The notes beneath the pieces were generated by a model that made no database searches, had not been told where the DNA came from, and saw only the letters and a program-made list of their open reading frames with translations. From positions 1 to 41,262 of the forward strand of contig JAFEGX010000114.1 in the NCBI GenBank assembly GCA_018239675.1: 41,262 nucleotides of DNA, written 5' to 3'. Positions 1 to 41,262 of this stretch are shown piece after piece (position 1 is the stretch's first letter; every line of letters begins with the position of its first letter). The stretch comes from Verrucomicrobiota bacterium (GTDB lineage Bacteria; Verrucomicrobiota; Verrucomicrobiia; Opitutales; Opitutaceae). The position numbers were made by a program, and so were the translations under genes.

Positions 1-36
1 GGGCGGGACAATCGGCTCCGGCGTGAGGGCGAACAT
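1..36 (-). CDS. moaE: MoaE, large subunit of molybdopterin synthase (first 12 codons only)
   Basis: An ATG at 36-34 on the minus strand opens a frame reading MFALTPEPIVPP before the window ends. MoaE proteins typically begin with a short strand of the form M-F-x-L-x-x-E-P-I, which fits. It follows the moaD stop codon after a single base, as expected for the two subunits of molybdopterin synthase. Only 12 codons are visible, so the call rests on this N-terminal pattern and on synteny. Confidence 0.6.
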   Translation of the reverse strand, partial: MFALTPEPIVPP

Positions 37-37
37 C

Positions 38-289
38 TCAGCCTCCGGCCACGGGTGGGAGGAATAGCACCACGTCGCCCGGCGCCAGGCGGTGAGCCGC
101 CGGCACCATCCGGCCGTTCACCGCGGCCTGCACCTGCGCCGGCTCCAGCACCAGGGCGTGCCGCGCCTGCAGCTCGGCGTAAAGCTCGCCGGCGGTGGTG
201 GCGCCGGACGCGACCGATTCCTCGCGGAGGCCGCGGCGCTCCCGCAGCGCGGCGAAATACTGGACGGTGTAGGTGGCAGTCGCGGACAT
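38..289 (-). CDS. moaD: MoaD, small sulfur-carrier subunit of molybdopterin synthase
   Basis: An 83-residue ubiquitin-fold protein ending in Gly-Gly (PPVAGG). The terminal diglycine is the site that is adenylated and thiocarboxylated before sulfur transfer to cyclic pyranopterin monophosphate by the MoaD-MoaE complex. The opening strand (YTVQYFAALRE) and the late motif PGDVVLFLPPVAGG are typical of MoaD/ThiS proteins, and the length is normal. It lies 16 bases downstream of the moaCB fusion and one base before moaE, so it belongs to the minus-strand moa operon and acts in the cytoplasm. Confidence 0.93.
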   Translation of the reverse strand: MSATATYTVQYFAALRERRGLREESVASGATTAGELYAELQARHALVLEPAQVQAAVNGRMVPAAHRLAPGDVVLFLPPVAGG

Positions 290-305
290 GATGGCGGCCG
301 CCGGT

Positions 306-1223
306 TCAGGCGGGATCGTGGCCGGCGCCCTCGCGCATGAGGAACGCGTGCTTCAGGTAGGGAAAATACGCGTCGAGGGCGTCGCGACACGCCCCCGGCG
401 AGCCGGGCAGCGCGATCACGAGCGTGCGCCCGCGCTGGCCGGCCAGCATGCGGCTCATCATGGCGTACGGGTTCCGCTCGCGGCTGTGGGCGCGGAACTG
501 GTCCTCCACGCCGGGCAGCCGGCGGTCGAGCAGGTCGCCGATGGCCTCCGGCGTGACGTCACGCGGCCCGAGGCCGGTGCCCCCGGTGAGAAGCAGCAGG
601 TCAACCCGCCGCTGGTCGGTGGCGGCGAGCACGGCGGCGCGGATGGCCTCGCGCTCGTCGGGCACGATCGCGAAAGACTCGACCGCGGCCTGCTGCGCCT
701 CGAGGCCGGCGCGCAGGATGGCGCCCGACTCGTCGGCCTTCCGGCCCTGGCTCCGGGAGTCGGACATGACCACCACCGCGGCGCGGAACGACTGCCGCAG
801 CGCCGGGGCGAAGTTCGACTTGCCGCCGGTCTTCTCCAGCAGCTCGACGGACCGGATGGCCATCGACTCGTCGAGCATCTTGAGCATGTCGTAGAGCGTG
901 AGCGCGGCGGCGCTGGCGGCGGTGAGGGCCTCCATCTCGACGCCGGTGCGGTAGATCGCCTTCACCTGGACGACCACCTCGATGCGGTCGGCGGCGAGGG
1001 TGAAGTCGACCGCCACATGCTCGATCGGGATCGGGTGGCAGTAGGGTATGAGGTCGGAGGTGTGCTTGGCGGCCTGGATCGCGGCGACCTTGGCGACGGG
1101 CAGCGGGTCGCCCTTGGGCACCCGGCCCTCGCGCACGAGCGCGAGGGTGGCGGGGGCGGCGTGAAGCACGGCGCGGGCGCGGGCGGTCCGGAGGGTGAAG
1201 TCCTTGGTGGAAATGTCACGCAT
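306..1223 (-). CDS. moaCB: MoaC-MoaB/MogA fusion (bifunctional molybdenum cofactor protein)
   Basis: A 305-residue fusion. Residues 1 to about 150 match MoaC, which makes cyclic pyranopterin monophosphate from the MoaA product: KHTSDLIPYCHPI, the GVEMEALTAAS segment and DMLKMLDESMAI are all present. Residues from about 150 match the MoaB/MogA fold, with LTGGTGLGPRDVTPE, the nucleotide/molybdopterin-binding loop of the adenylyltransferase family. MoaCB fusions are known in several phyla. The gene sits 7 bases downstream of moaA and before moaD. Whether the C-terminal domain adenylates molybdopterin (Mog-like) or has the less certain MoaB role cannot be settled from sequence. Confidence 0.93.
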   Translation of the reverse strand: MRDISTKDFTLRTARARAVLHAAPATLALVREGRVPKGDPLPVAKVAAIQAAKHTSDLIPYCHPIPIEHVAVDFTLAADRIEVVVQVKAIYRTGVEMEALTAASAAALTLYDMLKMLDESMAIRSVELLEKTGGKSNFAPALRQSFRAAVVVMSDSRSQGRKADESGAILRAGLEAQQAAVESFAIVPDEREAIRAAVLAATDQRRVDLLLLTGGTGLGPRDVTPEAIGDLLDRRLPGVEDQFRAHSRERNPYAMMSRMLAGQRGRTLVIALPGSPGACRDALDAYFPYLKHAFLMREGAGHDPA

Positions 1224-1230
1224 GGCAAAG

Positions 1231-2271
1231 TCAGCCGCCGATCTGGATCATCGCGCGGTTGTGCAGCGCCGCGAGCTCGGCCGGCGGCGGATGGCCGGCC
1301 CACTTCTCCCGCACGCACCCGCGGATCACGGCGAGCAGTTCCGCCTCGTCCGCCCCGGCGCGGAGCGGGCCGCGGAGATCGGCCTCGCCGACGGAGAACA
1401 GGCAGTTCTTGAGCCGCCCGTCCGCGGTCAGGCGCAGGCGGTTGCAGCCGGCGCAGAAGTCCTCGGTCATTGACGTCACGAACCCGATCCGGCCCGCGCC
1501 GCCCGCGACGGCGAACTCCCGGGCCACCGCATTCGGCCCGGCGGCGAGCGGCTGGAGGGTGACGGCCGACTCGACCCGCCGCCGCATCTCGGCGTAAGGC
1601 ACCAGCCGGTCGGTCGACCACTCGTTCCGGTCGAACGGCATGAACTCGATGAAGCGGACCTCCAGCGGCGAGGTCCGGGCGAGCCGGGCGAAGTCGGGCA
1701 GCTCGTCGTCGTTGAGCCCGCGCATCACCACCACGTTGAGCTTCACCGTTGCGAACCCGGCGGCCAGCGCGGCTTCGAGCCCATGGCGCACCCGCTCGAG
1801 CCCGGTCCGCCGGGTCATCTGCTCGAAGCGGTCGGGCCGCAACGTGTCGAGGCTGACATTGAGCCCGTCCAGCCCCGCGGCCCGGTAGCGCGCGGCGCGA
1901 TCGGCGAGCCGGAGGCCGTTGGTCGTCATCACCAGCGACTGCAGCCCGGGCAGGGCGCGGAGGCGGGCGATCAGGACCTCGAGGTCGCGGCGCATCGTGG
2001 GCTCGCCCCCGGTGAGGCGGATCTTGCGGACGCCTTGCCGCACGAGGAGACCCGCGATCCGCTCGATCTCCTCGAACGTCAGGATCTCGGCGCGCTCCTT
2101 CCAGACCAGGCCGTCCGCGGGCATGCAATAAAGGCAGCGCAGGTTGCAGCGGTCGGTGACCGAGATCCGGAGGTAGTCATGGAACCGCCCGAAGCCGTCG
2201 GTCAGCACCGGGCCCGGGGCGCCGGCGGCGGCGCGGGCGGTGGTGGCGGCGGGACGGTCCGGGGAAGGCAC
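1231..2271 (-). CDS. moaA: MoaA, GTP 3',8-cyclase (radical SAM)
   Basis: A 346-residue radical SAM enzyme that starts molybdenum cofactor synthesis by cyclising GTP. The N-terminal cluster motif is CNLRCLYC (Cys42, Cys46, Cys49). The C-terminal second cluster is present as FCAGCNRLRLT followed by a third Cys (about residues 273, 276 and 290), the MoaA signature FCxGC-N13-C. The protein ends in Gly-Gly, needed for activity in this family. The first 25 residues are Ala/Pro-rich and may reflect a start placed slightly too far upstream. It is the first visible gene of the minus-strand moa operon and is divergent from rnhB. Confidence 0.95.
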   Translation of the reverse strand: MPSPDRPAATTARAAAGAPGPVLTDGFGRFHDYLRISVTDRCNLRCLYCMPADGLVWKERAEILTFEEIERIAGLLVRQGVRKIRLTGGEPTMRRDLEVLIARLRALPGLQSLVMTTNGLRLADRAARYRAAGLDGLNVSLDTLRPDRFEQMTRRTGLERVRHGLEAALAAGFATVKLNVVVMRGLNDDELPDFARLARTSPLEVRFIEFMPFDRNEWSTDRLVPYAEMRRRVESAVTLQPLAAGPNAVAREFAVAGGAGRIGFVTSMTEDFCAGCNRLRLTADGRLKNCLFSVGEADLRGPLRAGADEAELLAVIRGCVREKWAGHPPPAELAALHNRAMIQIGG

Positions 2272-2356
2272 GGCGGGGAAGAGCCGTGCACCGTTACGCT
2301 CCTGCCCGCGGGGCGCAAGGTTGCGATCAAGAATATTCCGGGGTTGTCCGGAAGCC

Positions 2357-2386
2357 TTGCGCGCGCGCGCCGCGGTCGGCTACAAC
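2357..2386 (+). promoter_or_regulatory. candidate promoter of rnhB
   Basis: TTGCGC at 2357-2362 and TACAAC at 2381-2386 are separated by 18 bases. The -10 box ends 9 bases before the rnhB ATG, which would give a leaderless or near-leaderless transcript. The intervening DNA is a GC alternation, so chance is a real possibility. The same TTGCGY plus close -10 arrangement is seen before the universal stress gene and the AraC-type gene. Confidence 0.3.
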
Positions 2387-2395
2387 CCGTGCCGC

Positions 2396-3148
2396 ATGGC
2401 CAGACGGCGCCAACTCCGCGGATTCGACCTCAGGCAGATTGAGGGCTTTGCCGGCTTGATCGGGGTCGACGAGGCGGGGCGGGGCGCGCTGGCGGGCCCG
2501 GTGGTGGCGGGCGCGGTGCTGGTGACGCCGGGATTTCTCGAGGGCCGGTGGGCGACGACCAAGGCGGGCCGCGTGAACGACTCGAAGCAGCTCACCCCGG
2601 CCGAGCGCGAGGAGCTTTGGGCCGAGTTCGAGGAACTCGCGGCCCAGGGCCAGATCCACGCCCAGTTCGGCGTGGCGGACGTCGCGGAGATCGAGCACCT
2701 CAACATCCTCGGCGCGACGAAGCTCGCCATGCGGCGGGCGCTCGAGGGCATCTACCCCCCGGAGGCCTTCCAGGCGCGGACCGAGCCCGACCTGTTCGCC
2801 ACGGCCGAGGAGATCGCGGCTTTCCAGCCCACGGTGTCGGCCCGGATCCTGATCGACGGCCTGGCGCTGCGGAACTTCCCGTACCCGCACACCCCGGTGG
2901 TCAAGGGTGACGCCCGCTCGCTCGCCGTCGCGATGGCGAGCATCGTGGCCAAGGTGACGCGCGACCGGCTGATGAACGAACTCGACCGGCAGCATCCCGG
3001 CTACGGCTTCGCGCAGCACAAGGGCTACGGCACCGAGGAACACCGCGCGGCGGTGCTGAAGCTCGGCCGCTGCGTGCAGCACCGCGACCTGTTCCTGCGG
3101 AAGCTGTTCGCGCGCCGGATCGACCCGGCGCAGATGGATTTTCTTTAG
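2396..3148 (+). CDS. rnhB: Ribonuclease HII
   Basis: A 250-residue cytoplasmic endonuclease that cleaves the RNA strand of RNA-DNA hybrids and removes misincorporated ribonucleotides. The four acidic residues of the family are visible: Asp25 and Glu26 in GVDEAGRG, Asp154 in ILIDGLAL and Asp172 in VKGDARS, followed by the conserved MASIVAKVTRDR helix and the YGFAQHKGYGT segment. About 30 extra residues lie between the second and third acidic motifs (EGIYPPEAFQ... region) compared with short RNase HII proteins. The ATG at 2396 was chosen because the upstream in-frame extension is arginine-rich and overlaps the moaA start region. Confidence 0.95.
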   Translation: MARRRQLRGFDLRQIEGFAGLIGVDEAGRGALAGPVVAGAVLVTPGFLEGRWATTKAGRVNDSKQLTPAEREELWAEFEELAAQGQIHAQFGVADVAEIEHLNILGATKLAMRRALEGIYPPEAFQARTEPDLFATAEEIAAFQPTVSARILIDGLALRNFPYPHTPVVKGDARSLAVAMASIVAKVTRDRLMNELDRQHPGYGFAQHKGYGTEEHRAAVLKLGRCVQHRDLFLRKLFARRIDPAQMDFL

Positions 3149-3165
3149 CGATCCCTGGCCGGATC

Positions 3166-3262
3166 GCGGTCGAAGGCCGCAGGTCGAACGATCAAGGTCC
3201 TCCCGCGGCGTCGGAGCCGCGGACGGGACCTGAGACCTGGGAACTGTGACCTGCGACTTGCC
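3166..3262. repeat. imperfect inverted repeat built from CAGGT/ACCTG words
   Basis: In the rnhB to heparinase gap, an arm with GGTCGAAGG, CGCAGGTCG and CAAGGTCC words (3166-3201) is followed by an arm with GGGACCTGAGACCTGGG and TGTGACCTGCGACTTGCC words (3225-3262). The arms are roughly complementary but not exact. The right arm abuts a perfect GC-rich hairpin (3260-3290). Read on the minus strand this becomes hairpin then CAGGT words, the order also seen at 13179-13239, 22268-22325 and 33584-33645. Confidence 0.55.
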
Positions 3263-3290
3263 GGATTGCCGGCAGCGCCGGCAATCCGGC
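3260..3290. terminator. perfect 14-bp stem-loop, terminator-like without a T tract
   Basis: Positions 3260-3273 (GCCGGATTGCCGGC) are the exact reverse complement of 3277-3290, with a 3-base loop AGC. There is no clear T run after the stem, so intrinsic termination is doubtful. The stem lies 110 bases after the rnhB stop and about 100 bases before the heparinase-like start. It may be part of the repeat element rather than a classical terminator. Confidence 0.45.
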
Positions 3291-3391
3291 CTGAATGTTC
3301 GGGGAATTTATCTTGTTTGAGCGGGGGCCGGGCGCATGGTTCGCGCTGGCGCACCGGCCGCGCGGACGAGCCGGCGCGGCGCCTCCCGCCC

Positions 3392-6300
3392 ATGACCCTC
3401 CCGAGATTCCTGCGAGCCAGCCTGCTTTTTTTTGTCGGCGGGCTTAGCGTGCGGGCCGTGGAACCTCCGAACGACTGGTTCGCGCCGTGGGTCGACCAGC
3501 CGCCGCTCAAGGTCGGCGTGGTCCTGCCGCCGCGCGTGCGCACGCCACAGTGGCCGCTCAAGGACGCCCGCACCCTGGTGAGCGACGAGGAGATCCGCCA
3601 GGCGCGCGCGAACCTCGCGCAGTACCCGGCGGCGCGAAAGGTGGCCGACGAGATCCTCCGGGGCGCGGCGTACTGGCTGGACTGGGATGACGCCGCGCTG
3701 CGCGACCTGATCGCCTCGGCCGAGGTGCCGCGGGCGTTCGACTGCTGCCCGGCCGGCTGCCCGAAGTGCGGCAAGCGGATCTTCGAGGTCGCGAAGAGCA
3801 CCTACCCGTGGATCATCGACCCGAGGCGGCCGTTCAAGGTGCAATGCCCGATCTGCGGGACAATCTTCCCGAGCAACGACTATGGCCGGTTCTACCGGAG
3901 CGGCTTCAAGGACCGCAGCGACTTCAATGGTCCGTACGTCGACGACGGCCGGGGCTGGGTGGCGCCGGACGGCGAGCGCTATTGGTTCGTCGCGCACGCG
4001 AACCACTGGACCTGGTACTGGCACCCGCAGGCGGACCATCCGTCGCTCATGCGCGCCTGCGAGTACCTCGGCCGCGCCTACCTGCTCACCGGCGACCGCC
4101 GCTACGCGCACAAGGCGGCGGTGATCCTGCACCGCATCGCCGAGGTCTACCCGAACATGGACTACGAGAGCCAGTCCCGGTACGGCGAGATCTACCCGGT
4201 AACCGACCACCAGCGCTACACCGGCAAGGTGTTGAACGCGATCTGGGAGTCCTACCTCACGACCCAGCTGGCGGAGACCTACGACTTCATCTGGGAGACG
4301 ATTGACGGCGACCGCGACCTGCAGGCGTTCACGGGCAAGGACGGCCGGGCGATCCGGGCGTTCATCGAGGCCAATATCCTCGAGGACGCGATTGACGCGT
4401 ATTACGAGGTGAAGACCCGCGGCAACTACGGCATGCACCAGCGGTCACTGCTGACGCTGGCCGTCGTCCGCCAGCACGCGGACAACCGGCGCTACCTGGC
4501 GGACGTCGTGGACAAGCCCGACGGCATGATCTTCCTCGGGCTGCGGCATGCGCTCTACAGCCTGATCTGGCGCGACGGCCAGCCGTTCGAGGTCGGCGAC
4601 TACAATTTCACGTGGGTCCAGAACATCACGTCGGTCACGGGACTCCTGGCCAAGCTCGGCTACGACGTGCGCCAGGAGCCGCGGCTGAAGCGCCTGCTGG
4701 ACGCGCCGCTTGACGCCATCATCGCGGGGAAGTTCACGCCGGCCATCGGCGACAGCCAGACCGTGTATGGCTCGGCGGTGGGGCAGGACGCGGCCCTGTA
4801 CCAGCACGCGTGGCGCACCTACGGCGATCCGCGGTACGCCCGGTTTCTGGCGGGCTTCGGGGCGACGGGCGAAGGCTCGTTCCAGAGCTTCGCGTCGCTG
4901 CTGCACCCGCCGGTGCCGACGCCGGCGGACGCGCCCGCGCCGGGCCGGCTGCTGGAGCCGCAGGCGAGCCGGCTGATCTCGGGCTTCGGGCTCACCCTGA
5001 TGAACAACCCGGCCGACACCACGGGCTTTTCGCTCTACCACGGGCTGCACGTCTCGCACTTCCACTGTGACCGGCTGCACTTCGACATCTTCGCGCACGG
5101 GCAGGCGATGATGCCCGACCTCGGCTACCCGGACGGCGCGAACGCGATGGTGCCGGGCATCCACACCTGGTCGCTGAGCTCGGTGGCCCACAACACGGTG
5201 ACCGTGGATGCCGGCATGCAGCCGGGCAACGCGCCGGGCGTGGTCGAGCTGCAGGCCGACGGGCCGTGGGCGCGCGCCGCGGTCGTGAACGCGCCGGGCA
5301 CCTACCCGCAGTGCGAGGTTTACCGGCGCGCGATGGTGATGGTCGACGTGGACCCGGCGCGCAGCTATTTCGTCGACTTCTTCGAGGTCCGCGGCGGCCA
5401 CCAGCACGACTACAGCCTGCACGGGCCGCCCGGCGAATTCCATCTCGCGGGCGACGGCCGGTGGACCGACCCGGCGCCCGGCACGCTTGCCGGCGAGCAC
5501 GTGGCGGTCGGCGCGCTTTATGATGATCCGGTGCGCGCGGCGAACGGCCCGAAGACCGGCTACGCCGGCTACCGCGGATCGGGCTTCCAGCACCTGGTGA
5601 ACGTCCGGCGGCTGCTGACCGGAACCTGGAGCGCCGACTACGTCCACGAGCGCGACCCGCACGCCCAGCTGCGGCTCCGCGTGCTGCCGCAGCCCGGGCA
5701 GGAGACGATGCTCGCCGAGGCCCGGGTCTCGCCGGTGAAGTTCCCGCAGGTCCTCCGCTACGTGATCGCGCGCCGCCAGTCGCCGGGCGGCGCGCTGGCC
5801 AGCAAGTTTGTGAGCGTCATCGAGCCCCCCGACCGCACGCCCTACTTGCAGTCGGCGCTGCGGCTCGAGCTCGCCGCGGGCACGGCGGTGCTCGTGCAGC
5901 GGGCCGACGGCCGGACCGACGTGATCATCGAGGGCGAGCCGCAGGCGGTGAAACGCCTCGACGTCGCCGGCCATCCGCTCATGACCGACGCCCGCGTCGC
6001 GGTCTTCACGCTCGATGCGCAGGGAACGGTGGAGCGAATCTGGCTCGCGGACGGCCGGCAGGCCGAGGCGGACGGCATCAGTTTCGTGGCGGCGCCCGCG
6101 TGGCAGGGCACCGTGACCGCCGTCGATCTGGTCGCGGGCACCGTGCGGGTCCGCCCGGACCCCATGTCCGCGGGCCGCGACGCCGCCAGCCTGGCCGGCC
6201 GGGTGGCCCGCCTCGGCGCGGATGGCGGGACCGCGAACACGGTGACGGCCGCGCGCTGGGACGGCGACGAGCTCGTGCTGCGGATGCGCGACGACCTTCG

Positions 6301-6568
6301 CCTGGGCCTGGTTACGCTGACCGCGGTGGCGCCGGACCGGCTGGATACGGCCTCGAAGCTGGTCCTGGGCCCGGCCTGCGGCGGGGCCGGGTTGCGCAAC
6401 CCGGCGGGCCGCGTGGTGGGCCGCGTCCGGCAGGCCGCCGACTATGCGATCCTCCCGCGGGAGCCGGTCGCGCCGGACGCGCTGCGGCCGGGCGACGAAC
6501 TGTGGCTGACGCAGGTGGAGGCGGGCGACCGGATCGCGGTCCCCGCAGTGCTGGCGTGGAGCCGCTAG
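3392..6568 (+). CDS. Secreted heparinase II/III-like protein with zinc-ribbon insert (first paralog)
   Basis: A 1058-residue protein with a signal peptide (RFLRASLLFFVGGLSVRA). After a conserved start (PPLKVGVVLPPRVRTPQWP) comes a CxxC pair at Cys123/126 (CPKC) and another at Cys152/155 (CPIC), plus Cys118-119, suggesting a small zinc ribbon. An alpha/alpha toroid region follows, including RGNYGMHQ. The beta-sandwich half has HFHCDRLHFDIFAHGQ, PDLGYPD and VAHNTVTVDA, matching the heparinase II/III C-terminal domain, where His and Asp of these motifs bind a structural metal in Pedobacter heparinase II. Expected role: polysaccharide lyase in the periplasm or outside. The substrate is not predictable. 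The ATG at 3392 gives a clean signal peptide. It lies 10 bases before a second paralog. Confidence 0.85.
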   Translation: MTLPRFLRASLLFFVGGLSVRAVEPPNDWFAPWVDQPPLKVGVVLPPRVRTPQWPLKDARTLVSDEEIRQARANLAQYPAARKVADEILRGAAYWLDWDDAALRDLIASAEVPRAFDCCPAGCPKCGKRIFEVAKSTYPWIIDPRRPFKVQCPICGTIFPSNDYGRFYRSGFKDRSDFNGPYVDDGRGWVAPDGERYWFVAHANHWTWYWHPQADHPSLMRACEYLGRAYLLTGDRRYAHKAAVILHRIAEVYPNMDYESQSRYGEIYPVTDHQRYTGKVLNAIWESYLTTQLAETYDFIWETIDGDRDLQAFTGKDGRAIRAFIEANILEDAIDAYYEVKTRGNYGMHQRSLLTLAVVRQHADNRRYLADVVDKPDGMIFLGLRHALYSLIWRDGQPFEVGDYNFTWVQNITSVTGLLAKLGYDVRQEPRLKRLLDAPLDAIIAGKFTPAIGDSQTVYGSAVGQDAALYQHAWRTYGDPRYARFLAGFGATGEGSFQSFASLLHPPVPTPADAPAPGRLLEPQASRLISGFGLTLMNNPADTTGFSLYHGLHVSHFHCDRLHFDIFAHGQAMMPDLGYPDGANAMVPGIHTWSLSSVAHNTVTVDAGMQPGNAPGVVELQADGPWARAAVVNAPGTYPQCEVYRRAMVMVDVDPARSYFVDFFEVRGGHQHDYSLHGPPGEFHLAGDGRWTDPAPGTLAGEHVAVGALYDDPVRAANGPKTGYAGYRGSGFQHLVNVRRLLTGTWSADYVHERDPHAQLRLRVLPQPGQETMLAEARVSPVKFPQVLRYVIARRQSPGGALASKFVSVIEPPDRTPYLQSALRLELAAGTAVLVQRADGRTDVIIEGEPQAVKRLDVAGHPLMTDARVAVFTLDAQGTVERIWLADGRQAEADGISFVAAPAWQGTVTAVDLVAGTVRVRPDPMSAGRDAASLAGRVARLGADGGTANTVTAARWDGDELVLRMRDDLRLGLVTLTAVAPDRLDTASKLVLGPACGGAGLRNPAGRVVGRVRQAADYAILPREPVAPDALRPGDELWLTQVEAGDRIAVPAVLAWSR

Positions 6569-6578
6569 GTGGCGCGGC

Positions 6579-9500
6579 GTGATTTTCCCCATGATCATTT
6601 CCATGAAAACCTCCGTGATGCTCCTGCTGGCCGGCGTGTCGGCCACGGCGTGGGCCGGCCCGCTCTCGGGCCCGCAGCCGAACGACGACTGGGCGGCGCC
6701 CGGCAAGGCGCGGCCCCCGCTGAAGGTCGGGGTGATCCTCCCGCCCCGCGTCCGCACGCCGCAGTGGCCGCTGAAGGACGCGCGCACCCTGTTCACCGAC
6801 GAGGAGATCAGGACGGCCCGGGAGAACGTGGCGAAGTACCCCGCGGCCAAGCAAGTCGCGGCCGACCTCCTCAAGGAGGCCGACTACTGGGCCGCGTGGA
6901 GCGACGCCGACCTGCGGGACTTCGTGGCAACCGCCGAGGTGCCGCGCGACGCGGAGGTGAGCCCGGCGGGCTGTCCGATCCACGGGAAGCGGATTTTCGA
7001 GGAGACGGGCAAGTTCTACCCCTGGATCATCGACCCGCGCCAGCCGTTCAAGGTGAAGTGCCCGATTGGCGGCGAGGTCTACCCGAGCAATGACTACGGC
7101 CGGTTCTACCGGAGCGGCTTCAAGGACCGCCGCGACTTCAACGGGCCGTATGTCGACGACGGCCGCGGCTGGCTCGCGCCGAACGGCCAGCGGTACTGGT
7201 TCGTGGCGTATGCGAACCACTGGATGTGGACCATCCACGACACCTCGCCGCATCCCAGCATCCGAACCGGGCTGGCCGCGCTCGGCCGGGCCTACCTCCT
7301 GACCGGCGACCGGCGCTACGCGCACACGGCCGCGGTGCTGCTGCACCGCGTCGCCGAGGTGTACCCCAACATGGATTACGAGAGCCAGTCCCGGTACGGG
7401 CAGATGATGGCGGAGATCGACGGCTCGCGGTACACCGGCAAGGCCGTCAACGCCATCTGGGAAACCTACCAGGGCGCGCAGTACGCGGAGACGTACGACG
7501 CGGTGTGGGAGACGATCGACGGCGACATGGCGCTGCAGAAGTTCCTCGGCAAGGACGGCCGGTCGATCCGGGCGTTCATCGAGGCGAACCTGCTCGAGGA
7601 CAGCATCGACGCGATCTACGAGAAGCGCTCGCGCGGCAACTACGGCATGCACCAGCGCGCGCTGGCGATGCTGGCGATCGTGCGGCAGCACGGGGACAAC
7701 CGCCGCTTCCTGGCCGACCTGCTCGACCGGCCCGAGGGTTCCTCGTACCTCGGCCTCCGGCCCGCGCTGTACTCGCTGGTCTTGCGCGACGGCGAACCGT
7801 ACGAGTCGCCGGGCTACAACCTGCTCTGGGTCCAGAACCTGACCGCACTGGTCGGCCTGCTGCCGAAGCTGGGCGTGGACGTCTCGACCCTCCCGCGCCT
7901 GCGCCGGCTGTACGACGCGCCGCTCGCGGCGATCGCGATCGGGCGCCACACCCCGGCCATCGGCGACACCACCAGCATCTATGGCGGGGTGGTCGGCGAG
8001 GACGCGACCGTCTACCAGCAGGCCTTCCGCACCTATCACGACCCGCGCTACGCGCAGTTCCTGGCCGCGTTCGGTGCGGCGGGGGAGAAGGGTTTCCGCG
8101 ATTTCTACTCGCTGCTGCACCCGCCGGTCGCCGCCGCCGCGGCCCCGGCGACGCCGGCGCCCGACGCGCGCCGCGTGCCGCCGCAGCCGTCGCGGCTGCT
8201 TTCCGGTTTCGGCCTCGCGATCCTCAACGATGCGGCGGACGAGACGGCGGTGTCGCTCTACTTCGGCCAGCACGTGAACCACGCCCACTTCGACCGGCTC
8301 CATTTCGACCTCTTCGCGCACGGCTGGCCGATGATGCCGGACCTGGGCTATCCCGACGCGATGAACGTGTTTGTGGCGGGCGTCTGGACCTGGTCGGTGA
8401 ACACGATCGCCCACAACACCGTGACCGTGGACGCGTCGGCGCAGCCGGCCAATGTGCCCGGGCGCGTGGAACTGATGGTCGACGGCGGCTGGGCGCGCGG
8501 GCTGGAGGTGAGCGCGCTGGGCACCTACCCGCAGTGCAGCGACTATCGCCGCGGCCTCGTGATGGTGGAACATGGGACGGACCGCTACGTGGTGGATTTC
8601 TTCAACGTGGCCGGCGGCCGGGAGCACGACTACTCCCTGCACGGCCCGGCCGGGACCGCCACGCTGGCCGGCGGCGGCTGGTCCGCGCCCGCGCCCGGCA
8701 CCCTGGCCGGCGCGAACGTCAAGCTGGGCGAGATCTATGACAACCCGCAGATGGCGGCCGACGGCGAGAAGAACGGGTACTATGAGTACCGCGGCTCGGG
8801 CTTCCAGCACATCTTCAACGTCCGCCAGCGCGCGGCGGGCGATGCCGTGGTGGATTACGTGCACGACAAGGATCCGCGGGCCGCGCTGCGCATCCGGACG
8901 CTGGCGGCGCCGGACGTGACCCTGATGGCGGCGGACGCCCGGGTCTCGCCGGTGAAGAACCCGGCGCTGCTGAAGTTCATCATCGCCCGCCACGTCGCCC
9001 AGGGCGGCGCGCCGCTGAGGAGCGAATTCGTCAGCGTGATCGAGCCGAACACGAGCGGCGAGCCGCTCATTGCCGCGGTGGCGCGCGTGGCCTCCACCTC
9101 GGGCTCCGCGCTGCTGGTGACGCACGCGAACGGCGACCGGGACGTCGTGATCCACGATGTGGCCGGCGCGGCCAAGCAACTGACGGCCGACGGCCACGCC
9201 GTCGCGACCACCGCGCGCCTCGCGGTGGTGCGGTTTGGCGCGGACGGAAGGCTCGACCGGGTGTTCTTTGGCGGCGGCGGCCGCCTCACGGTGGACGGCC
9301 GGGAATTCGTGGCGCCGGCTGGGATCAGCGGTCCGGTGACCGGCGTAGATCTCCAGCATTCGACCCTGCGCATCCGCACCTCGGTGCCGGCGGAGGGGCT
9401 GGCGGGCCGGATCGTGGGCTTTGCGAACCCGCAGGCCCGCACCGCGCACACTATTAAGTCGGCGCACCGGGACGGCGACGATCTGGTCGTCGAGACGCAG

Positions 9501-9779
9501 GACGACCTGATCGCGGGCTTCCTGCACCTCACCGGCGTGCAGGGCACGCGGCTCGACACCCGCATGCGGCTGCCGTTCGCGGCGAGCTATGTCGGGGCGA
9601 CGGTCCTCGACTCGCGGTACGGGCTGATCGGGCGGGTTGCGGCGGCGGACCAGGACCATCTGGACCTGGCGGCGCCGCCGGCGGCGGGTGCCGGCCTGGT
9701 GGGCCAGGATGCCTGGATCAGCAGCGTCGGCGCAGGTGACGTGGCCGAGGTTCCGGCGGTGTTCAGCTGGCAGCGTTGA
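6579..9779 (+). CDS. Secreted heparinase II/III-like protein, degenerate zinc ribbon (second paralog)
   Basis: A 1066-residue paralog of the upstream gene, colinear throughout (shared PPLKVGVILPPRVRTPQWP, SNDYGRFYRSGFKDR, RGNYGMHQRAL, HAHFDRLHFDLFAHGWPMMPDLGYPD, IAHNTVTVDA). The two CxxC pairs have become CPIH (Cys132, His135) and CPIG (Cys161, Gly164), and the preceding Cys-Cys pair is Glu-Val, so the metal site has lost at least one ligand. The start is ambiguous. GTG 6579 has AGGTGG six bases upstream, while ATG 6603 (MKTSVMLLLAG) gives the neatest signal peptide ending AWA. It is probably cotranscribed with the first paralog. Likely a polysaccharide lyase, substrate unknown. Confidence 0.85.
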   Translation: MIFPMIISMKTSVMLLLAGVSATAWAGPLSGPQPNDDWAAPGKARPPLKVGVILPPRVRTPQWPLKDARTLFTDEEIRTARENVAKYPAAKQVAADLLKEADYWAAWSDADLRDFVATAEVPRDAEVSPAGCPIHGKRIFEETGKFYPWIIDPRQPFKVKCPIGGEVYPSNDYGRFYRSGFKDRRDFNGPYVDDGRGWLAPNGQRYWFVAYANHWMWTIHDTSPHPSIRTGLAALGRAYLLTGDRRYAHTAAVLLHRVAEVYPNMDYESQSRYGQMMAEIDGSRYTGKAVNAIWETYQGAQYAETYDAVWETIDGDMALQKFLGKDGRSIRAFIEANLLEDSIDAIYEKRSRGNYGMHQRALAMLAIVRQHGDNRRFLADLLDRPEGSSYLGLRPALYSLVLRDGEPYESPGYNLLWVQNLTALVGLLPKLGVDVSTLPRLRRLYDAPLAAIAIGRHTPAIGDTTSIYGGVVGEDATVYQQAFRTYHDPRYAQFLAAFGAAGEKGFRDFYSLLHPPVAAAAAPATPAPDARRVPPQPSRLLSGFGLAILNDAADETAVSLYFGQHVNHAHFDRLHFDLFAHGWPMMPDLGYPDAMNVFVAGVWTWSVNTIAHNTVTVDASAQPANVPGRVELMVDGGWARGLEVSALGTYPQCSDYRRGLVMVEHGTDRYVVDFFNVAGGREHDYSLHGPAGTATLAGGGWSAPAPGTLAGANVKLGEIYDNPQMAADGEKNGYYEYRGSGFQHIFNVRQRAAGDAVVDYVHDKDPRAALRIRTLAAPDVTLMAADARVSPVKNPALLKFIIARHVAQGGAPLRSEFVSVIEPNTSGEPLIAAVARVASTSGSALLVTHANGDRDVVIHDVAGAAKQLTADGHAVATTARLAVVRFGADGRLDRVFFGGGGRLTVDGREFVAPAGISGPVTGVDLQHSTLRIRTSVPAEGLAGRIVGFANPQARTAHTIKSAHRDGDDLVVETQDDLIAGFLHLTGVQGTRLDTRMRLPFAASYVGATVLDSRYGLIGRVAAADQDHLDLAAPPAAGAGLVGQDAWISSVGAGDVAEVPAVFSWQR

Positions 9780-9812
9780 CCGACTGCGCGCGGTGAGGCA
9801 CAACCACGCGTA

Positions 9813-10994
9813 ATGGCCGGAAAGAAACACTCCTCGCTCGACCGCGTGCTCGGTCGTCTCGACAGCCTGGATTCCGTCAACCTCGCGAACCTGGTCCAGC
9901 GCCTCGCGCGGGAGCGCGGGCTGTTCGAGGACATCTTCAACACGCTCCAGGAGGGCGTGCTGGTGATCACGGCGGACGGCGCGATCGAATACGCCAATGC
10001 CGCGGCGCAGCGCATTGTCGGGCTCGGGTCCGAGGGCGTGGCGGGCGAGACCCTGTGGCGCCTGGTGCCTGGCCTGCGGGCGTCGCTGGAGGCGGCGCTG
10101 AACAGCGACCCTGCCGCGTCGCCGGTCATCGCGCGCGAATTCGAGCTGACCTATCCGGAATCCCGCCATGTCCGCCTCTACATGGTGCCGTTCCGCGGCG
10201 ACCAGAAGTCCGGCCTGCGCCGGTTTGCCGCCATCCTGTCCGACATCACCCGCGAGAAGCAGACGACCGAGGCCCGGATCGAGAGCGAGCGCACCTCGTC
10301 GATCCTGCTGCTCGCCGCCGGCGTGGCGCACGAGCTGGGCAATCCCCTGAACTCGCTCACGATCCATCTCCAGCTGATCGAGCGCCGCCTGAAGAAGCTG
10401 CGGGCGGCCGCCGGCAAGGACGGCGCGGCCCTGGGCGACTCGATCCGCGTCTGCCAGGAGGAGGTGCAACGGCTCGACGGGATCATCAGCAATTTCCTCG
10501 AGGCCATCCGGCCGCGGGCGCCCGACCTGGCCGAGACCAACGTGGCCGAGATCCTGGCGGAGGTGCTGCGGTTCCAGCAGAGCGAGTTTGCCGACCGCGG
10601 CATCACGGTCGACGCCGAGACGCCGGCGGACCTGCCGATCGTGATGGCCGACCGCAACCAGCTGAAACAGGTCTTCTTCAACATCACCAAGAACGCCGTC
10701 GAGGCGATGCAGCCCGGCGGACTCCTGCGGATCCGGACCCGGGCGGACGATGACAATGTCTACCTGCTGTTCGGCGACAGCGGGGTGGGCTTCAAGCCCG
10801 AGGACCTCGCGCGGCTGTTCGAGCCCTACCACACGACCAAGCCGGGCGGCACCGGCCTGGGCCTGATGATCGTGCAGCGCATCATGCGTGCGCACGGCGG
10901 CCAGATCGGCGTGGAGAGCAAGGAGGGCCGCGGCACGGTGGTGACGCTCCAGTTCCCCCGCAAGGACCGCCGCGTGCGGATGCTGAAGAACTAG
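9813..10994 (+). CDS. PAS-domain sensor histidine kinase, NtrB-like
   Basis: A 393-residue kinase without membrane segments, so a cytoplasmic sensor. Residues about 36-150 form a PAS domain (LQEGVLVITADGAIEYANAAAQRIVG). The phospho-acceptor is His173 in AAGVAHELGNPLNSL, the NtrB/ZraS-type H box. The N box lies in FFNITKNAVEAM, G1 is DSGVGF and G2 is GTGLGLMIVQRIM. The natural partner is the NtrC-type regulator at 13448, but a glycoside hydrolase gene lies between them. It begins 33 bases after the second heparinase-like gene, so cotranscription with polysaccharide genes is possible. The signal sensed by the PAS domain is unknown. Confidence 0.9.
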   Translation: MAGKKHSSLDRVLGRLDSLDSVNLANLVQRLARERGLFEDIFNTLQEGVLVITADGAIEYANAAAQRIVGLGSEGVAGETLWRLVPGLRASLEAALNSDPAASPVIAREFELTYPESRHVRLYMVPFRGDQKSGLRRFAAILSDITREKQTTEARIESERTSSILLLAAGVAHELGNPLNSLTIHLQLIERRLKKLRAAAGKDGAALGDSIRVCQEEVQRLDGIISNFLEAIRPRAPDLAETNVAEILAEVLRFQQSEFADRGITVDAETPADLPIVMADRNQLKQVFFNITKNAVEAMQPGGLLRIRTRADDDNVYLLFGDSGVGFKPEDLARLFEPYHTTKPGGTGLGLMIVQRIMRAHGGQIGVESKEGRGTVVTLQFPRKDRRVRMLKN

Positions 10995-11022
10995 GAGAAC
11001 GCGCTGCGCTCTCTGATAGATC

Positions 11023-11139
11023 GTAGCTGGCAGTTAGTAGCTGGTAGGGGATGGCGCACTTCCACGCGTCCGACGGACGCCCTGATCCCTTGGCCGCAAG
11101 AATCGAATGCTAGCTACTCGCTACCAACTACTGTCTACC
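11023..11139. repeat. inverted word repeat, TAGCTGGTAGTTA type
   Basis: Between the kinase and the GH2 gene, the arm 11023-11048 repeats GTAGCTGG-CAGTTAGTAGCTGG words. The arm 11109-11139 repeats the complementary words TAGCTACTCGCTACCAACTAC. The pairing is imperfect because each arm is itself an internal near-repeat that can align in several registers. About 60 bases separate the arms. The rest of the 242-base gap shows no gene. Confidence 0.6.
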
Positions 11140-11236
11140 CGTCGGGCCGGCTTGAAAGATCAAGGCCGGCGCGGCACCGCGCACACGGTTTCCCTTGCGG
11201 GAGGCGGGGCTTCGCGCTTCCTCGAAACCGACCCCG

Positions 11237-13195
11237 ATGAAGACGAGTCTGCCCCTCACCACCGCGTGGAAACTCATGCATGCCGAGCCCAACCTGGGAC
11301 CGACGCTTGCGTGTTCGGCGCTGCCGCTCGAGGAGCGGTGGGTGGAGGCCCAGGTGCCGGGCGACGTGCATCTCGACTACCTGCGCGCCGGGCTCATCGC
11401 GGACCCGTTCTTCGGCCTCAACCACGACAAGCTCCGCTGGATGGAGGAGATGGACTGGTGGTACCGCGCCGACGTGACGCCGCCGACGGTGGGCGAGGGC
11501 CAGCGCCTGCACCTGCTGTTCGAGGGCCTCGACGTCTTCGCGACGGTTTTCCTCAATGGCAAGGAAGTTGGGCGGCACGCCAACATGTTCACGCCGCTGC
11601 GGGTCGACGTGACGGACCACGTGCAGCCGGGCGCGAACCGCCTCGAGATCTGCCTGGGCGCGCCGCTGTTTCCACCGGACCGGCCCGCGCGGCAGCCGGA
11701 CGTCCGCGGCTACGGCCAGATCACCCGCCTGCAGGTGCGAAAGTCCCAGTCCTGCTACGGCTGGAACATTTCGCCCCGGATGGTCACGATTGGCATCTGG
11801 AAGCCGATCTCGTGGCTGCTCGTGGACGAGGTCGAGATTGCCGACGTGTTCGTGAACACGGTCGCGCTGGCGAAGGACGGCACGGCCGAGCTCGAGGCGC
11901 TGGTCGAGCTGCGGCACAATCACGGCCGGCCCGGCGCCGCCGAGGTCGACCTCGTGGTGGCGGGCCAGGCCCGAAAGATCTGCGTCGCGTGCGACCCGAG
12001 CGGCGGGCGCCACGTCGAGCGGTTCACGGTGCCGCAGGCCCGGCTCTGGTGGCCGCACAACCACGGCGCGCAGCCGCTGTACGAGTGGAGCGCGGCGCTG
12101 CGGCGCGGCGGCCGGGAGTCGGACCGCCGGAGCGGGCGCTTCGGCATCCGCACGGTGACGCTGATCCAGGAGCCGGACGACGACGGCGGCATCTCGTTCG
12201 TCTTCGCGGTCAACGGCCGGAAGATTTTCCTGAAGGGCATGAATTGGACGCCGGCCGACGCGATCTTCGCGCGGGTCGACGACGCCCGTTACGCACAGCT
12301 GCTGGCCGCGGCGAAGGACACGAACATCAATGCCATGCGGGTCTGGGGCGGGGGCGTGTACGAGCAGGACTCGTTCTACGCGAAGTGCGACGAGCTCGGC
12401 ATCCTGATCACCCACGACTTCATGTTCGCGTGCGGCTGCTACCCGCAGGACCTCGCGTTCCTGGACGAGGCGCGGCGCGAGGCGGAGTTCCAGGTGAGGC
12501 GCCTGCGGCATTTTGCCTGCGTGATCGCGTGGTTCGGCGACAACGAGAACGACGTGCTCGCCGACAACAGCTTCAACTACCCGACTTACCGGCACAACCG
12601 TCTCAGCAAGGAAGTGCTCAAGGCGGTGGTGCACACCCACGCCCCTGGCACGCCGTATGTCCCGACGTCACCGTACTCGCCGCTGACGTACGACCAGAAT
12701 GCGCCGATGGAGGGCGACTGCCACATCTGGGGGCACGGCCTGTCGTACAAGTCCGACTTCTACGTGAAGCAGAAGCCGCGCATGGTGACGGAAATCGGCC
12801 ACCTCAGTTTCCCGTCGGAGGAGGTGATCCGGACGTTCGTCAGTCCGGAGAACCGGTGGCCCGTGTATAACGAGGAGTATCTCACCCACGGCGCCGACTG
12901 CATTCGGCTCGACCGGATCGGCCGCTACCGCCTGAACTTCGACAGCATCCGCGAGCGCGGCTGGCCCGCGCCCACGAACCTGGCCGACCTGATCGAGAAG
13001 ACCCAGGCACTGCAGGGCGAGGCCTCGAAATTCTGGGTCGAGTTCTACGGCCACCAGCCAAACTGCTGGGGCATCTTCCTGTGGAACCTCGCCGACAGCT
13101 GGCCGCAGATGTCGGACGCCTACATCGCCTATCCGTATCATCCGAAGAAGAGCCTCCAGGCGGTGAAGGAAGCCTATGGCGCGCTGCGGCGCTAG
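11237..13195 (+). CDS. Glycoside hydrolase family 2, beta-mannosidase-like
   Basis: A 652-residue GH2 protein without a clear signal peptide. The N-terminal sugar-binding domain has WVEAQVPGDVHLDYL and WYRADV, then FEGLDVFATVFLNGKEVG, as in beta-mannosidases. The TIM barrel carries RVWGGGVYE, the acid/base candidate Glu437 in WFGDNEND (usually GNNE) and the nucleophile candidate Glu519 in VTEIGHLSFPS. It stops soon after the barrel, so the extra C-terminal Ig-like domains of typical ~820-residue enzymes are missing. The likely activity is removal of beta-linked mannose from oligosaccharides. It lies between the kinase and its probable response regulator. The stop codon is in the centre of a perfect palindrome. 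Confidence 0.85.
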   Translation: MKTSLPLTTAWKLMHAEPNLGPTLACSALPLEERWVEAQVPGDVHLDYLRAGLIADPFFGLNHDKLRWMEEMDWWYRADVTPPTVGEGQRLHLLFEGLDVFATVFLNGKEVGRHANMFTPLRVDVTDHVQPGANRLEICLGAPLFPPDRPARQPDVRGYGQITRLQVRKSQSCYGWNISPRMVTIGIWKPISWLLVDEVEIADVFVNTVALAKDGTAELEALVELRHNHGRPGAAEVDLVVAGQARKICVACDPSGGRHVERFTVPQARLWWPHNHGAQPLYEWSAALRRGGRESDRRSGRFGIRTVTLIQEPDDDGGISFVFAVNGRKIFLKGMNWTPADAIFARVDDARYAQLLAAAKDTNINAMRVWGGGVYEQDSFYAKCDELGILITHDFMFACGCYPQDLAFLDEARREAEFQVRRLRHFACVIAWFGDNENDVLADNSFNYPTYRHNRLSKEVLKAVVHTHAPGTPYVPTSPYSPLTYDQNAPMEGDCHIWGHGLSYKSDFYVKQKPRMVTEIGHLSFPSEEVIRTFVSPENRWPVYNEEYLTHGADCIRLDRIGRYRLNFDSIRERGWPAPTNLADLIEKTQALQGEASKFWVEFYGHQPNCWGIFLWNLADSWPQMSDAYIAYPYHPKKSLQAVKEAYGALRR

Positions 13196-13208
13196 CGCCG
13201 CAGCGCGC
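13179..13208. repeat. 30-bp perfect palindrome centred on the GH2 stop codon
   Basis: Positions 13179-13193 (GCGCGCTGCGGCGCT) are the exact reverse complement of 13194-13208, with no spacer. The TAG stop (13193-13195) lies at the centre. In RNA this could fold as a hairpin over the end of the message, or in DNA as a cruciform. It is followed at once by a CAGGTGACAGGG arm. A similar stop-centred hairpin plus CAGGT arm is found at 22268-22325. Confidence 0.8.
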
Positions 13209-13239
13209 AGGTGACAGGGAGCAGGCCTCAGGTATCAGG
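13208..13239 (+). repeat. solo CAGGTGACAGG-word arm
   Basis: This contains CAGGTGACAGGGAGCAGG, CTCAGGTATCAGG and similar near-repeats directly after the palindrome. No clear complementary arm is seen in the rest of the 252-base gap. The words match the arms at 22291-22325 and 33599-33640. Confidence 0.55.
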
Positions 13240-13384
13240 TTGGACGGAATCCAAACGGGACGTGGGGCTCGCCAATAGGGTAGCCGGCGCCGGCTTGGCC
13301 TTCAGCGTTCGGCGTAGGACGTCCGGTGCCCGTAGTTCGGAACGAGCAGAGCTCCAGGGGCGAGGCCACCCTTCGACCGTTGCA

Positions 13385-13398
13385 GGAACAATTGTGCC
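13385..13398. promoter_or_regulatory. operator-like dyad upstream of the NtrC-family gene
   Basis: GGAACAATTGTGCC is a 14-base dyad with a single mismatched pair and a perfect ACAATTGT core, in a locally AT-rich stretch 50 bases before the regulator's start. It may bind a dimeric regulator, possibly the encoded protein itself. No known operator consensus was matched. Confidence 0.25.
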
Positions 13399-13447
13399 AA
13401 TATTTCCCGGTTGACCCTCAGGCCGGTGGGTTGAGATTCCTAGCTGC

Positions 13448-14821
<1,374 letters not shown>

Positions 14822-14855
14822 GCGCGCGGCTGCCAGCGTCGCGGACCGCGCTGCC

Positions 14856-16640
14856 ATGAGCCGGCCCAGGAACCTGCAGGAGCTCATCCACTGGCTCGAG
14901 GTGGGGGCCGGCGCGCGCTGGGTGCTGCTCAGCGCGGTCGTCGTCGTGACCGTCGTGCTCTCGCTGCGCGTGGCCTGGGTGCAGTTTCACGGTCCCTCCA
15001 GCGAGCTGGTGCTGCTCCAGGCCGACACCGCCCGGCAGCTGGCCCGGGGCGAGGGGTTCACCACGCTCGTGAACTACCCGCAGACGGCGGCCTTCCTCCA
15101 GGCGCGCGGCGGGCGGTTCGACCCGCGTCGGCCGTATCCCGAGCTGTATCAGGCGCCGCTGTACTCGGTCGTGATCGCCGGGGCGCTGCGCCTCCTGCCG
15201 GCGGGCGCGCGCGAGGCGCTGTTCGCCGCGTCCCCGGTGCCGCCCGACGGGTTCCGGGCCGACTATTTTCTGCTGGGCCTGAATGTCGCGCTGCTCTGGC
15301 TCGCGGCCTACCTCACCTTCCGTCTGGCGCGCCTGCTGTTTGACGCGATGACGGCGTGGGTCGCGGCCCTCGCGCTGCTCGTGTCGGTGGCAGCCTGGCA
15401 GCAGACCGTGGCGCTGACCGGCACGACGCTCATGATGGTGCTGGTGCTGGCGCTGTTCCTGGTGCTGGCCCGGATCGAGGGCGGGGACGAGGGGGAAACT
15501 CCCTGGCAGCCGGGCTGGCTGCTCGGCCTGGGCGCGCTCGGCGGCCTGCTGTTTCTGGCGGAGTACTCGGCCGGCGTCCTGACACTGGTGGCCATGGGTC
15601 ACGTCGCCTGGCGCCACGGCGGGCGCGGCCGCTGGCTGGCGCCGCTGCTGGTGGCGATCGGCTTCAGCCTGGTCGCCGGACCCTGGATCGTGCGCAATCT
15701 CGAGCTCACCGGCTACCCGGCGGGCCTGGCGGTGCAGAACGTGGCGCTCAAGGCGGGGGACTCGACCGCGGAGCCGGCGGCGCAGCGGGCGATGCTCTCG
15801 GCGAACCTGCCGGCGATCGACCTGAACAAGCTCGGGAACAAGGTCCTGACCGCGCTGCAGGAGAACCTGCGGACCCGGCTGTGGTCGGGCGGAGGCCTGT
15901 GGCTCACCGCTTTTTTCGTGGCGGGCTGGCTCTATTCGTTCCGGACGCCGCGCGTGAACCGGCTGCGGTGGACGTTCACCCTCGCCCTCGGCGTCATGCT
16001 GGTGGCGCAGGCGACGTTCAATTCCGGCGAAAGCGAGCGCCTGGCGCCGTACTGGCTGGCGCCGCTGGTGATGGTGTTCGGGACGGGCTTCTTCTTCGTG
16101 CTGCTCGGGGCCAATGCGGTGCTGGGCGCGTGGCCGCGGCTGGCGGCGACGGTGCTGCTGCTGGCGCAGGCGCTGCCGCTGGCGCACGACGCGCTCGAGC
16201 CGCGCCGCCTCCATTTCTTCTATCCGCCTTATTTCCCGGGACTGTTCATCGGCATGCGGCAGGAGCTTGAGCGGCGCGACGCGGAGGGGCGGTTCGGGCT
16301 GATGGCGGACGTCCCGGCGGGCGTGGCGTGGTACGGCCGGCAGCGCGTGTGGGCCCAGCCGGTGCGGATGCGGGACTTCTATGCGGTCACCCTGGAACAG
16401 CCGATCGGGGAGCTGCTGCTGACCCCGCGGACCCTTGACCGGCCGTTCTTCACCGAGCTGGCGTCGCGGCCGGCGCCCCCGGGCGCGCTGCAGGTCCAGA
16501 ACCGGTTCGGTGACTGGGGGCTGGTCTACGGCGGCCTGTACACCGGGCAGCTCCCGCGGGAATTCCCGCTGGTGTTTCCGCAACGCCTAGCGGAAAACCT
16601 CTACGTGCTCCTGAACCCGGCGCTGCCCCCGGTGCGCTGA
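14856..16640 (+). CDS. Polytopic membrane protein, glycosyltransferase-C (ArnT/PMT)-like
   Basis: A 594-residue inner-membrane protein. A first transmembrane segment (WVLLSAVVVVTVVLSLRVAWV) is followed by QADTARQLARGEGFTTLVNYP and YPELYQAPLYSVVIAGALRLLP. This order of acidic loop, G-x-G-F and P-L-Y-x motif is characteristic of GT-C enzymes of the RgtA/ArnT class, which transfer sugars from polyprenyl-phosphate donors in the periplasm. Many hydrophobic segments follow to about residue 430, then a soluble C-terminal region with little recognisable content. It starts 35 bases after the NtrC-type gene, so probably the same transcript. Family membership is inferred from motifs and topology; donor and acceptor are unknown. 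Confidence 0.65.
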   Translation: MSRPRNLQELIHWLEVGAGARWVLLSAVVVVTVVLSLRVAWVQFHGPSSELVLLQADTARQLARGEGFTTLVNYPQTAAFLQARGGRFDPRRPYPELYQAPLYSVVIAGALRLLPAGAREALFAASPVPPDGFRADYFLLGLNVALLWLAAYLTFRLARLLFDAMTAWVAALALLVSVAAWQQTVALTGTTLMMVLVLALFLVLARIEGGDEGETPWQPGWLLGLGALGGLLFLAEYSAGVLTLVAMGHVAWRHGGRGRWLAPLLVAIGFSLVAGPWIVRNLELTGYPAGLAVQNVALKAGDSTAEPAAQRAMLSANLPAIDLNKLGNKVLTALQENLRTRLWSGGGLWLTAFFVAGWLYSFRTPRVNRLRWTFTLALGVMLVAQATFNSGESERLAPYWLAPLVMVFGTGFFFVLLGANAVLGAWPRLAATVLLLAQALPLAHDALEPRRLHFFYPPYFPGLFIGMRQELERRDAEGRFGLMADVPAGVAWYGRQRVWAQPVRMRDFYAVTLEQPIGELLLTPRTLDRPFFTELASRPAPPGALQVQNRFGDWGLVYGGLYTGQLPREFPLVFPQRLAENLYVLLNPALPPVR

Positions 16641-16791
16641 GTTGGGCGAGTTGGCTTGAAGAGGGCGGTTGAGGCCTGAAGGGCCGCCGCGGTTCCGGAT
16701 CGGGCGAGACCACGGACCCGGCGCCGCCGACCGGCTTTCCATCACAATCTTCCGCCTTCAGCTTTCAGCCTGCTCCCCTTCAATCACCCAA
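16641..16791. repeat. weak inverted word repeat, TTGAAGG/CCTTCA type
   Basis: The arm 16641-16682 carries GTTGGCTTGAAGAGGG and GAGGCCTGAAGG words. The arm 16749-16791 carries CCGCCTTCAGCTTTCAGCC and CCCCTTCAATCACCC words. The complementarity is patchy, so this is a weaker member of the repeat class. The remaining leader (16792-16908) holds no gene that I can support. Confidence 0.4.
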
Positions 16792-16908
16792 GCCGGAGGA
16801 AGCCCAGACGGGTCCGGACGCCCGTCGGAAACGGTGGTGAAAGGAATTGCTTCGTCATGGGGTATGTACCTAGCTTTGATGGGGAACCGAGGCAGCTGCA
16901 CCCCTACT

Positions 16909-18084
16909 ATGAATTTTGCGCGCGTATTGATAGTGGCCGGAATGGTCACGGCATACCCGGTTTGGGCCGTTTATGCGCCCATTCCCGAGCAGGAACAGGG
17001 CAAGGAGTGGACGGTCACCCTGCGGGGCGACATCTCGCATGACTCGAACATCTTCGGCGCCGCCAGCGGCGCGATCTCGAGCATGGTGTACACCGCCGCG
17101 CCCAAGCTGGCGTTCAACGCGTCGGTCTCCGACCAGACCTTTGCCTCCGCCTCGTATGAGCTGGTGCTCGACCACATGCCGGACCGCCCGGGCGACTCCA
17201 CGCTCGACAGCCACAATTTCGAGGGCCGCCTGGCCCATGCGTTCTCGCAGGTCACGTCGATCGACCTGAGCGACGCGTATTCGATCGCGAAGAATCCCGA
17301 GTCGCTGCTGGCGGGCGTGCCGATCAACACCGACCAGTCGTACAAGCGCAACGAGTTCAACGGCCGGCTCACCACGAGCACCGGGCCGAAGATCTCGACG
17401 ACGATCAAGATGCGCAGCGTGATCTACCGGTACGACGCCGCGGGCCTCGCCCAGGACATCGACCGCACGGAGAATCTCTACGGCCTCGCCGGCAGCTACG
17501 ACCTCGTGCCCGAGGCGAAGGGCGTGCTCGAGTACCGTCACGAGGACGTGAACTACCGAAACGGGGGCGCGAGCAAGGACAAGCAGACGGACTTCCTGAT
17601 CGGCGGCGTGGACTACTCGGTTGCGAAGCAGGTCACGGCCACCGGCCGCCTTGGATACCAGTGGCGCCACCGCAACCTCGAGCGCAGCTCGGACGCCCCG
17701 TACGCGGAGCTGTCCGCGAAGTTCGACTACGCGCAGGGCTCGTACTTCAGCGCGGGCTACGTCTACACCTTTGAGGAGACGACCAATGTCGACCAGTACA
17801 CGGACACGAAGGTCAACCGGCTCTTCCTGAATCTGCAGCACGCGGTGAGCCCGTTGATTGTGGCGTCGGGCTCGCTGACCTACGAGCCGTCCGTTCTCCA
17901 GGGCCGGCGCGGCGTGGCGAACGCCGACGAGACCACGACCCGCCTGGGCCTCGCGCTGTCCTATCTCTACTCGAAGAACTGGATCTTCACGGCCCACTAT
18001 GACCGCGACCATATCGTGTCGGACGTGCCGGGCCGCGACCAGAGCCGCAATCGCGTCGGCGCCGGCGCGACCTTCTCGTTCTGA
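16909..18084 (+). CDS. Outer-membrane beta-barrel protein, BBP2-like, next to Wzc
   Basis: A 391-residue exported protein with a signal peptide (MNFARVLIVAGMVTAYPVWA). The rest consists of alternating strands such as WTVTLRGDISHDSNIFG, SASYELVLDH, KGVLEYRHEDVNYR, GRLGYQWRHRN and SYFSAGYVYTFEE. It ends in GAGATFSF, a terminal aromatic suited to BAM-mediated insertion. The N-terminal 'GDISHDSNIFG' pattern resembles beta-barrel proteins of the BBP2 type found in exopolysaccharide loci. Its position 197 bases before the Wzc-type kinase suggests a role in outer-membrane passage of a polysaccharide. The ATG 16909 is preferred for the signal peptide; an in-frame ATG at 16879 is possible. Confidence 0.7.
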   Translation: MNFARVLIVAGMVTAYPVWAVYAPIPEQEQGKEWTVTLRGDISHDSNIFGAASGAISSMVYTAAPKLAFNASVSDQTFASASYELVLDHMPDRPGDSTLDSHNFEGRLAHAFSQVTSIDLSDAYSIAKNPESLLAGVPINTDQSYKRNEFNGRLTTSTGPKISTTIKMRSVIYRYDAAGLAQDIDRTENLYGLAGSYDLVPEAKGVLEYRHEDVNYRNGGASKDKQTDFLIGGVDYSVAKQVTATGRLGYQWRHRNLERSSDAPYAELSAKFDYAQGSYFSAGYVYTFEETTNVDQYTDTKVNRLFLNLQHAVSPLIVASGSLTYEPSVLQGRRGVANADETTTRLGLALSYLYSKNWIFTAHYDRDHIVSDVPGRDQSRNRVGAGATFSF

Positions 18085-18161
18085 GCCCGCGCGCCGCGCC
18101 GCCGGGACAACGAACCGAACCGGCCCGTCGAACGCCGGCGCCCCAGTCGCCCGCCATCGCC

Positions 18162-18226
18162 GTCGTGGCCGTCGTGGCCGCGCCGCCGTCCAAGCTCGTC
18201 ACTCGTCCCTGGTCCCTCGTCACTTT
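18162..18226 (+). repeat. solo word repeats before the Wzc gene
   Basis: Two tandem copies of GTCGTGGCC at 18162-18179 are followed at 18196-18226 by a run of related words TCGTCAC, TCGTCCC, TGGTCCC and TCGTCAC ending in TTTT. No complementary arms are visible nearby. The style matches the other intergenic word repeats, but the words differ. Confidence 0.45.
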
Positions 18227-18281
18227 TCCCCATTCGTCTCTCTAGCTTGCGCCCGGCGCAGGGTTCGTTTCGCATCGCGGG

Positions 18282-20426
18282 ATGGCCCATACCCACGTTG
18301 GCAAGGACGGCGCGACCCTCGCTGATTTCCTTCACCTGCTGAAGCAGCGCCAGGCGCTGATCTTCCTCGTGCTGGGCCTGGTGATCATCACCACGGTGAT
18401 CGTCACGGCGCTGCTGCCCAAGTGGTACCTTGCCACGACAAAGGTGCGGGTCGAGAAGCCCGAGGGCGAGGTCCGGCTCTTCCAGAACCAGAGCAACAAC
18501 AGCTACGACCCGTACTTCCTGCAGGATCAGTTCAAGATCATGCAGTCGGAGAAGATCCTGTACCCGGTCATCCAGAATCTCGGGCTCAACACCAAGCTGG
18601 CCCCGACCCTGGGCGCGACCGGGGCGCTGCCGTCGGCGATCACCTATCGCTACCTCCTCGACAAGATGCTGCGGGTGGAGTCGCAGCGCAGCTCCTCGCT
18701 GATCGAGATCAATGTCTATGCGCAGGACCCGGAGCTCGGCGCCGCCATCGCCAACGAGATCGCCCGCGTTTACTCCGACGACCGGATCTATCTCGCCACC
18801 TCTGAGCAGCGCGAGGGTCTCGCCAAGCTCCGCGACGAGCTGACGGCGCAGGAGCGGGTCGTCTCGACGCAGCGCGACGTGGTCGAGAAGCTCCGCAAGG
18901 ACCTCAACATCTCCGGCGTCGACCTCAACGCCCGCTACTCCGACATGGAGATCGAGACCCTGCGCCAGATGCAGAATTCGCTGATCGCCCTGAGCGTCGA
19001 CGCCATCGGCCGCAAGACCCGCTGGGAGCGCTTCCGCAGCATCCCGTTCGAGGAGCGGCTGAGCCTCGTCAATTCCGAGCTGATCCAGGATCCCAACATC
19101 CAGAACCTCCTGCAGGCCTACCTCCTTGCGGACCAGAACGTCACGCGGCTTCGCGCGCGCCTGGGCGAGGCGCATCCCGACCTGATTTCCGCGATCCAGA
19201 ACCGGGCCAAGATCAAAGAGCAGCTGGATGCCCAGCTGCGCGGCTACGAGAGCGCGCTGGAGATCGCCTACAAGGAGGCGGAGTCGCGGGTCACGGAGCT
19301 CAAGCGGCAGCTCGGCCAGGCGAAGGTCGACCAGATCCTCTCGGCCCGCGACCGCATGCGGCCGTTCGAGGAGGCGGCGCAGAAGCTCGACGACGAGACC
19401 CGGCTGCTGACCACGCTGAAGCTCACGCTGCGCCAGCGGGAAATCGACTTCCAGGTGCCGAAGCGCACCATCGAGATCCTCAACACCGCCGAGCCGGCCC
19501 GCCTCCCGAGCCGCCCGAGCTGGACGCTGAACCTGGTGTTTGCCGTGCTGTTCGGCGCGCTGCTGGGCATCGGCGTGGCGGTGCTCCTGGAGTACTTTGA
19601 CACGAGTTTCCGCAGCGTGGCGGACGTGGAGACGCGGCTGAAGCTGCCGGTGCTGGGCGTGATCCCGTTCCAGGCCGACCCCATGGACGACAGCGGCGAC
19701 CCGGCGGAGAGCGAGCCATACCGCGTGCTGCAGACGAACCTGAACCTCGCGCTGAAGCCCGGCACGCCCACCAGCCTCGTGCTGTTCTCGGCGGGACCGG
19801 GCGAGGGCAAGTCGACGACCCTGCACCATCTCGTGCGCCTGATGGCGGCGGCGGGGGAGCGGGTCATCCTGATCGACTCCGACGTCCGGCGCCCGACCCA
19901 GCACACGCTCGCGCAGCGGCCGCGCGTGCCGGGGCTCTCGGAATACCTGCTGAACCAGCGGGACCTGGCCGCGGTGGTCCAGACCGCCGTGGCGCCCAAT
20001 CTCGATTTCATCCCCGCCGGCGAGGTCGCGGGTTTCACGCTCGGCCTGCTGCACCTGAACAAGCTGAAGCTCCTGATCGGCGAGCTGCGGGGGCGCTACG
20101 ACAAGATCGTGTTCGATTCGCCCCCGATTATCGGCGTCAGCGACGCCAGCGTGCTGGCCAGCGCGGTCGACGGTGCGGTGTTGCTGATCCAGCATCGGCG
20201 CAACCCGCAGAGCATGGTGGTCCGCGCGCAGCAGATCGTCGAGGGCCTCAAGACCCCGCTGCTCGGCGTGGTGCTGAACCAGGTTCCGGTGAATTCCGGC
20301 GACGATTACGGCTACTACACCAGCAACTACTCGTATTACCACGACTCGCACGGCCGCCGGAAAAAGAAGCGATCGTCCAAGCCGGCATCCGGCGACCAGG
20401 GTGGAGACCGGCTCGAGCTGAAATAG
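18282..20426 (+). CDS. Wzz/Wzc-type polysaccharide co-polymerase with bacterial tyrosine kinase
   Basis: A 714-residue inner-membrane protein. A Wzz domain begins at the first transmembrane helix (about residues 26-46, LIFLVLGLVIITTVIVTALL), followed by a long periplasmic coiled-coil part and a second helix near residue 410 (NLVFAVLFGALLGIGVAVLLEY). The cytoplasmic BY-kinase has Walker A GPGEGKST (residues 505-512), A' VILIDSDVRRP and Walker B KIVFDSPPI. The tail has six tyrosines in DYGYYTSNYSYY, the expected autophosphorylation cluster, followed by a basic stretch. Such proteins set chain length and export of capsule or exopolysaccharide. With the upstream barrel and GT-C-like protein it forms a polysaccharide export set. 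No Wza or Wzy homolog was recognised here. Confidence 0.9.
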   Translation: MAHTHVGKDGATLADFLHLLKQRQALIFLVLGLVIITTVIVTALLPKWYLATTKVRVEKPEGEVRLFQNQSNNSYDPYFLQDQFKIMQSEKILYPVIQNLGLNTKLAPTLGATGALPSAITYRYLLDKMLRVESQRSSSLIEINVYAQDPELGAAIANEIARVYSDDRIYLATSEQREGLAKLRDELTAQERVVSTQRDVVEKLRKDLNISGVDLNARYSDMEIETLRQMQNSLIALSVDAIGRKTRWERFRSIPFEERLSLVNSELIQDPNIQNLLQAYLLADQNVTRLRARLGEAHPDLISAIQNRAKIKEQLDAQLRGYESALEIAYKEAESRVTELKRQLGQAKVDQILSARDRMRPFEEAAQKLDDETRLLTTLKLTLRQREIDFQVPKRTIEILNTAEPARLPSRPSWTLNLVFAVLFGALLGIGVAVLLEYFDTSFRSVADVETRLKLPVLGVIPFQADPMDDSGDPAESEPYRVLQTNLNLALKPGTPTSLVLFSAGPGEGKSTTLHHLVRLMAAAGERVILIDSDVRRPTQHTLAQRPRVPGLSEYLLNQRDLAAVVQTAVAPNLDFIPAGEVAGFTLGLLHLNKLKLLIGELRGRYDKIVFDSPPIIGVSDASVLASAVDGAVLLIQHRRNPQSMVVRAQQIVEGLKTPLLGVVLNQVPVNSGDDYGYYTSNYSYYHDSHGRRKKKRSSKPASGDQGGDRLELK

Positions 20427-20440
20427 TGGCTCTGGGAAAT

Positions 20441-20579
20441 GGCCAAGTGCCAAAGCGCCAAATGCCAAGCTGCGGTTTACAGAGGGAAAAGGGCATTTGG
20501 CCCGGTGCCGTCGGGCCTTCCGCGCCGTTCGGTCCCTCGCCCGTTGTTTGGCGTTTGGCGGTTTGAAGTTTGGCGTTTT
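20441..20579. repeat. inverted word repeat, GCCAAA/TTTGGC type
   Basis: The arm 20441-20470 (words GGCCAAGTG, CCAAAGCG, CCAAATG, CCAAGC) and the arm 20546-20575 (TTTGGCG, TTTGGCGG, TTTGAAG, TTTGGCG) pair at 22 of 30 positions without gaps. The central 75 bases contain a smaller GGCCCG/CGGGCC stem. The right arm is a dispersed repeat: 34 bases from 20547 match 35156-35189 at 30 positions. It lies between wzc and the tRNA-Gly promoter. Confidence 0.8.
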
Positions 20580-20610
20580 CAGGCCCGCTCCAGCGGCTCA
20601 AAAATAGCAG

Positions 20611-20638
20611 TTGACGGCCCCGGCGCGCACCCTAGTTC
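20611..20638 (+). promoter_or_regulatory. promoter of tRNA-Gly
   Basis: TTGACG at 20611-20616 and TAGTTC at 20633-20638 with a 16-base spacer resemble a sigma-70 promoter, placed 15 bases before the tRNA. The first five bases of the -35 box are consensus. Confidence 0.6.
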
Positions 20639-20653
20639 TCACACCCTGCTTTT

Positions 20654-20729
<76 letters not shown>

Positions 20730-20733
20730 TTTC

Positions 20734-20767
20734 ACGAACCCCCTCCGCGAGAGGGGGTTTCGTTTTT
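20734..20767 (+). terminator. rho-independent terminator of tRNA-Gly
   Basis: A stem AACCCCCTC (20737-20745) pairs with GAGGGGGTT (20751-20759) around a 5-base loop. TTTCG leads into a run of five T at 20763-20767. It directly follows the tRNA CCA end. This is the clearest intrinsic terminator in the window. Confidence 0.9.
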
Positions 20768-20811
20768 AGGGGCCGCCGGATCGCGGGCCGCGCCACCGGC
20801 CAAGTCGGGTT

Positions 20812-20840
20812 TTGCGTTGGGGCCGGGCCGGCGGTATACT
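20812..20840 (+). promoter_or_regulatory. promoter of the universal stress gene, apparently leaderless
   Basis: TTGCGT at 20812-20817, a spacer of exactly 17 bases, and TATACT (5 of 6 consensus) at 20835-20840. The ATG of the stress gene is at 20847, where the transcript would be expected to begin. No Shine-Dalgarno sequence fits between the -10 box and the start. Confidence 0.7.
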
Positions 20841-20846
20841 GCGTGC

Positions 20847-21356
20847 ATGAACACGATCCTTGTCCCCGTTGATTTCTCGACCGTCACGAAGGCCGTCGTG
20901 GCCCAGGCCGCCCGGATGGCACATGCGGAGCAGTCGCGGATCGTGCTGCTGCACGTGACCCAGCCGCCGGCGGTCTCGAGCGAATACGCGCCCTACCTGG
21001 AGAGTGTCGGGGAGATCGTGGTACTGAGCCAGAAGTCCGCGCACCAGCACCTGCGGCGCCTGGCCGCGGAGCTCCGCTACGACGAGATCCCGACCGAGTT
21101 CCTCAACCCGGTGGGCGTGCCGGCCCCGACGATCCTGGCCAAGGCCCGGGCGCTGCACGCGTCCTACATCGTGCTGGGCTCGCACGGCCACACCGCCTTC
21201 TACGAATTGCTGGTCGGAAGCACGGCACACAGTGTCCTCCACCGGGCCACGTGCCCGGTTGTCGTGGTCCCCACGCCGCACAAGCACCGTCACCGCCATG
21301 CGCCCGCGACCAGCCCGACGGCCGAGACCGGGTTGCGGCACCTCGCGCTGTTTTGA
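20847..21356 (+). CDS. Universal stress protein, UspA family
   Basis: A 169-residue single-domain UspA protein. It opens with the family strand MNTILVPVDFS and has the ATP-binding signature G-x2-G-x9-G-S/T in GSHGHTAFYELLVGSTAHSVL, followed by CPVVVVP. This predicts an ATP-binding cytoplasmic dimer. The tail after residue 145 is rich in His, Ala and Pro (HKHRHRHAPAT) and extends beyond the usual fold. The ATG lies 7 bases after a good -10 box, so the mRNA is probably leaderless. It is monocistronic by spacing. Confidence 0.93.
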   Translation: MNTILVPVDFSTVTKAVVAQAARMAHAEQSRIVLLHVTQPPAVSSEYAPYLESVGEIVVLSQKSAHQHLRRLAAELRYDEIPTEFLNPVGVPAPTILAKARALHASYIVLGSHGHTAFYELLVGSTAHSVLHRATCPVVVVPTPHKHRHRHAPATSPTAETGLRHLALF

Positions 21357-21497
21357 GGCGCGGCGGGTCCCTTGGCTCACGCTGGCGGACGGGCCGGCTG
21401 CGAGGTTGCCGTCTCTCCGGCGAGATGTCGTAACTGATTCAGGCGGGCAACGCGTCATGGTTGTGGCCCGGCCACCCCCGGTTAGGCTCACCACCCA

Positions 21498-22283
21498 ATG
21501 GGAACCTTCCACAACCCCCGGTGCCTTCGGCGCGCCGTCCTGGCCTTCCTCGTGCTGGGCACCGGCGCGGTTCCCGTCGCGCAGTCGCTCACGAATTCGC
21601 CCGGCCAGGAGCCGCTGATGGAGATCGACGTGCGCTCGTCGGTCGACAAGCCCTTCGGCGGGTTCAAGCACAAGCCGCCACCGGAGCACGGCAAGCTCTA
21701 CGCGCTCGTCGACATCCGCGAGGCGGAGAGCGCGCTCAAGCTTGTGCGGCCCGTCGACGAGCGCGGCGTGGTGGTGGCGCTGCACCGCGAGCTCCTGAAA
21801 CGCGGATTCCGGATGATCGGGCCCGACCAGAAACCGGAGATCGTGCTCACCGTGAACTACGGCCGCGGCGCGTTGCGCAATCCCTACCTGGCCGACGCCA
21901 CGGTGAACGATATCATGAGCGACCTGCCGATCGCCACGATTCTGGGCGCCTGGCCGACCCAGCTGATCAAGGAGCGCGAGCCGGGCTTCGAGGACAAGCT
22001 CCAGAAGGCCAATTTCGAGAAGCTCTTCATCCGCGTCACCGCCTGGAAGTATCCCGAGAAACAGCGGGAGAAGCCGAAGGAACTCTGGAAGACCACCATC
22101 ATCGTCGACGACCCCGACAACCGGGACCTGAACCTCGTCTACCAGCAGATGATCGAGGCCGGCGCGCCGTTTTTTGACCGCGAGATCGACAAGGAGCAGG
22201 TCGAGATCACGAAGAAGGTTCCCGAGGGCCGCGTCGAGGTGGGTACCCCGAAGGTGGTGGAACCCAAGCCCCGCGCCCCGTAG
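21498..22283 (+). CDS. Exported protein of unknown function
   Basis: A 261-residue protein. A basic start (RCLRR) and hydrophobic stretch (AVLAFLVLGTGAVPVAQS) form a likely signal peptide without a lipobox Cys. The mature part has DVRSSVDKPFGGFKHKPPPEHGK, a region of the form 'LLKRGFRMIGPDQKPEIVLTVNYGRG' and many charged residues near the end (EVGTPKVVEPKPRAP). The 'high-numbered residue, outdated conserved domain' class DUF4136 has a similar order (short motif, then a statement that the protein is a computed value in a beta/alpha fold), but I cannot assign it. A weak TTGTGG-N16-TAGGCT promoter ends 9 bases before the ATG. Its stop codon is in the loop of a GC-rich hairpin. Confidence 0.65.
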   Translation: MGTFHNPRCLRRAVLAFLVLGTGAVPVAQSLTNSPGQEPLMEIDVRSSVDKPFGGFKHKPPPEHGKLYALVDIREAESALKLVRPVDERGVVVALHRELLKRGFRMIGPDQKPEIVLTVNYGRGALRNPYLADATVNDIMSDLPIATILGAWPTQLIKEREPGFEDKLQKANFEKLFIRVTAWKYPEKQREKPKELWKTTIIVDDPDNRDLNLVYQQMIEAGAPFFDREIDKEQVEITKKVPEGRVEVGTPKVVEPKPRAP

Positions 22284-22292
22284 GCGCGGGGC
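22268..22292 (+). terminator. 10-bp GC hairpin with the stop codon in its loop
   Basis: GCCCCGCGCC (22268-22277) is the exact complement of GGCGCGGGGC (22283-22292). The 5-base loop contains the first two bases of the TAG stop codon at 22281-22283. No T tract follows; instead a CAGGTCGCAGG-word arm begins at once. It may terminate or protect the mRNA 3' end, but the arrangement repeats that at the end of the GH2 gene. Confidence 0.55.
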
Positions 22293-22460
22293 AGGTCGCA
22301 GGTCGCAGGAGGCAAGTGACAGGAAGGGTCCTGTCAGCCCATGGGTGACATCAATCATGAGTCGCCAAATAGGCTGACTTGACAGGCGAAGCTCAGGCTG
22401 AACGCGGCCAGCGCGGCTCGAATCCTGTTACTTGGTACCTGAATCTTGTTACCTGCCTCC
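22291..22460. repeat. inverted word repeat at a convergent gene junction, CAGGT type
   Basis: Left arm 22291-22326 (GCAGGTC, GCAGGTC, GCAGGAGGCAAGTGACAGG) and right arm 22421-22460 (TCCTGTTACTTGGTACCTG, AATCTTGTTACCTGCC). The block 22306-22326 pairs with 22421-22441 at 15 of 21 positions. It fills the space between the stop of the exported protein (plus strand) and the stop of ccoI (minus strand). The right arm shares CTTGGTACCTGA and CTGAATC words with the element at 33731-33773. Confidence 0.75.
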
Positions 22461-22462
22461 GG

Positions 22463-24862
22463 TCAACGGAACGCTGGCCGGAGGCCGCCCGTGACCAGCG
22501 CGAGGGTGATCAGGGAGTTGAGCGGCATCAGGATCGCGGCGACCAGCGGGTTCATGTGGCCGGCGACCGCCAGGCCGACCGCGAGGACGTTGTAGATCAC
22601 CGAGAAGACCAGGATCGTGCGCTGGGCGCGGCGCCGGATGGCATTCACCACGAAAAGCGCGCGCAGGCCGCCGATGCCGCGGCCGAGGTAATAGAAGTCG
22701 GCTTTCTGCCCGAGATGCCCGCGGTGAATGACCGGCGTGCCGCGGCACCGGGCCTGGTCAAACGCGAGGCTGTCGTTGGCCCCATCGCCCAGCATCAGGG
22801 TTTCGTCGGCGCCATTCGCCGCCAGCCACTCGGCCTTTTGCCGCGGCGTGCGCTCGCCGAAGGCGCGGTCGGCCAGCAAGCCCAGCTCGTTCGCCAGCTG
22901 GTTCACCTTGGCCTGGTGGTCGCCGCTCAGGATGTAGGTCGCGAAGCCCAGGCCGGCCAGCGCCCGCAGCTCCTCGCGGGCGTCCGGCCGCGCGGCGTCG
23001 GTGAAGTGGAAGGTCGCGAGCAGGGTGCCGTCGCAGGTGAACTGGGTGCCGGTCCGGTCCGGGTCGTCCGGCCCGGCGACCTCGGCGTCGCAGGCCGGCG
23101 CGGCCCAGCCCGGACGGCCCAACCGCCAGGTCCGGCCGCTCGCGACGAGGGTCACGCCCTGGCCGATGGCTTCCGTGACCTCGCCCGCCAGCGGCTCGTC
23201 CGGCCCGGCGGCGAGGAGATTCTCGAGCAGGCATTGGCTGACGGGATGGGGATTGTCGCGAACCAGCGCGAGCAGCGCCTGCCGGGCCCCGGGGGCAAGC
23301 TGGTGCAGCGCCGCCGGCTCGCGCAGGATGGGATTCTCCAGCGTGAGCGTGCCGGTCTTGTCGAACACGAGCCGCCGGACCCCGTGCAGGCGCGTCCAGA
23401 CCTCGCCGCTCCGCACAAACACGCCGCGGCGGCGCAGCGCGACCGTCGCCATTTCGTCGGCCAGCGGAAACGCGAGCCCGATGGCGCAGGGGCAGGAGAC
23501 GACCAGGATGGCCGTGACCACCGAGCCGGTGCGCAGGGCGTCGTGGGTGCCAAGCCACCAGCCGAGGCCCGCAAGGGCGGCGATGGCGAGAATGCCGACG
23601 AGATAGCCGCGCACGATCCGCTCCAGGAACACGGAGCGCGGGCCGGCCCGTTCCGCGGGCGCGAGCAGCTGGGCGAGCAGCGACTCGTTCCATCCCTGCA
23701 GCGCGGTGAGCCGGACCTCGTTTCGCCCGAGATTCACCGCCCCGGCGGGCACGCGCTGCCCGGCGCGGAACGACCGCGGGGTCGACTCGCCGTTGATCGA
23801 CGCGAGCGAGAAGGCGGCCTCGTCGGACTCGAGGCGCGCCTCGACCGGCACGGCGTGGCCGGCGGCCGAGTGGAAGACCTGCCCGGCGACGAGCCGCTCC
23901 GGGGGGATCGTGCCGCCGGTGGCGAGCCGCACCTGCGGCGGCTTGGGCTGCTGGCCGAGGAGCCGGCGCTGGTTCCGCTCGACCGCGGCCACCTGCGCCC
24001 AGCGGCCGACGAGCATCAGCAGGATGAACGTGCAGACGAAATCAAAGTAGATGTAATCGGTCTGGTCGGTGAACCAGCCGTACAGGGAGCCGAGGTAGGC
24101 GCCGGCGATGCCCAGCGCGATGGGCAGGTCGATGTGGAGCAGGCCGGCGCGGATGGACTGCACGGCCCGGCCGAGGAAATACGTGCCGCCGACCAGCACG
24201 CTCAGCGTCCCGAATACCAGCGCGAGCGTCTCGAACAGGTTCGCGTAGGCGAACGTCCGCTCCATGCCGAAGAACCGCGGGAGCGTGAAGAGCATCGCGT
24301 TCATGGCGAAGGCCGCGCACAGGCCGATGCGGCGCACCAGCCCGCGGGTCTCCGGCACCTCCGGGCGTTCGCCGGCGGGCCCGGCGACGTAGCCGAACGC
24401 CTGGAGCTTCCGCGCAAAGTCCGCCGCGGAGAACGCGGCGGGGATCCAGCGCAACCGCATCTGGCCCAGCTGGGCGCTGGCCTCGATGTCGCGGGCGCCC
24501 GGCTGCTGCTGAAAGACCCGTTCGATCAGCCAGATGCAGCCGGCGCAGGAGATGCCCTGGACGTCGAGGGTGAGCGAGGGTGGCCGTCCGTCCGCGGCCG
24601 CCTCGGCCTCGCGCTGGGCGGTCTCGAGCCAGGTGAGGTCGCGCGACTGGAACACGGCCGCGTCGGCCGGGACGGTGATGGGATCCTTGATCTCGTAGTA
24701 GCTCCCGAGGCCCTGCTCCTGGATCAGGCGGAAGACGTACGCGCAGCCGGCGCAGCAGAAGCCGTCCGCGGTCTGCGCGCCCGGCCGCAGCGGCGTGCCG
24801 CAATGCCGGCACGCGGGCCGGCCCCGGGTGGCGGCGGGAGACTGGACGGCGGCCCCGGCCAT
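22463..24862 (-). CDS. ccoI: CcoI/FixI copper-transporting P1B-type ATPase
   Basis: A 799-residue copper pump required for assembly of the CuB centre of cbb3 oxidase. The N-terminus has a Cys-rich metal-binding module (CRHCG at 18-21, FCCAGC at 36-40) typical of FixI/CcoI. A heavy-metal-associated domain follows with GISCAGC (Cys106, Cys109). The membrane CPC copper site is in SCPCAIGLAFPL, and the phosphorylated Asp is in FDKTGTLT. The hinge motif MLGDGANDSLAF is present. It is the last gene of the minus-strand cco operon, immediately after the DsbD_2-like membrane protein. Direction of transport is inferred from family knowledge. Confidence 0.95.
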   Translation of the reverse strand: MAGAAVQSPAATRGRPACRHCGTPLRPGAQTADGFCCAGCAYVFRLIQEQGLGSYYEIKDPITVPADAAVFQSRDLTWLETAQREAEAAADGRPPSLTLDVQGISCAGCIWLIERVFQQQPGARDIEASAQLGQMRLRWIPAAFSAADFARKLQAFGYVAGPAGERPEVPETRGLVRRIGLCAAFAMNAMLFTLPRFFGMERTFAYANLFETLALVFGTLSVLVGGTYFLGRAVQSIRAGLLHIDLPIALGIAGAYLGSLYGWFTDQTDYIYFDFVCTFILLMLVGRWAQVAAVERNQRRLLGQQPKPPQVRLATGGTIPPERLVAGQVFHSAAGHAVPVEARLESDEAAFSLASINGESTPRSFRAGQRVPAGAVNLGRNEVRLTALQGWNESLLAQLLAPAERAGPRSVFLERIVRGYLVGILAIAALAGLGWWLGTHDALRTGSVVTAILVVSCPCAIGLAFPLADEMATVALRRRGVFVRSGEVWTRLHGVRRLVFDKTGTLTLENPILREPAALHQLAPGARQALLALVRDNPHPVSQCLLENLLAAGPDEPLAGEVTEAIGQGVTLVASGRTWRLGRPGWAAPACDAEVAGPDDPDRTGTQFTCDGTLLATFHFTDAARPDAREELRALAGLGFATYILSGDHQAKVNQLANELGLLADRAFGERTPRQKAEWLAANGADETLMLGDGANDSLAFDQARCRGTPVIHRGHLGQKADFYYLGRGIGGLRALFVVNAIRRRAQRTILVFSVIYNVLAVGLAVAGHMNPLVAAILMPLNSLITLALVTGGLRPAFR

Positions 24863-24863
24863 G

Positions 24864-25559
24864 TCAGTGGCAGACGAACGTCGACGGATCCGGCCCCGGA
24901 AATCCGAGCGTGGCGCGCAGGCGCCAGCTGATCAGGAGCGCGGTGGCCAGCGCGAGCACCAGCCGCGCCCGTGCCAGCCAGGCGGGGGAGAACCGGGCGG
25001 TGATCCACCGCACCTGCGACTGCGCGAGCCAGAGCAGCGGCACGGTCCCGAGACCGAACGCCAGCATGAACTCGACGCCCTTCGCCGCGGAACCCGAAAG
25101 CAGCGCGAGCGCGATGAGAAAGTACAGCGGACCACACGGCAGCAGCGGGGTGGCGAACCCGAGCGCGCCGGCGGCGGCCACGCGGGAGCGGCCGCGGAAC
25201 CACGCGCTGAGCCTCAGCGCGGCGCGGCCGAGGAAGGCGGGCTTGGGCAGGAACCGGTCCCAGCGCAGCGCCATGGCCACGAAGAACAGCACCAGGATCC
25301 ACGGGAACCACCGCAGGGCGGAGCCCGTGACCCAGGCCAGCGGGAGCTGGCCGAGACCGCCGGCCAGGGCCCCCAGGACGGCGTAGCTGGCGAGGCGGGT
25401 CACGTGATAAACCGTGCTCACCACCTGCGGGTCGTTGCCGTCGTCCCGCACCGGCATCAGCGCGCACGCGAGCGGGCCGCACATCCCCACGCAGTGCAGG
25501 CTGGTCACGAGGCCGGCGACGAACGCTGTGGCGGGGGAGTTGATGGCGGCGAGTTCCAT
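24864..25559 (-). CDS. Cytochrome c biogenesis/TauE-like membrane protein (DsbD_2 type) in the cco operon
   Basis: A 231-residue polytopic inner-membrane protein with about six helices. It contains HCVGMCGPLACAL near residue 21 and ATPLLPCGPLYFL near the middle, the paired Cys-Gly-Pro/Cys motifs of the DsbD_2 (UreH-like, often annotated sulfite exporter TauE/SafE) family. In many bacteria a gene of this family lies in the ccoGHIS cluster and is thought to help copper delivery or thiol-redox steps for cbb3 oxidase. It is one base from ccoI on the downstream side, so translation is likely coupled. The exact role is unproven. Confidence 0.85.
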   Translation of the reverse strand: MELAAINSPATAFVAGLVTSLHCVGMCGPLACALMPVRDDGNDPQVVSTVYHVTRLASYAVLGALAGGLGQLPLAWVTGSALRWFPWILVLFFVAMALRWDRFLPKPAFLGRAALRLSAWFRGRSRVAAAGALGFATPLLPCGPLYFLIALALLSGSAAKGVEFMLAFGLGTVPLLWLAQSQVRWITARFSPAWLARARLVLALATALLISWRLRATLGFPGPDPSTFVCH

Positions 25560-25560
25560 G

Positions 25561-25719
25561 TCACCGCGACGGGGCGGTCGTGAGCGGAACCTCGGCGACG
25601 GGGTGCCGCGAGGCGAGGATGAACCACGCGATCCAGACCGCGAGCTGGACGACGAACGCGGCCACGAAGACCAGCCAGAGGCGGCTCTTGCGCGGGGGTT
25701 GGGCGGCGGGCTCGGTCAT
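25561..25719 (-). CDS. Small single-helix membrane protein in the cco operon
   Basis: A 52-residue protein. Residues 1-15 are Pro/Lys/Arg-rich (MTEPAAQPPRKSRLW), residues 15-38 form one transmembrane helix (LVFVAAFVVQLAVWIAWFILA), then a short tail. It does not match FixH, CcoS or CcoQ well. It lies one base from the DsbD_2-like gene and 194 bases after ccoG. A longer in-frame start at 25803 exists but would add a Pro/Arg-rich extension without family support. It may fill the place of FixH/CcoH, which was not found. Confidence 0.6.
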   Translation of the reverse strand: MTEPAAQPPRKSRLWLVFVAAFVVQLAVWIAWFILASRHPVAEVPLTTAPSR

Positions 25720-25913
25720 GGGTGGGAAGGATATTGTGGGCCGCCGGCGCGGGGCCCGCAACCATGGGAATGGCGGGTCGGACGTGGCGGGTGGGCGATG
25801 CAATCGGATCGGCCGCAGGGAGCGCCATCGGCGCCGAGGCGGGTCGCGACCGGGATCGCCCGGTACGGCGGCGGTTGCGCCTGCTTGCGGCCACGCTCGG
25901 CCGGCGGATCGCG

Positions 25914-27398
25914 CTAGTGCTCCTGGTGTTTTTTCTCCTCCTCCTCCTCGTGCAGGAGGCGCACATCGGGTCCCTGGAAGTCGACCTGGCGCTTGAGATG
26001 GAAGGTGCCGGCCTCGTCGCGGACGTTCACGTCAAAGAAGAAGTCGCCGTCGTAGTCGGACCGCTGCTGCTGGAGCACCAGCGGCTGGACAATCTCGCCG
26101 AGCGCCGGTACCTCGACGGGCTCGCGGAAGCCGGCCTGGCTCAGCCCGGAGCGGGCGCCGGTGACGGTCACGACGAAGCGCACCGGGTGGTTCCGCTTGT
26201 TGACGAGGCGGACGAGGAACTGGTTGCGGATGGTATGCTCGGAGACGATGTAGGGTGAGCCCACGATGCGGGTGACGCCGAAGTTGGCGGGCTTTAGGGT
26301 GCTGAGCGCCCAGGTGGCGACGCTGGCGCCGACCAGGAGGAGCACGCCGTAGAGCGCGGTGCGGGGGCGGAGCCAGCGGGTGGTCCGGCCGGCGAACCGG
26401 TTCTGGGAGTCGTAGCGAATCAGGCCGCGCGGGCGGTGCAGGCGGTCCATGACGTCGTCGCAGGCATCGATGCACGCCGTGCAGCCGACGCATTCCATCT
26501 GGAGGCCATGGCGGATGTCGATGCCGGTGGGGCAGACATGGACGCAGCGGTTGCAGGCGACGCAGTCGCCCGCCTTCGCCAGGGCATCGGCGGGCAGGCC
26601 CGCGGCCTGGTGGGCGGCCTGGCGTTTCTTCTCGTCGGCGATGGTCATCCGGGGCTCGCCGCGGCGCGTGTCGTAGCCGATCACCAGCGAGTGGTCGTCG
26701 ATCAGGGCGGACTGCAGGCGACCGTATGGGCAGATGACGATGCAGAGCTGCTCGCGGAACCAGCCGAAGTTGAAGTACAGGACGCCCGTGAAGACCATCA
26801 TGAACGCGAACGCGCTCCAATTCTCGACCGGCGCGGCGCGCATCATGGCCCACACCTCGGGCAGCGACACGAAGTAGGCGAGGAACAGGTGGGTGATGGC
26901 GCCCGAGACGAGGATGTAGAGCGCGTGCTTGGCCACCCGGCGCAGGATTTTGCCCCCCGACAGCGGGGCCTCGTCGAGGAGGCGCCGCTGGACCGCGTCG
27001 CCGTCGATCAGCCGCTCGATCCGCCGGTACACGTGATCGAGGAAGACTGTGTGCGGGCAGGCCCAGCCGCACCAGATGCGGCCGAGCAGCGCGGTGACGA
27101 AGAACAGCGAGAAGCCGAGCCCGGTGATGACGAAGAACAGCAGCCACAGGTCCTGGGCCGCCAGGGTCAGCCCGAACAGGTGGAAACGCCGTTCCGCCAC
27201 GTCGAGGAAGACCGCCGGGTAGCCCCCGAGGCGGATCCACGGCAGCGACAGGTAGAACGCGATCAGCAGGAACGCCGAGACCCGCCGGGCGAGGGTGAAC
27301 CGGCCGTGGGTGTCGGCGGGGAACAGGAACGGACGCGAGCCATCAGGCCGGATGGTGGTGACGGAATCGCGGGTCGGAAGCGGAACGGGAGCGGCCAT
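25914..27398 (-). CDS. ccoG: CcoG/FixG, polyferredoxin-like copper reductase for cbb3 assembly
   Basis: A 494-residue inner-membrane protein. Several transmembrane segments (about 35-235) carry RIWCGWACPHTVFLDHVYRR and CIVICPYGRLQ. Two ferredoxin motifs follow, CVACNRCVHVCPTGIDIR and CVGCTACIDACDDVMD. One further helix precedes a periplasmic Ig-like C-terminal domain (FixG_C). The tail is Glu/His-rich (HEEEEEKKHQEH). CcoG reduces Cu(II) to Cu(I) for delivery to the oxidase. It starts 3 bases after ccoP. Confidence 0.95.
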   Translation of the reverse strand: MAAPVPLPTRDSVTTIRPDGSRPFLFPADTHGRFTLARRVSAFLLIAFYLSLPWIRLGGYPAVFLDVAERRFHLFGLTLAAQDLWLLFFVITGLGFSLFFVTALLGRIWCGWACPHTVFLDHVYRRIERLIDGDAVQRRLLDEAPLSGGKILRRVAKHALYILVSGAITHLFLAYFVSLPEVWAMMRAAPVENWSAFAFMMVFTGVLYFNFGWFREQLCIVICPYGRLQSALIDDHSLVIGYDTRRGEPRMTIADEKKRQAAHQAAGLPADALAKAGDCVACNRCVHVCPTGIDIRHGLQMECVGCTACIDACDDVMDRLHRPRGLIRYDSQNRFAGRTTRWLRPRTALYGVLLLVGASVATWALSTLKPANFGVTRIVGSPYIVSEHTIRNQFLVRLVNKRNHPVRFVVTVTGARSGLSQAGFREPVEVPALGEIVQPLVLQQQRSDYDGDFFFDVNVRDEAGTFHLKRQVDFQGPDVRLLHEEEEEKKHQEH

Positions 27399-27401
27399 GC
27401 C

Positions 27402-27983
27402 TCATTTCGGGGTGATCGGAACCCACGCGTCCTGGACCTCGATGGGTTCACCTTCCTGATGGTAGCTTAGCACATAGGCCACCACTTCGGAAATCTTCTT
27501 GGGACCCAGCACCGGGCCCCACGGCGGCATGCCCTTGGCGAGCACGCCATTGGTGACGGTGTTCAGGACCTGGGTCGGCTTGCCGCCGTGGATCCACAGG
27601 TGGTCGACGAGGTTCGGCCCGATGGCGCCGGTAAGCTTTTCGGTGTGGCAGCTGGCGCACGTCGTGTTGAACGTCGCGCGGCCGGCCTCCACGAACACCG
27701 GGTTTTTGCTCATCTTCCACAGGCTCGCGTCGTCCAGGTTCGGGGCGGCGGCAAGGCGCTTCGCCTCGATCACGGCGAGCTGCTGCTCGACCGCGGCCGC
27801 GTTGGTGGGCCCGAGGTGGGCGCGCTCGTAGTAGAACCAGTAGCCGACCCAGAAGACCATGGTGGCATAGAGGGTCACCAGCCACCAGTTGGGGAGGCGC
27901 TTGTCGTACTCCTGGATGCCGTCGAAGACGTGCGGACGGACTTTGTCCTGGTCCTGCGGGGTGGAATTAGGCGTGGGGGTCAT
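27402..27983 (-). CDS. ccoP: CcoP, short monohaem cytochrome c subunit of cbb3 oxidase
   Basis: A 193-residue subunit. An N-terminal region (DGIQEYDKRLPNWWLVTLYATMVFWVGYWFYY) matches the CcoP membrane anchor. One haem site, CASCH near residue 110, is followed by an axial Met candidate in GVLAKGMPPWGPVLG. Canonical CcoP is about 300 residues with two haem c sites. Here only the single domain most like the C-terminal one remains, so electron transfer would use one haem. Its start overlaps ccoQ by 17 bases and ccoG follows 3 bases later. Confidence 0.93.
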   Translation of the reverse strand: MTPTPNSTPQDQDKVRPHVFDGIQEYDKRLPNWWLVTLYATMVFWVGYWFYYERAHLGPTNAAAVEQQLAVIEAKRLAAAPNLDDASLWKMSKNPVFVEAGRATFNTTCASCHTEKLTGAIGPNLVDHLWIHGGKPTQVLNTVTNGVLAKGMPPWGPVLGPKKISEVVAYVLSYHQEGEPIEVQDAWVPITPK

Positions 27984-28152
27984 GGCGGCCGTCGGTGTCG
28001 GTGGTGAACGGGAGGTGGGAGAAGCGGTCGACCTGGGCGCGCGGCATGCGGACCGCGCGCCAGGTGATGAACAGGAAGATGGTCGCGGCCACGACGAACG
28101 CGGCCAGGACGTAAATGGTGGAGGATTCCTCCAGGATCAGGCGTTTGAACAT
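27967..28152 (-). CDS. ccoQ: CcoQ-like small subunit of cbb3 oxidase
   Basis: A 61-residue protein: FKRLILEESSTIYVLAAFVV, one transmembrane helix (AAFVVAATIFLFITWRAV), then a cytoplasmic tail RMPRAQVDRFSHLPFTTD. The length, single helix and location between ccoO and ccoP fit CcoQ, which stabilises the complex. It starts 7 bases after the ccoNO stop and overlaps ccoP by 17 bases in another frame. Confidence 0.8.
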   Translation of the reverse strand: MFKRLILEESSTIYVLAAFVVAATIFLFITWRAVRMPRAQVDRFSHLPFTTDTDGRHDPHA

Positions 28153-28159
28153 GGCGGGA

Positions 28160-30475
28160 TCAGCGGGTGGCGGCGGGGGCGGGCTTCGGCGCGACCGGCA
28201 CGGACTTGCCGAGCGTCTGGAGGTACGCGACCAGCGCGATGACCTCCTTCTCCGGAGCCACATAGGCGCCGGCGAGGCGGAGGTCGCGCGAGATGGTCCG
28301 CGACTGGGCGCCGACCGAGTCGAAGATGTCCTGCGCGCTCCAGGCCGGGTACGGCACGCCGAGCATCCGCTGCACGCGGATCTTCGCGGGGAGGGTGGAG
28401 ACATCGAGGTTGTTGGCGAGCAGCCACGGGTAGTTGGGCATGTTCGAGCCGACCGAGATCGAGCGCGGGTTTTCCATGTGGCGGATGTGCCACACGTCGG
28501 GATACTTGCCGCCGACGCGCGCAAGGTCCGGACCGGTGCGCTTGGAGCCCCACTGGAAGGGGTGGTCGTAGATCGATTCACCCAGGCGCGAATACGGCCC
28601 GTAGCGGAGCACATCCGGCACCAGCGTGCGGATCATCTGCGAGTGGCAGTTGTAGCAGCCCTCGCGGACGTAGATGTCGCGGCCCGCGAGCTCGAGCGGC
28701 GTGTACGGGACCTGGATGCGGTCCTCGACGTTCTGAGCCTTCTGCGCCAGGACGGTCGGCACGATCTGGATCAGGCCGCCGGCGGCCACCGCGACGAACG
28801 TCAGGAGCGTGAATGGCAGGGCGTTGAGCAGGAGCTTCTCGTACCAGCCGTTCCAGAGCTCATGGCGCGACGGGATCAGCGCGTAGAGGGCGACCAGTGA
28901 GACGACCAGGCCGACGAGCCCGGCCGTGCTGACCAGGTCGGCTCCGACCATCCACATCGTGCCGAACCCGACGCTGAGGACGCAGAAAAGCGTCGGGGCG
29001 TTGAGGAACGTCTCGGCGAGGCCCATCTTCGTCTCGGGGGCCGGGGCCTCCTCGACGACCTCGATCGTGCCGTTGACGGCCTGGGCGCCGGAGAGGGTCC
29101 GGACGACGTTGTAGGCGAGGACGATCCAGCCCGTGAGGTAGAGCCCGCCGCCGATCACGCGCATGAGCATCATCGGCCGGATGGTGTTGAGCGTGTCGAG
29201 GAAGTTGGGGTAGGCGAGGACCGTGCCGCCCTCCGTCGTGGCATTGAGCATCAGGCCCTGCGTGATGCCGCTGGTCCACATCGCGGCGACGTAGAGGAGG
29301 ATGCCGACGGTGCCGATCCAGAAGTGCAGGTTGGCAAGGCTCGTCGAATGCAGGGGCTTGTTCCAGAGGCGTGGCAGCAGCCAGTAGATCATGCCGGCGG
29401 CCATGAAGCCGTTCCAGCCGAGGGCGCCGGCGTGCACGTGGCCGATGATCCAGTCGGTATAGTGGCCGAGGGCGTTGACGGACTTGATGGACAGGAGCGG
29501 TCCCTCGAAGGTGGCCATGCCGTAGAACGTGACGCCGGCGGCGAAGAACTTCAGCACCGGGTCGGTGCGGAGCTTGTCCCAGGCGCCGCGGAGCGTGAGG
29601 AGACCGTTGAGCATGCCGCCCCAGGACGGCGCCCAGAGCATCAGCGAGAAGGTCATGCCGAGGTTCTGCAGCCAGCCCGGGAGGGCGGTGTTGAGGAGGT
29701 GGTGGGGGCCGGCCCAGATGTAGACGAAAACGAGCGACCAGAAGTGCACCACCGAGAGGCGATAGCTGTACACCGGACGTCCCGCCGCCTTCGGCAGGAA
29801 GTAGTACATGATGCCGAGGATCGGGGTGGTGAGGAAGAACGCGACCGCGTTGTGGCCGTACCACCACTGCACCAGGCCGTCCTGGACGCCGCCGAACACG
29901 CCGTAGCTGTGGAGCAGGCTGGTCGGGATCGAGAGGTGGTTGACGATGTAGAGCATCGCCACCGTGATGATCGTCGCGATGTAGAACCAGATCGCGACGT
30001 ACAGCGCGGGCTCGCGGCGGCGGGCCAGCGTCCAGAAGAAATTCACCGCGAAGACGACCCAGATGAGGACGACGGCGAGGTTGATGGGCCAGATCAGCTC
30101 GGCGTACTCCTTGCCGCGGGTCAGGCCCAGCGGGAGCGTGATCGCGGCCGCGACGATGATCAGCTGCCAGCCCCAGAAGTGCACCTGCGAGAGAAAGTCG
30201 CTCGCGAGGCGGGCCTTCACCAAGCGCTGCGTCGAGTAGTAGATGCCGGCGAACATCATGTTGCCGACAAAGGCGAAGATGACGGCGTTGGTGTGCAGCG
30301 GCCGCAGGCGGCCGAAGGTCAGCCACGCGGTGCTGAAGTTCAGCTGGAAGAAGTTCAGCTGCGAGGCGATGAGGACCCCGACCAGCATGCCGACCGCGCC
30401 CCAGAGGACGGTGGCGAGCAGGAACTGGCGGACGACCTTGTCGTTGTATTCGATCGTGATTTTTTGGGCGGGCAT
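28160..30475 (-). CDS. ccoNO: CcoN-CcoO fusion, catalytic and monohaem subunits of cbb3 oxidase
   Basis: A 771-residue fusion. Residues 1 to about 485 are CcoN, the haem-copper oxidase subunit I with 12 or so helices, including GRLRPLHTNAVIFAF, VNHLSIPTSLLHSYGV, QWWYGHNAVAFFLTTP (CuB ligand region with cross-linked Tyr), the AGPHHLLNTALP pair of His and HVHAGALGWNGF. From about 500 the sequence is CcoO with one membrane anchor and a haem c site CYNCHS near residue 606, then MRTLVPDVLRYGPYSRLGE-like CcoO text. It makes one polypeptide of two usually separate subunits, reducing O2 with high affinity in the inner membrane. Confidence 0.95.
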   Translation of the reverse strand: MPAQKITIEYNDKVVRQFLLATVLWGAVGMLVGVLIASQLNFFQLNFSTAWLTFGRLRPLHTNAVIFAFVGNMMFAGIYYSTQRLVKARLASDFLSQVHFWGWQLIIVAAAITLPLGLTRGKEYAELIWPINLAVVLIWVVFAVNFFWTLARRREPALYVAIWFYIATIITVAMLYIVNHLSIPTSLLHSYGVFGGVQDGLVQWWYGHNAVAFFLTTPILGIMYYFLPKAAGRPVYSYRLSVVHFWSLVFVYIWAGPHHLLNTALPGWLQNLGMTFSLMLWAPSWGGMLNGLLTLRGAWDKLRTDPVLKFFAAGVTFYGMATFEGPLLSIKSVNALGHYTDWIIGHVHAGALGWNGFMAAGMIYWLLPRLWNKPLHSTSLANLHFWIGTVGILLYVAAMWTSGITQGLMLNATTEGGTVLAYPNFLDTLNTIRPMMLMRVIGGGLYLTGWIVLAYNVVRTLSGAQAVNGTIEVVEEAPAPETKMGLAETFLNAPTLFCVLSVGFGTMWMVGADLVSTAGLVGLVVSLVALYALIPSRHELWNGWYEKLLLNALPFTLLTFVAVAAGGLIQIVPTVLAQKAQNVEDRIQVPYTPLELAGRDIYVREGCYNCHSQMIRTLVPDVLRYGPYSRLGESIYDHPFQWGSKRTGPDLARVGGKYPDVWHIRHMENPRSISVGSNMPNYPWLLANNLDVSTLPAKIRVQRMLGVPYPAWSAQDIFDSVGAQSRTISRDLRLAGAYVAPEKEVIALVAYLQTLGKSVPVAPKPAPAATR

Positions 30476-30494
30476 GGTCGGAGGAAAGGGACGG

Positions 30495-30713
30495 TCAGGC
30501 GGGCCGGGCCGGTCGTGGTTCGGATCCCGCCGGGGCGGGCGCGGGCGGGCGGGCCAGGCGCGGCTTCTCCTCCGCGAGCGGCAGCAGCGACTCGCGCTCC
30601 GCGTTGCTGAAGCGGCGGGTGTGCTCGCGCAGGAAAAACACGATGAACGTCAACGCGAGGCACAGGCTGACCGCGACGGCCAGCGGGATCACCGGCAGGG
30701 AGAAATGGTTCAC
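30495..30713 (-). CDS. Small membrane protein, CcoS-like position, in the cco operon
   Basis: A 72-residue protein starting at GTG 30713. One transmembrane helix (LPVIPLAVAVSLCLALTFIVFFL) is followed by REHTRRFSNAERESLLPLAEE and a Pro/Ala/Arg tail. CcoS proteins are 50-70 residues with a similar single helix and a short acidic end, but the DD/FDD motif of CcoS is not present, so the assignment is tentative. The GTG overlaps the stop of the DUF2934-like gene by 4 bases, so translation is coupled. It lies 19 bases before ccoNO. Confidence 0.6.
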   Translation of the reverse strand: MNHFSLPVIPLAVAVSLCLALTFIVFFLREHTRRFSNAERESLLPLAEEKPRLARPPAPAPAGSEPRPARPA

Positions 30714-30946
30714 GTCTTGGCCGTGGTCCGGATGGTGGCGGTACTGTGCGTCCCCCGGACGGCGTGTCCATGGACGTGCCCGTGACGATGACGGAGCAGT
30801 TCCTTCGCGGCGAGCCAGTTGTCGAGCTCGACACCCTCAAGGCAGCCGCCTTCCACCCAGAGGTGGTAGGCCATTTTCTGGATCTCAGCCTCGGTCGGTT
30901 CGATTGCGCTGAGCGGAGCGGGATCGGTGGGCAGCATGGGTTTCAT
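30710..30946 (-). CDS. DUF2934-like protein with a His-rich tail, first gene of the cco operon
   Basis: A 78-residue soluble protein. Residues about 17-48 match DUF2934: EIQKMAYHLWVEGGCLEGVELDNW and AAKELL, a helical pattern of A-Y-x-L-W, G and a Trp. The C-terminus is unusually rich in His (RHRHGHVHGHAVRGTH), suggesting divalent metal or copper binding. The ATG at 30946 is preceded by AGGAG eight bases upstream. It overlaps the next gene by 4 bases. DUF2934 has no known function. Its place at the head of the oxidase operon makes a role in copper supply plausible but unproven. Confidence 0.75.
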   Translation of the reverse strand: MKPMLPTDPAPLSAIEPTEAEIQKMAYHLWVEGGCLEGVELDNWLAAKELLRHRHGHVHGHAVRGTHSTATIRTTAKT

Positions 30947-31134
30947 GATGATGCTCCTGGGTTGAGGGTTAAGGTTCGTGATGACTATATCCAGCCGTCC
31001 CGGGGGGCGGCTCCGCGCCGTTTGTCCAGCGCTGCGCATATCTTGTTGTTGGGCGGCGTGAAAGGGTCAAAAGATGCGCCGGGCCTGACAACGCACGCGT
31101 AGCGCCTGCGGGCGAAATTTGCGAAGGTGGGTCC

Positions 31135-31581
31135 ATGTCCAAACGGCTCGCAGCGCTGCTGACGCCCCACCGGGCGGAAATCAAGGCCGCCTGGGACCGG
31201 GAGCTGCGCAAGGTGGGACCGCCGAATTCGGCCCTGGCGCTGCCGGACATCCTCGTCCACCGCATGGACGACACGCTCGACCTGTTCGCCTCCCTGCTGC
31301 GCCGGGAACCGGCGAAGCACTGGCCGAACGAGTCCGCCCCGGAGTGGTCCCACCTCCGCGACCACTGCCGCTGCGGGCTCAATCCGTTGCTGGACTATTT
31401 CGCGTCGGGCGGCACCGCGCTCCACGACGTCCTTCCGCAGCTGTCCGACCCCGACCGCCATGCGCTGGACCAGGCGTGGTACTGCCTGGCCCAGCAGGAG
31501 GTCAGCTGCCTCTGCGCCGTCTGCTGCCGCACCTGCCCGCCGTCGGTGCCGGCCCGCCACGCCTCCGCGCCGCTGGCCTGA
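31135..31581 (+). CDS. Cys-rich soluble protein, RsbRD-N-like, divergent from the cco operon
   Basis: A 148-residue protein. The first 60 residues are helical (LAALLTPHRAEIKAAWDREL, DILVHRMDDTLDLFASLLRR), similar in pattern to the N-terminal globin-like domains of RsbR/RsbRD-type sensors, though I cannot confirm homology. Eight Cys are placed as HCRC (78, 80), Cys117, and CLCAVCCRTC (125, 127, 130, 131, 134), enough to bind a metal or an Fe-S cluster. It is divergent from the cbb3 operon across a 188-base gap. A redox or metal sensor for that operon is a speculation. The protein lacks any obvious DNA-binding motif. Confidence 0.6.
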   Translation: MSKRLAALLTPHRAEIKAAWDRELRKVGPPNSALALPDILVHRMDDTLDLFASLLRREPAKHWPNESAPEWSHLRDHCRCGLNPLLDYFASGGTALHDVLPQLSDPDRHALDQAWYCLAQQEVSCLCAVCCRTCPPSVPARHASAPLA

Positions 31582-31632
31582 CGGCCGCGCGATCCGGGTT
31601 GTCTGCGGGGAGCCACCCGCCACCATCGGCGC

Positions 31633-32400
31633 ATGCCCCTGAGCCTCCACGACGCGGCGCGCCAGAATGGCCGCGTCATCTATCTCGAGCTGCTCGTCCT
31701 GGTCCTCTCGCTGTTTTCGCTCGGCGCCACGGCCGCGCTCTGGCTGGCCCCGCTTGAGCCGGAGACCCGGCTGCTGCTGCGGCGGGCCGACGATGTCGTG
31801 TGCGGCGTGTTCCTCACCGACTTCGTGGTCCACCTCTGGCTCGCGCCCTCCCGCCTGGAGTACCTGAAGTGGGGCTGGATCGACCTGCTCTCCAGCCTGC
31901 CCGAGGTCAGCTGGCTGCGGTGGGGCCGCGTGGTGCGGGTGTTCCGGATCCTGCGGGCCCTGAGCTCGCTCCGGGCGGTCTATCTACATTTCCGCGCCGA
32001 CCGCGCGCGCGGGGCGTTTGTCGCGGTCGGGCTGCTGTCGGTCATCGCCGTGCTGCTGGCAACCGTCGCCGTGTTCGAGTTCGAGCACGGCCAGCCCGGC
32101 GCGAACATCCACACGGCGGGTGACGCGCTGTGGTGGGCGTTCGCGACGATCACGACCATCGGCTACGGCGACCGCTATCCCGTGACCGGCGCCGGTCGCG
32201 CCGTGGCGGTCTGCCTGGTGGTCTTCGGGCTCAGCTTTTTCGGCACCTTCACTGCCTACGTCGCCAGCTTTTTCCTCGAGAAGGCGCAGCTGAAGGAGGA
32301 GTCGGAGATCCACCACCTGGTGCGCGAGGTGCGGGCGATGCGCGAGAAACTCGAGGCAATCGAGCGAAAGCTCCCGCCGGGTGGGGGAGCCGAACGCTAG
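31633..32400 (+). CDS. Voltage-sensor-type potassium channel
   Basis: A 255-residue inner-membrane channel subunit with six helices. The S4-like segment RWGRVVRVFRILRALSSLR has Arg at about every third position. The pore carries the potassium selectivity filter TIGYGD (residues 175-180) between the last two helices. The C-terminus is a coiled-coil-like stretch (EEDEIHHLV-type heptads, KLEAIERKL). It would form a tetrameric K+ channel. It starts 51 bases after the Cys-rich gene and may share its transcript. Confidence 0.9.
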   Translation: MPLSLHDAARQNGRVIYLELLVLVLSLFSLGATAALWLAPLEPETRLLLRRADDVVCGVFLTDFVVHLWLAPSRLEYLKWGWIDLLSSLPEVSWLRWGRVVRVFRILRALSSLRAVYLHFRADRARGAFVAVGLLSVIAVLLATVAVFEFEHGQPGANIHTAGDALWWAFATITTIGYGDRYPVTGAGRAVAVCLVVFGLSFFGTFTAYVASFFLEKAQLKEESEIHHLVREVRAMREKLEAIERKLPPGGGAER

Positions 32401-32402
32401 GA

Positions 32403-32455
32403 GTTGAACGTTGAAAGCTGAGAGTTGAAAGCCGGCCCAACTTTCAACCTTCAAC
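32403..32455. repeat. inverted word repeat, GTTGAAAG type, at a convergent junction
   Basis: GTTGAACGTTGAAAG (32403-32417) pairs with CTTTCAACCTTCAAC (32441-32455) at 14 of 15 positions. A second GTTGAAAG copy lies at the inner end of the left arm (32424-32431). It sits between the K+ channel stop (plus) and the AraC-type stop (minus), so could stop transcription from both sides. Confidence 0.75.
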
Positions 32456-32502
32456 CGGCCGCCAACAACCGGCCGCCTTCACTCGCCGCCCATCGCGCGG
32501 AC

Positions 32503-33411
32503 TCAGGCCTGATGCGGCAGCTTGGCCCGCCAGGCCGTCGGGGCCTCGCCGGTGATCTTGCGGAACACCCGGTTGAACTGCGACAGCGACTGGAACCCGG
32601 CCTCGTACGCGGCCTCGCTGATGCGCTTGTGCGGGTTCAGGAGAAGGTTCTTCACCTTCTCGACGCGCAGGCGGGCCAGGTAGTCGGTGAAGGTCAGGCC
32701 CGTCGCCTGCTTGAACATCTTGCAGAAATAGAACGCGCTCGTGTTCACGGCGCCGGCCACCTGGCGGAGCGAGATGTCCTCGTCCTGGTGCTCGGAGATG
32801 TAGGTCTTGGCGCGGGTCACCATCGGCGCCTCGACCTGCTGCGACGACACCATCAGCTGGTTGCTGAGCGAGGAGAGGTGCTGCGCGAAGATCGTGAGCA
32901 GCCGGAGCGCGGCCTCGTACTGCTTGCGGTCGAGGACGCGGGTCTGGAAGTAGGACTCCTCGAGGCGCTTCAGGTCGGTCTCGACGCCCCAGTTGATGAG
33001 CTGGCGGGTGAGGGCCTTGAACTCGTGCTTCTTCGGGTGATGCAGCAGGATCTGGCCGGTCTGGAGGAACGCGATCAGGTTCTCGCCCACGCGCACCGGC
33101 ACCGCCGAGTCGCAGAGGCCGGCAAAGCACTTCAGGGTCTTCGGCTCGAACCGCGCCTGGGTTTCCACCTTGCGCTGGAGCTGCAGGCACGCCGCGCAGG
33201 ACTGGTTGGTCTTCGCGATCAGGGCGCAGAAGGGATTCTCGTTGGGGTCCCCGCTGTGCGGCAGGTTGAAGGTCTCGACCGGACGCAGGTTGATCGGCAG
33301 CCCGGTCGTCTCGCGAAAGGCTTTTTCGTAGTCCCGATAGATCTGGGACTGATTCAGCTGCGCGACGAGCGTCTGGCTGACCGAGCTGTTCTTTGGGGGG
33401 GAGGAATCCAC
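32503..33411 (-). CDS. AraC-family regulator with N-terminal PocR sensor domain
   Basis: A 302-residue regulator. Residues about 15-160 form a PocR domain with FCALIAKTNQSCAACLQLQR, KCFAGLCDSAVPVRVG and FLQTGQIL, a Cys-containing small-molecule sensor first seen in the PocR regulator. The C-terminus is an AraC DNA-binding domain with two helix-turn-helix motifs (ISLRQVAGAVNTSAFYFCKMFK and ISEAAYEAGFQSLSQFNRVFRKITG). The GTG at 33411 is preferred; a TTG at 33450 opens the same frame, but that TTG lies in a promoter-like box. It is divergent from a mutarotase-like gene. Ligand unknown; carbohydrate or central carbon compounds are plausible. Confidence 0.9.
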   Translation of the reverse strand: MDSSPPKNSSVSQTLVAQLNQSQIYRDYEKAFRETTGLPINLRPVETFNLPHSGDPNENPFCALIAKTNQSCAACLQLQRKVETQARFEPKTLKCFAGLCDSAVPVRVGENLIAFLQTGQILLHHPKKHEFKALTRQLINWGVETDLKRLEESYFQTRVLDRKQYEAALRLLTIFAQHLSSLSNQLMVSSQQVEAPMVTRAKTYISEHQDEDISLRQVAGAVNTSAFYFCKMFKQATGLTFTDYLARLRVEKVKNLLLNPHKRISEAAYEAGFQSLSQFNRVFRKITGEAPTAWRAKLPHQA

Positions 33412-33422
33412 GTGGGGGAAGA

Positions 33423-33450
33423 TAAGTAGAAGACGATCGGGCCTGCGCAA
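33423..33450 (-). promoter_or_regulatory. candidate promoter of the AraC/PocR gene
   Basis: On the minus strand TTGCGC (33450-33445) and TACTTA (33428-33423) are 16 bases apart. The -10 box ends 11 bases before GTG 33411, which has no Shine-Dalgarno sequence. The resulting transcript would be leaderless or nearly so. This supports the shorter start. Confidence 0.4.
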
Positions 33451-33808
33451 TCCCGAAGCGGAGCGTTTAGGGCGGCAAAGACTTCACCCGCTCGTCCACG
33501 TTTTACAATGGGCATCCGCCCGCCGACCCCTCGGACGATGACAAATTATGCGGAGTAGGGGGCGCAGCAATATATGCTTATAGGCCGCCGGTGGCGGCGG
33601 CAGGTGACAGGGGACAGGGGATCCAAGTGGCAGGGTGGGATGCGGCGGGTGGCGAGCGGATCTTCACGGGGAAAGCCAAACCTGTGGTATGGGCTGGGTG
33701 ACAAAAGCGTCGAACAGCCACCGGACGCTGCCTCCCTTGGTACCTGATCCCTGAATCCTATTACTTTCCCTCCACAATCTCCATTGTCACCCGGCGGGCG
33801 GAGGAATT
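33451..33808. other. 358-base divergent intergenic region
   Basis: The region lies between the AraC/PocR gene and the mutarotase-like gene and holds no supportable ORF. From the left it has an AT-rich patch (ACAAATTATG, AATATATGCTTATAG at 33540-33582), the lowest GC here and a likely promoter or operator zone. It then has a GC hairpin, a CAGGTGACAGG arm and the complementary arm up to 33773. A good Shine-Dalgarno GGAGGAATT precedes the ATG at 33809. Confidence 0.6.
33584..33773. repeat. hairpin plus inverted word repeat, CAGGTGACAGG type
   Basis: A GC stem GCCGCC-GGT-GGCGGC (33584-33598) leads into CAGGTGACAGGGGACAGGGG and CCAAGTGGCAGGGTGGG (33601-33639). The opposite arm 33731-33773 has CCTCCCTTGGTACCTGATCC, CTGAATCCTATTACTTTCC. 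The right arm shares CTTGGTACCTGA and CTGAATC-N-T-N-TTAC words with 22421-22460. This element lies between divergent genes, unlike the convergent-junction copy. Confidence 0.65.
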
Positions 33809-34963
33809 ATGAAGAGGTTCTCCATGAAATCGTCGCTGCAACGTCAGGCCGGCCAGGCCGGCTGGAGTTTTGCCAACGGCCAGGTAAAGGCCTTCCTCAC
33901 CCGCACCGGCGGGCACCTGGCGCCGGTCGCGTTCCGGCTCGGACGGAAGGTGGTCACGCCGTTCTCGATCGCGCCCTGGAATGACGAGGCGCTGCCCGGC
34001 GTGCCCACCATGCTGCGCGTGCTGCGCGGCGACTTTTTCTGCGCCCCGTTCGGCGGCAACGCGGCGCCGTATCGCGGCGAGCGTCACCCGCCCCATGGCG
34101 AGCCGGCCAACCGCGACTGGACCTTCCAGTCGCTCAAGCGCGATCGGGACGCGGTCACGCTGCACGCCTCGATCCACACCCATGTCCGCCGCGGCCGCAT
34201 CGACAAGCGGCTCATGCTCCGCGCGGGTCACACCGCCGTCTACTGCGAGCATGTCCTGTCCGGCTACCGGGGCCCGATGCCGATCGGCACTCACCCGATG
34301 CTCCATTTTCCCGAGGCGGCGGGCCCGGCGAACATCACCACCAGCACCTTCCGGATCGGTCACGTGGTGCCGTCCGGCTGGGAGGAGCCGGCGGCGAAGG
34401 GCTACTCGTTCCTGCGCACCGGCGCGACCTTCTCGTCGCTGCGCCGCGTGCCGGACCGCGAGGGCGGCACCGTGGACCTCAGCGTGTTTCCCGCCCGGCC
34501 GGGCTACGAGGAACTCGTCCAGCTGGTGAGCGATGAGACCCGGCCCTTCGCGTGGAATGCCGTGACGTTTCCGGGCGCGGGCCAGGTGTTTTTCACGATC
34601 AAGAATCCGCGGGTCCTGCGTGAGACGGTCCTCTGGTTCTCGAACGGCGGCCGGCACTACCCCCCGTGGAACGGCCGGCATTGCAACGTGCTCGGCGTCG
34701 AGGACGTCACCGCCTACTTCCATCTCGGCCTCGCCGACTCCGTGAAGGCGAACCGGCTCACCCGGGCGGGATTCCCGACCGCCGTCCAGCTGTCGCCGCG
34801 CCGGCCCCTGCGGGTCGCGCACATCCTGGCAATGGCCGCGATTCCGCGCGGTTTCGATGCCGTGAAGAGCATCACGCGGCAGGGCGACGGCGTGAAGCTC
34901 ACCGCCCGCAGCGGCCGGAGCGTGAGCGTGCCGCTGGACATTGGATTCGTCACCGGCCGCTAG
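33809..34963 (+). CDS. Galactose mutarotase-fold (aldose epimerase-like) protein
   Basis: A 384-residue soluble protein of mostly beta structure. Motifs include TRTGGHLAPVAFRL at the start, LRVLRGDFFCAPFGGN, KRLMLRAGHTAVYCEHVLSG, PMPIGTHPMLHFP with a conserved His, and DVTAYFHLGLADS. The order resembles the galactose mutarotase-like superfamily, where a His and a Glu act on sugar anomers, but the assignment is by pattern only. The start ATG at 33809 has GGAGG at five bases. It is divergent from the PocR/AraC regulator, which may control it. Confidence 0.6.
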   Translation: MKRFSMKSSLQRQAGQAGWSFANGQVKAFLTRTGGHLAPVAFRLGRKVVTPFSIAPWNDEALPGVPTMLRVLRGDFFCAPFGGNAAPYRGERHPPHGEPANRDWTFQSLKRDRDAVTLHASIHTHVRRGRIDKRLMLRAGHTAVYCEHVLSGYRGPMPIGTHPMLHFPEAAGPANITTSTFRIGHVVPSGWEEPAAKGYSFLRTGATFSSLRRVPDREGGTVDLSVFPARPGYEELVQLVSDETRPFAWNAVTFPGAGQVFFTIKNPRVLRETVLWFSNGGRHYPPWNGRHCNVLGVEDVTAYFHLGLADSVKANRLTRAGFPTAVQLSPRRPLRVAHILAMAAIPRGFDAVKSITRQGDGVKLTARSGRSVSVPLDIGFVTGR

Positions 34964-34998
34964 CCGCGCCGGAGCCACGTCATTCTCGACCATTGGTT

Positions 34999-35036
34999 CA
35001 TCACGAAGGGCGCGAAGCGCACGAAGGCGTCGCGAG
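34999..35036 (+). repeat. solo CACGAAGG-word arm
   Basis: The word CACGAAGG-GCGCGAAG-CGCACGAAGG-CGTCGCG in the mutarotase to beta-helix gap. A matching form, TTCACCACGAAGGTCGCGGAGGACGCGAAG in pieces, lies at 36979-37008. No complementary arm is visible close by. This 283-base gap also holds the TTTGGCG-word run at 35155-35187. Confidence 0.5.
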
Positions 35037-35154
35037 CGGTGCCGGCCGGAGGGCCGGGTGGGCCAATCGACCGTGCCCTTTCGATTCATGCGGAATTGGC
35101 GGCCCGACCGGATTGAACCGGATTGCTGATGGCCGAGAGCCGCCGGCCAGTCCC

Positions 35155-35189
35155 TTTTGGCGTTTGGCGGTTTGGCCTTTGGCGTTTCC
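35155..35189 (+). repeat. solo TTTGGCG-word arm, copy of 20547-20580
   Basis: Repeats of TTTGGCG and TTTGGCC. 30 of 34 bases match 20547-20580 in the same order, including the unequal spacing of the fourth word. It lies about 60 bases before the hexapeptide-protein start. No second arm here. This shows the element is dispersed. Confidence 0.75.
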
Positions 35190-35246
35190 TTTTCAACGGG
35201 GACAAAACGCTGTTCCTCCGGCGCAAATTCCTCCACGCTGCGGGCC

Positions 35247-35930
35247 GTGAAAGCCTCCGACTTCTTCACCCTGCCGCCGTCGCTGGCGCCGTTTGCGGCG
35301 TCCTTTCCCGCCGACGTGGCGCCGTGGGAGTGGCTGAAGCGGATCGGGCCCGCGCTGGCCTCCCACGCTTTCGACCAGCCGCTGCCGGACCGGCCGCCGG
35401 GCGTGCACGTCGAGGGCTTCGTCTATCTGCATCCGACGGTGAAGCTGCCGCCGACCGCGACGCTCATCGGCCCGGCCTGGATTGGCGCCGGGACCGAGAT
35501 CCGGCCCGGCGCGTTTGTCCGGGGCAATGTCATCGTCGGCGAGCACTGCGTCCTCGGCAACTCCTGCGAGTACAAGAACTGCCTCCTGCTGGACCGCGTG
35601 CAGACGCCCCATTTCAACTACGTCGGCGACACGATCATGGGCAACCGGGCGCACTTCGGCGCGGGGGTGATCTGCTCGAACATCCGCCTGGACCAGCGCA
35701 ATGTCATGGTGCGCCTCCCGCACGGCCCGGCGGTCGACACCGGCCTCCGGAAGATGGGCGCCATCGTGGGTGACGAGGCAGAGGTGGGCTGCAATGCCGT
35801 GCTTCAGCCCGGGGCGCTGCTGGGTCGGCGCTCGCTCGTGATGCCGCTGACGAGCCTGTCCGGCTACCTGGCCCCGGCGACCATCGCGCACTCCCGGCAG
35901 GCGGTCAGCCACCTGCCGCGCCGGGATTGA
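35247..35930 (+). CDS. Left-handed beta-helix (hexapeptide) transferase-like protein
   Basis: A 227-residue protein starting at GTG 35247. After an N-terminal helical part the middle contains hexapeptide rungs of the [LIV]-G-x4 type: ATLIGPAWIGAGTEIRPGAFVRGNVIVGEHCVLGNSCEYKNC in pieces, and MGAIVGDEAEVGCNAVLQPGALLGRRS. The KNCLLLDRVQTPHFNYVGDTIMG segment resembles GlmU-type acyltransferase helices. The first GTG was chosen because the longer reading frame begins inside the TTTGGCG repeat. Likely a nucleotide-sugar or acyl-group transferase domain that has lost its catalytic partner. Followed by trpS 38 bases later. Confidence 0.75.
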   Translation: MKASDFFTLPPSLAPFAASFPADVAPWEWLKRIGPALASHAFDQPLPDRPPGVHVEGFVYLHPTVKLPPTATLIGPAWIGAGTEIRPGAFVRGNVIVGEHCVLGNSCEYKNCLLLDRVQTPHFNYVGDTIMGNRAHFGAGVICSNIRLDQRNVMVRLPHGPAVDTGLRKMGAIVGDEAEVGCNAVLQPGALLGRRSLVMPLTSLSGYLAPATIAHSRQAVSHLPRRD

Positions 35931-35967
35931 CGCCGGCCCGCGGGCTTCGCGACACTGGCCGCTTTCC

Positions 35968-36933
35968 ATGCGCACCCTCACCGGCATCCAACCCACCGGC
36001 ACGCTCCACATCGGCAACTATTTTGGCGCGATGCGGCCCGCGATCGAAGCGCAGTCGCGCGGCGACTGCTTCTACTTCATCGCCGACTACCATTCGATGA
36101 CGTCGATCACGAATGCCGCGGACCGGCGTGCCAACACCCGCGGCGTCGCGCTGGACTGGCTGGCCTGCGGGCTCGATCCCAAGACCAGCGTGTTCTGGCG
36201 GCAGAGCGACCTTCCCGAGGTCTGCGAGCTCACGTGGATGCTCGGCTCGCTGACGCCGATGGGGCTGCTGGAGCGCGCCCACAGCTACAAGGACAAGACC
36301 GCGAAGGGCATCGCGGCCAACTTCGGGCTGTTTGCCTACCCGGTCCTGATGGCGGCGGACATCCTGCTGTTCGACACCCAGCGGGTGCCGGTCGGCCGCG
36401 ACCAGAAGCAGCACCTCGAGATGAGCCGCGACATCGCGATCAAGTTCAACGAGGCGTACGGCGAGACCTTCGTGGTGCCGGAGGCCGAGATCCGCGACGA
36501 GGTCGCGGTGGTGCCCGGACTCGACGGCCAGAAGATGAGCAAGAGCTACGGCAACACGATCGAGATCTTCGGCGACGAGAAGGCGCTCCGGAAGAAGATC
36601 ATGGGGATCAAGATGGACAGCCGGACCCCGGCGGAACCGAAGCCCGACGCCGACAAGAACCTGGCGATCCAGCTGCTGCGGCTTTTCGCCCCGGCGGACG
36701 TGGCCCTCGACTTCGAGAACCGCCTGCGGGCCGGCGGCCTTGGCTATGGCGACCTGAAGAAGGCGCTCTTCGAACACTACTGGGCCTACTTTGCCGTGGC
36801 CCGCGCCCGGCGCGCCGAGCTGGCCGCCAATCCCGACTTTGTGGACAGCGTGCTCCGCGAGGGCGCCGAGCGCGCCCGCGCCGTCGCTCGCGTCGTGACC
36901 GCCCGCGCCCGCAAGGCCTGCGGTTTGGACTGA
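35968..36933 (+). CDS. trpS: Tryptophanyl-tRNA synthetase
   Basis: A 321-residue class I synthetase that charges tRNA-Trp with tryptophan. The HIGH-type motif is TLHIGNYFGA (His14 to Gly19) and the KMSKS loop is intact at residues 189-193 (GQKMSKSYGN). The tryptophan-binding region MLGSLTPMGLLERAHSYKDK is present, and the length is normal for bacterial TrpRS. It starts 38 bases after the beta-helix gene. A hairpin 75 bases after its stop may end the transcript. Confidence 0.97.
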   Translation: MRTLTGIQPTGTLHIGNYFGAMRPAIEAQSRGDCFYFIADYHSMTSITNAADRRANTRGVALDWLACGLDPKTSVFWRQSDLPEVCELTWMLGSLTPMGLLERAHSYKDKTAKGIAANFGLFAYPVLMAADILLFDTQRVPVGRDQKQHLEMSRDIAIKFNEAYGETFVVPEAEIRDEVAVVPGLDGQKMSKSYGNTIEIFGDEKALRKKIMGIKMDSRTPAEPKPDADKNLAIQLLRLFAPADVALDFENRLRAGGLGYGDLKKALFEHYWAYFAVARARRAELAANPDFVDSVLREGAERARAVARVVTARARKACGLD

Positions 36934-36978
36934 CGTTGGCCCGGTCTGGGACGGGGTCGAGTGCGTGCGGGTTGGGTG

Positions 36979-37008
36979 TTCACCACGAAGGTCGCGGAGG
37001 ACGCGAAG
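36979..37008 (+). repeat. solo CACGAAGG/GGAGGACGCGAAG-word arm
   Basis: Words CACGAAGG, TCGCGGAGG, ACGCGAAG in the 280-base gap after trpS, just before a stem-loop. It is similar to 34999-35036 (shared TTCAYCACGAAGG-KCGCG). No complementary arm follows. The rest of the gap to 37213 holds no gene. It ends with TAGAAT at 37195-37200, 13 bases before the ATG of the oxidase, a possible -10 box. Confidence 0.5.
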
Positions 37009-37037
37009 ATCGATCCGGCGCGTGCCGGATTGATTTT
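37009..37037 (+). terminator. stem-loop after trpS
   Basis: ATCGATCCGGC (37009-37019) pairs with GCCGGATTGAT (37024-37034) at 10 Watson-Crick pairs plus one G-T, around a GCGT loop. TTT follows the stem. It stands 75 bases after the trpS stop. A weak T tract makes termination uncertain. Confidence 0.5.
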
Positions 37038-37213
37038 GACCTGTTCTGCGCGACTGTCGCCCTGGATTTGGCTGGGTCCATTTTTGGATTTTGGGTGGTT
37101 GGCGGACTGAAGTGGGACGAACTTCGCGGGGTGGGGGCACCCCGCCCACACTCGAGGCGCGGGCCTTGGGATGAAATCGACAATCGAGCCCGTTCCTAGA
37201 ATCCTCCGCGCCC

Positions 37214-38491
37214 ATGAGCACCCCGCTTCCGCCTGACCCCGGGCCGGCCCGGCAGCGGGCGATTTACCTGCCGGGCCTGGCGGGTCGGCGGCCGCTGGCG
37301 CCGGTCGCGGCGGCCGAACTCGAGGCCCGGGCGCGCGAGGTGATGTCGGGGCGCGCCTTTGCCTACGTCGCCGGTGGCGCGGGCGCCGAGCAGACCATGG
37401 CGGCGAACCGCGCCGCGTTCGACCGACGGCAGATCGTGCCAAACGTGCTGCGCGACTCCTCCCGGCGAGACCTGTCGGTTGAACTGCTCGGCCGCCGGCT
37501 GCCCGTGCCGCTGCTGACCGCGCCAATCGGCGTGCTCGACCTGGCGCACCCCGACGCGGACCTTGCGGTGGCGCGCGCCGCGGCCGGTCTGGGGGTGCCG
37601 GTCATCTTTTCAAACCAGGCGTCCGTCCCGATGGAGGAGTGCGCGGCCGCCATGGGCGCCTCGCCGCGGTGGTTTCAGCTGTACTGGAGCTCGAGCGACG
37701 AGTTGGTCGCGAGCTTCGTGCGACGGGCCGAGGCCGCCGGTTGTGAGGCGGTGGTCGTGACCCTGGATACCTCCATCCTGGGCTGGCGGGCCCGCGACCT
37801 CGACCAGGCCTACCTGCCGTTCCTCGAGGGCCGCGGCATCGCGCAGTACACCAGCGATCCGGTGTTTCGCGCCCAACTGCGGGAGCCGCAGCCGGCTTTG
37901 CCGCGGCCTCCGGTCAATTTCCAGACCGCTGCCGCCGCGCTGGCGCAGAAGGCGAACTTCCCGGGCGGCCTCTGGCGGAATCTCTTCTCGGGCGAGCCGC
38001 GGGCGGCCGTGCAGCGGTTCTTCGCGACCTACTCGCGGCCCTCGCTCACGTGGGCCGACCTGCCGCGACTCCGCACCTACACCCGCCTGCCCATCATCCT
38101 GAAGGGCGTGCTGCACCCGGATGATGCGCGCCGGGCGCTTGATGCCGGCGTGGACGGTCTCGTGGTGTCGAACCATGGCGGCCGGCAAATCGACGGTGCC
38201 GTGGCGAGCCTGGATGCGCTCCCGGGCGTGGTGGCCGCGGTGGACGGAAGGATTCCGGTGCTGCTGGACAGCGGGCCGCGTGGCGGGGCCGATGTGTTCA
38301 AAGCCATCGCGCTGGGCGCCCGGGCCGTGCTGGTGGGACGACCGTTTGTCTATGGCTTGGCGTGCGCCGGCGAGGGCGGCGTCCGCGAAGTGCTCCAGAA
38401 TTGGATCGCCGAGCTCGACCTCACCCTGGCCCTGGCGGGCTGCCGCAGTCTGGCCGAGGTGAATCCGGCGATGCTGCGCGAGCAGGCATGA
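37214..38491 (+). CDS. FMN-dependent alpha-hydroxy-acid oxidase/dehydrogenase
   Basis: A 425-residue TIM-barrel flavoprotein of the lactate/glycolate oxidase family. It has the opening [26 protein letters not shown] phosphate contacts in [20 protein letters not shown], the base-stabilising Lys in [13 protein letters not shown] and the catalytic His321 in [20 protein letters not shown]. It would oxidise an alpha-hydroxy acid such as lactate to the keto acid. Two regions of 30 or so residues between barrel strands (about 195-245) are longer than in typical LldD. The physiological substrate and electron acceptor are unknown, so the symbol lldD is not given. It ends against a large hairpin repeat and plsC on the opposite strand. 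Confidence 0.88.
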
Positions 38492-38495
38492 GGCA

Positions 38496-38638
38496 TTTCA
38501 CAGGAGAGAACGGAGGGCACGGAGTGGGGAAACCGCTAATCTTCACTAATCACCGCTAATGGTTCCGAACCCGATTGGTGCGGATTAGCGAAGATTAGCG
38601 GTTACATTCCTCCGTTCCCTCCGTTTCCTCCTGTGAAA
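38496..38638. repeat. 56-bp-arm inverted word repeat at a convergent junction
   Basis: The arm 38496-38551 (TTTCACAGGAG, CGGAGGG, ACGGAG, then CCGCTAATCTTC-ACTAATC) and the arm 38583-38638 have identical length and pair at 47 of 56 positions around a 31-base loop. The two arms carry two word families in series, one GGAGG-like and one GATTAGCG-like. It fills the space between the stop of the oxidase gene (plus) and the stop of plsC (minus). The stem in RNA would be very stable in both directions. Confidence 0.92.
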
Positions 38639-38649
38639 AACCTCACCGC

Positions 38650-39309
38650 CTAGATCACGCGGATTTCCGGGGGCGTGAGCCTGGCGATGCGGCGCATGAT
38701 GCGCTCGCTGGCGATCTGGTAACGCTCCTTGCCGGCCGTGGGCTCGTCGTATTCGGCCGGCGCCATCGCGGGGCCAAATACCACGCTCACCGGCACGCCG
38801 AGCTGAAGACCGCGACCCTTGCCGAAGGCCTCGTACGAGCCGAAAATCCGCACCGGCACCACCGGCACCTGGGCCCGACAGCAAATGAGGCCCACGCCGG
38901 CTTTTGGCGCCTGCAACTGGCCGTCCGGCGAGCGGGTGCCCTCGGGAAACAGGATCAGGCCGCGGTCCTCCTTCAGGACCTTCAGCACCCGCTTGATCGC
39001 GCTCACGTCCTGGCCACCGTCGCGGTCAACAGGGATCGTGCCGACCGTGTCGAGCCACCAGCTCGCGAGGCCGCCCTTCCACAGCGTCTTGCGCGCGAAG
39101 TACGAGATCTGGCGCTGCACCTGGCAGCCGATGAACGGCGGATCGAGGAAACTGAGATGGTTCGCGGCGACGAGGAACGAGCCCTCGCGCGGGACGTGTT
39201 CCAGCCCCACGACATTGCCGCGGAACAAGATGTCGTACGCCGAGAGGGCGAGATAGTGAAAGAAGCCGTAGACCAGCTCCATCTCGCTCTGGTTGTAGGT
39301 CCGGCTCAT
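38650..39309 (-). CDS. plsC: 1-acyl-sn-glycerol-3-phosphate acyltransferase (PlsC-type)
   Basis: A 219-residue membrane-associated acyltransferase that would add the second acyl chain in phospholipid synthesis. Motif I is NHLSFLDPP with the catalytic His51 and Asp56, and motif III is FPEGTRSPDGQL (residues 121-132). The first 30 residues are hydrophobic (FFHYLALSAYDILF) and likely anchor it. It overlaps the cmk stop by one base (TGATG), so translation is coupled. The name covers the family; lysophospholipid specificity is inferred. Confidence 0.9.
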   Translation of the reverse strand: MSRTYNQSEMELVYGFFHYLALSAYDILFRGNVVGLEHVPREGSFLVAANHLSFLDPPFIGCQVQRQISYFARKTLWKGGLASWWLDTVGTIPVDRDGGQDVSAIKRVLKVLKEDRGLILFPEGTRSPDGQLQAPKAGVGLICCRAQVPVVPVRIFGSYEAFGKGRGLQLGVPVSVVFGPAMAPAEYDEPTAGKERYQIASERIMRRIARLTPPEIRVI

Positions 39310-39977
39310 CAGGGGATCAGCTTTGCGGCAACAGCCGCCGCCATCAGCTCGACGACCTGCTCGAGTGAGACATGCGTCGTGTCGATCGACGTCGCACCGG
39401 GCGGGCAGGTGAGCGGGGAAGTCTTGCGGGAGGAGTCGATGCGGTCGCGCTCCCGGATCTGGTCGTGCAATCCCTGGCCGGCCCGCCGGCGCTCCCGCTC
39501 GCCCGGGTCGGCGTGCAGGAAGAAGCGGCAGTCGGCGTTGGGGAAGATGGCCGAGCCGATGTCGCGCCCCTCCATGACCAGGCCGCGGAACCCGTGCTGG
39601 CGCCCGAAGTCGGCGAGCCCGCGCTGGTAGGCGAGCAGGGCGGCGCGGAGTTCCGGGACCGCGGCGTAGTGGGAGACGTGCTCGTTCACCTCGCGGCTGC
39701 GGATCTCGTCGCCGGCCACCCGGCCGTTGATCTCCATCTCGGCCGAGCGGCCGGCCAGCCGCGTCGTGAGCCGCAGCGCCGCAAGCGCCGGCGGCAGGCG
39801 ACGGTGATCGTCGGCGCGGACGCCCTGCCGGAGCATCTCGGCGGTGATGGCCCGGTAGAACGAGCCGGTGTCGACGTGCAGGAGATTGAATCGGTCGCTC
39901 AGCGTGCGGGACGACGACGACTTGCCGGAGGCGGCACCGCCGTCGATGGCAACTATGATGAAGGGGGGCGGAGCCAT
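39309..39977 (-). CDS. cmk: Cytidylate kinase
   Basis: A 222-residue cytoplasmic kinase that phosphorylates CMP and dCMP. Walker A is GGAASGKSS near residues 13-21. HVDTGSFYRAIT, the NMP-binding helix, and VMEGRDIGSAIFPNADCRFFL are typical of Cmk. IRERDRIDSSRKTSPL is the lid region with conserved Arg and Asp. The length is normal. It overlaps aroA and plsC by one base each (TGATG), forming the known aroA-cmk-plsC-type block. Confidence 0.96.
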   Translation of the reverse strand: MAPPPFIIVAIDGGAASGKSSSSRTLSDRFNLLHVDTGSFYRAITAEMLRQGVRADDHRRLPPALAALRLTTRLAGRSAEMEINGRVAGDEIRSREVNEHVSHYAAVPELRAALLAYQRGLADFGRQHGFRGLVMEGRDIGSAIFPNADCRFFLHADPGERERRRAGQGLHDQIRERDRIDSSRKTSPLTCPPGATSIDTTHVSLEQVVELMAAAVAAKLIP

Positions 39978-41262
39978 CAGCCTGCCAACGATTTTGCCCG
40001 CACCGTCTCCAGCAACTCAAAAAAGTGCGGGAATGTCTTCGCGCAGCAGCCGGGATCGCGGATGGTCAGCCAGGGCTGGCCGTTGCGCAGGTGGTCATGG
40101 CAGCCGAGGATGCCAAAGCTCATGGCGAACCGGTGATCGTGATAAGTTTCGACGACCTGCCCGGCCTTCAGCGGCCGCGGGTGGATCTCCAGCGCATCCT
40201 CGGTCTCGACCACGTGCTGCCCGAGGCGCTGCAACTCGCGCGCCATGCCTGCCACGCGGTCCGTCTCCTGGCGCCGGGTGTGGGCGATGCCGGTGATCCG
40301 CGTCGGCCCCCCCAGCAGCGGTGCCAGGGCCGCCAGGGTCAGGAAGGTGTCGGAGATCTCGTGAAAATCCTCGTCCAGTAGCCGTCCGGCCGGCCGCGCC
40401 TGGACCCGCGCCAGCACGTCGACGAAGGCCGAGTCACCCTGCAGCCCGGCCCCCGGCGGACGCAGGCCGGGGAGCGCCAGGGCGCCGCCTGCCACGAGCG
40501 GCAAGGCCTGGAAATAACTCGCGGCGGTCGCGTCCGGCTCGATGGCGTAGCGCGCCGGCGGGGCGTAGCGCCCCGGTGCCAGGGTGAACCGCGTGGCATC
40601 GGCGGACGGGGTCGCCGGCAGGCCGAACTCCTTCATCAGGCGCAGCGTCATCTCAATGAAAGTCCGCCGGACGTCGCCGATCAGATTCACGGCCACGGGC
40701 CCCGCGGCCAGCGGCGCCGCCATCAGCAGCGCCGAGAGCAGCTGGCTGCTGGCGCTCGCATCCAGCCGCACTTCGCCGCCGCGCAGTCCCCGGGCCCGGA
40801 TCTCGAGCGGAAAGCATCCCTCGGCGCCGGCGCACCGGATGTCGGCGCCGAGGGCGCGCAGGGCGTCGATCAGGCCGGCCATGGGGCGCTGGCGCATCTG
40901 CGGCACACCATCGATGCGATAGGTGCCACGCGGCGCGACGGCGCACAAGGCCGTGAGGAATCGCGCGGCGGTGCCCGCCAGTCCGACAAACAGGTCCGCC
41001 TCGCCGCCGGGAAAGGCGCGGTCCTGGCCGCTCACGCGCAGCGTCAACGCCGCCTCATCGGCCTCCACCGTGAAACCCAGCTGGCGCAGCGCCTGCGCCA
41101 TCAGCCGCGTGTCCTCCGAAAAAAGCGCGCCGGTCAGGGTCACCGGCCGGTCGCCCATCGCCGCGAGCAGCAGCGCCCGGTTGGTCAGGCTCTTCGAGCC
41201 GGGCAGCACCACCTCGCCGCGCACGGGGCGAGTGAAGGGCGTGATCGGAAGCAGGTCGGGCA
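39977..41262 (-). CDS. aroA: 3-phosphoshikimate 1-carboxyvinyltransferase (EPSP synthase), 5' end outside window
   Basis: At least 427 residues of AroA are visible. The frame continues from the GTG at 41224 to the window edge with LLPITPFTRPVRGEVVLPG in pieces, so the real start is at or beyond 41262. Motifs: PGSKSLTNRALLLAA, LTGALFSEDTRLMAQALRQLG, LAGTAARFLTAL, MRQRPMAGLIDALRALGADI, and YHDHRFAMSFGILGC near the C-terminus. The shikimate-pathway enzyme adds enolpyruvate from PEP to shikimate-3-phosphate. The loop usually GNAGTAMR reads GLAGTAAR here, a variant at the PEP/glyphosate-binding loop. It is first in the aroA-cmk-plsC operon. Confidence 0.93.
   Translation of the reverse strand, partial: PDLLPITPFTRPVRGEVVLPGSKSLTNRALLLAAMGDRPVTLTGALFSEDTRLMAQALRQLGFTVEADEAALTLRVSGQDRAFPGGEADLFVGLAGTAARFLTALCAVAPRGTYRIDGVPQMRQRPMAGLIDALRALGADIRCAGAEGCFPLEIRARGLRGGEVRLDASASSQLLSALLMAAPLAAGPVAVNLIGDVRRTFIEMTLRLMKEFGLPATPSADATRFTLAPGRYAPPARYAIEPDATAASYFQALPLVAGGALALPGLRPPGAGLQGDSAFVDVLARVQARPAGRLLDEDFHEISDTFLTLAALAPLLGGPTRITGIAHTRRQETDRVAGMARELQRLGQHVVETEDALEIHPRPLKAGQVVETYHDHRFAMSFGILGCHDHLRNGQPWLTIRDPGCCAKTFPHFFELLETVRAKSLAG

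What the first reader, a model, noticed from the sequence alone, without database searches (positions are those of the whole stretch)
3166..38638. A dispersed system of intergenic word-repeat hairpins with several word families
At least nine gaps carry arms made of near-copies of a 6 to 10 base word. Each gap uses its own word or shares it with another gap: CAGGT (3.2, 13.2, 22.3, 33.6 kb), TTTGGCG (20.4, 35.2 kb), GTTGAAAG (32.4 kb), GCTAACTAC-like (11.0 kb), CACGAAGG (35.0, 37.0 kb), GGAGG plus GATTAGCG (38.5 kb). Arms often occur in inverted pairs. The pattern suggests small non-coding elements that amplify words within an arm and can lose one arm to leave solo arms. I know of no formal description.
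Basis: partly seen in the sequence, partly recalled or inferred. Interest (0 to 1): 0.78.

Follow-up and report, generated by a model that had tools for sequence, protein, structure and literature searches.

The report
Mobile hairpins built from repeated words
The repeated-word hairpins between these genes look like worn-out or hollow copies of tiny mobile DNA elements that, in many groups of bacteria, carry one of two unexplained small genes, so they may reveal what those common mystery proteins do.

Summary
The word repeats are real. In 301 kb of this genome (not a random sample) strong inverted pairs occur in 19 of 131 gaps, against 1 of 131 matched coding segments and 0 of 262 shuffles. 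They are the arms of small elements that can carry one of two genes: S23/IVP ("four helix bundle", PF05635) or GxxExxY (PF13366, PD-(D/E)XK nuclease fold). S23 genes lie between inverted arms at 92 of 135 loci tested and GxxExxY genes at 51 of 59, over about a dozen phyla. Shifted flanks give 0-2 per set; a toxin-family control gives 0 of 29. The word is free but its length follows the gene family: 7 nt (minority 8) for S23, 8-10 nt for GxxExxY. Words co-vary with the protein. The window's arms are hollow, decayed or solo copies; those at 11.0, 20.4, 32.4, 35.15 and 38.5 kb have gene-carrying cognates in the same genome. The 38.5 kb family has 103 arm ends there, 0-5 in each of 11 congeners. 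Orthologous gaps are empty or hold other hairpins. Mobility in trans and word-by-word recognition are inferred.

The parts
3175..3262 (.). CAGGT-type word region, period 7 (S23-like by period only); pairing of the two halves not above shuffles
   Evidence: self-similarity score 26 at shift 7 for 3222-3262 and pair p=0.23; DNA fold z -3.1; best S23 arm matches 28 and 30, below the coding maximum of 32
11020..11142 (+). hollow element, arms 11020-11050 and 11108-11142, words (G)TAGCTGGTAG / CTACCAACTAC
   Evidence: pair p=0.007; arms match flanks of own-genome S23 gene L002 (33, 30) and of L026 (42); DNA fold not better than shuffles
13205..13242 (.). solo CAGGT-type arm
   Evidence: best shift 7 but p=0.08; no partner; no clear cognate
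20438..20582 (+). hollow element, arms 20438-20472 and 20543-20582, word CGCCAAA/TTTGGCG; orthologous gap empty in G010 and G001
   Evidence: pair p=0.003; fold z -4.1; arms match own-genome S23 gene L011 (42, 50); orthologs
22288..22460 (+). hollow CAGGT-type element, arms 22288-22330 and 22425-22460, period 7/14; G010 has a GATTAGCG hairpin in the same gap
   Evidence: pair p=0.013; best S23 cognate L042 score 30, below the coding maximum of 32
32400..32466 (+). hollow element, word GTTGAAAG/CTTTCAAC, shared with G010
   Evidence: pair 0 of 300 shuffles; matches own-genome S23 gene L003 (44, 32)
33598..33770 (+). CAGGT-type arms 33598-33650 and 33735-33770; right arm resembles L189 S23 arm
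   Evidence: left arm period 7 p=0.002; pairing not significant; best S23 match of right arm L189 score 33 against a coding maximum of 32
35000..35032 (.). solo CACGAAGG arm (GxxExxY type, 9-nt period)
   Evidence: best match GxxExxY L267 score 35 against coding 95th percentile 28 and maximum 36, so borderline
35152..35190 (.). solo TTTGGCG arm (S23 type)
   Evidence: matches own-genome S23 L011 score 52
36980..37012 (.). solo CACGAAGG arm (GxxExxY type)
   Evidence: best match L328 score 34, borderline; tandem score p=0.13
38499..38635 (.). hollow GxxExxY-type element: ends CACAGGAG...CTCCTGTG, outer ACGGAGG words, inner GATTAGCG words (38530-38562, 38580-38612)
   Evidence: fold z -10.2; 103 arm ends in own genome; outer arms match own-genome GxxExxY gene L268 (40, 46), inner match L279 of G010 (41, 38) and own-genome L299 (39, 35)

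Best explanation
The gaps hold copies of a class of small mobile hairpin elements. The gene-carrying form is [inverted arm of tandem words]-[one small gene]-[inverted arm]. The gene is either S23/IVP (a four-helix bundle protein) or GxxExxY (PD-(D/E)XK nuclease fold). The word sequence differs between elements, but both arms of an element use the same word, and the word length follows the gene family: 7 nt (minority 8), usually with an AG, for S23; 8-10 nt for GxxExxY. Hollow copies keep only the arms. Shown: the arm-gene association, the periods, word-protein covariation, dispersal, and presence/absence at orthologous gaps. Inferred: the protein binds the words, probably on one strand of an extruded DNA hairpin; an S23 pentamer would read about 4-5 words per arm, as ring proteins such as TRAP do (recalled); GxxExxY would cut DNA at such structures; hollow copies are moved in trans by a protein that knows their word. 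Words would be expanded by slippage and kept alike in both arms by template switching within the hairpin. Insertion seems to favour sites just behind stop codons, without target duplication.
For: Arms: S23 34/58 (own genome and relatives) and 58/77 (all phyla) score >=30 against 3.3% and 1.8% of mismatched pairs; the same loci shifted outwards 300/600/900 bp give 2/55, 2/36, 0/34 and 1/72, 2/69, 0/67. GxxExxY 26/30 in the genus (shifted 0/29, 0/28, 2/27) and 25/29 in other phyla (2/28, 1/27, 0/26). Control ParE 0/29 at 300 bp. Period: S23 mean autocorrelation 0.61/0.59/0.57 at shifts 7/14/21; GxxExxY 0.37-0.38 at 8-10. AG in 86% of S23 words against 64% (max 77%) permuted. Word-protein covariation r=0.24/0.20 for S23 (permuted max 0.053/0.056; outer flanks -0.04) and 0.195/0.234 for GxxExxY (max 0.114/0.099). 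7 of 20 window arms reach 26 against own-genome S23 flanks, random 36-mers 9%; GxxExxY cognates. Copy number 103 arm ends in the own genome, 0-5 in each of 11 congeners, reversed-pattern control 0. Orthologous empty or differently filled gaps. Catalytic E, D, ExK positions kept in GxxExxY (role recalled). Solved S23 relatives 2gsc and 2rld each list 5 chains. No G.U excess in arm mismatches. Within-element matching of outer arms above all 1000 partner shuffles.
Against: No transposition event or intermediate was seen. Empty sites come from species about 71-91% identical here, so junctions are not base-exact. No target duplication. S23 has no known catalytic activity, so how S23 elements would move is open. 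43 of 135 S23 loci and 8 of 59 GxxExxY loci fall below the arm threshold; in the own genome 6 of 10 testable S23 genes and 4 of 6 GxxExxY genes reach it. Direct (not inverted) flank matches >=30 also occur: 3/58, 11/77, 4/30, 10/29, partly because one flank can hold a whole hairpin. Inside the 38.5 kb family only 5 of 28 interiors pair better than the 95th percentile of cross pairs, and the shuffle maximum for compensated cells equals the observed 20. CAGGT and CACGAAGG cognates are borderline. S23 and GxxExxY loci are best hits, not a random sample. Covariation can come from co-descent without recognition; only 3 kept GxxExxY pairs are closely similar.
Confidence: 0.75

Rival explanations
1. 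RNA-level elements, as the rRNA intervening sequences are: the arms matter as a transcript stem cut by RNase III, and S23 binds RNA; spread is by rare copying, not by an element-encoded DNA reaction.
For: S23 is the protein of rRNA intervening sequences with complementary ends that RNase III removes (PMC4990558, passages). Copies sit close to stop codons. S23 has weak similarity to the Avd protein of retroelements. Mismatches lean slightly to A.C in two sets (p=0.046 and 0.058), which would be G.U on the other strand.
Against: No G.U excess on the gene-sense strand: 53 GU to 60 AC, 66 to 92, 20 to 35. GxxExxY has a DNA-nuclease fold by family name. No reverse transcriptase matched in the own genome.
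Confidence: 0.2
2. S23 and GxxExxY genes are passengers that enter hairpins made by some other mobile element or by host processes.
For: Neither family is a known transposase; no target duplication; the copies of the 38.5 kb family that I read are hollow except L268.
Against: Word length follows the gene family, words follow the protein, and gene-bearing and hollow forms share words in the same genome.
Confidence: 0.12
3. They are REP/RAYT palindromes moved by Y1 transposases.
For: REPs are abundant in O. terrae, a Verrucomicrobia species (PMC3733652, passages); Y1_Tnp occurs in 41 of 57 genomes searched, and what looks like one sits in congener G005 at the orthologous 37-38.5 kb site (by eye).
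Against: No Y1_Tnp match in the own genome. Inverted repeats around Y1 genes (24 of 29 within 800 bp) are shared between loci (0 of 29 above the 99th percentile of cross pairs) and their mean autocorrelation stays at 0.35 or less, although single arms do best at shift 7.
Confidence: 0.04
4. Chance or base composition.
For: Several window arms are short and weakly paired.
Against: 1 of 131 coding segments and 0 of 262 shuffles against 19 of 131 gaps; shifted-flank and ParE controls.
Confidence: 0.02

Closest known systems
REP/REPIN elements with RAYT transposases, and TIRYT/TIRtrons (PMC3733652, abstract and passages)
   Same: short intergenic palindromes, many hollow copies, an associated gene flanked by the same repeats, species-specific amplification
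   Different: different proteins; fixed palindrome or TIR sequence instead of tandem words with a free sequence and a family-specific period; no Y1_Tnp matched in this genome
23S rRNA intervening sequences with S23/IVP (PMC4990558, abstract and passages; PMC11270868, passages)
   Same: same protein family inside a hairpin; mobility suspected since the early 1990s (as reported in PMC4990558); ORF-less insertions occur in rRNA genes too
   Different: here intergenic and multi-copy, with periodic word arms and hollow copies; the window has no rRNA hit
MITEs (recalled)
   Same: non-autonomous copies with inverted ends matching a gene-bearing partner
   Different: no target duplication found, no known transposase, arms made of tandem words
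Diversity-generating retroelement Avd (PMC10053308, passages)
   Same: Avd is related to PF05635
   Different: no reverse transcriptase matched in the own genome; no TR/VR pair was looked for
Intergenic TAACTGA heptamer repeats of Beggiatoaceae (PMC4679880, start of abstract and passages)
   Same: 7-nt intergenic direct repeats
   Different: one fixed word, near start codons, one inverted set in 170; no S23 link in the passages seen

Membership tests
REP/RAYT | Y1 (HUH) transposase in the genome | tested here: not met
   0 matches to PF01797 in own genome, 95.5% complete
REP/RAYT | fixed palindromic repeat shared by all copies and flanking the transposase gene | tested here: not met
   words differ by element; Y1 inverted repeats are shared between loci and lack a comparable period
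S23/IVP intervening sequence | S23-family ORF inside inverted complementary ends | tested here: met
   92 of 135 S23 loci with arms >=30; the window copies themselves are hollow or solo
S23/IVP intervening sequence | location in an rRNA gene | tested here: not met
   Rfam at gathering threshold finds only a tRNA in the window; S23 loci elsewhere were not checked for rRNA
S23/IVP intervening sequence | excision by RNase III | not testable with these tools
   needs RNA experiments
MITE | hollow copies share ends or arms with a gene-bearing partner in the same genome | tested here: met
   L268 and L299 for 38.5 kb; L002, L003, L011 for 11.0, 32.4, 20.4 and 35.15 kb
MITE | target-site duplication | tested here: not met
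   33 of 42 sources with both ends (one of them, L291, with a wrong right end), lengths 2-12 nt, all p>=0.096
MITE | known transposase in the partner | tested here: not met
   partner genes are named four helix bundle and GxxExxY only
Diversity-generating retroelement | reverse transcriptase | tested here: not met
   0 matches to PF00078 in own genome
PD-(D/E)XK nuclease (GxxExxY) | conserved acid, D, ExK catalytic set | tested here: met
   E23, D63, E73, K75 invariant or at least 90% in 16 sequences; which residues are catalytic is recalled; no solved relative by sequence
PD-(D/E)XK nuclease (GxxExxY) | nuclease activity | not testable with these tools
   needs purified protein

The most novel reading that the evidence does not exclude
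S23/IVP and GxxExxY proteins, two widespread uncharacterised families, are the mobilisers of a new class of bacterial element whose recognition sites are runs of short words. The protein family fixes the word length (7, or 8-10 nt) while the word itself can drift and be re-copied into both arms, so that each lineage carries its own address and drives its own population of hollow copies.
Probability: 0.5. Interest if true: 0.93.

Novelty: categorically new. Interest (0 to 1): 0.86.

Why it matters
It gives a genomic role to two protein families that databases name only by fold or signature ("four helix bundle protein", "GxxExxY protein"). It explains text-like repeats in gene gaps. It makes the old question whether rRNA intervening sequences are mobile directly testable, because intergenic relatives with arms exist in cultured genera such as Flavobacterium and Chryseobacterium (S23 loci). 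A recognition system with fixed period and free word would also be an unusual way for a mobile element to change its address.

Tried and rejected
REP/RAYT origin: rejected, no Y1_Tnp match in the own genome and different arm anatomy. Reverse-transcriptase or DGR origin: no RVT_1 match in the own genome. Sense-strand RNA stem kept by G.U tolerance: no excess. Target duplication: none. Insertion into the apex of existing hairpins (flanks palindromic): weak only, best p=0.003 at 8 nt, uncorrected, p=0.52 at 3 nt; kept as an idea. A first alignment scoring was too permissive (true and mismatched pairs overlapped) and was replaced. Random own-genome genes gave 11 of 208 at >=30; a near-identical listing shows 11, of which six sit beside word elements, one being S23 gene L004 itself, and five look like GC-rich coding matches. 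ParE at 700 bp gave 2 of 29 (cross pairs 3.0%); one of them, L383, has word-like arms. Defence-system reading: only a weak Cas4 hit (E=4e-4) for one of five proteins. Structure prediction was not run: its stated rule does not list loci from the genome search, and the viral scan meant to supply GxxExxY loci found none. The 14 S23 loci from viral contigs were not analysed.

Literature: eight searches (open-access PMC only, no bioRxiv) listed nothing that I could recognise as describing word arms around S23 or GxxExxY genes. I saw listings, and passages of the papers cited, not whole texts. Subscription papers and preprints were not searchable.
Full report
What was claimed. I read each gap and tested pairing and tandem structure. 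15 of 19 arms have tandem structure beyond coding 36-mers at p<=0.05 (uncorrected), and in 5 of 10 gaps (38.5, 32.4, 20.4, 11.0, 22.3 kb) word-made inverted pairing exceeds shuffles; 3.2, 13.2, 33.6 and 35.0 kb do not pair significantly. In 301,262 bases of this genome (window plus 13 stretches of 20 kb from contigs C18, C51, C53 and C87, which I knew to carry copies, so not a random sample) 19 of 131 gaps of 60-500 bp contain a strong inverted pair, against 1 of 131 matched coding segments and 0 of 262 shuffled gaps. Only one of the 16 window gaps reaches that level. So the pattern is real, but most window copies are worn.

The key link. A search for S23/IVP (PF05635) in the window's own genome gave 11 genes, and flanks of most carry words in inverted orientation, several of them the window's words: TAGCTAGTAG (as at 11.0 kb), GTTGAAAG (as at 32.4 kb), CCAAACG (as at 20.4 and 35.15 kb). 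Scoring upstream flank against reverse-complemented downstream flank, 34 of 58 loci from this genome and its relatives reach 30 (60 fetched, 2 with short flanks dropped), against 3.3% of mismatched pairs; of the own genome's 10 testable genes 6 do, and L002, the cognate of 11.0 kb, has 26. Among 80 named loci from many phyla (the best 80 of at least 561 relatives) 77 had flanks and 58 reach 30, against 1.8%. Shifting the same flanks outward by 300, 600 or 900 bp leaves 0-2 per set. By the record titles the 58 include Nitrospirae, KSB1, Desulfobacteraceae, Bacteroidetes, Elusimicrobia, Planctomycetota, Acidobacteria, Proteobacteria, Thermaceae, Omnitrophica, Clostridia, Cloacimonadota, Kiritimatiellaeota, SAR324/Lambdaproteobacteria and CPR bacteria.

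The second gene family. Words without an S23 partner (CACGAAGG, ACGGAGG, GATTAGCG) led me to GxxExxY (PF13366, TIGR04256). It has 47 matches in 12 of 12 genomes of the genus. 26 of 30 loci fetched reach 30, against 4.5% of mismatched pairs, and shifted flanks give 0/29, 0/28 and 2/27. In 40 genomes that hold named S23 loci 21 have the family, and 25 of 29 usable loci (30 fetched) reach 30, against 2.6%. The own genome holds the partners of the 38.5 kb element: L268 with ACAGGAGGCAACGGAGG arms (score 40 and 46 against the window's outer arms) and L299 with GCTAAT arms (39 and 35 against the inner arms). Four of its six GxxExxY genes reach 30. Positions that I recall as catalytic in the PD-(D/E)XK fold are kept, although no solved structure is related by sequence.

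Controls. ParE toxin genes, also small and scattered, give 0 of 29 at 300 bp and 2 of 29 at 700 bp (cross pairs 3.0%), one of them with word-like arms. Y1 transposase genes do have inverted repeats (8 of 29 at 300 bp, 24 of 29 at 800 bp), but these are largely the same from locus to locus (cross pairs 8.1% and 13.4%; 1 and 0 above the 99th percentile) and their mean autocorrelation stays at 0.35 or less, though single arms do best at shift 7. Random own-genome genes give 11 of 208, about half of them beside word elements. Direct matches >=30 between the two flanks also occur, at 3/58, 11/77, 4/30 and 10/29.

The period rule. In 95 S23 elements mean arm autocorrelation is 0.61, 0.59 and 0.57 at shifts 7, 14 and 21, with 0.37 and 0.39 at 8 and 16. 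In 51 GxxExxY elements it is 0.37-0.38 at 8, 9 and 10. S23 words contain AG in 86% of cases against 64% (maximum 77% of 200) after permuting letters within words; arms have a median of 33 nt, and my rough count gives 4 or 5 words in 46 of 95. GxxExxY words show no AG excess. By this rule the window's CAGGT arms (best shift 7 or 14) are S23-like, CACGAAGG (9) and 38.5 kb (9 and 10/20) GxxExxY-like.

Arms and gene travel together. Over 138 S23 loci, protein similarity correlates with word similarity (r=0.24; 500 permutations at most 0.053), also when the 5' arm of one element is compared with the 3' arm of another (0.20; at most 0.056), and not with outer flanks (-0.04). Among 10 pairs with protein similarity >=0.8 and unrelated outer flanks, 9 share 5'-arm words. 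GxxExxY behaves alike (0.195 and 0.234 against maxima 0.114 and 0.099), but only 3 kept pairs are closely similar.

Dispersal. The 38.5 kb element is one of a family with ends CACAGGAG and CTCCTGTG: 53 forward and 50 reverse exact arm ends in this genome, 0-5 in each of 11 congeners, 0 for the reversed pattern. GATTAGCGNNGATTAG has 16 hits here, 4 in G010, whose GxxExxY gene L279 carries that word, and 0 in the other ten, G007 with its similar L265 among them; the reversed pattern had 1 hit, in G010. Of 42 sources examined 33 have both ends. Outer arms are conserved, while the interior varies from nothing (53-54 bp elements) to nested hairpins of other words. In 32 elements the outer arms match each other better than in any of 1000 partner shuffles (0.898 against at most 0.892), with 20 compensated cells against a shuffle mean of 9.3 and maximum of 20; of 28 interiors only 5 pair above the 95th percentile of cross pairs. 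Of 30 copies with enough flank, 23 had both neighbours called by my ORF heuristic: 10 lie between convergent genes (background 32 of 138), and 24 of 30 facing gene 3' ends are 5-20 nt away.

Orthologous gaps. Against congeners the 20.4 kb gap lacks the insert in G010 and G001 and holds a different hairpin in G002. The 22.3 kb gap holds a GATTAGCG hairpin in G010. The 35 kb gap lacks the inserts in G010, G001 and G003. At 37-38.5 kb G001, G002 and G003 have neither hairpin nor the FMN dehydrogenase gene. The 32.4 kb element is shared with G010. Identity of about 71-91% does not allow base-exact junctions.

Mechanism. Mismatches between arms show no excess of G.U over A.C on the gene-sense strand (53/60, 66/92, 20/35; a slight lean the other way, p=0.57, 0.046, 0.058), so a sense-strand RNA stem is probably not what keeps the arms alike. 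I favour a DNA hairpin or single strand read word by word by the protein. S23 relatives 2gsc and 2rld each list five chains; a pentamer with about five words per arm would fit, in the manner of ring proteins such as TRAP (recalled). GxxExxY would cut. Slippage (L296) and template switching inside the hairpin (recalled mechanism) would expand and homogenise words. These steps are inference.

Known work. S23 was known from rRNA intervening sequences with complementary ends, where mobility was suspected (PMC4990558, abstract and passages), and IVP ORFs are scattered over rRNA insertion sites of CPR bacteria (PMC11270868, passages). IVP genes were also noted near cas genes (PMC3936711, passage). 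PF05635 resembles Avd (PMC10053308, passages). REP/RAYT and TIRYT elements are the nearest in lifestyle (PMC3733652, passages). Eight searches of an open-access library listed nothing on word arms around S23 or GxxExxY genes. I rate it categorically new because the mobilising proteins, if they are such, and arms with a fixed period but a free word match no kind I know; the hollow-plus-autonomous lifestyle itself is known.

Verdict. That such arms belong to S23 and GxxExxY elements I hold at about 0.95 for the class and for the window's strong gaps; that hollow copies are moved by the cognate protein, about 0.7; that the protein reads the words, about 0.5.

Noticed in passing
window 37214-38491: FMN-dependent dehydrogenase gene (PF01070) that is missing at the orthologous place in G001, G002, G003 and G010, lying between a solo CACGAAGG arm and the 38.5 kb hairpin.
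   Followed up: partly
window 37126-37152: A GC-rich palindrome-like stretch 96% identical to repeats at both ends of an insertion in congener G005 at the orthologous site; the insertion looks by eye like a REP-associated transposase gene.
   Followed up: partly
L116 (G005) and L121 (G008), orthologs of window 33.6 and 35 kb gaps: Other hairpin families in the same gaps: TGTCATTCTGAGC-like ends with GCTCAGAATGACA (G005 at 35 kb, G008 at 33.6 kb) and GTAGCAGCCGACGTAAGGAGGCTG (G008 at 35 kb).
   Followed up: no
L141, L142, L143, L146: Concentric hairpins in which ACGGAGG arms enclose arms of a GGATTT word, as if elements had entered one another's centre.
   Followed up: partly
L154:17300-18337: A gene flanked by about 170-bp inverted copies of one hairpin element with GCACAAAAGG words (score 155).
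   Followed up: no
L241-L254: 14 S23-like genes in viral contigs; their flanks were not examined.
   Followed up: no
L161, L162, L163, L167, L229 and L013, L041: The word AGGCACAA is shared by S23 elements of Nitrospirae, KSB1, Desulfobacteraceae, Elusimicrobia, SAR324 and an order relative of the window, which suggests transfer between phyla or a long-lived word.
   Followed up: no
L010 and L037: S23 copies with an in-frame stop, apparently decaying.
   Followed up: no
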